A stretch of 64,000 bases of DNA from Halolamina salifodinae (lineage in GTDB: Archaea > Halobacteriota > Halobacteria > Halobacteriales > Haloferacaceae). The notes beneath the pieces were generated by a model. It worked only from the letters and a program-made list of their open reading frames with translations. It was not told the origin of the DNA and did not search any database. Location: the NCBI RefSeq assembly GCF_017874235.1, contig NZ_JAGGLC010000001.1, forward strand, positions 124,001-188,000, read 5' to 3'. Of the stretch, positions 1 through 64,000 are shown in pieces; position 1 is the first letter of the stretch, and each line of letters opens with the position of its first letter. Position numbers and translations under genes: made by a program.

Positions 1-1
1 C

Positions 2-313
2 GACGCCGGGGCGTTCGGCGACGACGCGGACCAGCAGCATCTGGCTGTGTCGGCGCACACGCCGTACAACCGCTACCCGATCCCGCTGATGTCGCTCTCG
101 GCGACGGTGACTCGCGACGGCGAGACGGTGTTCGACGGCTACCTCAACGAGTGGCAGGACGGCGACCTCGGCATCCACTACGGCGCGCTGCTCGATACGG
201 TCAAGGAAGGCGACGAACTCACGATCACCGTCGACTCGCCGCCGCAGGTCTCGCGCCACGAGGGGTACGAGACCGCCTTTTTGAACATGTCCGACGCGAC
301 GCTAACGCTCTGA
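2..313 (+). CDS. C-terminal fragment of a secreted protein, possibly iron-transport associated
   Basis: The reading frame is open from the left window edge (frame beginning at base 2) to a TGA at 311-313, so only about the last 103 residues are visible. The visible part looks like a single beta-rich domain, with the signature HLAVSAHTPYNRYPIP near its start. Haloarchaeal secreted proteins with this kind of motif are related to the periplasmic iron-transport-associated (Tp34/P19-like) domain, where His and Met residues bind metal. That assignment is from memory of the family and is tentative. The N-terminus, any Tat signal and the lipobox lie outside the window. A GTG at 47 could be misread as a start but the frame clearly continues upstream of it. 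Confidence 0.6.
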   Translation, partial: DAGAFGDDADQQHLAVSAHTPYNRYPIPLMSLSATVTRDGETVFDGYLNEWQDGDLGIHYGALLDTVKEGDELTITVDSPPQVSRHEGYETAFLNMSDATLTL

Positions 314-350
314 GACGCCGCACTGACCATCGCCGACTGTTACCGGCGAG

Positions 351-1418
351 TCACTCCCCGTCGGTCCGGAGGTGGTGGAACACGTACGTCTGGGCGTAGC
401 CCGCGTAGGCGTCGGCGCCGCTCTCGCCGAACACCTCGTCGCGCTCCGGTAGGTCGCCACCCAGTTTCTCGCGGATGGCCCGCGAGGTTTCGGCGTAGTT
501 GCCGCCCTCGCAGTCGGGGAAGTAGTCGCCGATAGCGGTCTGGATCCACGTGTCCAGCGGGATGGCCTGCAGGTAGCCGAGCGCGAAGAGGGCGACGCAG
601 TCGGCCACCTTGTCGCCGACGCCGACGAACTGGGTGAGCGCGTCGCGAGCCTCCTCGTAGGGGAGGCCGCGTGCGTCAGCGGGATCTGCCTCGCCCGTGG
701 CGACCATCTCGGCGGTGCGCTGGACGTACGGCGCGCGGTAGCCCAGACTCAGGTCCCGCAGTTCCTCCTCGGTGGCGGCAGCGAGTGCCGCCGGAGTCGG
801 GTAGGAGTAGAGGGTACGGTCGCCCACTGCGACGGGGGTGCCATACGCCTCCCGGAGCGCGTTCTGCATCCCGAAGATCCGGCTCACCCGCATCTGTGCC
901 GAGCAGATAAACGTGATCAGGCAGGGAAACGGCGGGTCGCGCGGGAGCCGCATCCCGGGGTAGCGCTCGAACGCCCGCTGGAGTAGCGGGAGGTCGCCCG
1001 TGGCCTCGTAGATGGCTTCGAGGTCGTCGTCAAGGCGGAGCAGGTGCGTGAGAATCGCCTCCCCGTCGACTGATTCGGTGGGCTCGGCGGCGCCGGCGGC
1101 GTCCACGTCGGCGGGGACCGCGCCAGCCTCCCACTCCAACGTCCCGCCGTCGACGTGATCGGACTGCGTCCGATCGGCAGACGAGCGTCGCTCGTCGACG
1201 CCGCCGATCTGGCGGACGCGGACGACGGTCGGCAGGTCGGTGAGTCCCGGCGTCGGCGGGAGTACGGTCTCGTACCACGCGTCGCCGCCGTGGGCGGCCG
1301 ACTCGGCGTAGCCGTCGCCGTCGGCGCGCTCCCAGAGGTACGTCTGGCCGCTCTCCAGCGTCGACTGGAGGTCGAACGGTCCGGCAAGCGAGGCAACGTC
1401 GATGCGACCCGACTCCAT
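351..1418 (-). CDS. ogg: 8-oxoguanine DNA glycosylase (OGG1-type, HhH-GPD)
   Basis: 355 residues; base-excision repair enzyme that removes 8-oxoguanine and cleaves the strand by beta-lyase chemistry. The N-terminal OGG domain shows FDLQSTLESGQTYLW, and the C-terminal helix-hairpin-helix/GPD region shows VGVGDKVADCVALFALG followed by IPLDTW. By comparison with human OGG1 the Lys in GDKVADC is the Schiff-base nucleophile and the Asp in PLDTW the catalytic acid; both are present. The start at 1418 (ATG, MESGRIDV) is preferred over in-frame starts further upstream because the conserved domain begins just after it. Residues about 75-88, in a linker between the N-terminal domain and the catalytic part, are encoded by a hairpin element (1157-1196) not expected in the family. 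Confidence 0.88.
   Translation of the reverse strand: MESGRIDVASLAGPFDLQSTLESGQTYLWERADGDGYAESAAHGGDAWYETVLPPTPGLTDLPTVVRVRQIGGVDERRSSADRTQSDHVDGGTLEWEAGAVPADVDAAGAAEPTESVDGEAILTHLLRLDDDLEAIYEATGDLPLLQRAFERYPGMRLPRDPPFPCLITFICSAQMRVSRIFGMQNALREAYGTPVAVGDRTLYSYPTPAALAAATEEELRDLSLGYRAPYVQRTAEMVATGEADPADARGLPYEEARDALTQFVGVGDKVADCVALFALGYLQAIPLDTWIQTAIGDYFPDCEGGNYAETSRAIREKLGGDLPERDEVFGESGADAYAGYAQTYVFHHLRTDGE
1157..1196 (-). repeat. Intragenic two-hairpin element in ogg
   Basis: Two perfect hairpins lie in frame inside ogg. One has 8-bp arms (GATCGGAC / GTCCGATC, 1157-1164 and 1168-1175) with loop TGC. The other has 7-bp arms (GACGAGC / GCTCGTC, 1180-1186 and 1190-1196) with loop GTC. On the coding strand the linker between them reads CTGCCG, close to the CTGCCA in the NSUN-gene element and to CTGCCA following a GACGAG...CTCGTC stem in the DUF2797-gene element. 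It encodes roughly ERRSSADRTQSD. No direct target-site repeats are evident. Confidence 0.75.
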
Positions 1419-1886
1419 TACCCGAATTTCGGCGACGGGTGGGTTTCCCCGTTTCGATAGCGACCCCAGTCGCGGGGCGTGACCCGCGGGGACCTCCGTG
1501 TCGTCGCGAGGGAACTCATGCCCCGACTGTGCGACGTCGATCACCGCCGCAGCGGTTCGTTCCGCGCGCGGGTCGCGCGTCGCGGGGCAGCCACGAGAGC
1601 ACGAGGCGGAAACAGCCGAAGGCGGCGCCGAGAAACGTGCGTTTGGTCACTCGGTGGCGATCCGAACGGCCCCCTCAAAAGCCTCGCGACGGCTCAACCG
1701 CCGTACAGGCGGCGACCCGCGCCGTCGGCGACGGCGCCGGCAGCGGTCTGCATCGCGTGGCGCATCTCGGCGAAGGCGGCAGTGCGGCGTGTGGCGGTGT
1801 TCATGCCACCGGCTGACACGGGCGAGCCTTGAGTATCTTCGGGGGGTGTCACAACCGCTATGGGGCGGGCGCTCGGAGCCGAACCC
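1419..1886. other. 468-bp intergenic region with one weak small ORF
   Basis: This gap separates ogg from the MBL-fold gene. Six-frame reading shows mostly Arg-rich, low-quality frames typical of GC-rich non-coding DNA. The only frame with natural composition is the short minus-strand frame at 1694-1804, listed separately. I see no tRNA, tandem repeat or transposase remnant. The last about 80 bp should contain the promoter of the rightward MBL-fold gene. Confidence 0.5.
1694..1804 (-). CDS. Possible 36-residue small protein
   Basis: Small frame with an ATG at 1804 and a stop at 1694, encoding MNTATRRTAAFAEMRHAMQT followed by a Gly/Arg-rich tail ending RRLYGG. The composition (balanced Ala/Met/Thr with a predicted helix) is more protein-like than the surrounding frames, but there is no recognisable domain and no conserved neighbour. 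It lies alone between ogg and the MBL-fold gene. This could be chance; conservation of the frame in relatives would decide. Confidence 0.25.
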   Translation of the reverse strand: MNTATRRTAAFAEMRHAMQTAAGAVADGAGRRLYGG

Positions 1887-2720
1887 ATGATCACGAGCGA
1901 CTGGGGCGACTGGCTCCCGCGCGCAATCGACGCCGCGGACCCGGAGAGCGTGGCGGTCTGGTACCTCGGCTGCAACGGGTTCGTAGTCAAGGGCAGCAAC
2001 GGGACGACGCTGTTCGTCGACCCCTACCTCGGCACCGGCGACCCGCCGCGGACGGTGCGGATGATCCCGGTGCCGTTCGACCCCGCGGACGTCGTCGACG
2101 CCGAGGCGGTGTTCGCGACCCACGAGCACAGCGACCACGTCCACGGCGAGTCCCAGGCGCCGATCCTGGAGTCGACTGGCGCCCCGTTCGTCGCGCCGGA
2201 CGCCTCGCTCGCGGCCGCACGCGAGGACCAAGGTTGGGAGGATCGCTGGGACCTCACCGACGAGCAGTTCCGCGAGGTCAGCGAGGGCGACGTACTGGAG
2301 ATCGGGGAGTTCACCGTCCACGTCGTCGAGGTGAACGACCCCGACGCCGAACACCCAGTGGGTTACGTGTTCGAACACGACGAGGGCACCGTGTTCCACC
2401 CCGGCGATTCGCGCCCGGCCGACTCCTTCGCGGCGCTGGGCCGTGAGTTCGACATCGACCTGGGCATTCTCGCCTTCGGCACGGCGGGGATGATCCCGGA
2501 CAAGCAGACCCGCGAGCCGACGTACACGAAGTGGTACAACGACGAGGGCGAGGCCGTCGAAGCCGCCAGCGCGCTCCGACTCGACCGCCTGCTCCCGAGC
2601 CACTGGGACATGTGGAAGGGGCTCACGGCCGACCCGACTGCGCTTCACGAACACGTCGCGTCGTTCGAGCATCCGAAGCGGCTGGATCTGGTGGAAATCG
2701 GCGACCGCGTCGATCTCTGA
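1887..2720 (+). CDS. MBL-fold metal-dependent hydrolase (UlaG-like)
   Basis: 277 residues from the ATG at 1887 (MITSDWGDW); an upstream ATG at 1860 would add nine residues. The metallo-beta-lactamase fold is shown by the metal-binding motif THEHSDHVHG (HxHxDH type) at about residues 80-90, the downstream HPGDSRP that supplies a bridging Asp, and a late LLPSHWDMWK that supplies a further His. This arrangement is characteristic of the UlaG/L-ascorbate-6-phosphate-lactonase-like branch rather than the beta-lactamases. The substrate cannot be inferred. It is monocistronic, converging on the carbonic anhydrase gene 20 bp downstream. Confidence 0.8.
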   Translation: MITSDWGDWLPRAIDAADPESVAVWYLGCNGFVVKGSNGTTLFVDPYLGTGDPPRTVRMIPVPFDPADVVDAEAVFATHEHSDHVHGESQAPILESTGAPFVAPDASLAAAREDQGWEDRWDLTDEQFREVSEGDVLEIGEFTVHVVEVNDPDAEHPVGYVFEHDEGTVFHPGDSRPADSFAALGREFDIDLGILAFGTAGMIPDKQTREPTYTKWYNDEGEAVEAASALRLDRLLPSHWDMWKGLTADPTALHEHVASFEHPKRLDLVEIGDRVDL

Positions 2721-2740
2721 GGCCGTCCCGTTACTGTCGA

Positions 2741-3421
2741 TCAGTACGTCCAGCGACGCTGGACCCGCGAATCGATCTCCGGGTGGCGCTCCCGGAGTGC
2801 GTCGGGATCGGTCTCGCCGTCGACGTTGATCACGTGGACCTCGCCGCGCTTCCCGTCGTAGGCGTCCTGGAAGTCGTAGACCGCACCGACGGCCTGCACC
2901 GATTCGGGCACGTCCTCGCTCTCCATGAGGAACTCGACCTGGCGGTCGACGTTGTACTCCACGAGGTGGTTCACGGCGTCCTCGCGGGCCAGTTCGTCCG
3001 GCAGCAGATCGACGCCCGGTTCGAGTCCCGGCGCGAGCAGGTCGAGACAGTGTTCGATGCCCGGCGGCTCCGAACTGCCGTCGGTGAGTTTGTCGTACGT
3101 CGCCGTCACCGCGCCACAGCCCGTATGGCCGACGACGACGGCCACGTCGGTGTCGGTGTGGGCCAGCGGGTAGAGCACGTCGCCGGAGACGCGCGGCCCT
3201 TCCTCGGTGCGCTGGACGACGCGGTTGCCGATGTTGCCACAGCTGAACTGCCGCCCCGGCTCGTCGTTGCCCCAGAGGTGGTCCTGGAGCACCCGGGAGT
3301 CAGAACAGCAGACGGTGACCGCCTCGGGGTGCTGTTCGTGTTCGAGGCCGTCGAAGCGGTCGTCGAACGCGTCGGCGTGCCCGGCGTTACGGTCGAGCAT
3401 GGCGAGGAACGTCTCGTCCAT
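2741..3421 (-). CDS. Beta-class carbonic anhydrase
   Basis: 226 residues; catalyses reversible hydration of CO2 to bicarbonate. The beta-class zinc site is complete: CCSDSRV supplies Cys39 and the Asp41/Arg43 dyad, and GHTGCGA supplies His99 and Cys102. These are the standard Cys-Asp-His-Cys ligands. Length fits the family. The start at 3421 (MDETFLAML) is chosen because the homologous region begins there and upstream residues in the same frame are low-complexity. It converges with the MBL-fold gene and is divergent from the membrane protein at 3510, with an 88-bp shared upstream region. Confidence 0.9.
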   Translation of the reverse strand: MDETFLAMLDRNAGHADAFDDRFDGLEHEQHPEAVTVCCSDSRVLQDHLWGNDEPGRQFSCGNIGNRVVQRTEEGPRVSGDVLYPLAHTDTDVAVVVGHTGCGAVTATYDKLTDGSSEPPGIEHCLDLLAPGLEPGVDLLPDELAREDAVNHLVEYNVDRQVEFLMESEDVPESVQAVGAVYDFQDAYDGKRGEVHVINVDGETDPDALRERHPEIDSRVQRRWTY

Positions 3422-3509
3422 ACACCCACCCGCGGGCGCGTCCCGAATAGCTCCGACGGTCCCCGCCGGGGGCGAAACAGTTAGGCCATTGACCTGAGTA
3501 CGGACGTGC

Positions 3510-3998
3510 GTGGCAGACGGTCCCCGACAGCTGACCCGGGCCGTCGTCGCGCTCGTCGGCGCGACGGCCGTCGTCAGCGCCGAACTCGCCGGGCTCGCGC
3601 TCTCCACGCGGCTCTCCGTGGCCACCGCCGACGGCGCCCTCCCAGGCTCCGTCCCGCCGGTCCCGGTTCTCGCCGTCAGCGTCGCCGCCATCGGAACGGT
3701 CGTCGCCGTCCACCGGCACACGAGCGAAGGTAAGCGACTCACCGGGTCGGGCGCGGCACTGATCGTAATCGCCCCCGTCACCGCGTTCGGCGGCGGCTGT
3801 GGGTTCGCCGGCGGCGGCGTGACGATGTTCCGCAGCGGCGTCCGGCTAGCCGTCGCCGTCGGCGAGTGTGTGACGTTCTTCAACGGCGCCCTGCTGGTGC
3901 TCGGCTACGCGCTACTCGCGGCCGGGCTGTGGCTCGCGGCCGAGGAGCTACGGCTGCCGAACATCGCCGGTCTGCGGTCGCCGAAGCTCTCGGATTAG
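3510..3998 (+). CDS. Hypothetical membrane protein
   Basis: 162 residues with a GTG start. Four hydrophobic stretches are visible: about residues 10-30, 48-66, 80-108 (Gly/Ala-rich) and 120-145. This suggests a small integral membrane protein with both termini in the same compartment. I recognise no conserved catalytic motif. It ends in LRSPKLSD and overlaps the end of the convergent methylase gene by a few bases. Function unknown. Confidence 0.7.
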   Translation: MADGPRQLTRAVVALVGATAVVSAELAGLALSTRLSVATADGALPGSVPPVPVLAVSVAAIGTVVAVHRHTSEGKRLTGSGAALIVIAPVTAFGGGCGFAGGGVTMFRSGVRLAVAVGECVTFFNGALLVLGYALLAAGLWLAAEELRLPNIAGLRSPKLSD

Positions 3999-4615
3999 TC
4001 CCACGCGATCCGGAACAGTTCCACGTCGATCTCCTCGCGCTCGCGCTCGTGATGCTCGTAGAGCCGCGGCACCTCGAACGCCGCGGCGAACGCGTGGGTG
4101 ACCTCGCCGCCCTCGTCGGCGGCGAAGGACTCGACGAACGACTGGCTGCCGGCGTTGTGGATCGAGTAGGAGACCGAAGAAACGGACGCAGCGGTTTCGA
4201 GGAACGCCCGGTCGGCCCCCTCGTTGCCCGTCCGGGCGCCGAAGGGTGGGTTCGTGACGACCGTCGACACGGAATCCTCGGGCAGCGGCGCCCGGGTAGC
4301 GTCGCCACGCACCCAGTCAACCGGCGTCTCGGGTTCGACCGCGCGCTCGTTCTCGCGGGCGGTCGCGAGCGCGTCGGCGTCGCGTTCGAGGCCGAGCACG
4401 CGAGTGGGTGCGCGGCAGGCGGCCGCGAGCGCGAGCATGCCTGTCCCGGTGCCCAGATCGAGCACCGACCGACCCGCGATGTCGCCCTGTAGGTCGGCGA
4501 GGTGGAGAAGGTGTGCCGCCAGATCCGGCGGCGTCGGATACTGTTCGAGTTCGATGTCGGGGTCTGAGAACCCCGCGAGCCCGTGAAGTCGTTCAGCCAG
4601 CGCCCGCTTGCCCAT
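3995..4615 (-). CDS. METTL5-like SAM-dependent RNA/N6-adenine methyltransferase
   Basis: 206 residues. The N-terminal QYPTPPDLAAHLL segment, the SAM-binding motif VLDLGTGTGM (about 51-60) and the catalytic NPPFG tetrad region (about 122-126) identify the METTL5 branch of amino-methyltransferases. Family members methylate adenine N6 in small-subunit rRNA in eukaryotes; archaeal members are presumed to act on rRNA. Its ATG immediately follows the stop of the upstream gene at 4616, so the two are surely cotranscribed. Confidence 0.85.
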   Translation of the reverse strand: MGKRALAERLHGLAGFSDPDIELEQYPTPPDLAAHLLHLADLQGDIAGRSVLDLGTGTGMLALAAACRAPTRVLGLERDADALATARENERAVEPETPVDWVRGDATRAPLPEDSVSTVVTNPPFGARTGNEGADRAFLETAASVSSVSYSIHNAGSQSFVESFAADEGGEVTHAFAAAFEVPRLYEHHEREREEIDVELFRIAWD

Positions 4616-5011
4616 TCAGGCCGAAACGTCGAGGCCGTCGACCGAAAGGGTGACGCCTTCCCGACGGGCGCGCTCCTCGAGCGCCGAGAGCGCCGGGCGG
4701 ACCTTCTCGGCGTTGCTCAGGTCCTCGATTTCGACGCGGACGACGCCGACGCCGAGGAACGCGCCCGCGCGGACCAGATCCCGCAGGCGGTCGGCCTCCT
4801 CCTGCGTGGCGATGGAGCAGTCCTCGGAGAAGCAGGCCTCGACGGAGAGTTCCGCGGGCTGGTAGCCCTCAGCGGCGAGTTCCGCTTTCAGCTCTCGCAG
4901 GTACTCCGGCGCGGTCGTCGACAGCGACGACGCGGTGAGTTCGACGGGTTCGACGTTCGACGGGCGACAGGCCGCAACCGCGGTGTCGACTCGTGAGGGG
5001 CTCGTGCTCAT
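4616..5011 (-). CDS. Conserved haloarchaeal hypothetical protein upstream of the METTL5-like gene
   Basis: 131 residues from the ATG at 5011 (MSTSPSRVD). It contains two short alpha/beta-looking segments: VEACFSEDCSIATQEEADRL in the middle and LGVGVVRVEIEDLSN followed by an Arg/Glu-rich helix at the end. I cannot assign a family. Zero spacing to the downstream methyltransferase suggests coupled expression and perhaps a shared role in rRNA or tRNA modification; that is inference from position only. An in-frame ATG at 5038 exists but would add residues with no obvious conservation. Confidence 0.7.
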   Translation of the reverse strand: MSTSPSRVDTAVAACRPSNVEPVELTASSLSTTAPEYLRELKAELAAEGYQPAELSVEACFSEDCSIATQEEADRLRDLVRAGAFLGVGVVRVEIEDLSNAEKVRPALSALEERARREGVTLSVDGLDVSA

Positions 5012-5168
5012 ACACACCCATAGCCACTGGTTATTCAAAAAGCTTTCTCAATACGCAGTAGTAATCGCGCGTCGGCGGTGGCCGGCGCGGAGACGTGTCG
5101 GCCCGCCATCACCGCCCGAGAGCCACCCCGACGCCCGCTACCGGTTCGATTTGTGTTCCGATAGAGGA

Positions 5169-5209
5169 CGAAAAAAGCCTTATCTGTCGCGGTCACCAGA
5201 AACCTTTTA
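5169..5209 (+). promoter_or_regulatory. Probable core promoter of the TFB gene
   Basis: A run CGAAAAAAGCCTTAT (5169-5183) sits about 27-40 bp before the ATG at 5210, the position and composition expected for a BRE/TATA pair driving a leaderless haloarchaeal transcript. A second A/T-rich tract AACCTTTTAA abuts the ATG. No Shine-Dalgarno-like sequence is present. Confidence 0.45.
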
Positions 5210-6172
5210 ATGGAACGTCCGAGCCGGGAGCGACAGCGGGAGTCCGAATCCGAGGACGAGTCCGAGTCGGCCGAGGAGATACTTACCTGCCCGGAGTGTG
5301 GTTCCGACGAGGTCGTCACGGACGACGATCAGGGTGAACTCGTCTGTGACGACTGTGGGCTGGTGCTGGACGAGCGCCAGATCGACCGCGGGCCCGAGTG
5401 GCGCGCGTTCAACCACTCCGAGCGCCAGAGCAAGTCCCGCGTCGGGGCGCCGATCACGGAGACGATGCACGACCGCGGGCTGACGACGACCATCGACTGG
5501 AAGGACAAGGACGCCTACGGGCGCTCGCTCTCCTCCGAGAAGCGGAGCCAGATGCACCGTCTGCGCAAGTGGCAAGAGCGGATCCGGACGAAGGACGCCG
5601 GCGAGCGCAACCTCCAGTTCGCGCTCTCGGAGGTCGACCGGATGGCCTCCGCGCTGGGCGTCCCGCGCTCGGTCCGCGAGGTCGCGTCGGTGATCTATCG
5701 GCGCGCGCTCAACGAGGACCTGATCCGCGGGCGCTCCATCGAGGGCGTCGCCACCGCCGCGCTGTACGCCGCCTGCCGGCAGGAGGGGATCCCGCGCAGC
5801 CTCGACGAAGTCGCCGAGGTCTCTCGGGTGCCCCAGAAGGAGATCGGCCGCACGTACCGCTACATCTCCCAGGAGCTCGGGCTCGAGCTCAAGCCGGTCG
5901 ACCCCAAGCAGTTCGTCCCACGGTTCGCCTCCGAACTCGGCCTCAGCGAGGAGGTGCAGTCGAAGGCGACCGAGATCATCGACGTGTCGGCCGAACAGGG
6001 GCTGCTCTCGGGGAAATCCCCGACCGGCTTCGCCGCCGCGGCCATCTACGCCGCCTCGCTGCTCTGCAACGAGAAGAAGACCCAGCGCGAAGTCGCCGAC
6101 GTGGCCCAGGTGACGGAGGTTACTATCCGGAACCGCTACCAGGAACAGATCGAAGCGATGGGCTTCCGCTAG
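5210..6172 (+). CDS. tfb: Transcription initiation factor TFIIB (TFB)
   Basis: 320 residues; recruits RNA polymerase to TBP-bound promoters. An acidic N-terminal tail is followed by the zinc ribbon CPEC (27-30) and CDDC (46-49), then the B-reader/B-linker segment and two cyclin-like core repeats. The C-terminal repeat ends with the recognition helix [18 protein letters not shown], which contacts the BRE. Length is standard. Haloarchaea encode several TFB paralogues; which one this is cannot be told from the sequence alone. The N-terminal Ser/Glu-rich extension (residues 5-23) is the most variable part. Confidence 0.95.
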
Positions 6173-6213
6173 ACTCCCGCGGACGCTCGTTTTCTCGGCG
6201 CAGCGTTCTCGGT

Positions 6214-7977
6214 TCAGCCGCTCACGAACACGACCAGCCGTCGGTTCGTCAGCCCCGTGGTCACCTCGTAGCGCTCGTAGCCCGATAGCTGCCGGCTCAG
6301 CGTCGCAGCGTGAGCGGGTGACGTGACGACGACCGGCGGGGCTGGCTCGGCGACCGCAGCGGACGAGGCGACGCTCGCAGTCTCGGCGTCGGCGCGCTCG
6401 GCGTACCACGCGAACGGGAGGCGCGCAGCGAACGCCCCCCGGTCGGCTGCGGGCACGGGCGGGCGGTCCAGCGTCGCCTCGTCGGCGACCGCGAACTGCT
6501 CGCCGACGTAGAGCACGTCCGTCCCGCCGTTGGCGGTGATCGCGACCTCCATCGCGGCCACCACGTCGTGCAGGTCGGCGTCAGGCTGTGCGTAGCCCGG
6601 CAGCGAGTCGTCAGCCGCGGGCGCGTCGTACACCTCGCCGGCGACGACGGCGCCGGTGTGGATGCCGACCCCGGAGAGCAGCAGCACCGCCGCAGCCACC
6701 CGCGCGGCGTCGCCGGAACGCTCCGCGCTCCGGCTGGCGAACGAATCGCTGCGCGATTCGTCAACGTCGCCGGCGTCGACGGCCGCCGTCGCGTGGTTCC
6801 AGAGCGCTGCGAGGCCGACCGCTGCGGGCACGGCCGCGGGTGCGAGCACGTGGACCGCCACCCACGGCTCGCTCACCTCCGTCGCCATCGGGTAGATCAA
6901 CAGGCCCGCGCCGGCCCAGTAGGTGGCGAACGCGACCGCGGGTCGGGAGCGGCCGGCGTAGCGCTCGCGGAAGAACCCATAGACGGCGAGGCCGACAACC
7001 GGGAGCGCCGCCGCCACCAGCACCTCGACGTTGTCGGCGACAAAGGGGAGCAGCGCGTGGTCGTTGGCGTGCGTCGGCGGCGCGTGGCGGCCGAGCACCC
7101 GAACCGCGAGAAATCGCTCGAGGGCGCCGACCGTCCCCGCCTCGAGCGCGGAGAGCAGCGTCGCCGGCCGGGCGAGGTCGATCCAGCCCCGCGGGACGTA
7201 GAACACCAGCGCCACGCCGACGGCGACGAGGACCCCCCGGATCAGCGCGACCTGTCGGTCGACGAGCCACGAGACGACGTTGTGGGCGCGCTCCCGGACC
7301 GCGACCGGGTCGGTGCCGCGGATCCGCGCCTCGTCGACGGTGAGCACCGCCGCGAGCAGCCAGCAGATGATCGTCGCGAGCACGAACCCGGAGGTGGTGA
7401 GCGCCAGACCGAACGCCCCCGCGGCGGCGTAGAGCGAGCGGCGGTCGCCCCGGTGGCGCCAGCGCAGCGCGAAGCCGACGGCCACGAGCGAGAACGCGGC
7501 CAGCGGGAGGTCCCCGCGCAGCACACGGGAGTAGTAGAGTAGTGGCGGCGCCAGCGTGAGGAGGATGGCGAGCGAAACCGTCTCGGCGTCGGAGAGGCCG
7601 ATTCGTGGTGGATGTTCGGCAGCGTCGGAACGGGATGGTCGTCCCAAGTCCGCCGCGCCGTCGACGACCAGCGTCGCCCGGCGGAACAGCAGCGCGGCCA
7701 GTGGGAGCAGCCCACCCACGAGCGCGACGGGCACGCGCGCCGCGGCGTCGCTGGTCAGGCCCAGCGAGAACAGCCAACGGCCAACGACGTAGAGGAACGG
7801 CCCGCCCGCGACGGGGCGGTAGGCGTAGACGCCGGTGTCGAGCGAGCGCAGCGTCCAGTAGCCCACGCGGGCCTCGTCCCAGTGGAACGGCCGGGCCCCG
7901 AGGCCGAGAACGCGGGCCAGCACCGCGAGCGCCGTCAGCGCGAGGACGGCCCGCTCGATCCGGTCGAGTCGGCGCAT
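6214..7977 (-). CDS. agl23: Flippase activity-associated membrane protein Agl23-like (GT-C type)
   Basis: 587 residues with about ten hydrophobic segments. The first luminal loop carries FHWDEARVGYW (31-41), the Asp-Glu motif typical of GT-C-fold membrane glycosyltransferases acting on lipid-linked substrates. Haloarchaeal proteins of this type are annotated as flippase activity-associated Agl23, linked to N-glycosylation. The start at 7977 (MRRLDRIER) is followed directly by the first membrane helix. Residues about 406-422, in the loop VDESRSDSFASRSAERSGD, are encoded by a two-hairpin element (6712-6761). Another Ser/Arg-rich loop near 7600-7650 (LGRPSRSDAAEHPP) may be a decayed copy. No other glycosylation genes are adjacent. 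Confidence 0.75.
   Translation of the reverse strand: MRRLDRIERAVLALTALAVLARVLGLGARPFHWDEARVGYWTLRSLDTGVYAYRPVAGGPFLYVVGRWLFSLGLTSDAAARVPVALVGGLLPLAALLFRRATLVVDGAADLGRPSRSDAAEHPPRIGLSDAETVSLAILLTLAPPLLYYSRVLRGDLPLAAFSLVAVGFALRWRHRGDRRSLYAAAGAFGLALTTSGFVLATIICWLLAAVLTVDEARIRGTDPVAVRERAHNVVSWLVDRQVALIRGVLVAVGVALVFYVPRGWIDLARPATLLSALEAGTVGALERFLAVRVLGRHAPPTHANDHALLPFVADNVEVLVAAALPVVGLAVYGFFRERYAGRSRPAVAFATYWAGAGLLIYPMATEVSEPWVAVHVLAPAAVPAAVGLAALWNHATAAVDAGDVDESRSDSFASRSAERSGDAARVAAAVLLLSGVGIHTGAVVAGEVYDAPAADDSLPGYAQPDADLHDVVAAMEVAITANGGTDVLYVGEQFAVADEATLDRPPVPAADRGAFAARLPFAWYAERADAETASVASSAAVAEPAPPVVVTSPAHAATLSRQLSGYERYEVTTGLTNRRLVVFVSG
6712..6761 (-). repeat. Intragenic two-hairpin element in agl23
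   Basis: On the coding strand: a perfect 9-3-9 hairpin ACGAATCGC-GCA-GCGATTCGT (6761-6741), linker TCGCCA, then a 10-3-10 hairpin GCCGGAGCGC-GGA-GCGTTCCGGC (6734-6712) with one mismatch, followed by GACGCC. The junction GCCAGCCGGA is identical to that in the XPB-gene element (44955-44964) but is read in a different frame. It lies in an extramembrane loop. Confidence 0.8.
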
Positions 7978-8008
7978 GCTCGTCCCTGCCGCGCGCTGTG
8001 GCATGAAG

Positions 8009-8092
8009 GTTCGGAAGCGGCACCGCCGCGAGGGAACGTTCGGAAGCCGCACCGCCGCGAGGGAACGTTCGGAAGCCGCACCGCTGCGATCA
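8009..8092. repeat. 29-bp tandem repeat, about 2.9 copies
   Basis: Three head-to-tail copies begin at 8009, 8038 and 8067 with exact 29-bp spacing. The unit starts GTTCGGAAGC, contains CACCGCCGCGAGG and ends GGGAAC; copies differ by a few substitutions and the third decays after CACCGCTGCGA. The unit ends GTTC and GAAC are complementary, so each copy can fold. The array lies between the divergent starts of agl23 (7977) and the small protein at 8153, so it overlaps both promoter regions. Confidence 0.85.
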
Positions 8093-8152
8093 GCAGCTCG
8101 GCGACCCGCCCGCCTTCGGAACCCCCTTCCGCGCGAAGCCGTATCTCCGGCT

Positions 8153-8449
8153 ATGAGCGTGCTCGACTCCCTGCCGGATCGCCCGCTGACCGATGCCGAA
8201 CTCGCCTCGTTCAACCGTTCGGACGCGCTCGATATCGCCGTCGACGTGGCCGACCGCGATAGCCCCGACGACGGCGGGATCGTCGGCCTGCTGCTCGCGA
8301 CCGAGGACTGGGTGAAAGGGCTGGCGTACGACGACGTGGAGGGCGAGGGCTGGCGCGTCGTCGAGACGACGCCGCTGGGCGACGACGAGAACGAGCGCTA
8401 CGAGGGCATGCGGGCGGGCGAGGCCGCGGTACGGGACGCGCTCGACTGA
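8153..8449 (+). CDS. Conserved haloarchaeal hypothetical protein
   Basis: 98 residues from the ATG at 8153 (MSVLDSLPDRPLTDAELASF). Predicted as one small alpha/beta domain: an N-terminal helix, a LLLATEDWVKGLAYDDVEGE segment, and a C-terminal helix GMRAGEAAVRDALD. No catalytic motif is recognisable. It precedes uspA by 52 bp on the same strand, separated by a small stem-loop, so cotranscription is uncertain. Upstream lies the 29-bp tandem repeat array. Confidence 0.7.
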   Translation: MSVLDSLPDRPLTDAELASFNRSDALDIAVDVADRDSPDDGGIVGLLLATEDWVKGLAYDDVEGEGWRVVETTPLGDDENERYEGMRAGEAAVRDALD

Positions 8450-8462
8450 CGCCTGCCGAACC

Positions 8463-8477
8463 GGGGTTTCTAACCCC
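8463..8477 (+). promoter_or_regulatory. Short perfect inverted repeat before uspA
   Basis: GGGGTT-TCT-AACCCC forms a 6-3-6 stem-loop between the end of the small gene at 8449 and the uspA start at 8502. There is no following T-run, so I do not call it a terminator. It could be an operator or part of the 5' region of uspA. Confidence 0.3.
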
Positions 8478-8501
8478 TGCCGCTCGCAACCCCTGAACGA
8501 G

Positions 8502-8957
8502 ATGTACGACGACATCCTCGTTCCGACCGACGGGAGCCCCGCCGCGACCGCCGCCATCGAACACGCCGTCGACCTCGCGAAGACGTACGACGCGACGATC
8601 CACGCGCTGTACGTCGTCGACGCCAGCGCGTTCTCCTCGATCGAAGCCGGCTCCGAACTCGTGATCGACGCGCTCGAGGAGGAGGGCCAGCGCGCCGTGG
8701 AGGAAGTCACCGACGCCGCCGCGGAGGTGGGCGTCGACGTGGAGACCAACGTCGTCTCGGGCACCGCCTACCGCCGCATCCTCGACCACATCGACAGCGA
8801 GAACGTCGACCTCGTCGTGATGGGGACCCACGGCCGCAGCGGCGTCGAGCGATTCCTCCTTGGCTCGGTCACTGAACGCGTCGTCCGTACTGCCGACGTA
8901 CCCGTGCTCACGATCCGCCACCAGGACGAGGAGGAGCAAGCAGCGGAAGCGGAGTAG
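8502..8957 (+). CDS. Universal stress protein UspA family
   Basis: 151 residues, one Usp domain. The beta-alpha Rossmann-like fold begins MYDDILVPTDGS, with the Asp that contacts nucleotide, and the ATP-binding signature GTHGRSGVERFLLGSVTE (108-125, G-2x-G-9x-G-S/T) is intact, so the protein probably binds ATP. An acidic tail EEEQAAEAE follows. The physiological signal is unknown. It is followed 52 bp later by the ferredoxin gene with its own A/T-rich promoter-like tract, so it is probably transcribed separately. Confidence 0.92.
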   Translation: MYDDILVPTDGSPAATAAIEHAVDLAKTYDATIHALYVVDASAFSSIEAGSELVIDALEEEGQRAVEEVTDAAAEVGVDVETNVVSGTAYRRILDHIDSENVDLVVMGTHGRSGVERFLLGSVTERVVRTADVPVLTIRHQDEEEQAAEAE

Positions 8958-9009
8958 TCGCGAACTCAGGCATAAACCCTTTTCTCGACTCCGCACCCAG
9001 CCCCGGAGT

Positions 9010-9357
9010 ATGACCGAGCACACCGTGGAGTTCGTCGGCACCGGCGAGACCATCGACGTCCCGGAGACGCGTCCGATCCTGCAGGTCTGTATCGAGGAGG
9101 GGATCGCCCAGGAGTACTCCTGTCGCGTCGGGATGTGTCTGGCCTGTTCCGCCGAGATCATCGAGGGCGAGGTCGAGCAGACCATCGTCGAGCAGCGCGC
9201 GCTGACCGAGGCGGAGGCCGAGAACTACGCGCTGACGTGCATGGCCCGGCCAAAATCCGACCTCAAACTCGACCGCGGGAGCTACCCGCCGAGCATCGAG
9301 GACGCCGAGGCCGACGCCGCCGACGGCGCGGGCGCCGCGGCCGACGACGACGACTGA
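9010..9357 (+). CDS. Plant-type [2Fe-2S] ferredoxin
   Basis: 115 residues. The cluster ligands follow the plant-type pattern C-x4-C-x2-C...C: Cys38, Cys43 and Cys46 in YSCRVGMCLACS and Cys77 in LTCMARP. A long acidic Ala/Asp-rich C-terminal tail is a haloarchaeal adaptation. The promoter-like tract CATAAACCCTTTT lies about 30 bp before the ATG. Only 8 bp separate it from the ferritin-like gene, so the two form an operon and the ferredoxin may supply or accept electrons for that protein; this is inference from position. Confidence 0.92.
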   Translation: MTEHTVEFVGTGETIDVPETRPILQVCIEEGIAQEYSCRVGMCLACSAEIIEGEVEQTIVEQRALTEAEAENYALTCMARPKSDLKLDRGSYPPSIEDAEADAADGAGAAADDDD

Positions 9358-9365
9358 TCGGCCAG

Positions 9366-9992
9366 ATGGACGGCGCCACGCTCCGCAAGCGAGTCGTCGC
9401 CGACAAGCGGGACGCGCTGGCACGTCTCGCCGATTCTGAACTCCTTCTCGCCCTCGCTGACGGCAACCCGTCCCCGAGACGGGTGCTCGAAGCCGCCGCG
9501 GACTCCGAGCACGCCGCCCACCGGACCTTCGCGCAGTGGGCCGAGGACGAGCCAAACGACCACGCACGCGACCTGTTCGAAGCCGTCGCGGCGCGCGAGG
9601 CAGAGCACCGCGAGCGCGTGCTGGCGGCGATGGACGGGGAGTACGAACCACGGGACGGCGGCGCACTCCACCGCTATCTCCGCGGGCGCGAGGGTGCGGT
9701 CGTCCGAACGGCCGCGGGCACGCTTGGCCGCGGCCTCGTCGCCGATCACGCGCACGCGCAAGTCATCTCTTACTTCGAGGAACGCGGCGACTCGGCACGC
9801 GCCTCACTGTTCCGCTTGCTCCGTGAGGAGACCGAGGCGGGCACCGAGCGCGGCCTGGATCTCCTGGAGACGCTCTGTGCGGACGAAACAGATCGGGCGG
9901 ACGCCCACGGCGTCGCCGGCTACACCGTGCAGATCGCCGTGGACGACTACGCCGACGCCCTGGAGCGGGGGCGCGGCGACGCCGGCCGGTGA
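9366..9992 (+). CDS. Ferritin-like / rubrerythrin-like four-helix protein
   Basis: 208 residues, almost entirely alpha-helical by composition. Helix pairs carry widely spaced Glu/His residues (ADSEHAAHRTFAQW and AVAAREAEHRERV) resembling the E-x6-Y/E-x2-H ligand pattern of ferritin-like di-iron proteins, repeated in the second half (VADHAHAQVISYFEE). It lacks a rubredoxin Cys4 centre, but the gene just upstream encodes a ferredoxin. A function in redox or iron handling is likely but the substrate is not identifiable. Some related haloarchaeal proteins are annotated only as hypothetical. Confidence 0.6.
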   Translation: MDGATLRKRVVADKRDALARLADSELLLALADGNPSPRRVLEAAADSEHAAHRTFAQWAEDEPNDHARDLFEAVAAREAEHRERVLAAMDGEYEPRDGGALHRYLRGREGAVVRTAAGTLGRGLVADHAHAQVISYFEERGDSARASLFRLLREETEAGTERGLDLLETLCADETDRADAHGVAGYTVQIAVDDYADALERGRGDAGR

Positions 9993-10066
9993 TCCCGGCG
10001 TTGTAGCTGCGTACGACCCAGCCCAACGTTGAAAAGCCTCGGCACGCAACTGCGAGCTTAGAGGGT

Positions 10067-10252
10067 ATGAGCGTGGGATTACTGAGTTCTCTCTCGGACG
10101 CGATCTCCGGTGGGTCAGACGGTGACGACGACGTGTTCTCCTATCAGTGCGCGTCGTGTGGCACCGAGTTCGACCTGCCCAAAACGCGCATGGTGGGCGT
10201 CCGCTGCCCGGACTGCCGGTCGATGGACGTCCGCGACGCCGACGAGCGCTGA
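10067..10252 (+). CDS. Small zinc-ribbon protein
   Basis: 61 residues. A Ser/Gly/Asp-rich N-terminus is followed by one treble-clef-like zinc ribbon with CASC and CPDC pairs (about residues 28-31 and 49-52), enough for one zinc. Such very small zinc fingers are abundant in haloarchaea and mostly uncharacterised; nucleic-acid binding or protein scaffolding is plausible. A GAAAAG tract about 35 bp upstream may be the promoter. Confidence 0.75.
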   Translation: MSVGLLSSLSDAISGGSDGDDDVFSYQCASCGTEFDLPKTRMVGVRCPDCRSMDVRDADER

Positions 10253-10378
10253 TCGCGTCGACGGCCGATCCGACGTTCGCTTCTCCGTTTTTCCGCTCTC
10301 GATAGCCGCAGCACCGGGGCGCCGAGTCGGGGGGGCCGCGATGGACAGCCATATGCGGGCCGATAGCCAAGACAGCGT

Positions 10379-11233
10379 GTGCAGTTCGTGGGCTACGACT
10401 CGGGCGACGTCGACGAGAACCAGAGGCTCTCGTCTGCCAGGGAGGGACACTGTCCCTCGGGCAACCGGAAGCCGGCGGCTTCCGGTGACAACCAGAACGC
10501 TTTGCGTTCTGGTGACGGCGACCTCCTCCTCGCCGATGATGGCGAGGTCGAGTACGTCGATCTGACGCCCGGCACCGAGATCGCCTACACGCTGGGAGAG
10601 CGCCACTGCGCCGGCATCGTCGACGACGACGGCCACACGGCCTGCGGCGCCGACGGCGCCCCCTACTGCGACCAGCACAGCCACGTCTGGGTCTGTGCAC
10701 GGTGTACCGGCGACTGTCTCAAAGACGAGATGGACTGCTTCGAGGACCACGCCGTCTACCTCGCGGCGTTCGCCCCCGACACGTTCAAAGTCGGCGTCAC
10801 CCGGGAGTGGCGCCTCGAAACTCGCCTGCTGGAGCAGGGTGCCGACCGCGCGGCCCACATCCGGACCGTCGACGACGGCCGCGCCGCACGGCGGATCGAG
10901 GCCGGCATCGCCGAACGCATCCCGGATCGCGTCCGTGTCCCCACGAAGATCGACGGCTTCGGGCGGCACGTCGACGAGGCGGCGTGGCAGGAACTTCTCA
11001 CGGAGTTCGACCCCATCGAGACGTTCGAGTTTGACTACGACCTTGACCTCTCGGGCCGGCCGGTGAGCGAGACGATGGCGACCGGTACCGTTCGCGGGGT
11101 GAAAGGTCGGGTTCTCTTGTTGGACCGCGGCGGCAGCACCTACGCCGTCGACCTGCGACGGCTGGTCGGCCACGAAGTCACCGAGGGTGCCACCGACCGC
11201 GAGATGCAGTCGAGTCTGGGCGCGTTCGGCTGA
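10379..11233 (+). CDS. DUF2797 family protein carrying an inserted hairpin array near its N-terminus
   Basis: 284 residues from the GTG at 10379. A Cys/His-rich module ([28 protein letters not shown]) probably binds zinc. It is followed by an alpha/beta domain ([14 protein letters not shown]...[18 protein letters not shown]) typical of DUF2797; the biochemical role of the family is unknown. Residues about 12-45 ([17 protein letters not shown] and onwards, with two S-G-D repeats) are encoded by four successive hairpins and look like an insertion between the first beta strand and the rest. The following TFIIB-like TTTAA tract at 11256-11260 belongs to the next gene. Confidence 0.75.
10412..10512 (+). 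repeat. Four-hairpin intragenic element in the DUF2797 gene
   Basis: Four stems in a row. (A) GACGAGA/TCTCGTC (10412-10418, 10428-10434). (B) GAGGGACA-C-TGTCCCTC (10442-10458). (C) CCGGAAGCC-GGC-GGCTTCCGG (10465-10485). (D) CCAGAACGC-TTT-GCGTTCTGG (10492-10512). B-C and C-D are separated by exactly 6 nt, GGGCAA and TGACAA; C and D have 9-3-9 geometry and form a 27-nt period. The GGGCAA-CCGGAA...TTCCGG-TGACA order is repeated in gatE at 29635-29667. Confidence 0.85.
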
Positions 11234-11285
11234 TTGGCGTCCCCGAGGGCGACTGTTTAAGGGGGCGGCCGTGGAACCGGTAAAC

Positions 11286-12011
11286 ATGATTCCGCTCGAC
11301 GAAGCCGTCACGGCACGGCTGGAGTCCCACGGCGAGCGCTTCGAGGTGCTCATCGACCCCGACGCGGCCCTCGAGATGAAGCGTGGGGAGTTCGAGGGTG
11401 ACCTCGAGGACGTGATCGCCGCCGAGGACGTGTTCGAGAACGCCTCGCGGGGCGACCGGCCCGCCGAGAGCGCGCTCGAGGAAGTGTTCGGCACGACCGA
11501 TCCGATGGAGATCGTCCCGAAAGTCGTCGAACGCGGGGAGATCCAGATCACCGCCGAGCAGCGCAAGGAGATGGAGGAACAGAAGCACAACGCGCTGGTC
11601 AACAAGATCGCGCGGAACGCGGTCAACCCACAGATGGACAACGCGCCCCACCCGCCCGAGCGCATCGAGCGCGCGCTCGAGGAGGCCGGCTTCTCCATCG
11701 ACCCGATGGAGCCGGTCGAGGCACAGGTCGACGACGCCCTCGACGCGCTGCGGCCGGTGATCCCCATCCGCTTCGACGAGGTGACCGTCGCAGTCAACGT
11801 CCCGCCGGAGTACGCCGGGAGCGCCCAGGCGAAGATCCGGCAGTACGGCGACCTCGAACGCGAGGAGTGGCAGGCCGACGGCTCCTGGATCGGCGTCATC
11901 ACGTTCCCCGCGGGGATGCAGAACGACTTCTACGACATGGTCAACGAGGAGACCAGCGGGGAGGCCGAGACCAGCATCGTCCGGGAGAAAGACGACCTCA
12001 AGACGCGCTAA
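11286..12011 (+). CDS. sbds: Ribosome assembly factor SBDS
   Basis: 241 residues; archaeal homologue of the Shwachman-Bodian-Diamond protein, which acts with a GTPase in late large-subunit maturation. Three domains: the N-terminal FYSH domain ([20 protein letters not shown]...), a helical middle domain with [20 protein letters not shown], and a C-terminal ferredoxin-like domain ending with [18 protein letters not shown]. The ATG at 11286 lies 26 bp after a TTTAA box (11256-11260), consistent with a leaderless transcript; in-frame residues further upstream do not match the family. In many archaea this gene sits near exosome genes; here it does not. Confidence 0.95.
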
Positions 12012-12121
12012 CCTCCGGGCGAACACACCGCCCTCCCCCGTATTTTTCGGGCAGCAGCAGGACTCGAACTCGAAGGTGTGGCAAAATTCGGCGGGCAGAA
12101 CCACCTTCGGTTTCCGACCGA

Positions 12122-12457
12122 TCAGGCGCGACGCCAGCCGACGTAGAAGCCGCCGGTGAAGCCGGCCGAGACGGAGACGGTCGAGAGGATGGTCTGGAGC
12201 CACGACGGCGGCGTGCCGGCGGCGGCGTCCTGTCCGGCGCCGACGATGCCGGCGGTGAGTCGGTCCCAGTCGACGGTGAGGATGCCGCGGGACTCGAGGA
12301 ACTTGAACAGGGCCATCTCGATGCCGACGAGTACGGCGATGATCTTGGCGACTTTCTTGGCGGCGAACCCGATCAGCGCGCCGACGAGCGCCCCGGAGCC
12401 GGCTTCGACGCCGAGCTGCCGGAAGTCCAGATCGAGCTGCAACACGAGGGGATCCAT
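12122..12457 (-). CDS. FUN14 family membrane protein
   Basis: 111 residues. Two to three hydrophobic segments with the FUN14-type Gly-rich first helix (SGALVGALIGFAAKKVAKII) and a terminal ATVSAGFTGGFYVGW-like segment ending YVGWRRA. In eukaryotes FUNDC1 is a mitochondrial outer-membrane receptor; the archaeal role is unknown. It converges with sbds and is followed upstream by a 360-bp non-coding region. Confidence 0.82.
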   Translation of the reverse strand: MDPLVLQLDLDFRQLGVEAGSGALVGALIGFAAKKVAKIIAVLVGIEMALFKFLESRGILTVDWDRLTAGIVGAGQDAAAGTPPSWLQTILSTVSVSAGFTGGFYVGWRRA

Positions 12458-12819
12458 AGCGGCTACTGGGTCGCTCGGCGTTAAGACGTTTGTGGGCCGG
12501 CAGCGAAAAATTAAGTCGCGAGTAAGCCCGCCCTACCCGAAAAAGTCGTCATCACAGGGGAAAGTTCAGTGATAGCGATGGTGGCGAAGTTCCATATCTC
12601 GACCCGACGGTCGCTGTGGTCACGCGCCGCCGCCGTTGCCCACGGCCACGGCGAAGTCTCCGCGGCGACCGCCATCGCGGTCGCCGGTCGCAAGCCGCGT
12701 CCTCGGTACGTCACACGACGGCGGCGTCAAGTTCCGTGCAGCGACTCGACGGTCGCTGCGGTCACGCGCCGCCGTCGGTCGTCACAAGACTCATACGCGG
12801 CGCCAGCCCACAAACAGCC
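12458..12819. other. 362-bp intergenic region with an imperfect direct duplication
   Basis: Between the FUN14 gene start and the cis-prenyltransferase start. No convincing gene; short frames on both strands are Arg-rich. It contains two related segments offset by 142 bp (about 12584-12632 and 12726-12774), listed separately. An A-rich stretch near 12505-12545 may hold the FUN14 promoter on the minus strand. Confidence 0.55.
12584..12774 (+). repeat. Imperfect direct repeat, about 49 bp, copies 142 bp apart
   Basis: Copies at about 12584-12632 and 12726-12774 share AAGTTCC, then TCGAC(C)CGACGG, and a nearly identical 28-mer beginning CGACGGTCGCTG and continuing GGTCACGCGCCG. Alignment needs no gap, since both sub-blocks have offset 142. 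The duplication lies directly upstream of the cis-prenyltransferase gene. Confidence 0.65.
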
Positions 12820-13749
12820 ATGAAGCAGTGGGTCAACCGTCAGGTCACCCGCGCCTACGAGCGGCTCCTCCGACGCGAGGGAGCAGGTGGCCCTTCCCAC
12901 GTCGCGATCATTCAGGACGGCAACCGACGCTACGCCCGCGAGCGCGGCGGCGACGCCGCCGAGGGCCACCGGGCCGGCGCCGAGACGACCGAACAGGTGC
13001 TCGAGTGGTGCCAGGATCTCGGCGTCAAGGAACTCACCCTCTATGCGTTCTCCACGGAGAACTTCAAACGCCCGCCCGAGGAGCGTGAACACCTCTATGA
13101 CCTGCTCTGTGAGAAGCTCACGAGCATCGCCGACAACGAGCGCATCCACGAGAACGGCGTCGCCATCCGCGCTATCGGCGAGATCGACCGCCTGCCCGAG
13201 CGCGTGCGAGGGGCCATCGACTACGCCGAGGCCGAAACGGCCGACCACGCGTCGTTCCGGCTGAACGTCGCGCTGGCCTATGGCGGTCGGAACGAACTCC
13301 TCCGGGCCGCTCGCGACGTGCTCGACGACGTGGATGCTGGCGATCTCGACCCCGACGCCATCGACACTGACCTCGTCGACGACCGACTCTACGGCCGGGA
13401 AGTCCGGGACGTTGACCTGATCATCCGCACCGGCGGCGACGAGCGCACCTCGAACTTCCTGCCGTGGCACGCCAACGGCAACGAGGCCGCGGCGTACTTC
13501 TGTGCGCCCTACTGGCCGGCGTTCTCGAAGATCGACTTCCTCCGGAGCATCCGCACCTATCAGTCCCGTGAACGCTCGTGGCAACGCACCCGCAGCGAGC
13601 GCGGGGCCGCCATCGTGCGCGCCGTCGCCGAGACGGAGTTCGAAGAAGCCCGGGGCGTCGCCGGCCGCCTGCGCGAGAAACTCCCCGGCGCGGCCGCCGC
13701 GGAGATCGACGCCGAACTCGACGCTCGGGGCACCGAGTCGGCTGATTAG
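12820..13749 (+). CDS. uppS: Cis-prenyltransferase (undecaprenyl diphosphate synthase family), catalytic-type
   Basis: 309 residues; would condense isopentenyl diphosphate onto an allylic primer to build the C55-C60 dolichol/polyprenol carrier. Motif I AIIQDGNRRYARERG holds the essential Asp33 and the diphosphate-binding Gly-Asn-Arg-Arg, and YAFSTENFKRP and ALAYGGRNELLRA are canonical. The last motif is unusual: IIRTGGDERTSNFLPWHANGN replaces the usual WQ...YSE with WHANGNEAAAYF. The start at 12820 is the first ATG in frame with the conserved N-terminus. A second homologue lies 730 bp downstream on the other strand. Confidence 0.9.
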   Translation: MKQWVNRQVTRAYERLLRREGAGGPSHVAIIQDGNRRYARERGGDAAEGHRAGAETTEQVLEWCQDLGVKELTLYAFSTENFKRPPEEREHLYDLLCEKLTSIADNERIHENGVAIRAIGEIDRLPERVRGAIDYAEAETADHASFRLNVALAYGGRNELLRAARDVLDDVDAGDLDPDAIDTDLVDDRLYGREVRDVDLIIRTGGDERTSNFLPWHANGNEAAAYFCAPYWPAFSKIDFLRSIRTYQSRERSWQRTRSERGAAIVRAVAETEFEEARGVAGRLREKLPGAAAAEIDAELDARGTESAD

Positions 13750-14420
13750 GTCAGGAGCCGCGCGAACCACGTCCGGACGCCCGGTGCGCCAGAATCAGAC
13801 TCGACCGCGACCGGATCAGTCGCCACGTCGAGGCTCGTCCGCTCGCTGCCGTTTTCGCGGGTCCAGACGATCGTTCCGGAGTCAGTCGACTCGGCGTCAC
13901 CGTGGAGGTCGTACCCCGCCGGCGCGCGGAGCGTGAATCGGTCGGTGCCGAGGTAGCGCGGCCCCTCGCCGCCGATAGCGAACGGGCTACTGGGCCCCTC
14001 CGGCGTTAGCGGCGTGAACACGACGGCGCCGACGTGACGCTCGGTCGCGCCGTCGTCACGGTAGCGGACGATGAGCGCCTCACCGCCCATCTGACTCCGC
14101 ACCTGCTCCGGATCAGCGATACTCCGGCCCATCGCCTCGTCGACGACGGCCCGGCGGAGCGACCCGTTCTCGGCGAGTACGTCGCTGCCGGCGGTGAGTT
14201 CGACTCGTGCTTCCCACGCCGTGGTGCCGTTCTCGTGGATCGACACCGTGAGTTCGCTCTCGCCGGCGGCGACGGCGGCGCCGTCGACAGTCGTGTCGAC
14301 CGAACAGACGCCACAGACCGGCGTCGGCGGCGCCCGCGCGTCGGCCACCGGAACCGCGGCGACGGCGGCGAGCGCGAGGAGGAGGACAACCGCGATCAGG
14401 GGGAGGCTGCGGGGACGCAT
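13746..14420 (-). CDS. Secreted or membrane-anchored hypothetical protein
   Basis: 224 residues. The N-terminus MRPRSLPLIAVVLLLALAAVAAVPVADA is a Sec-type signal. The mature part is beta-rich, has several N-x-S/T sequons (ENGTT, ENGSL, RENGSE) and a CGVC pair (in VCGVCSVDT) just after the signal. The C-terminus has a short hydrophobic TWFARLLT. No recognised domain. It overlaps the end of uppS by a few bases in convergent orientation and ends up between the two cis-prenyltransferase genes, transcribed behind neither start. Confidence 0.7.
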   Translation of the reverse strand: MRPRSLPLIAVVLLLALAAVAAVPVADARAPPTPVCGVCSVDTTVDGAAVAAGESELTVSIHENGTTAWEARVELTAGSDVLAENGSLRRAVVDEAMGRSIADPEQVRSQMGGEALIVRYRDDGATERHVGAVVFTPLTPEGPSSPFAIGGEGPRYLGTDRFTLRAPAGYDLHGDAESTDSGTIVWTRENGSERTSLDVATDPVAVESDSGAPGVRTWFARLLT

Positions 14421-14477
14421 AGCTGGCAGTTCGTCGGCGCGACCGTAAAGTTGCCCCCGGCTACTTCCCGCCCCCAA

Positions 14478-15086
14478 CTACTCCCCGAACCGACGCTGGC
14501 GGTCCTCGAACTCCCGGACGGCCCGGAGGTAGTCCCGCTTCCGGAAGTCCCGCCAGTTCACGTCAGTGAAGTAGAGCTCCGAGTACGTCGACTGCCAGAT
14601 CAGGAAGTCCGAGAGCCGCTCGGCGCCGGTCTTGATCAGCAGATCCGGCTCCGCCGGGAACACGAGGTGGTCGGTGACTGTCTCCTCGTCCACGTCCTCT
14701 GGATCCAGGTCGCCCGCTTCCACGTCCTCGGCCATCTCCTGGACGGCGCGGGCGAACTCCCCGCGCCCGCCGAGGCCGAGGTTGATCCGGATCGGCGCGT
14801 CCGCGCGCTCGGCGTCGTCGGGCCCCCGGACCGCGACCGGTCGGGGGGCGTCGATAGCCTGTAGCTCCCGTTTCAGCGTCGGGACGACCGCCTCGTCGAG
14901 CACCGACACCGAGACGGTGACCCGCTCGGCGCCGTAGTCGAACGCCCAGCCGAGCGTGCGCTTGAGGGTTTCGTAGGCGCCCTGCTCCAGCAGGTCGCGC
15001 TCGGTGAGCACCAACGCGACGTGTTCGGGGCCGTCGGCGTTAGCGAGGCGGTGGCGGAGGGCGAGGTAGGCGTCGTACGCTCCCAC
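14478..15086 (-). CDS. Cis-prenyltransferase-like protein lacking the catalytic Asp motif
   Basis: 202 residues, about a hundred shorter than its neighbour homologue. Its C-terminal half is canonical for the family: LGLGGRGEFARAV (103-115) and LIKTGAERLSDFLIWQ followed by STYSELYF (150-173). The N-terminal motif that normally reads HxAxIMDGNxRW is replaced by HVALVLTERDLLEQ (22-35), so the catalytic Asp and the Gly-Asn-x-Arg phosphate loop are absent. This pattern is like eukaryotic NgBR/Nus1, a non-catalytic partner of a cis-prenyltransferase. The adjacent full-length homologue (12820-13749) has the opposite pattern. Its start at 15086 is 122 bp from the divergent DUF92 gene. Confidence 0.82.
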   Translation of the reverse strand: MGAYDAYLALRHRLANADGPEHVALVLTERDLLEQGAYETLKRTLGWAFDYGAERVTVSVSVLDEAVVPTLKRELQAIDAPRPVAVRGPDDAERADAPIRINLGLGGRGEFARAVQEMAEDVEAGDLDPEDVDEETVTDHLVFPAEPDLLIKTGAERLSDFLIWQSTYSELYFTDVNWRDFRKRDYLRAVREFEDRQRRFGE

Positions 15087-15208
15087 ACCCCTGATTGCGC
15101 TCGTGCGCTCGAAAACCCTTCGCTGCGGCGGCCTCGCCGGATCACCACCAGCGGCAGGGGTCGGTGGCTGTCGGGAGCGTTAAGTACGCGTCGGGGGTAG
15201 CCGGCGAC

Positions 15209-16561
15209 GTGAATCGGACGCTCAAGCGCGACACGGGGTTCGCCGCCGTCTCCCTGCTCGCGCTCACCGCGCCGGTGCTGGGCTGGGCGACGGTGCTCCC
15301 GTTCCTCGCTATCGCGGGCGCCGCGGCGTTCCTGATCGAGGAGGGCCCCGCCTTCGAGCTGTTCGCCCGGCCGCGCGACTGGCAGTCCGGCCGACTCTAC
15401 GGCCTCGCGGCGTTCGCGCTGTCGGCGGCCGTTCTCGCCTTTCTCGCGGCGCCGCCGCCCGCCGTCGCCGCCACCTACACCATGCCGCTGCCGGCGTTCG
15501 CCGCGAGCGTCGTCACCGTCGGCGTCGGCACCCTCGGCGCCACCGCACTCCGCGAGCGAGTCGACGAGGCGTTCATCATCATTTCGGCGTTCGCCGTTGC
15601 CGGCTTCGTCGCCGCGCTGCTGGCGCAGATGCTCGTCGTCGCCCTCGGGAACTCCCCCGTTGGCGTCGGTAGCGTCGACGCCGTCGGCCTCCCGACCGTG
15701 ACGTTCCACGCCGCGCTGGCGGCGCTCGTGGGCGCGCTGACTCGCTCGCTGCTCTCGGCTGACGACCGCGCGGCAGCGACGTTCGCCGTCGGCGCGTCGA
15801 TGCTCGTGATCGGCGCGCTCTCCCAGCCGGTCCACATGGTCGACGTTGGGCTGGCGCTGGGCGTCGCCCTCTTTTTGGGCATCGTCACCTACGCCACCGG
15901 CACGGCCTCCGTCGAGGGGATGCTCTCGGGCGTGCTGCTCTGCCTGGTCACTATCGTCCTCGGCGGGCCGGGCTGGTTCGCGCTCCTCCTGACCTTCTTC
16001 GGTCTCGGCACGCTCTCGACGAAGTTCCGCTACGAGGACAAAGCCCAACGCGGCGTCGCCGAGGAGAACGAGGGCGCCCGAGGGTTGGGGAACGTGCTCG
16101 GCAACGCCGCCATCGCGCTGCTGGCAGTGGTGGGCTTCGCCGCGGCGGGCGACCTCCCGGTCGATCCGGACCTGTTCCGGGTCGCGTTCGCGGGGTCGCT
16201 GGCGGCCGCGATGGGTGACACGCTCTCCAGCGAGATCGGGGGGCTGTTCGACAAGCCACGGCTGGTCACGACCGGCGAGCGCGTGCCACCCGGCACTGAC
16301 GGCGGCGTCACCTGGCAGGGCGAACTCGCCGGACTCGTCGGCGCCGCGCTCGTCGGTGTGTTGGCGAGCATGCTGCTCGCCGTCTCCGCGCCGATGCCGT
16401 GGCTCGTCGCCATCGTCGCCGCCGGCGGTCTCGCGGGGATGACCGTCGACAGCCTGCTGGGGGCGACCGTCGAGGGCGACCGCATCGAGAACGAGACGGT
16501 GAACCTGCTCGCGACGCTCGCGGGCGCGCTGGCGAGCGTGCTGCTCCTGTTGCTCGCGTGA
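15209..16561 (+). CDS. DUF92 family integral membrane protein (TIGR00297-like)
   Basis: 450 residues from the GTG at 15209 (NRTLKRDTGFAAVS), with about 12 hydrophobic segments. DUF92 includes plant VTE6, a phytyl-phosphate kinase, and other prenol-phosphate-metabolising membrane proteins. The C-terminal half has the characteristic FGLGTLSTKFRYEDK, GDTLSSEIGGLF and GMTVDSLLGATVEG motifs, whose Asp/Glu/Ser-Lys residues resemble CDP-alcohol/polyprenol kinase motifs. Being divergent from a cis-prenyltransferase homologue suggests a role in polyprenol or isoprenoid alcohol phosphate metabolism (inference). Its stop overlaps the next gene's GTG start. Confidence 0.82.
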   Translation: MNRTLKRDTGFAAVSLLALTAPVLGWATVLPFLAIAGAAAFLIEEGPAFELFARPRDWQSGRLYGLAAFALSAAVLAFLAAPPPAVAATYTMPLPAFAASVVTVGVGTLGATALRERVDEAFIIISAFAVAGFVAALLAQMLVVALGNSPVGVGSVDAVGLPTVTFHAALAALVGALTRSLLSADDRAAATFAVGASMLVIGALSQPVHMVDVGLALGVALFLGIVTYATGTASVEGMLSGVLLCLVTIVLGGPGWFALLLTFFGLGTLSTKFRYEDKAQRGVAEENEGARGLGNVLGNAAIALLAVVGFAAAGDLPVDPDLFRVAFAGSLAAAMGDTLSSEIGGLFDKPRLVTTGERVPPGTDGGVTWQGELAGLVGAALVGVLASMLLAVSAPMPWLVAIVAAGGLAGMTVDSLLGATVEGDRIENETVNLLATLAGALASVLLLLLA

Positions 16562-16968
16562 TCCGGGACGCCCGCCCGGCCGACCGGGCCGCCATCTCCC
16601 GCCTCCAGCAGCGCCTCCCTGAGCCGGCGCCGGAGCTACTCGACCCCACCGCCGGCGGCGAACTGCTCGTCTCGACAGCCGACGGCGCCGTCGTCGGCTA
16701 CCTACTCTGGTTCCCCGGCGACCCGACCTACGCCGCGGAGGTGGTCGTCCACCCCGACTACCGTCGGGAGGGCCGGGGGCGCGCCCTGTTCGAGGAGATG
16801 TTCGACCGCACGCCCGAGGGGACCGCCATCGAACTCCGCGTCGCTGCCGAGAACGAAGGGGCACAGCGACTCTACGACGAGTTGGGCTTCGAACGCGTCG
16901 CTGTGGAGCCAGACGCCTACGATTTCGGGGCCGGCTACCGGCTTCGCGCGGTCGTCGACGGCGACTGA
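16558..16968 (+). CDS. GNAT family N-acetyltransferase
   Basis: 136 residues from the GTG at 16558, whose last bases overlap the TGA of the DUF92 gene (GTGA), so translation is probably coupled. The acetyl-CoA pocket reads VVHPDYRREGRGRALFEEM (R/Q-x-x-G-x-G/A), followed by the beta-bulge AAENEGAQRLYDELGFERV typical of RimI-like enzymes. Substrate unknown. Confidence 0.88.
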   Translation: MIRDARPADRAAISRLQQRLPEPAPELLDPTAGGELLVSTADGAVVGYLLWFPGDPTYAAEVVVHPDYRREGRGRALFEEMFDRTPEGTAIELRVAAENEGAQRLYDELGFERVAVEPDAYDFGAGYRLRAVVDGD

Positions 16969-17036
16969 GGGGGCGCCCCGGCGGCCAACCGCCCGGTACC
17001 AATACGGTGGTGGAGCTACCAGTAGTGTGTGAACCC

Positions 17037-17510
17037 ATGCCGAAGAAGCCAGCCGACTCCCGGGCGGTGCGTTACCTCTCGGAGCACGGCCCTTCGCCGC
17101 GGGAGGAGCTCCCGGTCCAGAACCTCGCGAAGAACGTCCGCGCGCTCGTCGGGACGCTCAACATCTCCGGGGGGCCGGGCGGCGGCGGCTCCACCGCGGG
17201 CGTCGCGGGGGGGCTGACCGGCATCGCCTACCTCCGCGAGGACCACGACCTGCGGGAGGTGCTAGAGGCGTGGCTGGCCGAGAACGAGCCACAGGTCCAG
17301 CAGATATCGTCGGACTCGGTGCGGCGGCGCCTCCGCGCCTCGGTCCCCCACAAGCAACGCGATGTGGTCAGCGAGGTGCTCTCGGAGGCGGGCTACGAGG
17401 TTGACTACACCGACCGGGGCGGCAAACAGACCGAGCCGTTCGAGTGCAGCCTCTGTGGCGAGTCGGTGCCCGACATCGCCTCGCACCTGCCGGAGTGCCC
17501 GGAGGGCTGA
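17037..17510 (+). CDS. Haloarchaeal hypothetical protein with a C-terminal zinc finger
   Basis: 157 residues from the ATG at 17037. A central Gly-rich hinge (ISGGPGGGGSTAGVAGG) separates an N-terminal helical part from a helical domain (HDLREVLEAWLAENEP). The C-terminus is a small Cys2-His-Cys finger: CSLCGESVPDIASHLPEC. The SDSVRRRLRASVPHKQRDVV stretch resembles a winged-helix. Possibly nucleic-acid binding; not assigned to a family. It converges with dnaG, with adjacent stops. Confidence 0.7.
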   Translation: MPKKPADSRAVRYLSEHGPSPREELPVQNLAKNVRALVGTLNISGGPGGGGSTAGVAGGLTGIAYLREDHDLREVLEAWLAENEPQVQQISSDSVRRRLRASVPHKQRDVVSEVLSEAGYEVDYTDRGGKQTEPFECSLCGESVPDIASHLPECPEG

Positions 17511-18845
17511 TCAGGCCAGGAAGCCGTCGACGGCCCGGACGTGCGGGAGCGCCGGCTGTTTGACGAACTCCCCGGTCTCGCGGGCGACGGCGTGCTGCAG
17601 GTCGCGCTCGGCCGCGGCGTCCAGCGTACGCTGGTCGAGTTGGCCGTCGAGCACGAGCGCGTGCGCGCCGTCGCTGTCGTCGACGGCCTCGTAGGCCCGC
17701 CCCGCGGGCGCCTCGTGTACCGTCTCCAGGTCGTCGTCGAGCAGTCGGACGATACCCGCGTGCGTGCCGACGACTTCGCGGACATGGTCGCCAAGCGTCG
17801 GTGCCGCCGCGGCCTGTTCGCTCTCCGCTTCCGTCTCGTTCTCCGGTTGGACCGGCTCCGCTTCGTCGGTCCCTGCCGCTGGGGCGTCCGCGGCCGTCTC
17901 GTCCTCCGTCTCGGTCACCTGATCGCGCAGCGACGCCTCGCCGCCGACGACGGGACTGGGGCCGTCGGTTCGGGCGGCCTCCTGGGCCGCGCCGCCGGTG
18001 GCGACTTCCCGTGCCGACTGCGGGTCGGCGGCGTCGCGGGCCTCGATGTACACCTCGTAGGGCGTTTTCTCGCGGAGCGCCGCCAGCAGTTCCCCGCGCT
18101 GGAGTTCCTCGACGGATTTCCCCTCGGGCGCGAACGCGACGAAGTCCACGTCGCCGACCTGCCCGAGTTCGCGAAGGATGAGTTGGCCGCCGCGGTCGCC
18201 ATCGAGGAACGCGGTCGTGGTGCGATCCTGGGTGAGTTCCGCCACCGCCTCGGGGACGTTGGTTCCCTCGACGGCGACGGCGTTCTTGACGCCGAAGTCG
18301 AGTAAGCGCGAGACGTCCGCCCGCCCCTCGACGACGACGATGGCGTCGCTGTCCCTGATGTTCGGGCCGGCGGGGTAGCCCGCGTACTCGTCCATCTCGC
18401 CGACGCGGACCGACTCGCGGACCTCCTCGTGGAGTTCGTCGCTGGTGAGGACGCTCTCCTCGAAGGAGTCGGCGAGCAGTTCCTTGGCGCGCTGGACGAC
18501 GATCCGCCGTTTGGCGGCGCGCACGTCCTCGATATCCGTGACTTCGATGCGGGCCTGACAGGGGCCGACCCGGGAGATCGTCTCCAAGGAGGCCGCGAGG
18601 ATGGCCGTCTCGACCTTGTCGAGCGAGGAGGCGATGGTCACGTCGCCGAACGACTGCCCGCCCTCGGTTTCGACGCTCACGTCGATCCGGCCGACTTTCG
18701 AGGCGTCCTGTAAGTCCCGGAGGTCCATCTCGTCGCCGAGCAGGCCCTCCGTCTGTCCGAACACGGCGCCGACGACGTCGCTCCGTTCGATGACGCCGTC
18801 CGCCGATAGCTTCGCGTGGATGAGATATTTGGCTGTGTCTTGCAT
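17511..18845 (-). CDS. dnaG: Archaeal DnaG-type protein
   Basis: 444 residues. Archaeal DnaG has a bacterial-primase-like TOPRIM domain and is known as an exosome-associated poly(A)-binding subunit, with primase activity also reported. N-terminal domain MQDTAKYLIHAKLSADGVIE; TOPRIM motifs VVEGRADV (170-177, catalytic Glu) and FLDGDRGG (213-220, DxD). Residues about 275-370 are an acidic low-complexity linker (EAEPVQPENETEAESEQ) before a small C-terminal domain. The start at 18845 matches the conserved N-terminus. Upstream, 18914-18942 holds an imperfect stem-loop. Confidence 0.93.
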   Translation of the reverse strand: MQDTAKYLIHAKLSADGVIERSDVVGAVFGQTEGLLGDEMDLRDLQDASKVGRIDVSVETEGGQSFGDVTIASSLDKVETAILAASLETISRVGPCQARIEVTDIEDVRAAKRRIVVQRAKELLADSFEESVLTSDELHEEVRESVRVGEMDEYAGYPAGPNIRDSDAIVVVEGRADVSRLLDFGVKNAVAVEGTNVPEAVAELTQDRTTTAFLDGDRGGQLILRELGQVGDVDFVAFAPEGKSVEELQRGELLAALREKTPYEVYIEARDAADPQSAREVATGGAAQEAARTDGPSPVVGGEASLRDQVTETEDETAADAPAAGTDEAEPVQPENETEAESEQAAAAPTLGDHVREVVGTHAGIVRLLDDDLETVHEAPAGRAYEAVDDSDGAHALVLDGQLDQRTLDAAAERDLQHAVARETGEFVKQPALPHVRAVDGFLA

Positions 18846-18913
18846 GGTGAACTGCCCCGGTACGGGGCTGAATGGTGATAGTGAACGGCGGCAGCGCCGC
18901 CGTGTGAAAACAG

Positions 18914-18942
18914 GCGACACGACAGGATATAGCTGTCGTCGC
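18914..18942. promoter_or_regulatory. Imperfect stem-loop upstream of dnaG
   Basis: CGACAG (18920-18925) and CTGTCG (18933-18938) form a 6-bp stem around GATATAG, and the stem extends with GCGA/TCGC after a small bulge. It lies about 70-100 bp before the dnaG ATG on the minus strand. An operator or 5' structure are both possible. Confidence 0.3.
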
Positions 18943-19003
18943 GCGGATCTGTCGGGGCGGACGAGGCGGCGTTCAGCGACACCGGGAGCAGCACGCTGTG
19001 TCG

Positions 19004-19378
19004 CTACGGGGCGACCGTCGCCTCACCGAACAGCGGTATCGAGAGCAGATAGAGCAGCACCGCGACGGCGCCGGCGACGGCGGCGAGGCGCCGCCCCATC
19101 CCGTCACCGCGGGCGACGACGACGCCAGTAACCACCAGCAGCGCGGCCTGGACCACGGTCTCGGCATGGCTGGTCTGAAGGCCGAACGCGCCGCGGAGCA
19201 CGCCGACGGTCAGTACCAGTGAGACGGCCGTAAGCGCCGCGGCGACACCGACGGCACTGGGTGAGTCCGTCGCATCTCGAACTGCCAGCGTTAGGCCGAC
19301 GTTACAGAGCGTCCGGAGGGCGACGATGGCGGCGAGGACCCCCGGCGCGGTCCATCCCGGGAACAGCCAGTCGAACAT
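19004..19378 (-). CDS. Hypothetical four-helix membrane protein
   Basis: 124 residues. Hydrophobic segments at about 13-33, 42-62, 73-88 and 95-117. An N-terminal WLFPGWTAPGVLA suggests membrane insertion without a cleaved signal. No family recognised. It is on the same strand as the ornithine cyclodeaminase homologue, which ends 36 bp upstream, so cotranscription is possible. Confidence 0.65.
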   Translation of the reverse strand: MFDWLFPGWTAPGVLAAIVALRTLCNVGLTLAVRDATDSPSAVGVAAALTAVSLVLTVGVLRGAFGLQTSHAETVVQAALLVVTGVVVARGDGMGRRLAAVAGAVAVLLYLLSIPLFGEATVAP

Positions 19379-19414
19379 GCCCTGAGTTCGGGCCGAGACG
19401 AGAAAAACGTCGGC

Positions 19415-20413
19415 CTACTCCCCTGTCAGCGCCTGACTCGCCGGCGAGAAGTCGACTGTCTCGCCCAGTCCCGCCTCGACGGCCTTCTCGTAGAGCAGGT
19501 ACGCGGCAGCGACCGTCTCGATGCCGGTGCCGCCGGAGTCGAACACCGTGATCTCTTCGTCGTCGGTCCGACCGTCGGCCTCCCCGGCGACGACCTCGCC
19601 GAGTTCGGCGTGGATGTGGTCCTCGTCGACGACACCCTCCTCAAGTGCGTGGATGAACGATCCGGCATCGGTCGTCGCGCGGGCCCGGAGGTCAGGGACG
19701 TATTTCGCGCGCTCGATGGTCGTCGTGTCGAGTTCGCGCTTGTCGGGGTCGTACTGGCCCATCGCGGTGACGTGCGTACCGGGTTCGAGGTCGTCACCGT
19801 CGAACACCGGCTCCGAGGCCGTCGTCGCAGTGATGACCACGTCCGCACCCTCGACGGCGGCCGCCGAGGAGGCGACGGCGGCGACGGCGGCGTCGAGTCG
19901 CTCGTTCATCTCGCCCGCGAAATTCTCGCGGGACTCCTTGGTCGGCGAGTAGACCCAGACAGTCTCGAGGTCGCGGATTTCCGCGGTACAGCGGAGTTGG
20001 CCGCGTGCCTGTGCGCCCGAGCCGATGATGGCGACGCTGTCGGCGTCCTCGCGGGCGAGTGCGTCGACGCCCACCGCGCCCGTGGCGCCCGTCTTGAACG
20101 GGTTCATCGACGCGCCGTCGAGCATCGCGAGCGGTTCGCCCGTCTCCGCGTCGAACAGCGGCGTCGTGAACCACGCGTCGCGCTCTGCGAAGCCCGCACT
20201 GTACATGTAGCCCCCCATCGCGCCCGTGTCGGGCAGGACGGCGGCGTAGGTGGTGAGCATCCCCGGCGGGTCCGCGTTGCCGAGTTTGGTTCGTGGTTCG
20301 GCGGCGGCACCCTCGCCGCGCTGTCGGTAGCCCTCGCGGACGGCGTCGACGTACGCCGCCGGGGCCGCGAGGCCGTCGAGTTCGTCACTGCGCAGGAACA
20401 GCGTCTCGGTCAT
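19415..20413 (-). CDS. Ornithine cyclodeaminase / alanine dehydrogenase / mu-crystallin family protein
   Basis: 332 residues. NAD(P)-binding Rossmann motif VAIIGSGAQARGQL, substrate-side residues PRTKLG and GGYMYSAGF, and the family signature KTGATGAVGVDAL. Members include ornithine cyclodeaminase, archaeal alanine dehydrogenase and ketimine reductases, so the substrate is undetermined; in archaea alanine or proline metabolism is the usual guess. The ATG at 20413 immediately begins the conserved N-terminus. Length is standard. Confidence 0.88.
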   Translation of the reverse strand: MTETLFLRSDELDGLAAPAAYVDAVREGYRQRGEGAAAEPRTKLGNADPPGMLTTYAAVLPDTGAMGGYMYSAGFAERDAWFTTPLFDAETGEPLAMLDGASMNPFKTGATGAVGVDALAREDADSVAIIGSGAQARGQLRCTAEIRDLETVWVYSPTKESRENFAGEMNERLDAAVAAVASSAAAVEGADVVITATTASEPVFDGDDLEPGTHVTAMGQYDPDKRELDTTTIERAKYVPDLRARATTDAGSFIHALEEGVVDEDHIHAELGEVVAGEADGRTDDEEITVFDSGGTGIETVAAAYLLYEKAVEAGLGETVDFSPASQALTGE

Positions 20414-20478
20414 ACACCGAAGATAGGCGGCGAGCGTGTAAAGGGTGTCTGCCGCCACCCGACGGTCGGCCGAACCAA

Positions 20479-20703
20479 TCAGTCGGAATCGGTTCGTCGC
20501 GAGTCCGGGTGGGCGTCGACGCTCCGGCGCTCGCCCACGGTCGGCGCGCGCACGAACAGCGCGTGAGCCACTACGAGCGCCGCCGCCCCGCTGCCGACGA
20601 ACAGCGCCGACAGGAGGGGGATCCCGTACACGGACAGCGCCGTCGTCACGCCAAGCAACACCCCCGGAATCAGGACGAGTACGTAGTCGTAGTAGCAAAC
20701 CAT
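20479..20703 (-). CDS. Small two-helix membrane protein
   Basis: 74 residues. MVCYYDYVLVLIPGVLLGVT plus a second hydrophobic segment (LLSALFVGSGAAALVVAHALF) followed by a charged tail rich in Arg and Asp. Haloarchaea encode many such two-helix proteins of unknown function. Separated by 65 bp from the downstream cyclodeaminase start. Confidence 0.6.
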   Translation of the reverse strand: MVCYYDYVLVLIPGVLLGVTTALSVYGIPLLSALFVGSGAAALVVAHALFVRAPTVGERRSVDAHPDSRRTDSD

Positions 20704-20876
20704 GATACAGTTGGCAGTTACGCCGCGTTCGTCTTAATTGTTTTTGCGTGAGGTGGCTAGGGGCCACCTGTGCGGTTCAGCAAAGGCACACGGAACCGCC
20801 GCTGTGAATTCTCGGAGCGTATGAGCCGGCGAGCGACGCGCTCCCGACCGGGAGAACATGGAGAAAATCACCCGCC
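20704..20876. other. 173-bp intergenic region with two stem-loops
   Basis: AGGTGGC/GCCACCT (20751-20757, 20763-20769) and GCGGTTC/GAACCGC (20772-20778, 20793-20799) form two adjacent stems. Neither is followed by a clear T-run on the strand of the flanking minus genes, so a classical terminator is not obvious. The TTAATTGTTTTT tract at about 20734-20745 may be the promoter region of the leftward small membrane gene. Confidence 0.4.
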
Positions 20877-21278
20877 TCAGCGGAGTTTGAGCGCGACGAA
20901 CCGCCAGCCGCCGATGGCGAGGGAGCCAGTGGCCAGCATCACGAGGAGGAAGATGCCCAGGTCCGTGGAGAAGGTGCTCTGGAACGCGCCGCGGAGGACG
21001 ACGCCGATGCCCGCCGCCGGGATCCACGACCGGAGCGCGAGCGGGACCGACGCCTTCGCGGACTCTGCGGCGCCGGCGGAGTAGGCGCCGACGAGGACGC
21101 TCATCAGCGCCCACCCGATCAGGAACGGCGCGGCGGTCTCGAGTAGCGCGACCGGCCCCGTCAGGGACTGGTGACTCGTCATGCCGATAGCGATCACCGC
21201 GAGGATGGCGATCACGTCGCCGACCGCCAGCGGCGCGGCCGACCGGTCGACCCGCTTCGAGAGGAACCACTCGCTCAT
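20877..21278 (-). CDS. DUF3054 family membrane protein
   Basis: 133 residues from the ATG at 21278 (MSEWFLSKRVDRS). Four hydrophobic segments; signature features of DUF3054 are present: GDVIAILAVIAIGMTSH, then a WALMSVLVGAY segment and SWIPAAGIGVVLRGAF. Function unknown; found in actinobacteria and haloarchaea. Ends with an Arg-terminated GWRFVALKLR. Confidence 0.78.
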   Translation of the reverse strand: MSEWFLSKRVDRSAAPLAVGDVIAILAVIAIGMTSHQSLTGPVALLETAAPFLIGWALMSVLVGAYSAGAAESAKASVPLALRSWIPAAGIGVVLRGAFQSTFSTDLGIFLLVMLATGSLAIGGWRFVALKLR

Positions 21279-21333
21279 GGCTCCGGCTTTCGCCTCCTCC
21301 GTAGTCACTCCTTCGCTCCGCGCTCGCGGGCGC

Positions 21334-21924
21334 TCACTCGTCGGACACGCGCCCCGCGACCGTGTACATGGTCCCACGGTCGAGCACGCGCGAGTGGAGG
21401 CCCGCACGGGTGAGCTGTTGGGCCGCAGCGTCGACGGCCACGAACTGCGAGGCCATGCCGAACAGCGCCTCGGCGTTCGCGATCACGCGGCCGGGACGGG
21501 TCGTCGGGTCGAAGTCGCGGATCACCACCACCCCGCCGGGCGCGACGACCCGCGCGGCCTCCGCGAGCGCTGCCTCGCGATCCGGCAGGTGGTGATAGGC
21601 GTCGACGACGACGGCGGCATCGACAGCATCGTCCCGCAGCGGCAGGCGGCCGGCGTCGCTCCGAACTGTCTGGAGCCCGCGGGCTGTCGCGCGGCTGAGC
21701 ATCGGCGCCGACACGTCGGCAACGATGGGTTCGTACTCGGGCGCGAGGGCCGCCGCGACCCGCCCTGTACCGCCAGCGAGGTCCAGCACGCGCTCGACAG
21801 GCCGATCCGCGAATCCGAAGGCGTCGGCCGCCCAGCCCATCCGGGGCGGCCACATCAGTGCGTCGTAGAGCCGGGCACCGCGGTCGAAAAACCGCACGTC
21901 GCCGCGGCCGAGCCAGCCGGTCAT
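21334..21924 (-). CDS. Class I SAM-dependent methyltransferase
   Basis: 196 residues from the ATG at 21924 (MTGWLGRGDVRFFDRGA). SAM-binding motif I VLDLAGGTGRVAAAL, acidic motif II IVADVSAPML, and post-motif VVVDAYHHLPDREAAL, as in UbiE/COQ5-like small-molecule methyltransferases. The substrate is not determinable. It starts 76 bp from the divergent GNAT gene at 22001, so the two may share a promoter region. An in-frame ATG at 22002 would add 26 residues and is less likely. Confidence 0.85.
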   Translation of the reverse strand: MTGWLGRGDVRFFDRGARLYDALMWPPRMGWAADAFGFADRPVERVLDLAGGTGRVAAALAPEYEPIVADVSAPMLSRATARGLQTVRSDAGRLPLRDDAVDAAVVVDAYHHLPDREAALAEAARVVAPGGVVVIRDFDPTTRPGRVIANAEALFGMASQFVAVDAAAQQLTRAGLHSRVLDRGTMYTVAGRVSDE

Positions 21925-22000
21925 GGGGTCGTAATGGGCCGACGGCGGGATAAATCCATCCGAGCGAACCCTCATAAGCGTCCAGCCGTTTGGCCTACGC

Positions 22001-22660
22001 ATGGAGTTCGCGCTGCTGGGCTGGCCGGACGCCGGGCCGACGCTCCGGCTCGACTTCCGGGAGTTCAGCTACGCGGGGAAGTTCGTGATGAGCAACACGG
22101 GGAAAGCCGTCGCGCGCGACCCCGACGGGCCCCGAGAGGCGCCGCCCAGCGTCGACGCCGACCTGGACCGTGCCGACCCCGGCAGCGACGAGGACCCGTT
22201 CGAGCGCGACGTGGTCGCCGCCGCGGCGTTCAACGCCGACCGCACCGATCCCGGCGTCCTCTGGATCCGCTACATCACCACTCGCCACGACCGCCGGGGA
22301 GAGGGGATCGGCGCCCGACTCGCGGCGTTCGTCGCCGAGCGCGCCGAACGGCAGGGGTTCCGTCGCTGCCGCATCGCGGTCAACAACCCCTTCGCCTACC
22401 ACGCCCTCTACAAGGCCGGATTCGTGTTCACCGGGCGCGAGACGGGGCTCGCGGAGTTAGTACTCGAGCGCCCCGGGCAGCGCGACGCCGCCACCTACCA
22501 GTGCGGGCTGGACACGTTCCGCACTGACGAGGAGCGCAACCTGAGCGACGAGGAGGACGCGTTCCTCGGCCGACTCACCGACGCCGCGGCGCCGGATCTC
22601 GTGGCAACGCCGGCGGGCGGAGACGCCGACAGCGACGCCTCGGAACCGGCCTCCCACTGA
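22001..22660 (+). CDS. GNAT family N-acetyltransferase
   Basis: 219 residues. The acetyl-CoA motif reads [20 protein letters not shown], followed by [19 protein letters not shown] (V motif with the catalytic Tyr region). N-terminal about 90 residues include an unusual acidic stretch ([18 protein letters not shown]). The C-terminal 60 residues beyond the GNAT core ([17 protein letters not shown]...) are haloarchaeal. Substrate unknown. Confidence 0.85.
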
Positions 22661-22690
22661 GCGGCCGGAACCTCCACCTTCAAGCCCGAC

Positions 22691-22706
22691 GGTCGGCTAG
22701 CCGACC
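22691..22706. promoter_or_regulatory. 16-bp perfect palindrome immediately before fen
   Basis: GGTCGGCTAGCCGACC is a perfect dyad ending 1 bp before the ATG at 22708. If the transcript were leaderless the palindrome would lie between TATA and the start, where a bound dimer would block transcription. If leadered it would be a hairpin hiding the start codon. Confidence 0.5.
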
Positions 22707-22707
22707 C

Positions 22708-23688
22708 ATGGGCAACGCGGATCTTCGCGACGTCGCGGTCATCGAGGACGTCACCTTCGACTCGCTGTCGGGGAGCGTCGTCGCCGTCGACGCGCACAAC
22801 TGGCTCTACCGGTATCTGACGACGACGGTGAAGTTCACCGCCGACAGCGTCTACACCACCGAATCGGGCGAGGAAGTCGCCAATCTCGTCGGCGTCGTCC
22901 AGGGGCTGCCGAAGTTCTTCGAGGCCGACGTGACCCCCGTGCTGGTGTTCGACGGCGGCGTCACCGAACTCAAAAGCGAGGAGGTCGAGCGCCGCCGCGA
23001 ACAGCGCGAGAAAGCCGAGGAGCGCCGGCAGGAGGCCGAGGCGGCCGGCGAGTCCGTCGAAGCCGCGCGGCTGGAGGCCCGGACCCAGCGCCTGACCGAG
23101 ACTATCCACGAGACCACCCGCGGGCTGCTGGACCGCCTCGACGTGCCGTACATCGAGGCGCCCGCCGAGGGCGAGGCGCAGTGTGCGCACATGGCCGCCG
23201 TCGGCGACGCCGACTACGCCGGCAGCGAGGACTACGACACCATGACGTTCGGCTCGCCGCGAACGCTCCGACAGCTCACCTCCAAGGGCGCGCCCGAACT
23301 GATGGACCTCGAGAAAACCCTCGAGAAACACGACATCACCTACGAACAGCTCGTCGACGTGGCGCTGCTGATGGGCACCGACTTCAACGAGGGCGTCAGC
23401 GGCTACGGCCCCAAGACCGCGGTAAAGGCTGTGAAGGAACACGGCGACATCTGGGGGGTGATGGACGCCGAGAACGTTTACGTGGAGAACGCCGACCGGG
23501 TTCGGGAACTCTTTTTCGACCCGCCGGTCACCGACGACTACGACCTCGACCTCGATATCGACCCCGACCTCGACGCCGCCCGCGAGTACGTCACCGAGGC
23601 GTGGGAGGTCGACCCCGACGAGGTCGAACGCGGCTTCGAGCGCATCAAGGAGTCGCTGGTCCAGACCGGGCTGGACGACTGGACGTAG
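22708..23688 (+). CDS. fen: Flap structure-specific endonuclease FEN-1
   Basis: 326 residues; removes 5' flaps during Okazaki-fragment maturation and repair. XPG-N region with [14 protein letters not shown] (first metal Asp about residue 28) and VLVFDGG; XPG-I region with [26 protein letters not shown], which supplies the acidic cluster; and the helix-hairpin-helix [21 protein letters not shown]. The C-terminus QTGLDDWT is a plausible PCNA-interacting peptide (Q-x-x-L-x-x-aromatic). A perfect 16-bp palindrome ends one base before the ATG. Confidence 0.95.
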
Positions 23689-23737
23689 CGGTGCCGAACC
23701 CCGGTACACTTATCTATAGCGGGTATCAGCTTCCGCT

Positions 23738-24022
23738 ATGTTCGTCGAGCGCGCGCTCACCATCTCGACCACCCTCGCCCTCGCCGGCTCGTTCGTCTTC
23801 TCGCTGATCGCTGCCCGAGGGTTCTGGGACGCGCCGTTCGGCAACGTGCTCCGACCCCTCCCGATCGCGTTCGGTGGGTTCCTCACGGCGGCGCTCCCCA
23901 CCGCGCTTGGTGTGCCGGTGCCGCTTGCCTACCGCGTCGTCGTCGCCAGCGGCGCCGTGCTCGCCGCGTTCGTCGCCGCCGCTGAAGGGGTCGTCCTACT
24001 CTCGGGGTGGCGGCAGGTATGA
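23738..24022 (+). CDS. Small membrane protein, first gene of a three-gene unit
   Basis: 94 residues with three hydrophobic segments (about 8-26, 36-58 and 66-88). Ends VVLLSGWRQV. No recognised family. Its TGA overlaps the ATG of the next gene (ATGA), so translation is coupled. A/T-rich tract ACTTATCTATAGC at 23708-23720 is a good TATA candidate, about 25 bp upstream. Confidence 0.65.
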   Translation: MFVERALTISTTLALAGSFVFSLIAARGFWDAPFGNVLRPLPIAFGGFLTAALPTALGVPVPLAYRVVVASGAVLAAFVAAAEGVVLLSGWRQV

Positions 24023-24393
24023 CCGGGGTGACGCCGCTGGGGCTGCTCGCGCTGCTCGACGCGCTGACGCTGCTGGTGACCAGTGCACTGTTGCTCTACC
24101 CCGTCGTGCGCTACTCGACCAACGTCGCCCACCCGCGCGGCACCCTCGCGCTCTCGGCTGCCTTTTTCCTGCTGACCGTCGCCGCCGTCGACGCCGTACT
24201 GTACGGCGCGAGCCTCCGGCTCTCGGCGGTCGTGCTGCTCGCGTCACTTGCCTCACTCGTCGGCACCGCGGCGTTCGCCCGACCGTTCCTCTCGCTGCCG
24301 GCCCGGCCCGGCGACACCGGCGCCGACGCCGGCGACGACGCCACGGAGCCGGCGCCGTTCGAGTCCCAGTTCGGACAGGAGGGTGACCGATGA
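24019..24393 (+). CDS. DUF7521-like small membrane protein, second gene of the unit
   Basis: 124 residues from the ATG at 24019. Three hydrophobic segments (LLALLDALTLLVTSALLLY, LALSAAFFLLTVAAVDAVLY and AVVLLASLASLVGTAAF) and an acidic, Pro-rich cytoplasmic tail. The family suggestion is tentative, based on general resemblance to small haloarchaeal membrane proteins. Both ends overlap neighbours by ATGA, which marks an operon of two membrane proteins and one soluble protein. Confidence 0.55.
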   Translation: MTGVTPLGLLALLDALTLLVTSALLLYPVVRYSTNVAHPRGTLALSAAFFLLTVAAVDAVLYGASLRLSAVVLLASLASLVGTAAFARPFLSLPARPGDTGADAGDDATEPAPFESQFGQEGDR

Positions 24394-24980
24394 GCTTCTC
24401 CGTGGAGATGGGGCTAGGGCTCGCTCCCGAGTCCGAACAGGGGGTGAGCAGCCGAGCGGCCTCGCGGACCGAGAGCGCGACCGCTTTGCAGCCCGGCGCC
24501 CAGACCCTGCTGACGATGCCGTCAATGAGCACCGGGCTGTCGCATCTCCCGGACGCCGCCGGCGAGAACCTGCTCGTCGTCTCGCCGTGGGCGCCAAGCC
24601 GGGTCGAGAGCGCGCTCCGGGACCACGAGCTGCCCGTCGGGAACTGCGGGCTGATCCCGGTCAACGGCTCGCCAGTGACGTACGACGGGCCGCTCTGGAC
24701 CACCGACGCCGTACCCCCGTCGGACCTGACGGGGCTCTCGATGCGCTACTGCGAGGCGATGCGCCACGTCGAACCCGGCGAGGGCTGGGTGCTGATCGAC
24801 AACGCGCAGGTGCTGTTGATGTACGCCGACGACGAGCGAGTCGGGCGCTTGCTCGGGCGCCTCACCCAGCAGGCCCGCGAGCGTGAGGTGACCGGCGTGC
24901 TCGCGGTCGACCGTGGGGCGGTAGCGATGGAGACGCTCGCGCGGCTTCGCAACCTCGTCGACGCCGTCGTCGAACGCTGA
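24390..24980 (+). CDS. Haloarchaeal RecA-like fold hypothetical protein, third gene of the unit
   Basis: 196 residues. The chain has alternating strands and helices (NLLVVSPWAPSRVESALRD, GWVLIDNAQVLLMYADDERV, VTGVLAVDRGAVAMETLARL) like the degenerate KaiC/RecA-type domains common in haloarchaea, but there is no Walker A, so it is probably not an ATPase. Overlap with the two upstream membrane-protein genes suggests a membrane-associated signalling complex (inference). The N-terminal about 35 residues are Ser/Glu-rich and low in conservation. Confidence 0.6.
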   Translation: MSFSVEMGLGLAPESEQGVSSRAASRTESATALQPGAQTLLTMPSMSTGLSHLPDAAGENLLVVSPWAPSRVESALRDHELPVGNCGLIPVNGSPVTYDGPLWTTDAVPPSDLTGLSMRYCEAMRHVEPGEGWVLIDNAQVLLMYADDERVGRLLGRLTQQAREREVTGVLAVDRGAVAMETLARLRNLVDAVVER

Positions 24981-25439
24981 TTACGGCTGCTCGAACGCGA
25001 CCGACAGCGCCGCGTCCGCCGACGATGCCGTCAGTGCGATGGCGACCGCGGCGTCGACGCCGTCCGGCTCCCGAACGATCTCGAAACAGTCGATCCGGAT
25101 CACGTAGCGACCGTCGTCGACAGTGCCGCGCAGCACCGGGCCGGTGCTCGTGAGCACGACGTACGGCGGCGCCGGCACGGGTCTGGCGGGCAGTCGGTCG
25201 CCCGCGGCCTCGACGGCGTCGGCGAGCACGCGCGGGTACGTTCCGAGGACGCCGCGGTCCTCGAGTTCGGCACGGAGCGGGGCGACCAGCGCGTCGCGGT
25301 CGGTCGTCGCCGGCCGGCCGTCGTCGAGGCGTGGCCAGTCGGCCGCCACTGCGTCGGCGGCAGCGAGGGTTGCGTCGATGGTTGATTCGTGGGCCGCGAG
25401 CAGCTGCTCGCGCGCGGCGGCCGCGCGGTCGGCGGGCAT
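24981..25439 (-). CDS. Haloarchaeal conserved hypothetical protein
   Basis: 152 residues. A long N-terminal Ala-rich helix (REQLLAAHESTIDATLAAADAVAADW) and a C-terminal beta-rich part (PPYVVLTSTGPVLRGTVDDGRYVIRIDCF). No catalytic residues stand out. It converges with the preceding unit, with directly adjacent stops, and is divergent from the BolA gene (83 bp). Confidence 0.65.
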   Translation of the reverse strand: MPADRAAAAREQLLAAHESTIDATLAAADAVAADWPRLDDGRPATTDRDALVAPLRAELEDRGVLGTYPRVLADAVEAAGDRLPARPVPAPPYVVLTSTGPVLRGTVDDGRYVIRIDCFEIVREPDGVDAAVAIALTASSADAALSVAFEQP

Positions 25440-25522
25440 GGCCGTCGCTGGGACCGGGGGCGGCTTGAGCCTACCCTTCCCCCACCGACTCGCTTTTCCG
25501 CGTCGCCCACCGGGAGTCGAGT

Positions 25523-25798
25523 ATGACCCCCGACGAACTCGAGGAACTCATCGAGGACGGTATCGAGGACGCCGACGCGACGGTCGACCTGCCGCGGGCC
25601 CACCACGACCGGAACCATCAGGACGCTCACTTCGCCGCAGTCGTCGTCTCGCCGGCGTTCGAGGGCGAAGGGCTGGTCCAGCAACACCAGATGGTGTACG
25701 ACGCCGTCGGCGAGGCGATGACCGACAGCGTCCACGCACTGGAAATCGAGACGTACACGCCCGAAGAGTACGAGGCACAGGAAGCGGCCGAGGAGTAG
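25523..25798 (+). CDS. BolA family protein
   Basis: 91 residues. The BolA fold is indicated by the N-terminal helix MTPDELEELIEDGIEDADATVD, the HFAAVVVSPAFEGEGLVQQHQMVYDAV core (with the fVSdxFeGkslvxRHRxVy-like spacing) and the terminal helix THALEIETYTPEE-like segment. BolA proteins cooperate with monothiol glutaredoxins in Fe-S handling, although no glutaredoxin is adjacent. The downstream fumarase is not an obvious partner. Confidence 0.82.
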   Translation: MTPDELEELIEDGIEDADATVDLPRAHHDRNHQDAHFAAVVVSPAFEGEGLVQQHQMVYDAVGEAMTDSVHALEIETYTPEEYEAQEAAEE

Positions 25799-25852
25799 AT
25801 CGCCGACGCCGACACCGGTGGGTTTTACGCCGTACCGCCCGACAGAGCGCGC

Positions 25853-27262
25853 ATGAGCGAGGACTACCGGATCGAAGAGGACAGCCTCGGCGAAGTGCAG
25901 GTACCTGCAGACGCCTACTGGGGCGCCCAGACCCAACGCGCGGTGCAGAACTTCCCCATCTCGGATACCGTGTTCGGCCGACGGTTCGTCCGCGCGCTGG
26001 GCATCGTGAAGAAGTCCGCCGCGCGGGCGAACCGCGATCTGGGCCACCTCGACGACGAAACCGCCGAGGCCATCGTCGCCGCCGCCGACGAAGTGATCGA
26101 GGGCGAGCACGACGACCAGTTCCCGGTCGACGTGTTCCAGACCGGGTCGGGCACCTCCTCGAACATGAACGCCAACGAGGTGATCGCCAACCGCGCCGCC
26201 GAGATCGCCGGCGCCGAGGTGGGCGACCGCGTCGTCCACCCCAACGACGACGTGAACTTCGGGCAGTCATCCAACGACGTGATCCCGACCGCGATGCACG
26301 TCGCCGCGCTGGAGGCCCTCGAGAACGATCTCGTTCCCGCGCTCGAAGTGCTCGAAATCGAACTCGAGGAGAAGGAACGCCTGTTCGACGGCGTCGTCAA
26401 GACCGGCCGCACCCACTTGCAGGACGCTACGCCCGTCCGACTCGGCCAGGAGTTCGGCGGCTTCCGCACACAGGTCGAGAAGGGCCGCGAGCGACTCGAC
26501 AGCGTCCGCCCGCGACTGGAGGAACTGGCGCTGGGCGGCACCGCGGTCGGGACGGGGCTCAACACCGACCCCGAGTTCCCCGAACTCGCCGCGGAGTACA
26601 TCGCCGAGGAGACCGGCCTCGGCTTCCGTGAGGCCGACAACCACTTCGAGGCACAGTCGGCCCACGACGCCATGAACGAGGCCCACGGCGCGCTCCGTGT
26701 GATCGCCGGCAGCCTGAACAAGATCGCCAACGACCTCCGCCTGCTGGCATCCGGCCCGCGGAACGGCCTCGGCGAGATCGAGCAGCCGGAAAACCAGCCC
26801 GGCAGTTCGATCATGCCCGGCAAGATCAACCCCGTCGTCGCCGAGGCGGTGAATCAGGTCCACAAGCAGGTCGTGGGCAACGACGCCGCCGTCTCCGCGG
26901 GCGCCGCGGAGGGCCAGATCGACCTGAACCTCTATAAGCCCGTCATCGCACACAACTTCCTCGAGTCCGCGGAGCTGCTGACCAACAGCGCGACGACGTT
27001 CGCCGAGAAGTTCGTCGCGAAACTGGAGGCAAACGAGGCCCACTGCGAGGCACAGGTCGAACGCTCGATGGCGCTGGCGACGGCGCTGAATCCGGCGATC
27101 GGGTACGACAAGGCGTCGAAAGTGGCGAAGAAGGCGCTCGCTGAGGGCAAGTCGGTGAAAGAGGTCGCTGTTTCGGAGGGCTACCTGACTGAAGCGGAGG
27201 CCGAGGAGGTGCTGGATCCGGAGAAGATGACCCACACCGGGATTCTGGGCGACGAGGACTGA
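25853..27262 (+). CDS. fumC: Class II fumarate hydratase
   Basis: 469 residues; interconverts fumarate and malate in the TCA cycle. The class II signature GSSIMPGKINPV is intact, as are TGSGTSSNMNANEV, QSSNDVIPTAMH and GRTHLQDATPVRLGQEFGG, which build the active site of the tetramer. Length is standard, no iron-sulfur cluster is needed, and the start at 25853 (MSEDYRIEEDSLGEVQVP) matches family N-termini. A GTTTTACG tract lies about 30 bp upstream. Confidence 0.96.
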   Translation: MSEDYRIEEDSLGEVQVPADAYWGAQTQRAVQNFPISDTVFGRRFVRALGIVKKSAARANRDLGHLDDETAEAIVAAADEVIEGEHDDQFPVDVFQTGSGTSSNMNANEVIANRAAEIAGAEVGDRVVHPNDDVNFGQSSNDVIPTAMHVAALEALENDLVPALEVLEIELEEKERLFDGVVKTGRTHLQDATPVRLGQEFGGFRTQVEKGRERLDSVRPRLEELALGGTAVGTGLNTDPEFPELAAEYIAEETGLGFREADNHFEAQSAHDAMNEAHGALRVIAGSLNKIANDLRLLASGPRNGLGEIEQPENQPGSSIMPGKINPVVAEAVNQVHKQVVGNDAAVSAGAAEGQIDLNLYKPVIAHNFLESAELLTNSATTFAEKFVAKLEANEAHCEAQVERSMALATALNPAIGYDKASKVAKKALAEGKSVKEVAVSEGYLTEAEAEEVLDPEKMTHTGILGDED

Positions 27263-27296
27263 ACCGGCCTCCCAGTAACAACGGTTATTCGGCTCG

Positions 27297-27713
27297 ATGA
27301 TGAATCGGGGGACTGTGGCGGACGAGTTCGCGTACCCCTCCCCCGAAACGGTCCTCGACCTCCACGAGCAGATCGTCGACGAGAGAGATGCAACCGAGCC
27401 CGGCGTCCGATCCGAAGCAGCCGTGGAGTCGGCTATCGAGTACGTTTCAGCGGGGTTCTTCGGGAAGGTCCCGAAATCGATCCACGAGAAAGCCGTCCAC
27501 CTGATGCGGCTACTCGTCGCGGACCATCCGTTCGTTGATGGGAACAAGCGAACCGCACTCCGGACCGTGGTCGTCTTCTACATGCTGAACGGGTACACCT
27601 TTGAGTACGGCAACGAGATCCGTGCGTTGCTTCGACGCTTCGCAACCGACGAAGCCGAGGTCGATGTCGAAACGGCAGTCGTCTACTTTCGGGCGTGCGC
27701 CCGCCGGAACTGA
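27297..27713 (+). CDS. doc: Doc-type (Fic-fold) toxin
   Basis: 138 residues. The Fic/Doc active-site loop HPFVDGNKRTALRT (77-90) has the His and the D/A-G-N-K-R sequence of Doc, which phosphorylates EF-Tu in phage P1. The helical core (YPSPETVLDLHEQIV...EAAVESAIEYVSAGFFGKVP) matches Doc. No Phd/antitoxin gene lies upstream: fumC ends only 34 bp before. The only candidate partner is the 56-residue gene 32 bp downstream. An inverted repeat AACCG...CGGTT (about 27262-27290) precedes the start. Confidence 0.85.
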   Translation: MMNRGTVADEFAYPSPETVLDLHEQIVDERDATEPGVRSEAAVESAIEYVSAGFFGKVPKSIHEKAVHLMRLLVADHPFVDGNKRTALRTVVVFYMLNGYTFEYGNEIRALLRRFATDEAEVDVETAVVYFRACARRN

Positions 27714-27745
27714 TAAACGGTCACACCGAATACGTGTCCCCAGAG

Positions 27746-27916
27746 ATGGCGTCCAGTAGCGACTCCGCTACGGCTGTCGACGAGGAAGCGCGTCGACTGT
27801 ACGAGCGGTATCAGGCAGCCGAGACCGACGAGGAGCGCCGCGAGATCGCGTTGGAGATGGGGAAGCTCGACGGCCGGCGCCACGAGGAGATCTACGCTGC
27901 ACTCGAAGACGAGTGA
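27746..27916 (+). CDS. Small acidic helical protein downstream of doc (candidate antitoxin)
   Basis: 56 residues from the ATG at 27746; a GTG at 27734 is an alternative start. Ser-rich N-terminus followed by a charged amphipathic helix (EEARRLYERYQAAETDEERR...LEMGKLDGRRHEEIYAAL). It has no DNA-binding motif of the Phd/AbrB types. Position behind a Doc toxin (32 bp) suggests cotranscription; antitoxin function is inference. Many Doc-neutralising antitoxins fold on binding, which such a disordered helical peptide would suit. Confidence 0.6.
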   Translation: MASSSDSATAVDEEARRLYERYQAAETDEERREIALEMGKLDGRRHEEIYAALEDE

Positions 27917-28026
27917 TCGTCAGTACGTTCAGTTGGTGATCAGAACTACGGGCACCGACGGTTGACGGGTCGGGGCGCTTCGCTTCACTTTTGTCGTGGA
28001 AAAAAAGACAGTTACCGAGACCGGCG

Positions 28027-28437
28027 GTGTCGGACGACGTGAAGAACCACTGGTCCCTGCTGTTCGTTCTGGCCGTGCTGGTCGGCGTCATCCTCGCCAG
28101 CGTCGGCAGCTACTTCCTCCGGGAGGCGTACGTCTGTTCGTCGACGGGGATGGTCTCCGTCGAGACGGCCACGAGCAACGCCGCGGACGACGCCGTCGCG
28201 TTCGACTGCCTCTCCGACCGTCAGCAGGAACTGTTCGGCCGAGCGCTCAGGAACGGCCACGTGACTGTTAACGACGAGTTCGAGATGCCCCGCAGGGTAG
28301 GCTACGAGAACGAGACATACGCTGTCTACAGAGCTCACGGCGACCGCTGCTGGATGATCACGGTTCCTGCCGCACCCGTTGCCCTGCTCGGCCTCCTCCT
28401 CGTCGGCTTCGGCGGCCGCCGACTCGGGCCGGAGTAG
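28027..28437 (+). CDS. Small membrane protein with one N-terminal and one C-terminal helix
   Basis: 136 residues from the GTG at 28027 (alternatives: TTG at 27991, GTG at 28039). A first membrane helix SLLFVLAVLVGVILASVGSYF is followed by an extracellular domain of about 85 residues with Cys residues (YVCSS, FDCLSD, DRCWM) and a final membrane helix PVALLGLLLVGFGG. Resembles a small surface or sensor protein; no family recognised. Confidence 0.6.
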   Translation: MSDDVKNHWSLLFVLAVLVGVILASVGSYFLREAYVCSSTGMVSVETATSNAADDAVAFDCLSDRQQELFGRALRNGHVTVNDEFEMPRRVGYENETYAVYRAHGDRCWMITVPAAPVALLGLLLVGFGGRRLGPE

Positions 28438-28492
28438 CCACGACCGCCCGCGACTGACACCCTTTTTACCCCCGCCGCTCCCCAAACTACCC

Positions 28493-30439
28493 ATGAGCGA
28501 CGACGCCCGCGACTACGAGGACCTCGGCCTCGTGGCCGGCCTCGAGATCCACCAACAGCTCGACACCGAGACGAAGCTGTTCTGCGAGTCGCCCACGGAC
28601 CTCCGCGAACCGGCGGAGGCGACCCACACGATCACCCGGGAGCTCCACCCCACCCGGAGCGAACTCGGTGAACTCGACGAGGCGGCGATGGAGGAGAGCC
28701 GCGTCGACCGCACGTTCGAGTATCTCGCCTACGACACCACCTGTCTGGTCGAGGAGGACGACGAGCCGCCCGCCCGCATCGGCCAGGAGGCCCTCGACGT
28801 GGCGATGGGCATCGCCGACCTGCTCGACGCCACCGTCGTCGATCAGGGCCACGTGATGCGGAAACTCGTCATCGACGGCTCGAACACCTCGGGCTTCCAG
28901 CGCTCGATGCTGTTGGCCCAGAACGGCGAGATCGAGACTGACGAGGGGAGCGTCGGCATCGTCGACGTGATGCTGGAAGAGGAGTCCGCCCAGCGCGTCG
29001 AGGAAACCGACGAAGGCGTGCGCTACTCGCTCGACCGCCTCGGCATCCCGCTGATCGAGATCGGGACCGCACCGGACATCAGTACGCCCGAGCAGGCCTA
29101 CGAAGCAGCCGAGCATATCGGGATGCTCCTGCGCTCGACGGGATCGGTCAAGCGCGGTCTGGGGACCATCCGGCAGGACGTGAACGTCTCCATCGAAGAC
29201 GGCGCCCGTGTCGAAATCAAGGGCGTGCAGGCGCTGGGCGACATCCGCGACATCGTCGCCGGCGAAGCAGACCGGCAGGTCGAACTGCTCGAGATCCGCG
29301 AGGAACTGGAGGCCCGCGACGCCGCGGTCGGTGAGGTCGAGGACGTGGCCACCGTCTTTTCCGACACCGACTCGGGCGTGATCCGCGGCGCACTCGACTC
29401 GGGCGGCGAGGTGCTTGCCGTGCCGCTCTACGGCTTCGACGGCCTCGTCGGCCGGGAGATCCAGCCAGACCGCCGACTCGGCACCGAACTCTCCGATCAC
29501 GCCAAGCGCGCCGGCGCGGGCGGCATCTTCCACACCGACGAACTGCCGGCCTACGGCGTGACCGAAGAGGAGGTCGAGGCCCTCAAGACCGCCGTCGACG
29601 CCGGGGAGAACGGCAGCGAGGAGCAAAGCTCCTCGGGCAACCGGAAACGGACCGTTTCCGGTGACAGCCGGCCGGAGGCCGGCGACGCCGTCGCGCTCGT
29701 CGCCGCCAATTCGGACGTTGCTGGACAGGCTATTCAGGCCGCCGCCGACCGCGCCCGGACCGCTATCGAGGGCGTGCCCGAGGAGACCCGCGGCGCCAAC
29801 GACGACGGGACGACCCGCTACCTCCGGCCGCTCCCCGGCGCCGCGCGGATGTACCCCGAGACCGACGTGCCGCCGGTCGAACCGGACCCGAGCGAGGTCG
29901 AGACGCCCGAACTCCTCACGGAGCGCGTGAAGCGCTACGCCGAGGAACTGGGGCTGGATGAGGGTCTCGCCGAGCAGGTCGCCTACGGCCGCCGGATGGT
30001 GCTGTTCGAGGAGGCCGTCGAGGCGGGCGTCGACCCCACTTTCGCCGCCTCGACGCTGGAGTCCACCCTCACGGAACTCAGTCGCGAGGGCGTCGACGTG
30101 GAGTCGATCCGCGACGACGCGCTGCTCGGGACTCTCCTGCTGGTCGAGGAGGGCGAACTGCCGAAAGAGGGCGTCAACCCCGTGCTGACGGCGTTGGCTG
30201 AGGACCCCGAACTCACGCCCGAGGCGGCGATGGAGGAGGAGGGCGTCGGCGGCGTCAGCGAGGGGGAAGTCCGCGAGGCGGTGCAGGAGGTCGTCGAGCG
30301 CAACGCCGAGCAGGTCGAGGCGGAGGGGATGGGTGCCTTCTCCGGCCTCATGGGCGAGTGCATGGGCGCGCTGCGCGGGCAGGCCGGCGGCGATCTCGTG
30401 AGCGAGGTGCTGCGCGAGGAGATCCAGAAGCGCGCCTGA
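28493..30439 (+). CDS. gatE: Glu-tRNA(Gln) amidotransferase subunit E (GatE) with an in-frame insertion
   Basis: 648 residues; archaeal GatDE converts Glu-tRNA(Gln) to Gln-tRNA(Gln), with GatE binding and phosphorylating the tRNA-bound Glu. N-terminal GLVAGLEIHQQLDTETKLFC is the amidotransferase cradle motif, followed by the AspRS-like insertion domain, and the C-terminal tail/YqeY domain ends RGQAGGDLVSEVLREEIQ. A TATA-like CTTTTTAC lies about 25-30 bp before the ATG. Residues about 376-397 (GSEEQSSSGNRKRTVSGDS... stretch) are encoded by a three-hairpin element and probably form a surface loop. GatD is not in the window. Confidence 0.95.
   Translation: MSDDARDYEDLGLVAGLEIHQQLDTETKLFCESPTDLREPAEATHTITRELHPTRSELGELDEAAMEESRVDRTFEYLAYDTTCLVEEDDEPPARIGQEALDVAMGIADLLDATVVDQGHVMRKLVIDGSNTSGFQRSMLLAQNGEIETDEGSVGIVDVMLEEESAQRVEETDEGVRYSLDRLGIPLIEIGTAPDISTPEQAYEAAEHIGMLLRSTGSVKRGLGTIRQDVNVSIEDGARVEIKGVQALGDIRDIVAGEADRQVELLEIREELEARDAAVGEVEDVATVFSDTDSGVIRGALDSGGEVLAVPLYGFDGLVGREIQPDRRLGTELSDHAKRAGAGGIFHTDELPAYGVTEEEVEALKTAVDAGENGSEEQSSSGNRKRTVSGDSRPEAGDAVALVAANSDVAGQAIQAAADRARTAIEGVPEETRGANDDGTTRYLRPLPGAARMYPETDVPPVEPDPSEVETPELLTERVKRYAEELGLDEGLAEQVAYGRRMVLFEEAVEAGVDPTFAASTLESTLTELSREGVDVESIRDDALLGTLLLVEEGELPKEGVNPVLTALAEDPELTPEAAMEEEGVGGVSEGEVREAVQEVVERNAEQVEAEGMGAFSGLMGECMGALRGQAGGDLVSEVLREEIQKRA
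29618..29682 (+). repeat. Three-hairpin intragenic element in gatE
   Basis: GAGGAGC-AAA-GCTCCTC (29618-29634), linker GGGCAA, CCGGAAACG-GAC-CGTTTCCGG (29641-29661), linker TGACAG, CCGGCC-GGA-GGCCGG (29668-29682), then CGACGCC. The linkers and CCGGAA...TTCCGG ends match the DUF2797-gene element stem for stem while the inner arm bases and loops differ. All arms are perfectly paired. Confidence 0.85.
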
Positions 30440-30460
30440 TCGGTCGAGCAGTCCGTTTTC

Positions 30461-30946
30461 CTACTCGTCGGCGAGCATCTCGATCAGCGAGTCCAGTGAG
30501 TAGCTTTCGAGGGGTCGCTGGCCGTCCCGCAGCGACTTGATCACGAACGTCGAGTCGGTGCGGTCGATCTCCTCGACGTCCTCGAACGCCCGGATCAGGC
30601 GCTCCACGTCGTCGCTGTCGGCCAGACGGGCGACGACGACGAAGTCGGTCTCGCCCATCGTGAAGTACGCCTCCGTCACCCCCTCGATGGAGAGCAGGCG
30701 TTCGCTCAACTGCTCGTGAGAGCCGCTGTAGTCCGCGAGCACCTCGATGACGACGGTGACCCCGAGTCCGAGCGCGTCGAGGTCCAGATCGTACAGATCG
30801 TTCTCGATGATCCCGTCTTCCCGGAGGTTGTTCAGCCGGTAGTGGATCGTCGAGACGGGGATGTCGGTCTCCTCGTGGAGGCGTTCGGGGCTGCCGGTGC
30901 CGAGGTCGGAGATGGCCTTCAGCAGGCGCACGTCACGCTCGTCCAT
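30461..30946 (-). CDS. Lrp/AsnC family transcriptional regulator
   Basis: 161 residues. N-terminal winged HTH (MDERDVRLLKAISDLGTGSP...VSTIHYRLNNLREDGII) and a C-terminal RAM/AsnC ligand-binding domain (VTVVIEVLADYSGSHEQLSERLLSIEGVTEAYF), with a 20-residue tail. Divergent from the DMT-type exporter at 31098, which is its most likely target. A perfect 15-bp palindrome sits 9-23 bp before its own ATG, suggesting autoregulation. Confidence 0.92.
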   Translation of the reverse strand: MDERDVRLLKAISDLGTGSPERLHEETDIPVSTIHYRLNNLREDGIIENDLYDLDLDALGLGVTVVIEVLADYSGSHEQLSERLLSIEGVTEAYFTMGETDFVVVARLADSDDVERLIRAFEDVEEIDRTDSTFVIKSLRDGQRPLESYSLDSLIEMLADE

Positions 30947-30954
30947 ATCTCCCG

Positions 30955-30969
30955 GTTCGGGACCCGAAC
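30955..30969. promoter_or_regulatory. 15-bp perfect palindrome in the lrp/DMT intergenic region
   Basis: GTTCGGG-A-CCCGAAC, symmetric about 30962. It is placed between the Lrp gene's start and its probable promoter on the minus strand. Several TTCTCGAAC / TTTTCGAAG / TTTTCGACC-like half-sites (about 30993-31044) follow toward the transporter gene and could extend an Lrp-type binding region. Confidence 0.45.
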
Positions 30970-31059
30970 TCAAAGGGATTGGGGTGGATTGAACTTCTCG
31001 AACAATAGAACCGCGTATTTTCGAAGCAGAGTCAAATTTTCGACCTACCGCAGAAGACA

Positions 31060-31097
31060 AGCATAAGTACGGGCCTCGATTCGGTACAAACACGAAA
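31060..31097 (+). promoter_or_regulatory. Probable promoter of the DMT exporter gene
   Basis: GCATAAGTAC (31061-31070) sits about 28-37 bp before the ATG at 31098, with an A-rich tract (ACAAACACGAAA) abutting the start. Consistent with a TATA box and a nearly leaderless transcript. Confidence 0.4.
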
Positions 31098-32075
31098 ATG
31101 AATGCGATTCGCTGGAGTCGCGGCCAACTTCTGGCCGCTCTGTTGTTCGTTTCCCTTGCGTGGCTGTGGGGCGGGGCGTTCGTCGCCATCGAGATGGGGC
31201 TGGGGTCGGTGCCGCCGCTGTGGTTCGCGGGTCTGCGCTACCTGCTTGCGGGCGCGGTCATCTCGGGCGTCGCCGCCGCGACCGGCCGGTTCAAGCCGAA
31301 AGACCGCAATGAGTGGCTCTCGGTCGGCGTCGTCGGGATCCTCGTCGTCGCCGGCTACCACGGGCTGCTCTATCTCGGGACGACCGTGATCTCCGGGTCG
31401 GTCTCCTCGGTGATCGTCAGCCTCTCGCCGGTGCTGACCACCGTCGCCGCCGGCCTGCTGCTGGCCGACGAGTCGCCCGGCATCGTGGACGGCCTGGGGC
31501 TGCTGTTCGGCCTCGCGGGCGTCGTCGTCATCGCCGATCCGGGCGGGAGTTCGGTCCCCCTCTCGGGGGTCGCGCTGGTGTTCGTCGGCGTCGCGCTGTT
31601 CGCCAGCGGGTCGGTCGGCCTGCGCGCGCTGGAGTCGGAGCTCCCCGCCGCGGCGCTGCAGGGCTGGGCGATGCTGCTCGGCTCGTTGGTGCTCGTCGGC
31701 GGCGCCGTGCTCCGCAGGGAGTCGTTCCCCGTCCACGTCGCCCGTGGCGAGTCCGCGCTCCCGTTCGTCTACCTCGTGCTCGGTGCCGGTGTGCTCGGCT
31801 ACCTGACCTACTTCGAACTGCTCTCGCGAGTCGGCCCGGTCCGGGTGAACCTCGTGGCCTACCTCGAACCGGTGACGGCGGCGATGGGCGCGTGGGCCGT
31901 GCTCGGCCGTGCGCCGACGACGACCACCGCGGCAGGGTTCCTGCTCGTGGCCTGCGGCTTCGTGCTGGCGACGGTCGAGAACCCGCTCGAGAAGCTCGGA
32001 ATCGGGGGGTCGGAGGAGGTCGTCCGGAGCGACCTCTCGGAGAACGGGAGCGTCGAAATCCACTACGCCGACTGA
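31098..32075 (+). CDS. EamA/DMT-superfamily permease
   Basis: 325 residues, ten hydrophobic segments in two repeated EamA halves. Landmarks: LAWLWGGAFVAIEMGLG-like first repeat, GTTVISGSVSSVIVSLSPVLTT, and in the second half LLSRVGPVRVNLVAYLEPVTAAMGAW. Members export amino acids or other metabolites. Divergence from an Lrp-family regulator supports amino-acid export (inference). A cytoplasmic tail of about 30 residues follows the last helix. Confidence 0.88.
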   Translation: MNAIRWSRGQLLAALLFVSLAWLWGGAFVAIEMGLGSVPPLWFAGLRYLLAGAVISGVAAATGRFKPKDRNEWLSVGVVGILVVAGYHGLLYLGTTVISGSVSSVIVSLSPVLTTVAAGLLLADESPGIVDGLGLLFGLAGVVVIADPGGSSVPLSGVALVFVGVALFASGSVGLRALESELPAAALQGWAMLLGSLVLVGGAVLRRESFPVHVARGESALPFVYLVLGAGVLGYLTYFELLSRVGPVRVNLVAYLEPVTAAMGAWAVLGRAPTTTTAAGFLLVACGFVLATVENPLEKLGIGGSEEVVRSDLSENGSVEIHYAD

Positions 32076-32088
32076 GCCGACCGCCGCC

Positions 32089-32952
32089 TCAGCGCCGCAG
32101 TTCGTCCGGTTCGTCGAGTTCGTCGAGCAGTTCCCGGCGCTCGTCGAGTTGGTCGGTCGCGCGCCGCAGGACGCCCAGCAGCGTGGTGACCTCCCGGTCG
32201 GTGGGGTTCGCGCGGCCGACGAGGCGGCGGAACATGCGCTCGGTCTTCTCGTGTTTGTGCTCGCGGTGGCCCATCGCCGTCAGGAACTCGTCCCAGTAGT
32301 CGTGCAGGCGCTCGACTTCGGCCGGGTCGGCGCGGTGGGCCTCCATATCGGGCAGTTGGGTCCCGCTGTCTTCGAGGGTGAGCGTCCGGAGTCCGTACAG
32401 CGTCACCGTCGCCGCCTGCCCGAGGTTCATCACGGGGTAGTCGGGGTCGGCGGGGATCGACGCCACCTGATCCAACTGCTCCAGTTCCTCGTTCGAGAGG
32501 CCCTTGTCCTCGCGACCGAACACGAGCGCAACAGGGGCATCGACGCCGCGTAGCTGATCGGTCAGCTTCTCGGGCGTGGTGTAGGGGAACCGGACGTGCT
32601 TGCGGCTGTCCTCGCCGGTGATGGCGGTAAAGCCGACGGTGTGGTAGTTCGCACAGACCTCCTCGAACGTGACCTCCTCGGCGCCGGGGAGGATATCCTG
32701 CCGGGCGTGGCCGGCGAAGCCGTACGCCTCCCCCTCGGGTTCGATTTCGGGCGGATCGACCAGCAGCAGGTCCTCGAGCCCGAAGTTCTTCATCGCCCGG
32801 GCGATGGTGCCGACGTTGCCCGGCGTCTGGGGCTCGACGATACAGACCGAGATGTCGGGGGCCGCGCCGGTCTCCGTGTCGGCTTCCGTGCCGGCACCAG
32901 CGTCCGCATCGGCGTCGATACCGTCGTCGTCGCGGGTCGCGTCCTCGCTCAT
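32089..32952 (-). CDS. trmJ: tRNA 2'-O-methyltransferase TrmJ (SPOUT/TrmH class)
   Basis: 287 residues. The SPOUT knot fold is shown by CIVEPQTPGNVGTIARAMKN (motif 1, N and R catalytic), VFGREDKGLSNEEL (motif 2) and PVMNLGQAATVTLYGL (motif 3). Archaeal TrmJ methylates C32 of tRNA. A 30-residue acidic N-terminal extension precedes the domain, and a C-terminal helical region (HEKTERMFRRLVGRANPTDREVTTLLGVLRR) is typical. Its ATG overlaps the end of the upstream gene (ATGA), so they are cotranscribed. Confidence 0.92.
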   Translation of the reverse strand: MSEDATRDDDGIDADADAGAGTEADTETGAAPDISVCIVEPQTPGNVGTIARAMKNFGLEDLLLVDPPEIEPEGEAYGFAGHARQDILPGAEEVTFEEVCANYHTVGFTAITGEDSRKHVRFPYTTPEKLTDQLRGVDAPVALVFGREDKGLSNEELEQLDQVASIPADPDYPVMNLGQAATVTLYGLRTLTLEDSGTQLPDMEAHRADPAEVERLHDYWDEFLTAMGHREHKHEKTERMFRRLVGRANPTDREVTTLLGVLRRATDQLDERRELLDELDEPDELRR

Positions 32953-33527
32953 CCGCTGGGGTACTCGGTGTCGAGATCGAGGTCGTCCATGTCGAGGTCC
33001 TCGGTCGCCCCCTCGTCGTCGCTCTCGGGGACGCGCAGGTCGTAGCGCTTCTCCTCGTAGTCCGCGGCGTCCTCGAGGCGGCGCTGGGCCTCCTCGGGCG
33101 TCGGGAGGTTCGGGAGCGACTCGGGCGCCTCCTCGACGTGCTCGTCGGGGCCGTACTCCTCGGGTGCCCGGTTGCCGGCGGCGAACCACTCGTGGAACAG
33201 GTCGCGGAACTGTTCCTCGCCCGTGCGGTCGCTGCCGCCTTCCTCGCGGAACCAGTAGAGGAAGTCCGCCTCGTGGTGCTCACAGAGCAGCACCTCGTCG
33301 CCGGGTTCGCCGTAGACGATGGCCGCGGGGTTGGCCTGCTGCTTCGCTTCCTCGCCGTGCTCGAGGTAGCAGGCGTCACACGGCTGGTCGAGCAGCATCC
33401 CCAGCCGCAGCAGTCGGTTCCGGGTGTCGTCGCTCATCTCGTCGAGCGGGGCCCACTCCCCGTCGTCGGTGAACACTTCTTCCTCGTCGAACCGCCAGCC
33501 GCGAAGGCCGACGCTCACTTTCGCCAT
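32949..33527 (-). CDS. Conserved haloarchaeal protein with a putative zinc site, upstream of trmJ
   Basis: 192 residues. Begins MAKVSVGLRGWRFDEEEVF, a motif shared by haloarchaeal homologues as I recall them. A CDACYLEHGEE segment with LLCEHHEADF downstream could form a Cys2-His2-type zinc site. The C-terminal 60 residues are acidic and probably disordered. The overlap with trmJ suggests a tRNA-related function, though this is positional inference. Confidence 0.7.
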   Translation of the reverse strand: MAKVSVGLRGWRFDEEEVFTDDGEWAPLDEMSDDTRNRLLRLGMLLDQPCDACYLEHGEEAKQQANPAAIVYGEPGDEVLLCEHHEADFLYWFREEGGSDRTGEEQFRDLFHEWFAAGNRAPEEYGPDEHVEEAPESLPNLPTPEEAQRRLEDAADYEEKRYDLRVPESDDEGATEDLDMDDLDLDTEYPSG

Positions 33528-33643
33528 TATCGTCGGTTCCCGCTACGCGGCCAAAAAGGGCGCGCTCCCGGCCCGTCCGGTCACACACTCGCTGTGGCGG
33601 TCCCCAAGAATCGGCCCCATGTCGGCTCTGCTCGGTGCGTCCG

Positions 33644-35863
33644 TCAGGCGGTCTCAACGTCCGTGATCTCGAAGCGCGCCCCGCCGGCCTCGCTCTCGGT
33701 GACCGAGATCTCCCAGCCGTGAGCGACCGCCAACTGCCGGACGCTCGCCAGTCCGACCCCCTGCCCGCCGCTTTTCTCGGTACTCCCGATGTCGAACACG
33801 TTCTCGCGCTCCGCCTCGGGGATCCCGGGGCCGTCGTCGGCGACGTAGAAACCGCCAGAGAGATCGCCGACGGTGACGGTGACTTCCTCGTCGCCATCGA
33901 CGGCGGCGTCAGACAGCGTCTGGCTGCCAGTGCCGCCGTGCTCCACGGCGTTTTTGAGGAGGTTCTCCAGCAAGCGCGTCAGCGCGCCCTCGTCGGCACG
34001 GATCGATCGCTTGGACTCGACGACGAGGGTCGCCCCCGCCGTCTCCAGTGAGTCCCAAGTCGAGCGAGCCACCGCCGCGAGGTCGACCGTGTCGATGTCG
34101 CTCACCAGTTCACCCTCCCGCATCACGCCCGCCAAGTCCTCGATGAGTTCGTCGAGGCGGTCGAGCGCCGCCTCGGCCTGTTCGAAATGCTCGGTCTCCC
34201 CGGTGTCTCGGGCGAGTTCGAGCCGTCCGCGGACGACGCTCAGCGGCGTCCGGAGGTCGTGGGAGAGCACGCTGGCGAACTCGTCGAACTGCGTTAGCTG
34301 TCGTTCCAGCCGGCGTTCGCGGCGCTTCCGATCCCGGATGTCCCGGCCGATCCCCGCGACGTAGACGTTCCCCTCGTCGTCGATGATCCGGCGTTTCCGG
34401 AACTCGAAGGGGATGGTCTCCCCGTCCTTGGTCAGGATCGGCGCCGCAGTCGTCGCCGAGCCCGTTTCGAGGGCGTGCTGGATATCCGACTCCACCTGCG
34501 GGCGGGCGTCGGGCGGGAACAGCGCCAGCGGCGACATCGCGAGCAGTTCCTCGCGGCTGTAGCCGGTCACGGTCGCCTGCTCGCCGATCCGGACGATGTT
34601 CCCCTCGGGGTCGAACAGGTAGAACACGTCGTCCAGCACGTCGAGCGCGTAGTCGAGCAGGTCCTTCGACGCGTCCGGCGAGGACTCGCGCTCGTGTTGT
34701 TCGGTCGTGTCCCGAGTCACTTTGAGGAACCCCTGATGGGTCCCGTCGTCGTCGAACACGGCAGTGATGAGCACCCTCCCCCAGAACCGCGAGCCGTCCT
34801 TGCGGACACGCCAGCCCTCGTCCTCGATGGAGCCCTCGGCCAACGCCTGGTCCAGTAGCTCGTCGGGGTAGCCCATCTCGGCTTTCGACTGCGGGTAGAA
34901 CACCGAGAAGTGGCGGCCGAGGATCTCCTCGCGCTCGTAGCCCTTGAGCCGCTCGGCGCCGCGGTTCCAGCTGGTGACGAACCCCTCGGTGTCGAGCGCG
35001 AAGATGGCGTACACCTCGACGGCGTCGATGAACTGCTCGAAGCGCTGGCGCTCCCGTTCGAGGGTCTGCCGGACCTCCTTCTGCTCGGTGATGTCCTGTA
35101 CCAGACAGAGCAGCGTGCCGTCGTCGGTGTAGGTGAGCGCGTGGTCGATAACCAGCCGGTCGCCGTTCTTGCAGCGCTGGACGCTTTCGCCGCGCCAGCG
35201 GTCGTTCTCCGGCACCGCCGGCAGGATCTCCTCGTACACCTGCTGGACGTGCTCCTCGGGGTAGAGCATCTCCCAGTGCTCGCCGACCATCTCCACGCGG
35301 TCGTAGCCGAAGATGTCGGCGTAGGCGGCGTTGACGTAGAGGAAGGTACCCTCCTCGTCGAGAAAGGCGATCCCCTCGCGGGCGGTCTCGAGCGCGGAGA
35401 AGCCGCGTTCGACCTCCCGGGTTGCGTAATGCTGCTCGACGGCGTTCTCGACGCGGTGGGCGAGCACGGTGTACTGGTCGGTGCCACGCTCCTTCTGGAG
35501 ATAGTCGGTCACGCCCGCGGAGATGGCTTCGCTGGCGATCTCCTCGCTGCCCTTCCCGGTGAACAGGATGAACGGGACGGCGAGCTCTCGCTCCCGAACG
35601 GTCTCGAAGAACGCAAGCCCGTCCCGTCCGGGCATCTCGTAGTCGCTGACGATACAGTCGACATCGACGCGGTCGAGGCAGTCGAGCGCGTCGGCGACGG
35701 TCTCCTCGGTCACCACCTCCAGGCTGTCGCTCTCGCGTTCGAGATAGATCGACACGAGTTCGGAGAAGTCGGGGTCGTCGTCGACGTGGAGCACCGTGAT
35801 CGAACGCTGCGACGGTTCCCCCGGGATGCTGTAGTTCGGCGGCGCCTCTGGCGACGAGCGCAT
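33644..35863 (-). CDS. Hybrid sensor: REC - PAS - PAS - PAS - HisKA - HATPase
   Basis: 739 residues from the ATG at 35863. A receiver domain at the N-terminus (ITVLHVDDDPDFSELV, phospho-acceptor Asp74 in CIVSDYEM, LFTGKGSEE with the conserved Thr, Lys later) is followed by three PAS domains (FSALETAREG..., EQFIDAVEVYAIFALD..., LLDYALDVLDDVFYLFD...). HisKA has SHDLRTPL with His at about 535, and the HATPase has NLLKNAVEHGG and DDGPGIP. No membrane helix, so it is cytoplasmic. No cognate regulator or output domain is adjacent. Confidence 0.92.
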   Translation of the reverse strand: MRSSPEAPPNYSIPGEPSQRSITVLHVDDDPDFSELVSIYLERESDSLEVVTEETVADALDCLDRVDVDCIVSDYEMPGRDGLAFFETVRERELAVPFILFTGKGSEEIASEAISAGVTDYLQKERGTDQYTVLAHRVENAVEQHYATREVERGFSALETAREGIAFLDEEGTFLYVNAAYADIFGYDRVEMVGEHWEMLYPEEHVQQVYEEILPAVPENDRWRGESVQRCKNGDRLVIDHALTYTDDGTLLCLVQDITEQKEVRQTLERERQRFEQFIDAVEVYAIFALDTEGFVTSWNRGAERLKGYEREEILGRHFSVFYPQSKAEMGYPDELLDQALAEGSIEDEGWRVRKDGSRFWGRVLITAVFDDDGTHQGFLKVTRDTTEQHERESSPDASKDLLDYALDVLDDVFYLFDPEGNIVRIGEQATVTGYSREELLAMSPLALFPPDARPQVESDIQHALETGSATTAAPILTKDGETIPFEFRKRRIIDDEGNVYVAGIGRDIRDRKRRERRLERQLTQFDEFASVLSHDLRTPLSVVRGRLELARDTGETEHFEQAEAALDRLDELIEDLAGVMREGELVSDIDTVDLAAVARSTWDSLETAGATLVVESKRSIRADEGALTRLLENLLKNAVEHGGTGSQTLSDAAVDGDEEVTVTVGDLSGGFYVADDGPGIPEAERENVFDIGSTEKSGGQGVGLASVRQLAVAHGWEISVTESEAGGARFEITDVETA

Positions 35864-35922
35864 ACGCCTTCCTTCGGGAACGAACGGGAAAACCGTAGGG
35901 GGGTTCGTTTCGGATAGAAGCG

Positions 35923-35992
35923 GGCGGAAGGGATTGTGAACTACGTCGAGACTCGCTGCGCTCGTCTCGCCTCGTTCAACCTCCCTTCCGCC
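35923..35992. repeat. Inverted repeat of tRNA 3'-end-like sequence (pair A)
   Basis: Left arm GGCGGAAGGGATTGTGAAC (35923-35941) and right arm GTTCAACCTCCCTTCCGCC (35974-35992) pair over 16 of 19 positions. The left arm resembles the reverse strand of the tRNA-Lys T-arm and acceptor (GGCCGGAAGGGATTTGAACC at 36206-36225). The loop contains a further imperfect stem CGAGACTCGC...GCTCGTCTCG. Confidence 0.75.
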
Positions 35993-36102
35993 GACGTGCC
36001 ACACGCGACACGGCCGACTCGCGTTGTCGCCGGCTTCGCAGGGCACCAGCGAGACCGACAGTCTCGCATTGATCGTCGACGGTGCGTCGCGGGAAATGTC
36101 GG

Positions 36103-36166
36103 CGGGCCGGAAGGGATTTGAACCATGGTCGTTCGCTGTCGCTCACTCCCCGGTTCAGAATCCCTT
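36103..36166. repeat. Duplicate of the tRNA-Lys 3' end with an inverted partner (pair B)
   Basis: CGGGCCGGAAGGGATTTGAACC at 36103-36124 is an exact 22-nt copy of 36204-36225 in tRNA-Lys, 101 bp away. Its segment AAGGGATTTGAACC (36111-36124) is also inverted at 36152-36166 as GGTTCAGAATCCCTT with one extra base. The flanks diverge immediately. Confidence 0.85.
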
Positions 36167-36204
36167 CGTGGCGTTTTCACTGCTCACTTCGTTCGCAGGA
36201 AAAC

Positions 36205-36277
36205 GGGCCGGAAGGGATTTGAACCCTCGACCGACGGATTAAGAGTCCGTCGCTCTCCCTAACTGAGCTACCGGCCC
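36205..36277 (-). tRNA. tRNA-Lys (anticodon CTT)
   Basis: 73 nt on the minus strand. The cloverleaf is complete: acceptor GGGCCGG/CCGGCCC, D-stem GCTC/GAGC, anticodon stem ACGGA/TCCGT with loop CTCTTAA (anticodon CTT), and T-stem GAGGG/CCCTT with loop TTCAAAT. CCA is not encoded. The last 21 nt recur as an exact direct copy at 36104-36124. It is divergent from the TrkA-N/DHH gene 100 bp away. Confidence 0.96.
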
Positions 36278-36376
36278 TCACAATCACATCCCGGCGGCGT
36301 GATAAAGAGGGTTTCCTTTTCGAACCGAGCCGAACGGTGGACCTTAAGTGTCGTCCCGCGGAACCACTCCCTACAC

Positions 36377-37825
36377 ATGAGCACCGGGGTCAGTATCTCC
36401 TCGATGTCGTCGTACGCCATTCTCGGCTGCGGGAGCGTGGGCCACGCCGTCGCCGAGTCGCTCGACGCCGAGGGGAAAGACGTCCTCATCCTCGACAAGG
36501 ACGAGGACCGCGTTGAGGCACTGCGGGACCAGGACCTCAACGCCGTCGTCCAGGATATCGCCGGCCCCGGCGTCGTCGACGCCGTCGCCGACCGGGACGT
36601 CCTGCTGATTCTCGCCTCCGACGTGGAGGCAAACAAGGCTGCTGTCGAGTCGATCCGCCAGCGCAGCGACGACCAGTTCATCGTCGGCCGGGCCTCCGAC
36701 CCCGTCAGCGGCGACGAACTCCGGGAACTCGGCGCCGACGTGGTGATCAACCCCTCCGAGGTCATCGCCGACTCCGCACTGCGGACCCTGGAGTCCGGCG
36801 AGATGGAGTACAAGGCGCGCCAGTTGGCGGAGATCCTCCGGAACGCCGACGGCGACCTCGCGATCCTGACCCACCACAACCCGGATCCTGACTCCATCGC
36901 GAGCGCGGTCGCGCTCCGGGCCATCGCCGAGAGCTACGACGTGGAGGCCGACATCGTCTACGACGGCGACATCGGCCACCAGGAGAACCGGGCGTTCGTC
37001 AATCTGCTCGGGATCGAACTCACCGACCGCGAGGACGCGCCGCCGCTCTCCTCCTACGGCGGCCTCGCGCTGGTCGACCACATGAAAAGCGGCGAACTCG
37101 AGATCGACGCCGCCATCGACGTGTTCATCGACCACTACGAACCGGACGAGGCCCTCGACGCGACGTTCGTCGACGTCCGGCCCAACGTCTCCGCTACGTC
37201 GACGATCCTGACGAAGTACCTCCAGGAGTTCGACATCTCCCCCAGCGAGGCCGTCGCGACGGCCCTGCTCTACGGCATCCGCGCGGAGACGCTGGACTTC
37301 AAACGCGACACGACGCCGGCGGACCTGACCGCCGCCGCCTATCTCTACCCCTTCGCCGACCACGAAACCCTCGAACAGGTGGAGTCGCCGTCGATGTCTC
37401 CCGAGACCCTGGACGTGCTCGCCGAAGCCATCCAGAACCGCGAGGTCCAGGGGAGCCATCTGATCTCCAACGCGGGGTTCATCCGCGACCGTGACGCGCT
37501 CACGCAGGCGGCCTCGCACCTGCTGAATCTCGAAGGCATCACCACCACCGCGGTGTTCGGCATCGCCGAGGACACTATCTACCTCTCGGCGCGCTCGAAG
37601 GACATCCGCCTCAACATCGGGAAGGTGCTACAGGACGCCTTCGGCGACATCGGCGAGGCCGCGGGGCACTCGACGCAGGCCAGCGTCGAGATCCCGCTGG
37701 GCGTGTTCGGTGGTATCGAGACCACCGAGGAGAACCGCGACACGCTGCTGTCGCTGGCCGAAGAGGCAGTTCGCCGGAAGCTGTTCCAGGCGATGGGTGT
37801 TGAAGGCGAAAGTAACGGGTCGTGA
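36377..37825 (+). CDS. TrkA-N / DHH phosphoesterase fusion protein
   Basis: 482 residues from the ATG at 36377. An N-terminal TrkA-N (RCK) Rossmann domain (YAILGCGSVGHAVAESLD...) is fused to a DHH-DHHA1 phosphoesterase with LTHHNPDPDSIASAVAL (about 164-180), VDHMKSGE and FIDHYEPDEA, the metal-binding Asp/His motifs. The C-terminus has DHHA1 (TTAVFGIAEDTIYLSARSKD). Haloarchaeal proteins of this architecture are annotated as exopolyphosphatase-like or nanoRNase/cyclic-dinucleotide phosphodiesterase-like; the substrate is uncertain. The RCK domain suggests NAD or nucleotide control. Confidence 0.88.
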   Translation: MSTGVSISSMSSYAILGCGSVGHAVAESLDAEGKDVLILDKDEDRVEALRDQDLNAVVQDIAGPGVVDAVADRDVLLILASDVEANKAAVESIRQRSDDQFIVGRASDPVSGDELRELGADVVINPSEVIADSALRTLESGEMEYKARQLAEILRNADGDLAILTHHNPDPDSIASAVALRAIAESYDVEADIVYDGDIGHQENRAFVNLLGIELTDREDAPPLSSYGGLALVDHMKSGELEIDAAIDVFIDHYEPDEALDATFVDVRPNVSATSTILTKYLQEFDISPSEAVATALLYGIRAETLDFKRDTTPADLTAAAYLYPFADHETLEQVESPSMSPETLDVLAEAIQNREVQGSHLISNAGFIRDRDALTQAASHLLNLEGITTTAVFGIAEDTIYLSARSKDIRLNIGKVLQDAFGDIGEAAGHSTQASVEIPLGVFGGIETTEENRDTLLSLAEEAVRRKLFQAMGVEGESNGS

Positions 37826-37828
37826 ACT

Positions 37829-38008
37829 GACGTCGCGGCAACCGTCAGCCGCGACGGTAGGAATCGACATCGCGGCGACGGGCAGCCGCGACGGTAGGAA
37901 TCGACGCCGCGGCGACGGGCAGCCGCGACGGTAGGAATCGACGCCGCGGCGACGGGCAGCCGCGGTGGTGAGAATCGACATCGCGGCAACCGTCAGCCGC
38001 GACGGTGA
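37829..38008 (+). repeat. 37-bp tandem repeat, about 4.9 copies
   Basis: Units begin at 37829, 37866, 37903, 37940 and 37977, with exact 37-bp spacing and no spacers. The unit runs GACATCGCGGCGACGGGCAG, then CCGCGACGGTAGGAATC, and contains a GCGGC...GCCGC stem. Outer copies 1 and 5 share AACCGTCAG where the inner copies have GACGGGCAG, and copy 4 carries GTGGTGA. Because 37 is not a multiple of 3 it is not a protein repeat. It fills the gap between the DHH gene and the PRC-barrel gene, both of which end there. Confidence 0.93.
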
Positions 38009-38013
38009 ACGGA

Positions 38014-38304
38014 CTACGCCAGCGGTTCTTCGGTCTCCTCGGGGCCGCGGAGTCGCTCGATGATGTCGTTGATCAGCACTACGTCGCCGACGGCGCGGAC
38101 CCAGCGGTAGGGGACCATGACGCCCTTGCCGGACTCGATGTTGCCCTGGAACAGTTCGTTGTTCAGATCCGCGAGCGCGAGCCCCGTCACCTGTTGGGCG
38201 CCGAGGTCGAGTCGCACGTCCTCGACTTCGCCGACGAAAACCCCGTTGTTCGAGTAGACCTCCCGGCCGACGAGCGCCGTGATCTCCTGGGAATCGACGT
38301 TCAT
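38014..38304 (-). CDS. PRC-barrel domain protein
   Basis: 96 residues from the ATG at 38304. A single PRC-barrel (NVDSQEITALVGREVYSNNG, VGEVEDVRLDLGAQQVTGLAL, VPYRWVRAVGDVVLI). Archaeal PRC-barrel proteins include CdpA/CdpB division factors and other uncharacterised scaffolds. This one retains the common arrangement but I cannot tell which paralogue it is. It is convergent with the DHH gene, with the 37-bp array between them. Confidence 0.8.
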   Translation of the reverse strand: MNVDSQEITALVGREVYSNNGVFVGEVEDVRLDLGAQQVTGLALADLNNELFQGNIESGKGVMVPYRWVRAVGDVVLINDIIERLRGPEETEEPLA

Positions 38305-38390
38305 ACCTCCGCCGAGGAACCCGTGAACAATAATACTTCGCTGTCCACGCCGCCACAACGCACTTCCACCGGGCGGCCGACCCGCCCAGT

Positions 38391-39131
38391 ATGGTCGAGA
38401 TCCGCGTGACCGACGAGGCGGTCGATCCGGAGGGAGCGACGCTGATCGAGGGGATGCCGGGCGTGGGGCTGGTCGGCAAGATCGCCACCGACCACATCAT
38501 CGAGAGCCTCGGAATGACCCAGTTCGCCACCGTCCGGGGCGAGGGCATCCCCCCGGTGACCGTGTTCGACGGGAGCGACCGGGACGTCCACTCCCCGATA
38601 CGGCTCTACATCGACGACGACGAGGAACTGGTCGCGCTCCGTAGCGACGTACCGGTCCACGTGATGGACGCGCCGCTGTTCGCCGAGCGACTGACGGAGT
38701 GGATCGTCGATCACGACGTGCTCCCGATCTATCTCGGCGGCCTTCCCGCGGATCGGGATGCCGACGAAGTCCCCGCCGTCGAAGGAATCGGCGTCGCGGA
38801 GGGGCAGACCAACCTCGACGACGCCGCCGTCGCGCCGCCGGAGGACGGCGGGATGATCTCCGGCCCCTGTGGCGCGCTGCTCTCGGAAGCCGTCGACCAG
38901 GGCGTCGACGCCATCGGCCTCATGGTCGACACGGACCCGCGGTTCCCGGACCCGCAGGGCTCCCACGCACTGATCAAGCAGGGGATCAACCCCGTCGCCG
39001 GCGTCGACGTGGCGACCCAGCGGCTGGTCGACGAGGCAGAGGAGATCATGGAGCAGCGCCAGGAGTTGGCCAAACGGATGCAGCAGGCCGACCAGCACGA
39101 GGCCTCGCAGGTCTCGCGGACCTACCAGTAG
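38391..39131 (+). CDS. PAC2 family (proteasome assembly chaperone-like) protein
   Basis: 246 residues. The PAC2 core is indicated by LIEGMPGVGLVGKIATDHII, GIPPVTVFDG and GPCGALLSEAVDQGVDAIGLMVDTDPRFPDP. A Gln-rich helical C-terminus follows (EEIMEQRQELAKRMQQADQHE). Archaeal homologues have been linked to proteasome maturation, but evidence is limited. It starts 86 bp from the divergent PRC-barrel gene. Confidence 0.85.
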   Translation: MVEIRVTDEAVDPEGATLIEGMPGVGLVGKIATDHIIESLGMTQFATVRGEGIPPVTVFDGSDRDVHSPIRLYIDDDEELVALRSDVPVHVMDAPLFAERLTEWIVDHDVLPIYLGGLPADRDADEVPAVEGIGVAEGQTNLDDAAVAPPEDGGMISGPCGALLSEAVDQGVDAIGLMVDTDPRFPDPQGSHALIKQGINPVAGVDVATQRLVDEAEEIMEQRQELAKRMQQADQHEASQVSRTYQ

Positions 39132-39137
39132 TCAGGA

Positions 39138-39659
39138 TCAGCTAACCGTAATTCCGCCGTGGACGGCGTCGTTGGCGAGCATCCCGAGCCAGCCGAGCCC
39201 GCCGCCGAGCATACAGGCCAGCGGCAGGAACGGCACCGCTATCACGGCCCACGCGCCGACGCCGCGCCAGACCATCTCTATCTGCCAGCCGACGCCGATG
39301 CCCGAGAACAGCAGGAACCGGTCGATCATCGCCGCGACGACCGGAATCGGGGCGCCAACGGGGACCGAGAGCATCCCCTCGAGCGCGCCCACGAGATTCT
39401 TTCTCCGGGCGAGATAGCCCGCGAGGAACGCCCCGGGCGCACCGACGAGGAACGGCAGTCCCGTCTCCAGTATCCCGGGCCCCTCGTTCGACGTGGTGCC
39501 CGTCACCGCGGTAGGACTGGCGGCTGCCGCCGTGGGCATCTCCACCCACCCGCCGAGCGTCGGAAGCAGACAGAGCACGCCGAGGACGGCGCCGCCGGCG
39601 ACGACGGCGCGCCAGTCCGGATCGATCTCGCTGCCGGGGACCATGTTTCCAAGCGACAT
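39138..39659 (-). CDS. Hypothetical membrane protein
   Basis: 173 residues from the ATG at 39659 (MSLGNMVPGSEIDPDW). About four hydrophobic segments (AVVAGGAVLGVLCLLPTLGG, TGLPFLVGAPGAFLAGYLAR, VPVGAPIPVVAAMIDRFLLF and AWAVIAVPFLPLACMLGGGL). The N-terminus is extramembrane. No family recognised; DUF5518-like proteins of haloarchaea look broadly similar. A minus-strand TTTTTT tract 26-31 bp before the start may be its promoter. Confidence 0.65.
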   Translation of the reverse strand: MSLGNMVPGSEIDPDWRAVVAGGAVLGVLCLLPTLGGWVEMPTAAAASPTAVTGTTSNEGPGILETGLPFLVGAPGAFLAGYLARRKNLVGALEGMLSVPVGAPIPVVAAMIDRFLLFSGIGVGWQIEMVWRGVGAWAVIAVPFLPLACMLGGGLGWLGMLANDAVHGGITVS

Positions 39660-39680
39660 GGAGCCAACTAACTGACGAAC

Positions 39681-39698
39681 TGTCAAAAAACTACCCCT
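39681..39698 (-). promoter_or_regulatory. T-tract between the aminotransferase and the membrane protein gene
   Basis: Read on the minus strand, the aminotransferase TAA is followed by AGGGGTAGTTTTTTGACA. The TTTTTT run (39685-39690) could terminate the aminotransferase transcript and also serve as the TATA region 26-31 bp before the start at 39659. Confidence 0.35.
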
Positions 39699-40817
39699 TT
39701 ATATGACGGATTCGTAGGCTTCCGCCATGATCGCCAGCGCCTCCTCTAACTCCTCGGTGCTCGTGGCGTAGGAGATCCGGGCGTACCCCTCGCCGGCGTC
39801 GCCGAACGCCTCGCCCGGCACGACGACAACGCCGCGGGCGATACACTCGTCGACGAACCCCTCCGGGACTTCGGGCATCACGTAGAACGCGCCCTCGGGT
39901 TCGGGCACGTCGAGGCCGATCTCCCGCAGGCCGTCGACGACCAGATCCCGCCGCGCTTGGAACGTTTCGGCCATCTCCCCGACCACGTCCTGCGGGCCGT
40001 TGAGCGCCGATGCAGCGGCGTACTGGGCCGGCGCCGACGCGCAGGCCTGCACGTACTGGTGGGCGCGCAGCATGCGCTCGACGCGTTCCGGGGCGCCCGC
40101 GACCCAGCCGAGCCGCCAGCCAGTCATCGAGTACGTCTTCGAGGCAGAGTCGACGATCACGGTCTGCTCGGGCGCGAACTCGGCGGGCGAGCGGTGCTCG
40201 CCCTCGAAGAGAATCCGGCCGTACACCTCGTCGGAGATACAGAGCAGGTCGTGCTCTTCCGCGATGCGGCCGAACGCCTCCACGTCCTCGACGGGCGAGA
40301 CGGCGCCGGTGGGGTTGCCGGGGCTGTTGACGACGAACGCCGCGGTGTCCTCGGTGATGGCCGCCTCGATGGCTCCGGGGTCGATGGTGAGATCGTCCCG
40401 AACGGGGACCGGAACCGGTTCGGCGCCCGTCAGCTTCGTCAGCGCGTCGTAGGCGACGAAGCCGGGATCAGGGATGATGACTTCGTCGCCCGGGCCGACG
40501 TGGGCCTCCAGGGCGATGTGGAGCGCCTCGCTGCCGCCGGCAGTGGCAATGATCTGCTCGGGGTGGTACTCGAGGCCGAGGTCGCGTTCGTGTTTCTGGA
40601 CGATCCCCTCGCGGAGTTCGGGGACGCCCTTGTTGCCGGTGTAGGCGTCGGTTTTTCCGGCCTCGATGGCGTCGATGGCGCCCTGCCGGGCGTGCTCGGG
40701 CGTCGGGAAGTCGGGCTGGCCGAGGCCGAGGTTGATCGCGTCCTCACCGGCGGCTTCGAACACTTCCCGGATGCCGGAGATGGCGATGCGCTCCACGCGG
40801 TCGGAGAACTGGGGCAT
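39699..40817 (-). CDS. Class I/II pyridoxal-phosphate aminotransferase
   Basis: 372 residues of the aspartate-aminotransferase fold type I family. PLP-binding features: VNSPGNPTGAV, the Lys-containing DSASKTYSMTGWRLGW, and RISYATSTEELEEAL near the end with the substrate Arg. The N-terminus LGLGQPDFPTPEHARQGA is typical of subgroup I-gamma aromatic/aspartate-type enzymes. The specificity is not determinable. Starts ATG at 40817 and faces the ABC importer across a 223-bp gap with hairpins. Confidence 0.93.
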   Translation of the reverse strand: MPQFSDRVERIAISGIREVFEAAGEDAINLGLGQPDFPTPEHARQGAIDAIEAGKTDAYTGNKGVPELREGIVQKHERDLGLEYHPEQIIATAGGSEALHIALEAHVGPGDEVIIPDPGFVAYDALTKLTGAEPVPVPVRDDLTIDPGAIEAAITEDTAAFVVNSPGNPTGAVSPVEDVEAFGRIAEEHDLLCISDEVYGRILFEGEHRSPAEFAPEQTVIVDSASKTYSMTGWRLGWVAGAPERVERMLRAHQYVQACASAPAQYAAASALNGPQDVVGEMAETFQARRDLVVDGLREIGLDVPEPEGAFYVMPEVPEGFVDECIARGVVVVPGEAFGDAGEGYARISYATSTEELEEALAIMAEAYESVI

Positions 40818-40933
40818 ACCCCGACGTTGGCCGGGATCGCGTTAATGGTTCGCTCTCCGGTGCGGGGACGTAGCGGCAGAAAATTCCGGTTTCGACGACG
40901 GGTCGATTCGGCGTCCATCGACGCCATCGGCGC

Positions 40934-40996
40934 TACGAGCGTCGTTCGCTCCGTATCCCGCCGAGAACCGCCGTCACCGACGAGCCGAGGTTCTCG
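40934..40996. promoter_or_regulatory. Two stem-loops upstream of the ABC importer operon
   Basis: A stem TACGAGCG...CGCTC(C)GTA (about 40934-40956) and a perfect 8-bp stem CGAGAACC/GGTTCTCG (40962-40969, 40989-40996), 45-110 bp before the substrate-binding protein gene. Not recognised as a known riboswitch; could be regulatory or just another local palindromic repeat. Confidence 0.35.
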
Positions 40997-41040
40997 CCGA
41001 CGACAGGCCGGAGTTAAGCCGGGAGCGACAACCGTACGTA

Positions 41041-42081
41041 ATGAGTGAGCGACTTCGCAGTTTCTCGCGGCGCGACGCACTGAAAGCGACCGGCACGGCG
41101 GCGACGTTCGGCCTCGCAGGCTGTCTGGGCGGTGGCGGCGGCACGGACGAACTTACCGTCGCGTACATGCCCATCTACCCCGACATGCAGTATTTCGTGA
41201 TGCAGGAGGAGGGGTACTTCGACGAGATGAACGTCGGCATCGACGGCCAGGAGTTCTCCAGCGGCCCCGACATCGTCAAAGCGTACGCCTCCGGCGACAT
41301 CGACGTCGGCCTGTTCGGCATCGTCCCGGCGATGATCGTGATCGACCGCGGCATCGCCGCCAAGGTCGTCGCCGCCAACATCCAGGAGCCGATGGGAATC
41401 ATGGCCCACCAGGAGTTCGCGTCGATGTGGGACCCCGAGAACCCCGCCGACGCCTTCGCCCAGTGGCAGTCCGAGAAGGGTCGGCCCTTCGAGTTCGGTA
41501 CGTTCCCCGAGGGCTCGGTGCCGGACATCCTGCTGCGCTACTGGCTTAGCGACGAGCACGGGATCGACCCGAGCAGCAACGAGAACGTCAAGATCACCGG
41601 ACTCGGCGGCGCCAACGCGGTGTTCCAGGGGCTCGCCAACGGCGAGGTCGACGGCACCTCGATCATGGAGCCGGTGCCGACGAAGATCCAGAACGCCGAC
41701 ATCCCCTACGAGTTCATCGCCACCTCCGGGGAGTTCATGCCCGGCCAGCCAGCGGCGGTGACGCTGATGACCGACGAGGTCCGCAACAGCGACGCCGGCA
41801 CGGAGTTCGTCCGCCAGCACCAGCGCGCGACCGAGTTCGTGCAGGCGAACCGTGAGACCGCCGCCGAACACGCGAGCACCGTCATCGGCGAGTCCTCCCT
41901 CTCGCCCGAGACGGCGAAGCAGGCGATGGACTCGCCGCTGTCGAACTTCGTCACCGACCCCCACGTCATCGAGGACGGGACCGAAGTGTTCGCGGAGTAC
42001 GCCGCCGAACTCGGCAAGACCGACGCGCAGCTGAGCATCGATCAGATCTTCGACTACTCGCTCTACGACAGCCTCGAATGA
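41041..42081 (+). CDS. ABC transporter substrate-binding lipoprotein (NitT/TauT, NMT1-like)
   Basis: 346 residues. Tat motif SRRDALKAT and lipobox LAGC direct export and lipid anchoring. The mature protein shows the NMT1/SsuA-type pattern (TVAYMPIYPDMQYFVMQEEGYFDE, GSGDIDVGLFG-like ASGDIDVGLFGIVPAMIVIDRG, GLGGANAVFQGLANGEVDGTSIMEP). Such proteins bind nitrate, sulfonates, or thiamine pyrimidine precursors; the ligand is uncertain. It overlaps the permease gene start (ATGA). Confidence 0.9.
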   Translation: MSERLRSFSRRDALKATGTAATFGLAGCLGGGGGTDELTVAYMPIYPDMQYFVMQEEGYFDEMNVGIDGQEFSSGPDIVKAYASGDIDVGLFGIVPAMIVIDRGIAAKVVAANIQEPMGIMAHQEFASMWDPENPADAFAQWQSEKGRPFEFGTFPEGSVPDILLRYWLSDEHGIDPSSNENVKITGLGGANAVFQGLANGEVDGTSIMEPVPTKIQNADIPYEFIATSGEFMPGQPAAVTLMTDEVRNSDAGTEFVRQHQRATEFVQANRETAAEHASTVIGESSLSPETAKQAMDSPLSNFVTDPHVIEDGTEVFAEYAAELGKTDAQLSIDQIFDYSLYDSLE

Positions 42082-42863
42082 GCACACTGGAGACCGACCT
42101 CGGCACCGATTTCGGCGGCGACTACGACCGACGACGCCTCGCTCGGGGCGCGCTGGGCGTCGTCGCCTTCCTCCTCGTCTGGGAGGTCGCGTCGTGGTTC
42201 AACCCCGCGTACGTGCTGCCGTCGCCGCGGGCCGTCGCCGAGGTGTTCGTGGTCGAACTCCGGTCGGGCGCGATGCTGACCGCGCTGACCGCGAGCGTCA
42301 CCCACTGGCTCCCGGGCACCGTCGTCGGCACGACGCTGGGGATCGCACTGGGCGTGACGATGGCCTACAGCGACCTCGCTGACGACGTGGCGACGCCGCT
42401 TGTGCGGGTGCTCCGCCCGGTGCCGCCGCTGGCGCTGATCGGCTTCGCCATCGCGTGGATCGGGCTGAACCACGCCGGCGCGGCGTTCATCATCGCCGCG
42501 GGCGCGTTCTGGATCAACTACTACGCGGCCTACGGCGGCGTCGACGGCGTCCCCGAGGAGTTCCTCGACGTCGCGAAGTCGCTGGGCGTCGACACCGACC
42601 TGGGTCTGGTCCGGAAGGTGGTGCTCCCCTCGGCGCTCCCGGAGATCATCACGGGGATCCGCACCGGGATCGGTCGGTGTTGGATGCTCATCATCGCGGC
42701 CGAACTGATGGGCGTGCCCGGCGTGGGTCGGGAGCTCTACACCGCCTCACAGAACCTCTCGGTCGACGCGGTGCTCGCGTACATCCTGCTGATGAGCCTG
42801 GTGTATCTCGTGCTCGACACCGGCGTCAAGAGCGTCCAGAACCGGGTGTTGGCGTGGCAATGA
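42078..42863 (+). CDS. ABC transporter permease (NitT/TauT type)
   Basis: 261 residues with about six hydrophobic segments. The cytoplasmic EAA loop is present (EEFLDVAKSLGVDTDLGLVRKVVLPSALPEIITGIRTGI), which contacts the ATPase. Belongs to the BPD-transp-1 family as in SsuC. Overlaps the ATPase gene by ATGA. Confidence 0.92.
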   Translation: MSTLETDLGTDFGGDYDRRRLARGALGVVAFLLVWEVASWFNPAYVLPSPRAVAEVFVVELRSGAMLTALTASVTHWLPGTVVGTTLGIALGVTMAYSDLADDVATPLVRVLRPVPPLALIGFAIAWIGLNHAGAAFIIAAGAFWINYYAAYGGVDGVPEEFLDVAKSLGVDTDLGLVRKVVLPSALPEIITGIRTGIGRCWMLIIAAELMGVPGVGRELYTASQNLSVDAVLAYILLMSLVYLVLDTGVKSVQNRVLAWQ

Positions 42864-43615
42864 GCGGGAGCGACCGACGCGTCGCCGTCGATGGCGTCTC
42901 CAAGACCTACGACGGTGAGGACGGCGGCGTCCGCGCGCTGGCGGACGTGAGCTTCGACGTCGAGGACGGCGAGTTCGTCTGCATCGTCGGCCCCTCAGGC
43001 TGTGGGAAGACCACACTGTTCCGGATCATCGGCGGGCTAGAGCCCCTGACCAGCGGCGAGGTCCGTCTCTCGGGTGAGCCAGTCACCGGCCCCTCGCCGG
43101 ATCTCGGCATCGTCTTTCAGGAGTACCACCTGTTCCCGTGGCGGACCGTCCGCGGGAACGTCGCGTTCGGGCTGGAACAGCAGGACCTCGACGCCGGCGC
43201 GCGTGAGCAGCGGGTCGCGGAGATGCTCGACCTCGTCGGCCTCGAGGCGTTCGCCGACAGCTACCCCAAGGGGCTCTCCGGCGGGATGAAACAACGCGTC
43301 GGCATCGCCCGCGCGCTGGCGGTCGACCCCGAGATCCTGCTGATGGACGAGCCGTTCGGTAGCGTCGACGCCCAGACGCGCTCGATGCTCCACGCCGAGC
43401 TCCTGTCGATCTGGCGGGAGACCGAGAAGACCGTGCTGTTCGTCACCCACGACGTCGACGAGGCCGTAACGCTGGCCGACCGCATCGTCGTGATGGAACC
43501 CAGCCCCGGCCGGGTGCAGGAGATCGTCGACGTGGACCTCGACCGGCCGCGCGAGCGCACGGACGAGGCGTTCGCCGAGCAGGTCGAGTACGTGCGCGGC
43601 CTGATCAGCGAGTAG
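42860..43615 (+). CDS. ABC transporter ATP-binding protein (NitT/TauT type)
   Basis: 251 residues from the ATG at 42860. Walker A GPSGCGKTT (44-52), Q-loop in FQEYHLFPW, signature LSGGMKQR, Walker B ILLMDEPFG and switch His in FVTHDVDEAV. Closest to SsuB/TauB/ThiZ-type ATPases. Third gene of the importer, with overlapping starts throughout. Confidence 0.95.
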   Translation: MSGSDRRVAVDGVSKTYDGEDGGVRALADVSFDVEDGEFVCIVGPSGCGKTTLFRIIGGLEPLTSGEVRLSGEPVTGPSPDLGIVFQEYHLFPWRTVRGNVAFGLEQQDLDAGAREQRVAEMLDLVGLEAFADSYPKGLSGGMKQRVGIARALAVDPEILLMDEPFGSVDAQTRSMLHAELLSIWRETEKTVLFVTHDVDEAVTLADRIVVMEPSPGRVQEIVDVDLDRPRERTDEAFAEQVEYVRGLISE

Positions 43616-43632
43616 CCCGCTGATTCGGGCGG

Positions 43633-44073
43633 TTACTGGCCGGTGTCGCGGACGACGTACGTGTCCGCCAACTCGTCGAACAGTCGCTGATTGTCGTCGT
43701 TCGCCGCGATAGCGACCATCCCCACGAACCACGTTGGCCAGCCGCCGAACAGCGCCGGGATGTTCCGGCCGAACGCCTGTCCGTAGTCGATCTCGCTCCC
43801 GTCGCGACAGACCACGCGGACGTTCGTCGCCATCTTTCCGAGTGTCTTGCCGTAGGTCCCCTCGAGTACGGTTCCGTAGCCGAGTGCGACGCCGACGAAG
43901 GTGAGGACGCCCAGCAACTCCGCACCGGCGGCGTCCACTCCGGGGAAAACGACGACGAGCGCGACGATGGCCACGAGCATCAGGAGGAACATCGCCACGA
44001 GGTCGATCAACTGCGCGACGAGGCGAGCGCCGAGGACGTTCACATTGCCGGGGTAGGTGGAGGAGCGGGGCAT
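43633..44073 (-). CDS. RDD family membrane protein (copy 1)
   Basis: 146 residues from the ATG at 44073. The RDD signature (GARLVAQLIDLVAMF with R and D residues, then GYGTVLEGTYGKTLGKMATNVRVV) defines the family. Three hydrophobic segments. RDD proteins include Na+/Li+-H+ antiporters but most are of unknown role. A tandem paralogue lies directly upstream. Confidence 0.88.
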   Translation of the reverse strand: MPRSSTYPGNVNVLGARLVAQLIDLVAMFLLMLVAIVALVVVFPGVDAAGAELLGVLTFVGVALGYGTVLEGTYGKTLGKMATNVRVVCRDGSEIDYGQAFGRNIPALFGGWPTWFVGMVAIAANDDNQRLFDELADTYVVRDTGQ

Positions 44074-44133
44074 GGTCCCACCGTCGCCCCGGCGTTCGAA
44101 AAGACTACCCCTCAAACCGGCCGCGCCGCCTGA

Positions 44134-44616
44134 TCAGCGAGTGAACTCGGGCGATCGTTTCGCCGTCGTCGCCGGGGCGCTGCTTCCGTCCTTCACGACG
44201 TACGTCGCCGCCGCCTGATCGAACAGTCGCTGATTCTGCTCGTCCATCGCGATCACCGCGATCCCGACCAGCCACGTCAGCCAGCCACCGAACAGCGCCG
44301 GGATGTTCCGGATGAGCGCCTGCCCGAAACCGATCTCACGGCCGCCCCGACCGACGACGCGGATGTTCGTCGCCATCTTCCCGACGGTCTTGCCGTAGAC
44401 GCCTTCGAGAACGGTTCCGTAGCCGAGGCCGACGACGAGGACGCCGAGGAAGACCACCCCTTCGCCGGCATTAGCGCCGGCAGCGGCAACCCCGGCGACC
44501 GCGAACCCGACCAACAGCACGAACATCAGGACGTAGTCGACGATCTGTACGACGATCCGGTCGCCGACGACATCGACGTTGCCGGGACCGCGTCCGCTGG
44601 AGGGCCGCGTGGACAT
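44134..44616 (-). CDS. RDD family membrane protein (copy 2)
   Basis: 160 residues. Same architecture and much the same sequence as the neighbouring copy: GDRIVVQIVDYVLMF, GYGTVLEGVYGKTVGKMATNIRVV, IRNIPALFGGWLTW. The pair is a tandem duplication separated by 60 bp. The C-terminal tail is Ser/Lys/Arg-rich. Both may work together or at different stages. Confidence 0.88.
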   Translation of the reverse strand: MSTRPSSGRGPGNVDVVGDRIVVQIVDYVLMFVLLVGFAVAGVAAAGANAGEGVVFLGVLVVGLGYGTVLEGVYGKTVGKMATNIRVVGRGGREIGFGQALIRNIPALFGGWLTWLVGIAVIAMDEQNQRLFDQAAATYVVKDGSSAPATTAKRSPEFTR

Positions 44617-44650
44617 AGTTCCCAGTTAGACCCCGCCGTCAAAAAGCCAA

Positions 44651-44803
44651 CTACTCCTCGAGTTCGTCCCGCAGCGTCTCGATCCGTGTCTCCAACTGCG
44701 AGAGCGCCACGTCCGCGTTCATGTAGCCCTGATCGTACTCGCTGTACACTTTGTCGGCGGCGTCGAGGAACTCCTCGACCGCCTCGTCGGTATCGTCGCT
44801 CAT
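44651..44803 (-). CDS. Small haloarchaeal coiled-coil-like protein
   Basis: 50 residues from the ATG at 44803 (MSDDTDEAVEEFLDAADKVY). Two acidic helices with regularly spaced hydrophobics (ADVALSQLETRIETLRDELEE). Compatible with a small helical dimer. Divergent from the XPB gene (81 bp) and codirectional with the RDD genes. Confidence 0.6.
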   Translation of the reverse strand: MSDDTDEAVEEFLDAADKVYSEYDQGYMNADVALSQLETRIETLRDELEE

Positions 44804-44884
44804 GGCCGTCGCTACCGGGCGCATCCGGGTAAGCCGTTCGGAGCGCCCCGAAATCCACAAACGTCGCGGCGGCGAACGTCAGGT

Positions 44885-46309
44885 ATGACGCTCGCGCTCC
44901 GGTTCGAGGACGGGACCGTCCGGGCCGTGAGCAGCGGGAGCGAAGCTCCCGCGAGCCAGCCGGAACCGTCGTTTGGCGGTTCCGGCGATAGCTCCGGCGA
45001 CGACGATTCAGTGCTCGCCGCCCTCGCCCACGAACGCGAGTACCTCGAACGCGACGAGCGCAGCGGCGGCTACCGCACTCCTGCGTACCGCTACGCCGAC
45101 CTCCGGGACGCGCTCGACGACCGCGGCGTCGCGTACCGGGACCGCGTGCTCGAGACGAACTCACTCGAACTCTCCACGCGCTACCAGCTCCGGGAGTACC
45201 AGCAGGAGGCGCTGGACGCGTGGCGCGAGGCCGGCGACCGCGGCGTCGTCGAACTCCCCACCGGGGCTGGGAAGACCGTGCTCGCCATCGCCGCGATGGC
45301 GGAACTCGGCCTGCCGACCCTCGTTGTGGTTCCCACCATCGACCTGCTGGCGCAGTGGCGCCGCGAACTGGAAGCCGAGTTCGACGTCCCCATCGGCCAG
45401 TTCGGCGGCGGCGAGCAGCGCCGGGAGCCGATCACCGTCTCCACGTACGACTCGGCGTACCTCAAGGCGGATGACGTAGGCGACCAGTTCGGCTTCGTCG
45501 TCTTCGACGAGGTCCATCACCTCGGCGGCGAGGGCTACCGCGAGATCGCGCGGATGCTCGCCGCGCCCGTGAGATTGGGGCTGACCGCGACGTTCGAGCG
45601 CCCCGACGGCGCCCACGAGGAACTCGTCGACCTCGTCGGCCCGCGGGTGTTCAGCCTCGACGCCGACGACCTCGCCGGCGAGCATCTCGCGGACTACGAG
45701 ATCCGGCGGATCGAGGTCGATCTGGCCCCCGAGGAGCGCGAGGCCTACGAGGAGGCCCAGAGCACGTTCGTCGACTACCTCAATCGCTCCGGCATCTCGA
45801 TGCGGCAGGGAAGCGACTATCAGGAACTCGTGAAGCGCTCCGGCCGCGATCCCGAGGCGCGGGAGGCGCTACTGGCCAAACAGCGCGCTCGCCGAATCGT
45901 CCGCGAGGCCGACGAGAAAGTCGCGGAACTGGGGACGCTGCTGGACCGCCACCGCGACGACCGCGTGATCGTTTTCACTGCGAGCACGGATCTGGTGTAC
46001 CGACTCTCCGAGCGCTACCTCCTGCCGGCGATCACCAACGAGACCGGCGCGCCCGAGCGCCGGGAGATTCTGGATCGGTTCCGCTCGGGGGAGTACTCCC
46101 GAGTCGTGACCGCGAACGTGCTCGACGAGGGCGTCGACGTGCCTGACGCGAACGTCGCGGTGCTGCTGGCCGGGTCCGGGAGCGAGCGGGAGTTCACCCA
46201 GCGGCTCGGCCGGATCCTCCGCCCGAACGCCGACGGCTCACAGGCGCTGCTCTACGAGGTCGTCAGCGAGGAAACTGCCGAGGAGCGCGTCGCCGAGCGC
46301 CGGCGCTAG
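44885..46309 (+). CDS. XPB/Rad25-type SF2 DNA helicase
   Basis: 474 residues. Walker A LPTGAGKT (124-131), DEVHH box (208-212), motif GLTATFERPDG, and a C-terminal helicase domain ending QRLGRILRP. Archaeal XPB pairs with the nuclease Bax1 in a repair complex, and the Bax1-type gene lies 522 bp downstream. The N-terminal damage-recognition region begins after residue 40; residues 17-35 (SGSEAPASQPEPSFGG) are encoded by a hairpin element close to the start. Confidence 0.9.
   Translation: MTLALRFEDGTVRAVSSGSEAPASQPEPSFGGSGDSSGDDDSVLAALAHEREYLERDERSGGYRTPAYRYADLRDALDDRGVAYRDRVLETNSLELSTRYQLREYQQEALDAWREAGDRGVVELPTGAGKTVLAIAAMAELGLPTLVVVPTIDLLAQWRRELEAEFDVPIGQFGGGEQRREPITVSTYDSAYLKADDVGDQFGFVVFDEVHHLGGEGYREIARMLAAPVRLGLTATFERPDGAHEELVDLVGPRVFSLDADDLAGEHLADYEIRRIEVDLAPEEREAYEEAQSTFVDYLNRSGISMRQGSDYQELVKRSGRDPEAREALLAKQRARRIVREADEKVAELGTLLDRHRDDRVIVFTASTDLVYRLSERYLLPAITNETGAPERREILDRFRSGEYSRVVTANVLDEGVDVPDANVAVLLAGSGSEREFTQRLGRILRPNADGSQALLYEVVSEETAEERVAERRR
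44934..44986 (+). repeat. Two-hairpin intragenic element near the start of the XPB gene
   Basis: GCGGGAGC-GAA-GCTCCCGC (44934-44952), linker GAGCCA, then GCCGGAACCG...CGGTTCCGGC (44959-44968, 44977-44986) with an 8-nt loop that can pair further, followed by GATAGC. The sequence GCCAGCCGGA (44955-44964) also occurs on the sense strand of the agl23 element, but here it is read in a different codon phase. Confidence 0.8.
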
Positions 46310-46710
46310 AGCTGACCCTGCCAGCCGTAGGAGATACCCCCGTTGCCGGCCCACTGCTCGTAGGCCACATCGAAGACGAGGTCGAACTCGGCCTCGGTGT
46401 TGCCGTCCAGCGAGACCTGCCGTCTGGCCTCGTACTCAGTCGACCCCGACTCGCCCTGGACCGTCGCAATCCCCACGAGCGTGTCGCGCTGGCTGCTGGC
46501 GGCGGTGTTCTCGACGGTGACCGCGAAGACGAGCGAGCCGTCCTCGCCCTCGCGGGGGACCGCGTCGACGATCCGGAGGTTACGCCCGCCTTCCGGCGTC
46601 GGGCCACCTTTCGGCGTCAGCGGCGGGGTTCGCGGCCCGGACTCGTCACGGGCGCCGAGACAGCCAGAGAGGGCGACGGCGGCCAGCGGGAGGAATCGTC
46701 GGCGTTTCAC
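46306..46710 (-). CDS. Small secreted lipoprotein
   Basis: 134 residues from the GTG at 46710. MKRRRFLPLAAVALSGC is a short signal with lipobox LSGC. The mature part is Pro/Gly-rich at first, then beta-rich (FAVTVENTAASSQRDTLVGIATVQ), resembling a fibronectin-like/FxLYD-type domain. It is transcribed toward the end of the XPB gene and interrupts the XPB-Bax1 pair on the other strand. Confidence 0.65.
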   Translation of the reverse strand: MKRRRFLPLAAVALSGCLGARDESGPRTPPLTPKGGPTPEGGRNLRIVDAVPREGEDGSLVFAVTVENTAASSQRDTLVGIATVQGESGSTEYEARRQVSLDGNTEAEFDLVFDVAYEQWAGNGGISYGWQGQL

Positions 46711-46830
46711 GCTCCCCAATAGACCGGGGGACACAATCAGCGTTCCCCCTGATGGCCGAGAGACGTCCCGCGTCGAAGCCCCGAAGGCCCGCTCCGGCGG
46801 CGTTTTAGGGGCCCACCGCCTACCTCGACT

Positions 46831-48366
46831 GTGCTGCGGAAGGACCACCTCCGAGTGTCGCGAGCGGGTGGCGGCTACCACCCGCAGTTCACCGACGAGG
46901 GCGACCGAGCGCTGGCAGCGAGCCTGCTCGGGACGTTTCAGGGCCACGTCGGCGAGCCGCGCTCGCGACTCCGGGACGCGCTCGAGACGGCCGAGCGCGA
47001 GGCCGATTCGTTCAAACTCGTCCGCGGGCTGGCGGCGCTGCTGGAGCGCGAAGCCGTCTTCGAGACCCAAGCTGACGTGCCGCCGCGTCGGACCCGCCGG
47101 GCGGTCTTCGAGAGCGCGGAGTCGGTCGGCGTCGCCAGCGACGGCGAGCGAGCCGAGGCGCTCTCGCTGGCCGCGGGTCGGCTGGGCGTCGACGCCGGCG
47201 CCGTCGAGTCGTCGCTGTATGCCGACCGCAAGGAGAACCAGATCCTCGACGCGTTCGAACCGCGCTGGGACCCCGAGACGCTGCTCTCCCAGTACGACCT
47301 CTCGCTGGCCCAGACGGCGCTGTTCGACGCCACGGAGGTCCGCGTGCGCTCCTCGGAGCCCGCGGATCTGGTCAGTGCGGTCAAACGGCTGGGACTGATG
47401 TACGAGGTCCGGCGGACCGACGAGGGGCGAGAACTCGTCGTCACGGGCCCGGACACGCTGTTCTGCGCGACCCGGCGCTACGGCACGAGCTTCGCCCGCC
47501 TGCTGCGCTCGGTCGCCAAAACCGACGACTGGCGGCTCTCGGCGACCATCGACGACCGCGGGCGCGAGCGGACGATGACGCTGATCGACGAGGACGTGTC
47601 GGTACCGGGCGTCGACCCCGTGGCGGAGCCGACCTACGACTCCGCGGTCGAGTCTGAGTTCGCCGCGGCGTTCGAGAGCCTCGACACCGACTGGGAGCTG
47701 CTCCGGGAGCCGGAGCCGCTGGCAACCGGGAACCGGGTGATGATCCCGGACTTCGCGTTCGACTACGCGCCGGCGGGGGCCGAGGGGGAGGCCGTCGCCG
47801 ACCGCTTCCGGGTGTACTTCGAGATCATGGGGTTCTGGACGCCCGAATACGTCGAGAAGAAGCTCTCACAACTCGAAACCGTCGAGGACGTGGAACTCCT
47901 TGTCGCCGTCGACGAGTCCTTAGCCGCAAGCGAGGCTATCGAGGCCCGCGACCACCGGGCGATCCCCTACTCGGGCTCGGTTCGCGTGAAGGACGTGCTC
48001 GACGCCCTCCGGGAGTTCGAGGCGGATCTCGTCGCCGACGCGGCCGCCGATCTTCCCGAGCAGATCGTCCCCGACGCAGGTGCCGTAGGCTTGGAGGAAC
48101 TGGCCGCCGAACAGGGCGTGAGCGTCGACGCCGTCGAGGGGAAGTCGTTCCCCGAACACCGACTCGTCGGGCGCACGCTCGTCCGCCCCGCGGTCCTCGA
48201 GGAAGCGGGCGAGGGAATCGAGGCCGGGATGGACCTCGCTGCGGCCGAAGAGTGCCTCACGGAGTTCGGCCTCACCGACGCCTCGGCGGCGCTCTCGGCG
48301 CTCGGCTACCGGGTCGAGTGGGAGGGGCTCAGCGGCGGGACGGTTCAAGAGAAAGACGGGGAGTAG
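46831..48366 (+). CDS. bax1: DUF790 family nuclease, XPB partner Bax1
   Basis: 511 residues from the GTG at 46831. The family's N-terminal helical part and its C-terminal nuclease-like domain (FEIMGFWTPEYVEKKLSQLE) are both present. In archaea Bax1 forms a complex with XPB and has Mg2+-dependent flap/bubble nuclease activity. The XPB gene is on the same strand 522 bp upstream, with a lipoprotein gene between on the opposite strand. The two are unlikely to share one transcript without reading through that gene. Confidence 0.85.
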   Translation: MLRKDHLRVSRAGGGYHPQFTDEGDRALAASLLGTFQGHVGEPRSRLRDALETAEREADSFKLVRGLAALLEREAVFETQADVPPRRTRRAVFESAESVGVASDGERAEALSLAAGRLGVDAGAVESSLYADRKENQILDAFEPRWDPETLLSQYDLSLAQTALFDATEVRVRSSEPADLVSAVKRLGLMYEVRRTDEGRELVVTGPDTLFCATRRYGTSFARLLRSVAKTDDWRLSATIDDRGRERTMTLIDEDVSVPGVDPVAEPTYDSAVESEFAAAFESLDTDWELLREPEPLATGNRVMIPDFAFDYAPAGAEGEAVADRFRVYFEIMGFWTPEYVEKKLSQLETVEDVELLVAVDESLAASEAIEARDHRAIPYSGSVRVKDVLDALREFEADLVADAAADLPEQIVPDAGAVGLEELAAEQGVSVDAVEGKSFPEHRLVGRTLVRPAVLEEAGEGIEAGMDLAAAEECLTEFGLTDASAALSALGYRVEWEGLSGGTVQEKDGE

Positions 48367-48388
48367 ACGGGAAGAGGCGTCGTCGCGG

Positions 48389-48907
48389 TCAGTCCAGCAC
48401 CGCGAGCTCTTCCTGATACCCCTTCGGGATCCGTGAGCGGAGTTCCCCGTGGAGGTAGAGGCCGACGCCGATGGGTTCTCGCTCGCCGGCGAGTTCGTGG
48501 GCGGCGATCAGGTAGCCCCAGTCGCCGTCCCAGCGGCCGATCTGCTGGTCGTGACCTGCGGCGAACGCCGCCGCCTCACCGGGTCCGAGGTCGATCACGT
48601 TCTCCGTGGCCTCCTGGCCGAAGCGCTTCACGCCGGTCGTGGTGGGCTTCCAGTGTTCCTGTCGGGTCCGGAGGACGGTGATCCCCAGCCCCTCGACCTC
48701 GACGGGCGAGGGGAGGTTGGCGCTGAACGCCCAGATCTTCCCGGAGCCCTTCTCCCAGAACGTCACGTCCTCGAACGTCTCGGACGGGACGCCGAATCGC
48801 TCGTCCCACCAGTCGACGACCTCCTCGCGGGAGGCACGGCCCTCGACTTCTCGCTCGTCGGGGGTAGGGGGTAGACGGTCGAAGCGCTGGCCGTCGTTCT
48901 GGGTCAT
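48389..48907 (-). CDS. Putative PUA-like partner of the adjacent RNA methyltransferase
   Basis: 172 residues. The segment GKIWAFSANLPSPVEVEGLGI...RTRQEHWKPTTTGVKRFG resembles the C-terminal PUA-like domain that is fused to bacterial RsmF-type methyltransferases. A final segment (GEREPIGVGLYLHGELRSRIPKGYQEE) also fits. Its ATG overlaps the stop of the NSUN-type gene (ATGA), so the two proteins are made together, as if a single bacterial-type enzyme had been split. Confidence 0.72.
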   Translation of the reverse strand: MTQNDGQRFDRLPPTPDEREVEGRASREEVVDWWDERFGVPSETFEDVTFWEKGSGKIWAFSANLPSPVEVEGLGITVLRTRQEHWKPTTTGVKRFGQEATENVIDLGPGEAAAFAAGHDQQIGRWDGDWGYLIAAHELAGEREPIGVGLYLHGELRSRIPKGYQEELAVLD

Positions 48908-49908
48908 GCTTCCACCTCCGTCGTCTCGTCGGCGTCGCCGGTAGCGTCGGACTCAGCGCCGCCCACGCGGAGTTTCGCGACGAAGAACCCGCCCGTGTCG
49001 TTCTGGTGTGGGTAGACGCGGTGAGCCTTCTGCAGCGACTCGTCGAACGTCTGGTCCTCCCACTCGGTGATCCCGGGCGCGGTTTCGAGCGGCGCGTCCC
49101 ACTCGACCATCTCCGCGTCGGTCGTTCTGATGGCGTGGTCGACGACGGCCTCGTTCTCCTCGGGCGCGAACGTGCAGGTGGAGTAGACCACGTCGCCGCC
49201 CGGGCGGGTGAGGTCGATAGCGCGCCGGAGAACCCCCTTCTGGATGCCGACCAGCCCCTTCACGTGGCCCATCGACCACTTCTCCAGCACGTCGGGGTTC
49301 TTCCGGCAGGTGCCCTCACACGAGCAGGGTACGTCGGCGACGGCGCCGTCGAACTGCGTTCGACTGGCAGCCGGACTCCGTCCGGCGACGCCGTCCAGCG
49401 AATCGACCCCGAGGTTGTCGGTGGTGAAGTTCCGTGCGTCGTCGTTCGTGACGACGAGGTTGCTCACGCCGAGTCGCTCGGCGTTGTGCCGGAGCGCCGA
49501 GAGCCGGCCGAGGTTGTTGTCGTTGCCGATCAGGACCCCGGAGTTATCCATCAGATCCGCGAGGTGGCAGGTCTTGCTCCCGGGGGCCGCACAGGCGTCC
49601 CAGACCCGGTCGCCGGGGTCGGGGTCGAGCGCCAGCGCGGGCAGGGCCGAGACCTCCTCCTGGCCGTGGAGCCAGCCGTGGACGTAGGGCCACGACGTGC
49701 CGGGCGAGCCGTCGGGCAGGCGGAACAGCCGGTCGTTCCAGTCTACCTGCTCGTAGGTGACGCCCTCCTCCGCGAACGCCGCGCGGACGCGCTCGGGGGT
49801 GGCCCGGAGTTCGTTCACCCGGACCACCGAGGGCAGCGGCCGGTCGCAGGCGTCGCGGAACGCCTCGACATCGTCGACGAGGCGCTCGTAGCGGTCGAGC
49901 GGGTTCAT
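48904..49908 (-). CDS. NSUN/RsmB-type RNA (cytosine-5) methyltransferase
   Basis: 334 residues. SAM-binding DACAAPGSKTCHLADLM (104-120) with the acidic partner LIGNDNN, catalytic VADVPCSCEGT (190-200, the PCS cysteine) and YSTCTFAPEEN (242-252, the second conserved Cys). Substrate RNA unknown. Residues about 175-186 (AGRSPAASRTQF) are encoded by a two-hairpin element directly before the catalytic motif. Confidence 0.9.
   Translation of the reverse strand: MNPLDRYERLVDDVEAFRDACDRPLPSVVRVNELRATPERVRAAFAEEGVTYEQVDWNDRLFRLPDGSPGTSWPYVHGWLHGQEEVSALPALALDPDPGDRVWDACAAPGSKTCHLADLMDNSGVLIGNDNNLGRLSALRHNAERLGVSNLVVTNDDARNFTTDNLGVDSLDGVAGRSPAASRTQFDGAVADVPCSCEGTCRKNPDVLEKWSMGHVKGLVGIQKGVLRRAIDLTRPGGDVVYSTCTFAPEENEAVVDHAIRTTDAEMVEWDAPLETAPGITEWEDQTFDESLQKAHRVYPHQNDTGGFFVAKLRVGGAESDATGDADETTEVEA
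49348..49385 (-). repeat. Two-hairpin intragenic element in the NSUN gene
   Basis: On the coding strand: CCGGAC-GGA-GTCCGG (49385-49371), linker CTGCCA, GTCGAAC-GCA-GTTCGAC (49364-49348). The loop GCA is shared with the ogg and agl23 elements. The complementary strand reads GGCAGCCGG...CCGGCGACGCC, matching the GatE third hairpin and its right flank (ACAGCCGG...CCGGCGACGCC). Confidence 0.8.
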
Positions 49909-49961
49909 ACCCGAACTGGCGCCCGGCGGCGCTTGTCGGTTTCGGAGCGCTACGGCGCCGG

Positions 49962-50486
49962 TCAGTCGGTGGTGATCCCTTCCAGTAGCGGATCGCCTCC
50001 GAAGAGCCGAACCGTCGCGGTACCGACAGCCAGCAGCGCCGTCAGGAGGAGGCCGACAGCGCCACCAACGACAGCACCGAGCCAGGTGAACGCGTACGTT
50101 CCCGTCACGACCGGAGGCATCGAGTCGGGGAGCAGCCAGCCAGCAACTAGCAGCAGGAACACGAGCGCCGCGAACGCGCCGGTCGCCGCTGCGGCGCGGA
50201 CGACCGCCGGTCGGTCGGCCAGCGGGCCGAACCGGAACCGACCGATCCCGGCCGGCAGCGCGTAGCCCACGTGCGCGAGAACCGCGCCCACGGACTGGCC
50301 GATGAGGATGAACGCGACGGCGAACCCAGTGGGCAGGCCGTCGCTGTTCGGCGGCGGTTCGGGCAGCGTCGCGCCCGTGTAGACCGCCCAGCAGAACGCG
50401 ACACCGCCGGCCAGCAGGAGGACTGCGCGGAGGACACCGAAATATCGTCGGAGGGACACGATCCGAACTCGGCGGGTGTACAGCAT
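49962..50486 (-). CDS. Hypothetical four-helix membrane protein
   Basis: 174 residues from the ATG at 50486 (MLYTRRVRIVSLRRYFGVLR). Four hydrophobic segments (about 20-38, 54-76, 95-116 and 127-152). The short basic N-terminus would sit in the cytoplasm. No family recognised; it lies alone between the NSUN gene and a GNAT. Confidence 0.65.
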   Translation of the reverse strand: MLYTRRVRIVSLRRYFGVLRAVLLLAGGVAFCWAVYTGATLPEPPPNSDGLPTGFAVAFILIGQSVGAVLAHVGYALPAGIGRFRFGPLADRPAVVRAAAATGAFAALVFLLLVAGWLLPDSMPPVVTGTYAFTWLGAVVGGAVGLLLTALLAVGTATVRLFGGDPLLEGITTD

Positions 50487-50643
50487 AGGCTTTGTGCCGA
50501 ACCCGGCGTGCCCGGAGTTTTGACGCGATTCTTGGAGGCGGGGCCGATGGGGAGGATCCAGCAGGCGAAAGAACGGCTCGTTCGGCGGTAAAAGCGGGAG
50601 GTGAGTCCGGGACGACGCTGCCCCAGATTCCCCAGTCGGGGGC

Positions 50644-51222
50644 TTAGCTTCCGGTATCGTACTTGTACGTCGCCTCGTCGGCGTCGATACCGAAGTCCTC
50701 GGCGCTCTCCTCGGGTTCGGTCTCCTCGTGGCCGCCTTTCTCGGCGTTCTTGAACCGCTCGCGGAACGCCGGCGGCATCTCGAAGGCGTCGGTATCGACG
50801 GCGAGGGCGACGACATCCTCGCCGACCTCCTCGCGTTTCTGCTCGAGGCGGTCCTCGATCACTGGCGGTCGCTCCTCGGGTTCATCGAAGCCGAACTGCC
50901 GGAGGTAGTCGTCGCTGTCGGTGATCGAGTACACCGTGTCGAACCCCTCGTCGGCTGCGAGGTCGATCAACCGCTCGACGACGTGAGCGCCGACACCTTG
51001 CCCGCGCCAGCCCTCCACGACGCCGATGCCCGTGAGTTCACAGACCTCCCCCTCGTCGGTCTTGTGGATACGGTAGCGGCCAAAGCCCGCCCGCTCGTTC
51101 GAGCGCTCGTCGACCGCGATGACGTAGTCCCGCGAGCGGAAAGCGGCGCTGTCGAGCCCCATCTCCTCGATCCGGTCGAGTAGCCACGCCTCGTCCCGGT
51201 TTCGTGCATCGCGGACGTACAT
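50644..51222 (-). CDS. GNAT family N-acetyltransferase
   Basis: 192 residues from the ATG at 51222 (MYVRDARNRDEAWLLDRI). The acetyl-CoA motif GIGVVEGWRGQGVGAHVVERL is followed by TDSDDYLRQFGFDEPEE. The remaining 60 residues form an acidic tail (EETEPEESAEDFGIDADEATYKY) of haloarchaeal type. Substrate unknown. Confidence 0.85.
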   Translation of the reverse strand: MYVRDARNRDEAWLLDRIEEMGLDSAAFRSRDYVIAVDERSNERAGFGRYRIHKTDEGEVCELTGIGVVEGWRGQGVGAHVVERLIDLAADEGFDTVYSITDSDDYLRQFGFDEPEERPPVIEDRLEQKREEVGEDVVALAVDTDAFEMPPAFRERFKNAEKGGHEETEPEESAEDFGIDADEATYKYDTGS

Positions 51223-51290
51223 ACAGGCCCTTAGACCCCGGGGGGGCAAAGGGCTGTCGCGGGTCGCAGTGCCGCCCGGGGCGCCCTGAC

Positions 51291-51716
51291 TCAGTCCTCA
51301 GCCTCGGGGTCGACGCCCAGCATCCCCGGCGTGATGGTGTCAGGAATGAGTTCGCCGAGCCGGTACTCCCCGTACTCGCCGTCGTCAGTGTCACAGTACA
51401 CCGGCACGTCATCGTCGCCGAACTCCGCGAGCGTCTGGCGGCACATCCCGCAGGGGGTGAGCCCCTCGCGGTCCTCCGAGGTGACGGCGACGGCCGCGAT
51501 GGAGCGGTGGCCCGCCCGGACCGCGCTGCCGACCGCGACCTCCTCGGCGTGGAGCGCGTTGCTGTAGTTCGCGTTCTCGATATTGGTGCCGGTGAAAATT
51601 TCGCCGTCGCCGGTCAGAATGGCGGCGCCGACGGGGAACTCCGAGTAGGGGACGTAGGCGGCCTCGAGCGCGTCGCGGGCCTGCTCGATGAGCGCGGTAG
51701 GGTCGTGACTCTCCAT
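51291..51716 (-). CDS. cdd: Cytidine deaminase
   Basis: 141 residues; deaminates cytidine/deoxycytidine in pyrimidine salvage. Zinc site: LHAEEVAVG (HAE, with the catalytic Glu) and PCGMCRQTL (PCxxC). Length matches the homotetrameric class. The ATG at 51716 starts the conserved N-terminus (MESHDPTALIEQARDALEAAYVPYS). Confidence 0.94.
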   Translation of the reverse strand: MESHDPTALIEQARDALEAAYVPYSEFPVGAAILTGDGEIFTGTNIENANYSNALHAEEVAVGSAVRAGHRSIAAVAVTSEDREGLTPCGMCRQTLAEFGDDDVPVYCDTDDGEYGEYRLGELIPDTITPGMLGVDPEAED

Positions 51717-51891
51717 ACCCGAGTCAACGCCTGAGCCGACTTCAAACGACTGGAACCGGCGCTGATCGTGGTAACGACCCGCACGAGGGCGACGGCGTGG
51801 GTTCTGCGTCGGCGACGATGGCCCAAAGGGTTATCCCACGCGTCCGCCGATTCTCCCGATATCGGCCGGAACAGCCGCTCTTGTGCACACC

Positions 51892-51923
51892 ATTGTTAAC
51901 AATACTCAAAGTACTCCTATAAC
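51892..51923 (+). promoter_or_regulatory. Promoter region of the UPF0058 gene with a 12-bp palindrome
   Basis: ATTGTTAACAAT (51892-51903) is a perfect 12-bp dyad. CTCCTATAACC (51915-51925) is a good TATA candidate, about 18-25 bp before the ATG at 51941. Such a dyad just upstream of a TATA box is a likely operator or activator site. Confidence 0.5.
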
Positions 51924-51940
51924 CCTCGAGACTGTACACA

Positions 51941-52180
51941 ATGATGGATATGAAGAAACAAGAGCTCATTCACCTCCACGGCCTTCTCTCGGAGGTACGG
52001 GCCGAGTACGAGGAGTCCGAGGGGACGGATCTCGACCTCGAGGGGTACGAGGATTACGGCGTCCAGCCCACCTCGATCCACCGCTCGAAGACAGACCACA
52101 AACACGCCGTCTTCGAGTTAGTCCACGGCCTCACTGACTCCCTCTCCGAGCAGGAGACGATCACCGCCGCCGCCGACTGA
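51941..52180 (+). CDS. UPF0058 family protein
   Basis: 79 residues from the ATG at 51941; the third in-frame ATG at 51950 gives the more typical family start MKKQELIHLHGLLSEV. A small all-helical protein with HRSKTDHKHAVFELVHGLTDSL near its end. The family is archaeal and of unknown function, possibly nucleic-acid or signal related. Strong promoter-like sequences precede it. Confidence 0.85.
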   Translation: MMDMKKQELIHLHGLLSEVRAEYEESEGTDLDLEGYEDYGVQPTSIHRSKTDHKHAVFELVHGLTDSLSEQETITAAAD

Positions 52181-52228
52181 GTCGGACAGCCGGCCGTTCT
52201 CCGGAGCCCACTCCCCAGTAGCGACGCG

Positions 52229-52672
52229 TCACTCGTGTTCGCGCTCGACCATCTCCTCGAACTCCGGCAGCAGCGACGCTTCCTCGTCGTCCGTCGACGC
52301 CGCCGGCGCCGCCTCCGCTTCGCTCGCCTCTTCCTCCTCGTCGGCCGGGCGGACCGCCACGCGTTCGAGCGGGATCCCCTCGAGTCGCTGGCCGATCTCC
52401 GAGCGCGCGATCCGGACGGCGTGGTCCTCGCTCTCGACATCGTAGACGGTCATCCCCAGTTCGAGCGCCACCAGCCCCTCGCCGGCCGCGACGGTCGCGG
52501 GCGGGAGTTCGGCACCACGGGGCGACCGACGGTTCCGGGGCTCGATGTCGACGTACGACAGATCGGGGTTGAGCTGTTCCCCCACCGTCGAGATGGCCGC
52601 GCCGACGGCGCTCTCGGGGGTCGCCACGTCGTAAACCGGCACAGCCGCTTCCAGCACCACGCGACAGTCCAT
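52229..52672 (-). CDS. DUF555 (UPF0212) family protein
   Basis: 147 residues from the ATG at 52672 (MDCRVVLEAAVPVYDVATPESAVGAAIS). The core includes GEQLNPDLSYVDIEPRN, ALELGMTVYDVESEDHAVRIARSEIGQRL and an acidic Ala/Glu tail. Archaea-specific and of unknown function. It is divergent from the BFN gene by 80 bp. Confidence 0.85.
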   Translation of the reverse strand: MDCRVVLEAAVPVYDVATPESAVGAAISTVGEQLNPDLSYVDIEPRNRRSPRGAELPPATVAAGEGLVALELGMTVYDVESEDHAVRIARSEIGQRLEGIPLERVAVRPADEEEEASEAEAAPAASTDDEEASLLPEFEEMVEREHE

Positions 52673-52752
52673 TTGCGGGCTGTAGGCGGCCGGCGGCCAT
52701 GAACGTTCGGCCCCGCGACAGCTATTTCCCGCCCCGTGGGTATCACCCACAT

Positions 52753-53205
52753 ATGACTCACGTCGCCGAAGTAACGGGAATCGCGACGGGCGAGACGCCG
52801 GGCGGCGAGGAGGTCCCGGCGGCGCTGCTGCGGGCCGACGGGACGTACCTGCCCATCTTCGTCACCGACGACCAGGCCGACGCCATCCGGCGAGGACTGG
52901 CCGACGAGCCGTTCGACCGGCCGCTGACCCACGACCTGTTCGTGGGGATGCTGGCGGAGTTCGGCGGCGCGTTCGACCGGGTGCGCATCGACGACCTGCG
53001 CGAGGGGACGTTCTACGCCAAGGTCGACGTCCAGCGCTACGAGGAGGGCGAGCCCCGGTCGCTCACGTTCGACGCCCGCCCCAGCGACGCCATCGCTATC
53101 GCCATCCGGGCGGACTGCCCCATCGAGGTGAGCGACGAGATCCTCGACGCGGCGGGCCGCAGCGGCGAGGAACTCGGCGTCGACGGCGTCGATACCGAGG
53201 AGTAG
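52753..53205 (+). CDS. Bifunctional nuclease (DUF151/BFN) family protein
   Basis: 150 residues from the ATG at 52753. The BFN domain is indicated by LPIFVTDDQADAIRRGL, RPLTHDLFVGMLAEFG, GTFYAKVDVQRYEEG and DARPSDAIAIAIRADCPI. Plant members show DNase/RNase activity; archaeal roles are untested. A separate haloarchaeal tail SGEELGVDGVDTEE follows. Confidence 0.88.
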   Translation: MTHVAEVTGIATGETPGGEEVPAALLRADGTYLPIFVTDDQADAIRRGLADEPFDRPLTHDLFVGMLAEFGGAFDRVRIDDLREGTFYAKVDVQRYEEGEPRSLTFDARPSDAIAIAIRADCPIEVSDEILDAAGRSGEELGVDGVDTEE

Positions 53206-53289
53206 GCCGAGGGGGAGCAGTGCAGCGGCGGTCGAGTCCCCTCGCGGTGAAAGTATTTACACCCACCCGACACATCCCCTATCGTCACG

Positions 53290-56200
53290 ATGTCGTCCGA
53301 CACCGGAATCGACGAACTGCTGGCGCTCGTCGGCGACCGTGTGGAGTTCCTCGGGGCGCTCCGTGACGGGCCGCTGTTCAAGCGCGACCTCATCGATCGC
53401 CTCGACACCTCTCGCTCGACGGTCGACCGTGCCATCGAGGCACTCCTCGACGCCGGACTCGTGTCGAAGGTCGACGGCGGCTACCGAACGACGAGAACCG
53501 GACGACTCGCACTTTCACGGTACGAGACGCTACGCTCGGACATTCAGGGCGTCCTCGACGCCAGCCCCGTCGTCGACGCCATCCCGGCGGACGCGAGGCT
53601 CTCGCCGCTCCCGGTCGCCAAGTCGACCGTCCACCAGGTCGATCCACACGAAGTTCCCGACCTCCTGAGGGACGCCCTCACCGGATCGACCAGCGTCGCC
53701 GCCGCGCTCCCGGGACTCTCGGACTCGGTGGTGCTCGACACGTACTGCGAGCATGCCGGCCCGGAGACGACCACCCGACTCGTGCTCGCCCCGGCGCTCG
53801 CGGACGCACTGGGAGAGCGACTCCCGGCACAGTCCCGGCGGCTGGCGACCGCCGACGTCCGCGTGTTCCGGGGCGACGTGCCGAAGGTGGGGATCGTCGT
53901 CTGTCGGGGCGACACTGACTGCGCACTGATACTCGCCTACACTGGGTTCGGTGGGGTCGCCGGAGCGCTCGAACTGACGGACCCACAGGCGATCAGCCGA
54001 CTCGCCAACCGAGTCGAGGACCGGATCGCCGACGCGACTGAATGCACCGAGGATCTCGCGGCCGTCGAGCCCACGCCGGAGGTTACGGCGCCGGCGACCG
54101 GCGACGTGCTCCCGGTTGATCTGGAGAGTGAGGGAGTGGTCCGGCTCACCGACGCACTGCTGGATCGGCGGGGCACGGCCTCCTTGCTCCAGGCGTGGCG
54201 AACCGGGATCTCCCTCGCGGACGCCGATAGCGGGTTCCTCATCGACCGCGCCTCGGCCGACGGAGCGGCGTCGGTGACAGCCGACGCCCGTCGACGCCTG
54301 CGTGCCGGCGAGGACGTCGTCCTCACCGGGCCGCCAGGCTCCGGAAAGAGCACGGTCTGTAAACGAATCGCGGTCTCGTGGCACCGGGCCGACCACGGGA
54401 CGGTGCTGTACCGCCAGCCGGACGGTCACCGACCCCTCGAGTCAGTTCCGGCGCTCCTCCGGGCCATCGACGCGACGGCTGGCCACACCCTGGTGGTCGT
54501 CGAGGACGTGGTCGACCCGAACGCTCGACGCGCGCTGGATCTCCGGGCGGAGTTCGCCGGCCGGACGGACGTGAGCTTCCTGTTCGACGCCCGGACCGCA
54601 GCGTGGGAGCGCGCGGAGACGCCTGCTGAGCCGGGACCGACCGAACTGTCGATGCCGGGGCTGTCGGTCGCCGACTGCGAGGCGTTGCTCGCCCGTGCCG
54701 CCGAGAGTCGGGAGTCGGCACTCCCGCTCTCGGCCACGGCCCTCCACGAGTCGGTTACCGGCGACGACGCTGCCGGGGCGTTCGTCGTCGCGGCCCACCG
54801 AGTCGCACGGCTGGCCGACCCGCTAGCCGTCGCCGCCGGCGACACCCCGACCAGTCTCTCGGAATCGGCGGCCGACGCGTTCGACCGGCTCCAGTCCCGG
54901 GGGCGACTCGCAGTCGACCTCGGCATCTGGATCAATCTGCTGAACCTCGCGGACCTCCCGATTCGGTCCGCAACTGTCGACCCGCTGGGCGACACGGCGT
55001 TCCTCGAGGATGCGCTGAGTGTGTTGGACGGCGAAGTCCTGTTCGGCCGGCGTATGGACCCGCTCCGGGTCGGTGCGACCGTCCACGACGCCTGGTCGAC
55101 CGCGTTTCTGGCCCACGCCGTCGAACGGCTCGGTGAGCGCGGCGCCCAAGAGGCGCTCGGACGGTCGCTCACGGCGGTACTCGACGGCGGCGCGCAGGCA
55201 GCCGCGGCGGAGTCGCCACTCCCAGACACCGACGACTGGCCGGAGTCGTTTGTCGCGGCGCTGTTCGACGCGCTACGGACACGCCCCCGGCTCGCCGGGC
55301 TGGTGGGTTCCCGCCTCCGGAACCGGATGCCCGAATCGGTCGCCACGCTCCGGCGCCACCGCTGGCACGGTCGGCTGGCGCTGAACGCTGGGAGCCCGGC
55401 GGAGGCCAGCGCCGCGTTCGACCGACTGCTGGAAGCCGCCCGAGCGGCGGAAAACCCCCACGCGACGGCGCGGGCGAGGCGCGGGCTGGGGAGCGCCGCG
55501 CTCCAGCAGTCCGCCTACGACGACGCCGTCGAGGAACTCGCCGCCGCGCTCGGTCTGGGACTCCGACTCGACGACGGGGAGACGGTCGTTCGGGCACTGA
55601 TCGACCTCGGCACCGTGGCCCAGCGCCGCGGGGACCACGAGACGGCCGTGGAGCGGTACGACGCGGCACACCGTCGGGCGACGGCCGTCGACGACGACCT
55701 CCTGCTCGCGGTCTGTCGGCAGAACCTCGGCACAGCGGCGGCCGAACGCGCCGACTACGACGCGGCGGTCGCCCACGCCCGGGCCGCCCGGGAGACGTTC
55801 GAGGCCGCCGACGAGCCGCTCCGGGTCGCCAACTGCCTCGCGAACGCCGCCAACGCGATGGTGAATCTGGGCCAGTACGAGGCGGCTGCCGGCCGATACG
55901 AGCGAGCCATCGACATCCAGTCCGAACGAGGTGACGACCACGGCGCCGCGGCCACGCTCACTAGCCTCGGCGACCTCGAACGGCGGCGCGGGAACGACGA
56001 GCGGGCGCTGTCGTATCTCGAACGCGCGGAGTCGCTGTTCCACCGAATCGGCGACGACCACCGGCTGGCGATCTGTCTCAACAACATCGGCATCGTGCGC
56101 AAGGACCTCAGGGAGGTCGAGGCCGCCGTCGACACCCACCGAGAGGCGCTGGCGATCCGCGAGGCGATCGGAAACCCCCACGAGATCGGGATGAGCGAGC

Positions 56201-56556
56201 ACAATCTGGCCGTCTGTGCGCTTCAGCGTGGCGACGTCGAGCGGGCCGAAACTCTCGCTCGTGAGTCGATGGAGCATCTCTCCGCGGCCGGAAACCAGCG
56301 CTCGGTCGGCGTCACTCGGTCACTGCTGGCGGACGTGTTGGTCGAACGCGGCGAGTACGACGACGCCATCGACCAGCTCGAAACCGGGATCGAGGAGCTC
56401 CGCGACTGCGGTGCCGACCCGCAGGCCGACACGCTCACGTCGGAGCTAACCGCGCTCTATCTGGAGGTGGGCGACACTGAGGCCGCACAGGCGCTCGCTC
56501 GAACCGCACACGGTCGAGCGCGCGGCGAGACCGACGTGGTCGCCGCCGACGACTGA
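53290..56556 (+). CDS. Winged-helix / FilR1-like / P-loop NTPase / TPR multidomain protein
   Basis: 1088 residues. An N-terminal winged HTH (residues about 15-78, LFKRDLIDRLDTSRSTVDRAI with the recognition helix) is followed by a FilR1-like middle region (about 105-260, LPGLSDSVVLDTYCE... VCRGDTDCALILAYTG). Next comes a P-loop GPPGSGKST (347-355) with a Walker B-like TLVVVEDVVD (about 401-410) and about 290 residues of STAND-like helical region. From about 697 to 1065 there are seven to nine TPRs (repeats such as ALIDLGTVAQRRGDHETAVERY). This layout resembles MalT/LuxR-like STAND regulators. I do not recognise it as a described protein. It is followed at 56631 by a beta-propeller lipoprotein. 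Confidence 0.85.
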   Translation: MSSDTGIDELLALVGDRVEFLGALRDGPLFKRDLIDRLDTSRSTVDRAIEALLDAGLVSKVDGGYRTTRTGRLALSRYETLRSDIQGVLDASPVVDAIPADARLSPLPVAKSTVHQVDPHEVPDLLRDALTGSTSVAAALPGLSDSVVLDTYCEHAGPETTTRLVLAPALADALGERLPAQSRRLATADVRVFRGDVPKVGIVVCRGDTDCALILAYTGFGGVAGALELTDPQAISRLANRVEDRIADATECTEDLAAVEPTPEVTAPATGDVLPVDLESEGVVRLTDALLDRRGTASLLQAWRTGISLADADSGFLIDRASADGAASVTADARRRLRAGEDVVLTGPPGSGKSTVCKRIAVSWHRADHGTVLYRQPDGHRPLESVPALLRAIDATAGHTLVVVEDVVDPNARRALDLRAEFAGRTDVSFLFDARTAAWERAETPAEPGPTELSMPGLSVADCEALLARAAESRESALPLSATALHESVTGDDAAGAFVVAAHRVARLADPLAVAAGDTPTSLSESAADAFDRLQSRGRLAVDLGIWINLLNLADLPIRSATVDPLGDTAFLEDALSVLDGEVLFGRRMDPLRVGATVHDAWSTAFLAHAVERLGERGAQEALGRSLTAVLDGGAQAAAAESPLPDTDDWPESFVAALFDALRTRPRLAGLVGSRLRNRMPESVATLRRHRWHGRLALNAGSPAEASAAFDRLLEAARAAENPHATARARRGLGSAALQQSAYDDAVEELAAALGLGLRLDDGETVVRALIDLGTVAQRRGDHETAVERYDAAHRRATAVDDDLLLAVCRQNLGTAAAERADYDAAVAHARAARETFEAADEPLRVANCLANAANAMVNLGQYEAAAGRYERAIDIQSERGDDHGAAATLTSLGDLERRRGNDERALSYLERAESLFHRIGDDHRLAICLNNIGIVRKDLREVEAAVDTHREALAIREAIGNPHEIGMSEHNLAVCALQRGDVERAETLARESMEHLSAAGNQRSVGVTRSLLADVLVERGEYDDAIDQLETGIEELRDCGADPQADTLTSELTALYLEVGDTEAAQALARTAHGRARGETDVVAADD

Positions 56557-56630
56557 GCGACCCAGTTCGCCGGGGTGCGGCGAACATCCTCACCCGATGA
56601 ACCGATGACCTGCGGGAGTGTGGAGCCACT

Positions 56631-57992
56631 GTGAACCGACGTGACTACCTCAGAGCGCTTGCGGTGGCCGGAACGGCTGGTCTGGCCGGCTGTGGCGGCA
56701 ACAGCGAGGGGACGTCTACGCTCCCAGAGACGGTGCAACAGGCGATGGAAGAGGCCGAAGAAACGGACACGGAAACGGCGACGGCCACAGAGACGCCGAC
56801 GGAGCCGTCGGCCGTCCCCCTCGACTGGCGAACGTACGCCCGGGATGCCACGAACGCGAGATACGTCGCCGAGCAGCCGGATATCGCCGGCGAGTACGAG
56901 GTCAACTGGGCGGCTGACGTATCCAGCACGAGCCGGGTCGTCGCCGGCGGCGAGACGCTGTTCGTCCAATCGGACCGCGATCACGTCGCGAGTTCCCTGA
57001 GCGCGATCGACCCGAACGGCGAGGTTCGCTGGACGTGGGATGCCGGCGAGATCGGCGGGACGGTGTACGCCGACGGCGCCGTCGCCGGCCTCACCCGGGA
57101 CGGCGACGTGATCGTACTGGACCCGGAGACGGGTGAGCGGACGGCCCTCGTCAGCGATGTCGGGACCGAACCCGACGTGTCGCTGAATCAAGTGAGCGAG
57201 TCGGGGCTGTTCGTGACGGTGAGCAGCGAGTCGTACGATCCATCCGAGTTGGCAATCGTCGATCTCACGGCGGGTGAGATGGTCCACCAGAGCACCGTCG
57301 AGAGCATGGCGGGCGTGTACGAGACGGTGATCAGCGACGGCGAGATCATCCTCATCGGCGCGGCGCCCGTCGAGTCGACGTGGCAGGACAACCCAATGAT
57401 GGTTCAGCGCCGCGATCTCGAGACGGGCGAGGTTCTCGGCTCGTTCGAGCGGAACTGGCTCCGCGAGGCGGACATGGGGTGGGCCCACTGGACGACCGTC
57501 GACGGGAGTACCGTGTTCTCCGTCACGAACCGGAGCGGGATGCAGTACGACGAGTCGCGCTACGGGATGGTGGCCTACGAGAGCGACGGCAGCCGCCACT
57601 GGCAGCGGCCGGAGCTGTTCGTCAACACCGCCGTCTCCCCGCCGCTTCTCGACGACGAACGTGTGTACCTGATCGGGGGCGACACCATCCTGGCACTGGA
57701 TCGCGAGTCCGGCGAGGAGCAGTGGCAGTACGAGACCACCGGCGCGTTCTCCCCGGGGTCGATCATCACCGACGAGGCACTGCTCGTCCCGGATCGGTTC
57801 CAGGAAGGCGAGATCAGGGTCCACCGCATCGACCCCGCGAGCGGCGACGCCACCCGGGTGCCGATGTACACCAGCGACGGTGAGGGCGGCCTGTACGACC
57901 AGCCCGTGGTTCGCCTGCGGCCAGCCAGCGAGGGCATCTACGCCCGGGGAACCGAGCTGCGGCATCTGACGCCGGTCGACGGCGACGAGTAA
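56631..57992 (+). CDS. PQQ-type beta-propeller lipoprotein
   Basis: 453 residues from the GTG at 56631. Tat-like MNRRDYLRALAVAG and lipobox LAGC. A Thr/Glu-rich linker (EETDTETATATETPTE) precedes a seven-to-eight-bladed beta-propeller with the repeated pattern (e.g. GEVRWTWDAGEIGGTVYADGAV and SGEEQWQYETTGAFSPGS). Membrane-anchored on the outer face; ligand unknown. Starts 74 bp after the winged-helix/TPR gene and ends 2 bp before the next gene, forming a likely unit. Confidence 0.82.
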   Translation: MNRRDYLRALAVAGTAGLAGCGGNSEGTSTLPETVQQAMEEAEETDTETATATETPTEPSAVPLDWRTYARDATNARYVAEQPDIAGEYEVNWAADVSSTSRVVAGGETLFVQSDRDHVASSLSAIDPNGEVRWTWDAGEIGGTVYADGAVAGLTRDGDVIVLDPETGERTALVSDVGTEPDVSLNQVSESGLFVTVSSESYDPSELAIVDLTAGEMVHQSTVESMAGVYETVISDGEIILIGAAPVESTWQDNPMMVQRRDLETGEVLGSFERNWLREADMGWAHWTTVDGSTVFSVTNRSGMQYDESRYGMVAYESDGSRHWQRPELFVNTAVSPPLLDDERVYLIGGDTILALDRESGEEQWQYETTGAFSPGSIITDEALLVPDRFQEGEIRVHRIDPASGDATRVPMYTSDGEGGLYDQPVVRLRPASEGIYARGTELRHLTPVDGDE

Positions 57993-57994
57993 CC

Positions 57995-58603
57995 GTGCGC
58001 CGACGCCGACTGCTGGTGCTGCTGGCGGCGCTGGGACTCGGTGGCGGTGGGGTCTGGGCCACCACCGACCCGCCACTGCCGGCGCGGGAGCAGATTCCCG
58101 AACCCACCGAACGGCCGTCGACCGACACCGCCACAGCGACCGCGACGGCGACGGCGACGCCGGTCCCGGAGTACTCGGAAACGAAGACCTACGGCGGGAA
58201 ATCGCTCACCGTCGCCGCCCCGGAGACCAGACGAACTCTGAAGTTCGAGGACGAGACGGTGACAGCCGAGGATGGGTCCGTGTTCCTGCTCCTGAAGCTG
58301 ACCACGACGAACGTCGGGGATCAGTCCATGAACGTCCCGTCGATGTTCGGAGTCCGCACCGAGGAGGGCGAGACCGAGATTCGGGAGCAGTACGTGGCAG
58401 ACTCCCGCGAACGAATCCTGTCTCCCGAACGGAAACTGTTCGGTGAGGTGGCCGTCTACTGGCCGGAAGCGACCAACGGAGGGTGGCTGTACGCCGAGAT
58501 TCCGGCGGACGCGTCGACAGTGACGTTCGTCTGGTTCTTCACCACTCGCGTCAGAGACGAGGAAGACCGGGAGATTACCTATCGCGTACCGGTTCCGGAC
58601 TGA
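57995..58603 (+). CDS. Secreted immunoglobulin-like (DUF4352-like) protein
   Basis: 202 residues from the GTG at 57995. MRRRRLLVLLAALGLGGGGV is a signal or anchor helix, followed by a Thr/Pro/Ala-rich stretch (TATATATATATPVPEY) and a beta domain (VFLLLKLTTTNVGDQSMNVPSMFGV) of the type seen in DUF4352 proteins. The 2-bp gap to the beta-propeller gene indicates cotranscription. The function is unknown. Confidence 0.72.
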   Translation: MRRRRLLVLLAALGLGGGGVWATTDPPLPAREQIPEPTERPSTDTATATATATATPVPEYSETKTYGGKSLTVAAPETRRTLKFEDETVTAEDGSVFLLLKLTTTNVGDQSMNVPSMFGVRTEEGETEIREQYVADSRERILSPERKLFGEVAVYWPEATNGGWLYAEIPADASTVTFVWFFTTRVRDEEDREITYRVPVPD

Positions 58604-58629
58604 GGCGGTGGTCGCTCACGCAGGAGGGA

Positions 58630-58643
58630 CCGCCGACCGGCGG
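58630..58643 (+). terminator. GC-rich stem-loop after the secreted-protein gene
   Basis: CCGCCG-AC-CGGCGG, a 6-2-6 stem 27 bp after the stop at 58603 and 32 bp before the thioesterase gene. It is followed by CTTTGAG rather than a T-run, so terminator function is uncertain. Confidence 0.25.
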
Positions 58644-58674
58644 CTTTGAGTGAGCCCCGCCCCCATCGCCGTAC

Positions 58675-59157
58675 ATGACGGAGAACGCCACGCTCGCGGA
58701 GTCCTACACCGAGATGACCGAACTGCTCCTGCCCAACGACACGAACAACCTCGGGCGGGCGCTGGGGGGCGCGGTTCTCCACTGGATGGACATCTGCGGC
58801 GCCATCGCGGGGATGCGCTTTGCCAACAAGCAGGTGGTGACGGCGTCGATGGATCACGTCGACTTCATCTCGCCCATCGACCTCGGCGAGGTGGCGGTGG
58901 TGCAGGCGTACGTGTTCAACACCGGCCGCACGAGCATCGACGTGAAAGTCGACGTGCGCGCCGAGGACCCCCGGGAGGGCGAGGAGCGCAAGACCACTGC
59001 CTCCTACTTCACGTTCGTCGCCCTCGACGAGGACGGGAACCCGACGAACGTGCCGGACCTCGAGTGCCCGAGCGACGAGGAGGAGGCGCTCAAACAGGAG
59101 GCCATCGACGGCCGCCGCGAGCAGTTCGAGGATCTGGTCGAGCGGATGGAGGGCTGA
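58675..59157 (+). CDS. Hotdog-fold acyl-CoA thioesterase
   Basis: 160 residues. The active-site loop NNLGRALGGAVLHWMDICGAIAG with the catalytic Asp and a flexible HWMD resembles cytosolic acyl-CoA hydrolases (YciA/BACH). The SMDHVDFISPIDLGEVAVV segment and YFTFVALDEDGNPTNVP complete the hotdog fold. A short C-terminal helix EGRREQFEDLVERME-like follows. Substrate chain length unknown. Confidence 0.9.
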   Translation: MTENATLAESYTEMTELLLPNDTNNLGRALGGAVLHWMDICGAIAGMRFANKQVVTASMDHVDFISPIDLGEVAVVQAYVFNTGRTSIDVKVDVRAEDPREGEERKTTASYFTFVALDEDGNPTNVPDLECPSDEEEALKQEAIDGRREQFEDLVERMEG

Positions 59158-59253
59158 AAACGAGATGCGCGCTCACGGGTCGGTACACTCCCCGCTCGCG
59201 TTTCGGAACTGTTTACCGTCACGCCGAGAGCGCGACGTTTGCCAGTTCCGCGG

Positions 59254-60306
59254 CTATCGAGGATCGGGCCGCGTCCCCAGCGTGACCTCCACGGTCTGCT
59301 CCTCGCCGTCGCGGATCACCGTTACCCCGACGGTATCGCCGGGGCTGGTCTCCAGCGCGAGGTAGGTGCCGAGTTGGCCAGTGGTGTCGATAGTGGTCCC
59401 GTCGAGCGCGACGATCACGTCGCCGCCGGTCGGTTGCGGTGATCCCCCGACGGAGACGGTCTCAGTCCCGCCCTGAAGCACGCCGTCGGCGGGGCTCCCC
59501 GCCGGAACCGCGGCCAGATAGACGCCGCGGGCGTCGTCGAGGCCGTTCGCGTCCGCCAGCAGCGGCGTGACCGGGAGGATTCGCACGCCGAGGTAGGAGT
59601 GCTGGTAGCTGCCGGTCTCGACCAGTTCGGGGATGACCCGTTCGGTCAGCGCCGAACTGACGGCGAAGCCGATGTTCTCGCCGCCGGCCTGGGTGATGAC
59701 GCCGGCCACGGTACCCTCCAGCGTGAGCAGCGGGCCGCCGCTGTTGCCGGGATTAACCGCGGCGTCGGTCTGAATCGCGCCGGAGATGGTGAAGTTCCGG
59801 ACCGAGGAGATGGTGCGGTTCACCCCCGAGACGACGCCGGTGGTGAGCGATCCCTCCAGCCCCAGCGGCGCGCCGGCGGCGGCGACCCGGGTGCCGACCC
59901 GCGGCTGCTCGTCCAGTAGTGGGAGCGGCGTGGCATCCATAGGTGGCTCGACGGCGAGCGCCGCGAGATCGCTGTACGGGTCGCTTCCGAGGAGTTCGGC
60001 GGTCACCCAGTCGCCGTTGGCGAACTGCGCGCGCACCGTCTCGCCGCCGGCGACGACGTGGGCGTTGGTGACCAGCACGCCGTCGTCGTAGAGCCAGCCA
60101 GAGCCCTCGGCGAGCACGCCGCGTGAGTCGTACACCCGGAGCCGGACGACCGAGGGCGAAGCCGCCTCGTAGAGCTCCGCGAACGGCTGATCGTCGGGCG
60201 CGTCGAGGCCAGCGACGCTGGGGTCGCCCTCGGGGGCGGTACAGCCCGCGAGCGAGGCGAGGCCGGCCCCCGCCGCGGCGAGAAACTGGCGTCTGGAGCC
60301 ATCCAT
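59254..60306 (-). CDS. HtrA/DegP-type serine protease, lipoprotein
   Basis: 350 residues from the ATG at 60306. Tat-like GSRRQFLAAAGAGLASLAGC is a signal and lipobox. The trypsin-like domain has the triad: His in LVTNAHVV, Asp in SDLAALAV and Ser in NPGNSGGPLL. One PDZ domain follows (YLGVRILPVTPLLADANGL...GDVIVALDGTTI). Membrane-bound extracellular quality-control protease is the likely role. It is divergent from dph2 by 175 bp. Confidence 0.92.
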   Translation of the reverse strand: MDGSRRQFLAAAGAGLASLAGCTAPEGDPSVAGLDAPDDQPFAELYEAASPSVVRLRVYDSRGVLAEGSGWLYDDGVLVTNAHVVAGGETVRAQFANGDWVTAELLGSDPYSDLAALAVEPPMDATPLPLLDEQPRVGTRVAAAGAPLGLEGSLTTGVVSGVNRTISSVRNFTISGAIQTDAAVNPGNSGGPLLTLEGTVAGVITQAGGENIGFAVSSALTERVIPELVETGSYQHSYLGVRILPVTPLLADANGLDDARGVYLAAVPAGSPADGVLQGGTETVSVGGSPQPTGGDVIVALDGTTIDTTGQLGTYLALETSPGDTVGVTVIRDGEEQTVEVTLGTRPDPR

Positions 60307-60481
60307 GGTCGGGGTTGGGAGGTCGTGTGAATAAACGTCGGGGTCCCGGCGGTCGTTGGGCGAGTTCCTCATCCGGGCTGAGAGGGGCCGTCCATTCACC
60401 CGCCGGAGAACGCATGAGCCGCGGGAGCACGGAACTGACGGAAGCGGGGGGATTATCCGTCCACACCCGGTAGCACCGCTA

Positions 60482-61528
60482 ATGAGTCAGGACGCCGCCG
60501 GCGACGCCACGACCGAGGGGGACCTCCGAAACACGGGGATGTCCCTCAAGCACGACCGGGAGTGGGACTACGAACTGGAGCGCATCATCGACGAGATCGA
60601 AGAGAAAGACGCAAAGAAGGTCGGACTGCAGTTCCCCGAAGGCCTCAAGCGCCGCGGCCCCGCCGTCGCCGACGACCTGCGGGAGCTGGCGCCCGACGAC
60701 GTGACGTTCATGCTGTCGGGCCAGCCCTGCTACGGCGCCTGCGACCTCGACACGTTCCTGATGCGCCGGACGGACGTGTTCGTCCACTTCGGCCACTCGC
60801 CGATGAAGAACTCCGAGAAGATCATCTACGTCCCGCTGTTCTCCAACGTCGACGTGTTCCCGATGATGGAGGACGCACTGGAGGAGCTGCCCGAGGACGA
60901 CGTTGGGCTGGTCACAACGGCCCAGCACATGAACCTCTTCCCGGAGATGAAGGAGTGGCTCCAGGAGAAGGGCTACGAGGTCCACACCCGGAAGGGCGAC
61001 GACCGCCTGACCAACGAGGGGCAGGTGCTCGGCTGCAACTACGCCTCCGCGGACATCGACGCCGATCAGGTGCTCTACGTCGGCGGCGGGAAGTTCCACC
61101 CGCTCGGGCTGGCGATGGAGCATCCCGACAAAAAGGTCGTCATCGCCGACCCCGTGAACAACGTCGTCACCGTCGCCGACACGGAGAAGTTCATGAAGCA
61201 GCGCTACGGCGCCGTCCACCGCGCGATGGACGCCGAGAAGTGGGGCGTCATCTTCTGTACCAAGATCGGGCAGGGGCGCTGGGAGATGGCCGAGAAGATC
61301 GTCGAGGAGAACGATAACGCCTACCTCATCACGATGGACGAGGTCACCCCGGACCGCCTGCGCAACTTCGACATGGACGCGTTCGTCAACACCGGCTGTC
61401 CGCGGATCACCACCGACGACGGCCCGCAGTTCCACAAGCCGATGTTGACCCCCGGCGAGTACGAGATCGCGGTCGGTCACGAACCGCTGGACTCGCTGGA
61501 GTTCGACACGTTCCACGGGACGTGGTAG
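60482..61528 (+). CDS. dph2: Diphthamide biosynthesis enzyme Dph2
   Basis: 348 residues; archaeal Dph2 homodimer uses a [4Fe-4S] cluster and SAM to modify the diphthamide His of EF-2. The three cluster cysteines are present, in SGQPCYGACDLDT, QVLGCNYAS and FVNTGCPRI. The ATG at 60482 starts a 25-residue charged extension before the conserved core (KKVGLQFPEGLKRRG). Length is typical. Confidence 0.95.
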   Translation: MSQDAAGDATTEGDLRNTGMSLKHDREWDYELERIIDEIEEKDAKKVGLQFPEGLKRRGPAVADDLRELAPDDVTFMLSGQPCYGACDLDTFLMRRTDVFVHFGHSPMKNSEKIIYVPLFSNVDVFPMMEDALEELPEDDVGLVTTAQHMNLFPEMKEWLQEKGYEVHTRKGDDRLTNEGQVLGCNYASADIDADQVLYVGGGKFHPLGLAMEHPDKKVVIADPVNNVVTVADTEKFMKQRYGAVHRAMDAEKWGVIFCTKIGQGRWEMAEKIVEENDNAYLITMDEVTPDRLRNFDMDAFVNTGCPRITTDDGPQFHKPMLTPGEYEIAVGHEPLDSLEFDTFHGTW

Positions 61529-61551
61529 CCCGACCGTCAGCATCGACGCCG

Positions 61552-62472
61552 TCAGGGCGTCGTCGTCTCTGACTCCGTTCCGAGTTCTGTCGCCGTCACC
61601 CGATACAGCTCACCCCGGTACCGTACGCTGTACGGGTCGTTCACGCCGAACACGGGCCACGTGGTGTTCTCCTCGACGAACCGTACGCGGTCGGCGCCCG
61701 ACTCGAAAAACGGGAGCGTGTTCCGGAGCCGGTAGTCGTAGACCGCCTGCTCGGGGATCAGCCGCCGCGGGTCGTCGGCATCGTCGACGCGCGTGAGAAC
61801 GAACGCAGCGGGGCGGGCATCCTGAAGGTCACTTTCCTCGCCCCGAACCGTCACCACGTCGCCGTCGCGCGAGGTGCCGATCACCCGTGCGGTCGGTTCG
61901 AGCGTCAGTTCGGGTGCGTCAACGTCGAACAGGACAGCGAACCCGACTCTCCCCTCGTCGGCGTCGCCGAACCAGCCGCCGATCGTGAACGCGTACTCGC
62001 CGCCGCCGAGGCCGCCGACGGTGCCCGCAGACTCCCACGAGGTGTAGTCCCGGCCCGGCCGCGCTGGGAGCACGTGTTCGGCGGTGAGCCGCCACTCGTG
62101 TCTCGAACCGGGATTCAGGCGCATCAGGGGCTGCTGGACCACGTCCGGCACGATGTGGTGCCACTCGCCGTCGACGCGCTTCCAGAGGTTCCATCCGTAG
62201 TAGTTCGTGGAGAGCGTCTGGCCCGACCCGTTGGTGAGCGTGAACGCGAACGTCGTCGGGAGCGACCCCGAGCGCGAGTCGGCAGTCATCGCGACTGACG
62301 CGGACTCCGGATCAGACTCGGGGACACAGACCACGCGGTCACCGGGCGTCGGCGGGCAGTCCGACTCGTTCGCCGGCACGCCGACGTTCTCGGCGGGGTT
62401 CGATAGTCCGAGACAGCCGGCGGCGGCAGCGATTCCGGTGGCCGCAGTTCCGAGGAGGGCGCGTCGTCGCAC
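61552..62472 (-). CDS. Secreted lipoprotein with a beta domain (paralogue 1)
   Basis: 306 residues from the GTG at 62472. VRRRALLGTAATGIAAAAGC is a short signal with an AAGC lipobox. The mature protein begins with a beta domain (TTFAFTLTNGSGQTLSTNYYGWNLWKRVDGEWHHI) that matches the neighbour at 62520-63080 in several motifs (N-x-x-G-W-x-L-W-x-R/K). The C-terminal 120 residues, with several hydrophobic strands and RRLIPEQ, are not in the paralogue. Confidence 0.7.
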   Translation of the reverse strand: MRRRALLGTAATGIAAAAGCLGLSNPAENVGVPANESDCPPTPGDRVVCVPESDPESASVAMTADSRSGSLPTTFAFTLTNGSGQTLSTNYYGWNLWKRVDGEWHHIVPDVVQQPLMRLNPGSRHEWRLTAEHVLPARPGRDYTSWESAGTVGGLGGGEYAFTIGGWFGDADEGRVGFAVLFDVDAPELTLEPTARVIGTSRDGDVVTVRGEESDLQDARPAAFVLTRVDDADDPRRLIPEQAVYDYRLRNTLPFFESGADRVRFVEENTTWPVFGVNDPYSVRYRGELYRVTATELGTESETTTP

Positions 62473-62519
62473 ACTGCCAGATCGCCCGGCCGCCGTAAAT
62501 CCCTTCTCCCGGTTACGGG

Positions 62520-63080
62520 TCACTCTCCGACGATATCGAACACCGAAACCACGAGCACCGGTTGGTCGGAGAACCGCACCTCGTTCGAGACCGCGTAGCG
62601 TCCCGGGTCGATTCCGGCGAACGTCGGTAGATCCCCCTCGGTATCGATCTCGACGTCTCCCTGCCCAGTCCCGCGATTGTCGATCCGCAACGCCCACGAA
62701 ATCGACTCGCCGGGGCGGAGCGCCGTCAGCGGCTGGAGGTAGCCATCGGGGTAGATTCCTCGCCATCCGTCGCTCTCGCGGCGCCAGAGCGCCCAGCCGT
62801 GGGGGTTCACTTGCAGCGGATCGCCGGTCCGGTTCACCAGCGAGAACGTCGCTGTGGCCGTCGGCAGGGTCAACGTCGTCTCGCTCGCGTCGATACCGGT
62901 TCGCTCCGCGCGGCCGCTGTCGACGACGACTCGGTCCACACTTTCGGTCCGCCAGTCTTCCCCCCAGGGCGTCTCGCTCGCCGGAACGCCAAGGAGACCG
63001 TCCGGTCCGGGCGCGCTCAGACAGCCAGCGCCACCAGCGATGCCGGCGCCGAGCGCTCCGAGGAGGGCGCGTCTGCGCAT
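62520..63080 (-). CDS. Secreted lipoprotein with a beta domain (paralogue 2)
   Basis: 186 residues. MRRRALLGALGAGIAGGAGC has the same signal and lipobox type as its neighbour, and the domain with FSLVNRTGDPLQVNPHGWAL followed by WRRESDGWRGIYPDGYLQPL matches that paralogue. It lacks the long C-terminal part. The two genes are in tandem, 47 bp apart, and probably arose by duplication followed by extension or truncation. Function unknown. Confidence 0.7.
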   Translation of the reverse strand: MRRRALLGALGAGIAGGAGCLSAPGPDGLLGVPASETPWGEDWRTESVDRVVVDSGRAERTGIDASETTLTLPTATATFSLVNRTGDPLQVNPHGWALWRRESDGWRGIYPDGYLQPLTALRPGESISWALRIDNRGTGQGDVEIDTEGDLPTFAGIDPGRYAVSNEVRFSDQPVLVVSVFDIVGE

Positions 63081-63184
63081 ACGGGAACGTCGCCGGCCCG
63101 GAGGATATGTCTTCGGCCCAACCGAATCCCCACGGAATGACCGCGACGGTAACGCCTTTGCCTCCGCCGGCCGCCATCGCCGAC

Positions 63185-64000
63185 ATGGACATCGACACCA
63201 GTTCGCTCGACGAGTACCTCGCCGACGAGGGCCTCGACGGTTACGCGGTCTACGCCGACGGCGACGACTCCACCCAGCGCTACCTCTCGGGCTTCGACGC
63301 GCCCGACCCGTTTTTCACCGTCTACACGCCCGAGGAGACGGCGCTCCTCACCTCGGGGCTGGAGTACGGCCGCGCGAGCAAGGAGGCCCGCGGTACGGTC
63401 GACCGCACCTCGGACTACGACTACCAGCAACTCCGCGAGGAGCACGAGTCCAGAGTCGCCCGGGCGAAGATGCAGGCGGCGTTCCTCGACGCCCACGGCG
63501 TCGACGCGGTTGCCGTCCCGGAAACGTTCCCGGTCGGCGCCGCGGACGGCCTGCGTGAGGAGGGCGTCGCGCTCGCCGTCGATTCCGAGGGCGTCGTCGA
63601 CGACATCCGCGCCGTGAAGACCGAGGCGGAGATCGAACACGTCCGCGAGGCCACGCTGGCCAACGAAGCGTCGATGCAGGCCTGCGAGGACCTGCTGGAC
63701 GCCGCGGAGATCCACAACGGCACCCTCTACTACGAGGACGAACCGCTCACCAGCGAGCGCGTCGCCACCGAAATCGAGGTCACACTGCTCCAGCACGGCT
63801 GCGCGCTGGACGAGACCATCGTCGCCTGCGGCGTCGACGCCGCCGACCCGCACGACCGCGGCAGCGGGCCGCTGGAGGCCGGCCAGCCGATCATCGTCGA
63901 CATCTTCCCCCGGGACAAGGAGAACGGCTACCACTCGGACATGACCCGGACGTTCGTGAAGGGCGCGGCCAGCGAGACGATCCAGTCGTGGTACGACCTC
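63185..64000 (+). CDS. M24 family (Xaa-Pro-type) metallopeptidase, N-terminal part
   Basis: At least 272 residues; the frame runs off the right edge without a stop. ATG at 63185. An N-terminal creatinase-like domain (MDIDTSSLDEYLADEGLDGY...) is followed by the start of the pita-bread catalytic domain: RAVKTEAEIEHVREATLANEA and IIVDIFPRDKENGYHSDMTRTF, supplying the first metal Asp residues. The later His and Glu ligands lie beyond the window. Confidence 0.88.
   Translation, partial: MDIDTSSLDEYLADEGLDGYAVYADGDDSTQRYLSGFDAPDPFFTVYTPEETALLTSGLEYGRASKEARGTVDRTSDYDYQQLREEHESRVARAKMQAAFLDAHGVDAVAVPETFPVGAADGLREEGVALAVDSEGVVDDIRAVKTEAEIEHVREATLANEASMQACEDLLDAAEIHNGTLYYEDEPLTSERVATEIEVTLLQHGCALDETIVACGVDAADPHDRGSGPLEAGQPIIVDIFPRDKENGYHSDMTRTFVKGAASETIQSWYDL

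Follow-up and report, generated by a model that had tools for sequence, protein, structure and literature searches.

What are the short arrays of hairpins that stand in frame inside unrelated genes of a haloarchaeon, and by which process are they placed there? The window, that is, the whole stretch of DNA analysed, comprises 64,000 nt of Halolamina salifodinae (GCF_017874235.1, contig NZ_JAGGLC010000001.1, positions 124,001–188,000, forward strand). A sequence-only reading had located six such elements in ogg, agl23, a DUF2797 gene, gatE, an XPB gene and an NSUN gene, and all six were found at those places. A random-sequence control, set beforehand as a refuting test, was run with a strict scan (perfect stem of at least 6, loop of 3 nt, gap of at most 9 and at least two hairpins per array). 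The window gave four arrays, whereas 200 triplet shuffles averaged 0.22 and never exceeded 2; in 800 kb of the own contig there were 40, against 2–7 in five shuffles, the hairpin spacings in the same 800 kb peaking at 4–6 nt. This confirms that the hairpin arrays are genuine and far above chance. The hairpins had all been called perfect; however, the second of agl23 and the first of DUF2797 are mismatched and the second of XPB has an 8-nt loop. The agl23 and XPB elements fail the strict scan since one hairpin in each is imperfect or long-looped.

The elements share the plan GTY-[hairpin Y]-NGSCA-[hairpin X]-GAC, mostly 45–57 nt long, with (C)GTY and GAC(G) at the outer ends and NGSCA as the inner spacer. 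As the terminal GTY and GAC are part of the unit, the true extra stretches, 45–108 nt, exceed the earlier coordinates, which were right in position and too short. The modular build proposed for the arrays stands with regard to the several hairpins, which come as two-hairpin units stacked in tandem or nested and not by free assortment. Similarly, of the conserved 6-nt linkers there remains a common NGSCA core, mostly 4–6 nt in length and with no fixed 6-mer; 56 among the 72 linkers listed end in CCA (85 two-hairpin units were parsed). CGTC or CGTT was read at the Y end of 72 of 117 units and, on the other strand, at the X end of 75 of 117, the first C being a host base. Stems are of 10 bp in 107/170 cases and of 8–9 bp in 40/170, usually with just one of the first two pairs A-T, and the loops in the aligned units are of 3 nt. 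That the arms vary while palindromy is kept was borne out by covariation in these alignments. Both sides had changed in 15 of 20 paired columns (5.7 in shuffles) and 97.0% of the cells were paired (86.2% in shuffles), a covariation that is partly built in because the covariance model by which the copies were found prefers paired sequences.

For each window copy, alignment with host orthologues, suggested by the earlier reading, revealed three to five same-genus relatives without it among those compared (G001, G002, G003, G005 and G006). The two-hairpin unit of ogg (1155..1199, minus strand, 45 nt), which encodes VDERRSSADRTQSDH, is absent in G002, G003 and G005 and identical in G006, G001 being outside the comparison. 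Two species with differing flanks have this copy in identical form over 59 nt, which simple decay does not explain. The 57-nt unit in the gene earlier called agl23 (6709..6765, minus strand; VDESRSDSFASRSAERSGD) and the 45-nt unit in the RsmB/F (NSUN) methyltransferase gene (49345..49389, minus strand) are absent in all five relatives compared. The orientation of the latter is ambiguous, as the model matches on either strand, each time with a start on a codon boundary, the better strand being antisense. The DUF2797 gene holds a composite of 108 nt (10409..10516, plus strand), absent in G002, G003, G005 and G006, with a second unit nested in the linker of a 57-nt unit. G001 has the 57-nt unit alone and differs by the 51 nt of the nested unit (10439..10489, plus strand). 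The gatE insertion (29612..29683, plus strand, 72 nt) has three hairpins and is absent in the five same-genus genomes compared; among the protein matches listed for other genomes, most are interrupted or shortened here. The XPB-like helicase gene carries, close to its start, a unit of ~60 nt (44930..44989, plus strand) that is missing in G001, G002, G003 and G006 and has a diverged counterpart in G005 at that position; the edges of the unit are not sharp owing to length differences of 51–72 nt among relatives. Mobility of the units was read from presence and absence among relatives of this kind.

Could the palindromes instead arise and renew in place by template switching, without any mobility? 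Arms that differ and still pair would fit such a process, and by eye the XPB copies of the own genome and of G005 differ by one compensated pair. However, the DUF2797 copies, also by eye, retain uncompensated mismatches, and presence and absence go together with common ends, a common linker and a site preference. Given the common ends and the empty sites, a template-switching origin is largely refuted, and we consider it extremely improbable.

Of 118 genomes sampled within the order, 102 gave a match in the covariance-model search of other haloarchaea that had been proposed; outside the order, four genomes matched weakly (best E 1.9e-4 to 5.8e-4). In the own genome, 61 blastn matches to one element were obtained, some of them being both strands of one place, and 64 of 107 matches on the own contig were kept after removal of overlaps. 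Among 72,556 plasmid records 17 matched, all haloarchaeal. An 18-mer scan of species genomes gave at least 108 stretches, with model matches in at least nine (L287, L302, L316 (weak), L318, L341, L352, L357, L367 and L389); six of the seven with listed titles are haloarchaea and L316 is 'Actinarchaeum halophilum'. Viral carriage was also considered and dismissed, as none of 26 viral contigs with a common 18-mer had a model match.

Insertion occurs preferentially at GNC^GNC, and the target is not consistently duplicated. The analysis of site, phase and peptide excluded units adjacent to another unit as well as duplicate flanks and short matches, and genes were called with a simple custom script. 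GNC|GNC was found at 14 of 43 intergenic copies against a background of 1.4%, and empty sites were observed in relatives for the window copies plus further copies. Within genes, GNC^GNC points fall in phase 0 in 17,398 of 21,512 cases, and this site preference may set the codon-boundary placement of most gene insertions. It had been pointed out that agl23 and XPB read the 10-mer GCCAGCCGGA in different frames; this is correct, and as a rule the units start on a codon boundary. Thirty-three of the own-contig matches are in genes, 26 of them sense and in phase 0 (two are weak: 251446, E 0.23, and 516544, E 0.038). The seven exceptions are NSUN, 732489 (wrong gene called), the inner DUF2797 match (which crosses two units) and four weak matches (E 0.18–1) that are likely chance. 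All 11 gene copies in the relatives' stretches are sense with a codon-boundary start, and match length is a multiple of 3 in 41/44 cases in genes and 63/90 between them.

The sense phase-0 peptide has a mean GRAVY of −1.05 and a charge of −1.0, while the antisense phase-0 peptide gives +0.10 and +2.35. Purifying selection would act against the basic, less hydrophilic phase-0 peptide of antisense copies and so clear most of these; what is left would be copies that encode hydrophilic loops. The antisense phase-2 peptide (GRAVY −0.55, charge −0.79) is neither basic nor hydrophobic, so for some phases antisense depletion is unexplained by selection. The six hosts are unrelated, as had been noted, with in-frame copies present or absent among relatives, and judging from their translations the gene copies appear to encode a hydrophilic loop added to unrelated proteins. 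The proposed location in surface loops stands as far as absence in relatives and, for two hosts, gaps at the insertion place against solved homologues go; the fold prediction of the NSUN protein (mean pLDDT 41.7) was unusable for placing the insertion in a loop.

A passive mobile element, an mRNA structure and a DNA signal had been offered side by side as possible functions, and DNA structure is now favoured over mRNA structure. A C-G closing pair is present in 152/156 hairpins against 133/229 controls. Considering 3-nt loops only, a GNA or the complementary TNC loop occurs in 94/156 hairpins against 24/229 controls, 39% being what the composition at the two loop positions would give by itself; this excess of GNA loops or their complement points to DNA hairpins. 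If the units served their host genes as mRNA structures, in regulation or in processing, the nearly uniform sense orientation of the gene copies would find a reason, but most of this strand bias is accounted for by selection on the peptide. In genes GNA outnumbers TNC on the sense strand (25 vs 8), as suits an mRNA role, but it does so between genes too (38 vs 23). Likewise, GU exceeds AC mismatches in the larger set (36 vs 20, p 0.044; 167 of 176 elements, 'in gene' meaning a score above 20) and equals them nearly in the clean set (17 vs 16). Moreover, the hosts are unrelated, most orthologues compared have no unit, 29/64 own-contig and 61/73 relatives' matches are intergenic, and with Rfam 15 at gathering score the window gives tRNA only and no match on the elements. 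An mRNA role is thus very unlikely.

What moves the units? Matches were found at 11/34 TnpB loci, some of them falling in neighbouring genes (L222, L223), and at 7/30 Y1 loci, against 1/30 gatE loci, which are a housekeeping and not a mobile-element control. Of the 17 plasmid records 15 were opened (H5 and H15 were left out), and five of these have a copy 111–228 nt 5′ of an IS200/IS605-type gene, four being Pfam-confirmed. The plasmid copies beside IS605 genes form one subfamily (GCAC linker), which could therefore be an old resident of one IS lineage and not a sign of the enzyme. A relation of match number to Y1 number was rejected, the rank correlation being weak (0.31, p 0.054). An autonomous parent with single hairpins flanking a transposase gene was sought by eye in contig C1, where just one lone hairpin was seen to recur, an intergenic CGAGGGAG hairpin at two places.

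Copies were also observed within or beside IS605 left-end palindromes. This would be expected if they were attackers of IS605 ends, of the class of the Haloquadratum SMR-A elements, with the gene insertions off-target; palindromes of this kind are where SMR-A elements insert, leaving no target duplication (PMC3119063). By description, the only ground of comparison, the SMR-A families are nevertheless of ~110 bp, conserved and with prominent terminal repeats, against mostly 45–57 nt and variable arms here, and the Haloquadratum plasmid PL47 gave no unit match, which is not decisive. Hairpin-tip targeting was rejected too: at 129 of 140 sites, flank complementarity was 4.05 vs 4.02 for permuted flanks in genes and 3.52 vs 3.56 in the intergenic class, which includes loci without gene calls, and such absence of a general excess means that no hairpin-tip rule holds. 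We regard membership of the SMR-A class as doubtful. A site-specific recombinase might also move the same element, joining a tiny circle with a GAC|GTC junction to GNC|GNC without any IS200/IS605 nuclease. Target duplication is indeed not consistent, the tandem joint GAC|GTY has the form of the target GNC|GNC, and 9 of 40 genomes have at least five matches and no Y1 gene. GNA triloops and paired arms, however, are not explained by a recombinase alone, and the enzyme is hypothetical; we consider this route unlikely, if somewhat less so than the SMR-A one.

Taken together, these results suggest that the units are probably a dispersed family of small non-autonomous mobile DNA elements with an IS200/IS605 Y1 (HUH) driver, and the earlier interpretation is partly supported. 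During movement, one DNA strand of the unit would fold, and a nuclease that recognises hairpins, most likely one of the IS200/IS605 Y1 (HUH) type, would act in trans to cut and rejoin it. Pairing would be maintained in movable copies since only well-folded hairpins move. More tentatively, and with the odds somewhat against it, they may be order-wide single-stranded DNA hairpin transposons with the same IS605 Y1 driver, selected both as DNA (C(GNA)G hairpins, GNC^GNC) and as peptide, of which just one reading is harmless, and adding in-frame surface loops. If so, hairpin transposons under selection at two levels steadily give haloarchaeal proteins in-frame surface loops. Such a parallel archaeal class makes the mode of movement and the shaping of proteins directly testable through the site preference, the empty sites, the DNA-hairpin signature, the positional IS605 link and the occurrence in most of the order's genomes sampled.

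The double-hairpin elements of fungal mitochondria, which are organellar, likewise have two hairpins in each mobile unit. In the available portions of the literature on related repeats (PMC6649704, PMC10969869, PMC6479982, PMC6006769, PMC3119063, PMC3733652), with few subscription journals covered, the haloarchaeal units are undescribed. Their likeness to Rickettsia palindromic elements (Ogata et al. 2000, 2002), noted earlier, is sound, both being palindromic repeats in frame in many unrelated genes (PMC6649704, PMC10969869, PMC3733652); compared by description, the latter are of ~150 bp (PMC10969869), while the haloarchaeal units are short, two-hairpin and with a site preference. Besides Rickettsia, some other bacteria have in-frame coding palindromes (PMC3733652). 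The Haloquadratum walsbyi SMR-A/PATE elements (Dyall-Smith et al. 2011, PMC3119063) are likewise haloarchaeal and transposase-free, with no target duplication (subject to the GAC ambiguity) and a tie to IS605 ends. The way in which SMRs are mobilised is called enigmatic, and some PATE are IS605 remnants; the available text has no mention of in-frame gene copies. SMR-A elements are also of high identity. The units have variable arms and complementary ends of 3 nt. REPIN/RAYT (IS200-like) systems also combine two inverted hairpins in a unit that is regarded as mobile and non-autonomous, but with a GTAG-type tag, a dedicated RAYT gene and a largely intergenic location (PMC6006769).

The claim that the build differs from that of Rickettsia palindromic elements needs correction, as it is close to the dimers of bacterial CGTC-tagged REPs, to which RPE-4 and RPE-6 of Rickettsia belong (Di Nocera et al. 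2013, PMC3733652). In the portions available, these have an unpaired CGTC (TGTC, CCTC) tag at one end and a 3-base, mostly CCA tail, and more than half of their intragenic copies are dimers or groups encoding 20–30 residues. Common to both are the CGTC-type outer tag, the CCA-type tail, dimers, heterogeneous arms, intragenic in-frame copies and no known dedicated transposase. Their stems are of 8–9 bp with AT at the first two positions, their loops of 4–5 nt and their spacers mostly 20–100 bp, in contrast to stems mostly of 10 bp, 3-nt loops and spacers mostly of 4–6 nt here. They were described in bacteria, 'archaea' appearing only in the reference list (PMC3733652), whereas the haloarchaeal units include one subfamily beside IS605. 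On the best reading, the units are REP/RPE-like, with a plan close to the bacterial CGTC-tagged REP dimers and perhaps to the Haloquadratum SMRs.

The sequence-only reading had placed in-frame hairpin arrays inside six genes of the window (ogg, agl23, the DUF2797 gene, gatE, an XPB-like gene and the NSUN gene), and all six elements lie where it put them. Arrays of this kind also exceed chance: a strict scan counted four with at least two perfect triloop hairpins in the window, whereas 200 triplet shuffles averaged 0.22 and never gave more than two. Over an 800 kb span of this contig 40 arrays were found against 2–7 per shuffle (n = 5), and the spacing of neighbouring hairpins peaks at 4–6 nt. 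The DUF2797 element as query gave 61 matches in the 2.75 Mb Halolamina salifodinae genome, some of which are both strands of one place.

A single unit plan, GTY-[Y]-NGSCA-[X]-GAC, with Y and X the first and second hairpin, lies behind the collected copies. Of 79 parsed pairs, with each unit counted in both reading directions, 66 have their loop centres 22, 25 or 28 nt apart, which corresponds to units of 45, 51 and 57 nt. Tandem units run head to tail with the joint GAC|GTY. In the DUF2797 gene a 51-nt unit is nested within the linker of a 57-nt unit, and the relative G001 has the 57-nt unit alone. A covariance model, R1, was trained on 24 units.

That the arrays are insertions is supported by comparison of the window copies with five same-genus genomes, in which every copy proved to be an extra stretch. 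The agl23, gatE and NSUN copies are missing in all five genomes compared; the DUF2797 copy is missing in four of five (G001 has the outer unit), the ogg copy in three of four (G006 has it) and the XPB copy, whose edges are less sharp, in four of five, G005 having a diverged copy. Further empty and filled sites were found beyond the window, for example empty AACGTCGAC|GTCGGG versus filled AACGTCGAC|unit|GTCGAG. Around the ogg unit (1148–1206) 59 nt are identical between our genome and G006, while in the neighbouring 60-nt stretches 53 and 52 are identical, so that about one base in eight of these flanks differs between the two species; recent transfer, conversion or constraint are possible readings.

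Among 26 sense, phase-0 copies of the contig, GAC is the codon preceding the unit in 11 and the unit's last codon in 18, one being a cut match. GAC might thus be taken for a 3-bp duplication; since units after non-GAC codons also end in GAC, we read it as part of the unit rather than as a target duplication. In NSUN both codons are GGC, which is compatible with duplication. Intergenic insertions fall at GNC|GNC in 14 of 43 sites against 1.4% of positions, and flank complementarity showed no excess over permuted flanks.

Within called genes lie 33 of the 64 non-overlapping matches of the contig, and in 26 of these 33 the unit has sense orientation and its GTY starts at a codon boundary. The seven exceptions are NSUN, which the model matches on both strands with a preference for antisense; the match at 732489, where the simple gene caller chose the wrong strand, the unit being sense and in phase within a likely gene on the minus strand (732285–732827); the inner DUF2797 match, which spans two units; and four weak matches (E 0.18–1). 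In the relatives' stretches 11 of 73 matches are genic, some of them orthologues of our copies, and all 11 are sense and phase 0, as are all seven copies scored genic in a set of best matches drawn from 30 genomes (five from other genera, two from G006). Match length is a multiple of three in 41 of 44 gene matches and 63 of 90 intergenic ones.

Stop codons alone do not explain this bias, because, for each of five of the six readings, at least 58 of 95 distinct units of length divisible by three have no stop. Insertion phase would come mostly from site preference, since 17,398 of 21,512 genic GNC^GNC points are phase 0. The sense phase-0 peptide is hydrophilic (GRAVY −1.05, charge −1.0); the antisense phase-0 peptide has GRAVY +0.10 and charge +2.35, unlike antisense phase 2 (−0.55, −0.79). 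Selection against the antisense phase-0 peptide may thus produce most of the strand bias.

Pfam confirms the host identities OGG, DUF2797, GatB/GatE, XPB-like and RsmB/F; the protein that the sequence-only reading named agl23 has no Pfam match. The gatE insertion (residues 374–397) falls at a break in the alignment with the solved GatE 2d6f, which runs up to residue 372 and resumes at 396. In NSUN the insertion lies where the alignment with 1ixk is gapped; the quality of an AlphaFold model of this protein was insufficient for use.

In 35 units from genomes and plasmids, seven of them of this genus, standard pairs occupy 97.0% of pair cells against 86.2% in shuffles, and both-side changes occur in 15 of 20 pairs against 5.7, a covariation partly built in, as copies were retrieved by structure model or unit query. 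Among 1260 cells of 63 distinct 57-nt genus units, 1203 are Watson–Crick, 17 GU, 16 AC and 24 other, and these units give no sign of an RNA read from one strand; a larger set gave 36 GU against 20 AC. The loop-closing pair is C–G in 152 of 156 unit hairpins against 133 of 229 control hairpins taken from this contig, and the loops are GNA (63) or TNC (31), the latter being GNA on the opposite strand, in 94 of 156 against 24 of 229; base composition at those two loop positions would by itself yield 39%. On the Y-to-X strand GNA outnumbers TNC in genes (25 versus 8) and between genes (38 versus 23). GNA triloops are described as extraordinarily stable DNA minihairpins in work cited in PMC6479982 (Hirao 1994; Yoshizawa 1997).

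Several intergenic islands of a few hundred bases on the contig (~240955–241560 and 660110–660850) are dense in hairpin units and have flanks in common, and similar islands lie near 493, 544, 686 and 731 kb. The 241 kb island has, by eye, apparent inverted ends near GGCGTTGAC and resembles a MITE loaded with units.

R1 matched at 11 of 34 TnpB loci, weakly at one of them and in some cases within a neighbouring gene, and at 7 of the 30 loci of Y1, the HUH-type IS200/IS605 transposase TnpA, against 1 of 30 gatE loci, that one being our own genome's; L251 and L258 are one IS. In L258, L261 and L264 the matches lie a short way 5′ of tnpA. Units occupy the loop of the left-end palindrome CCCCTTCC..GGGAGGGG in L239 and L228, and of CCCCGCC..GGGCGGGG in L282. 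L228 (G045) has several units both upstream and downstream of a single TnpB gene, and is a candidate for units transported as part of an IS. Of 17 plasmid copies 15 were opened for neighbour genes, and five (H6, H7, H8, H9, H11) lie 111–228 nt 5′ of an IS200/IS605-type gene, confirmed by Pfam in four and in H11 by annotation as transposase only. As these five have a GCAC linker in common, also present in H10 with no IS gene annotated nearby, they point to one subfamily resident in IS605 left ends, which may mark either the mobilising enzyme or a passenger. Nine of 40 genomes have at least five matches but no Y1 gene. The only Y1 match found in our genome (contig C4, 63721–64068) is adjoined, by eye, by a tnpB-like gene.

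In a covariance-model search 102 of 118 genomes sampled from the order had matches, the sampling being biased to near relatives. In a phylum sample 32 of 196 genomes matched, 28 within the order and four outside (G142, G151, G158, G254); the latter are weak (best E 1.9e-4 to 5.8e-4) and may be chance or older spread. Plasmid records with matches number 17 of 72,556; every one is haloarchaeal, Natronomonas pharaonis PL131 and Halobacterium sp. DL1 among them. An 18-mer that occurs in many bacteria had R1 support in 9 of 108 stretches among the matches listed, and in none of 26 viral contigs with it.

The Haloquadratum SMRs described by Dyall-Smith et al. (2011, PMC3119063) cause no target duplications and insert in IS605 palindromes; as described, they differ from our units in length and arm conservation. 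REP dimers share the plan of our units, tag-hairpin-tail tail-hairpin-tag. The CGTC-tagged REPs described by Di Nocera et al. (2013, PMC3733652) have CCA tails, are mostly dimers, some intragenic, include Rickettsia RPE-4 and RPE-6, and have no known dedicated transposase. Our units carry a CGTC or CGTT tag at one end in 72 of 117 and at the other in 75 of 117, and CCA at the linker end in 56 of 72 linkers listed. Since loop length and stem rule differ, they are not classed as CGTC-tagged REPs; by analogy, these proposed small non-autonomous mobile elements would function like them without being members.
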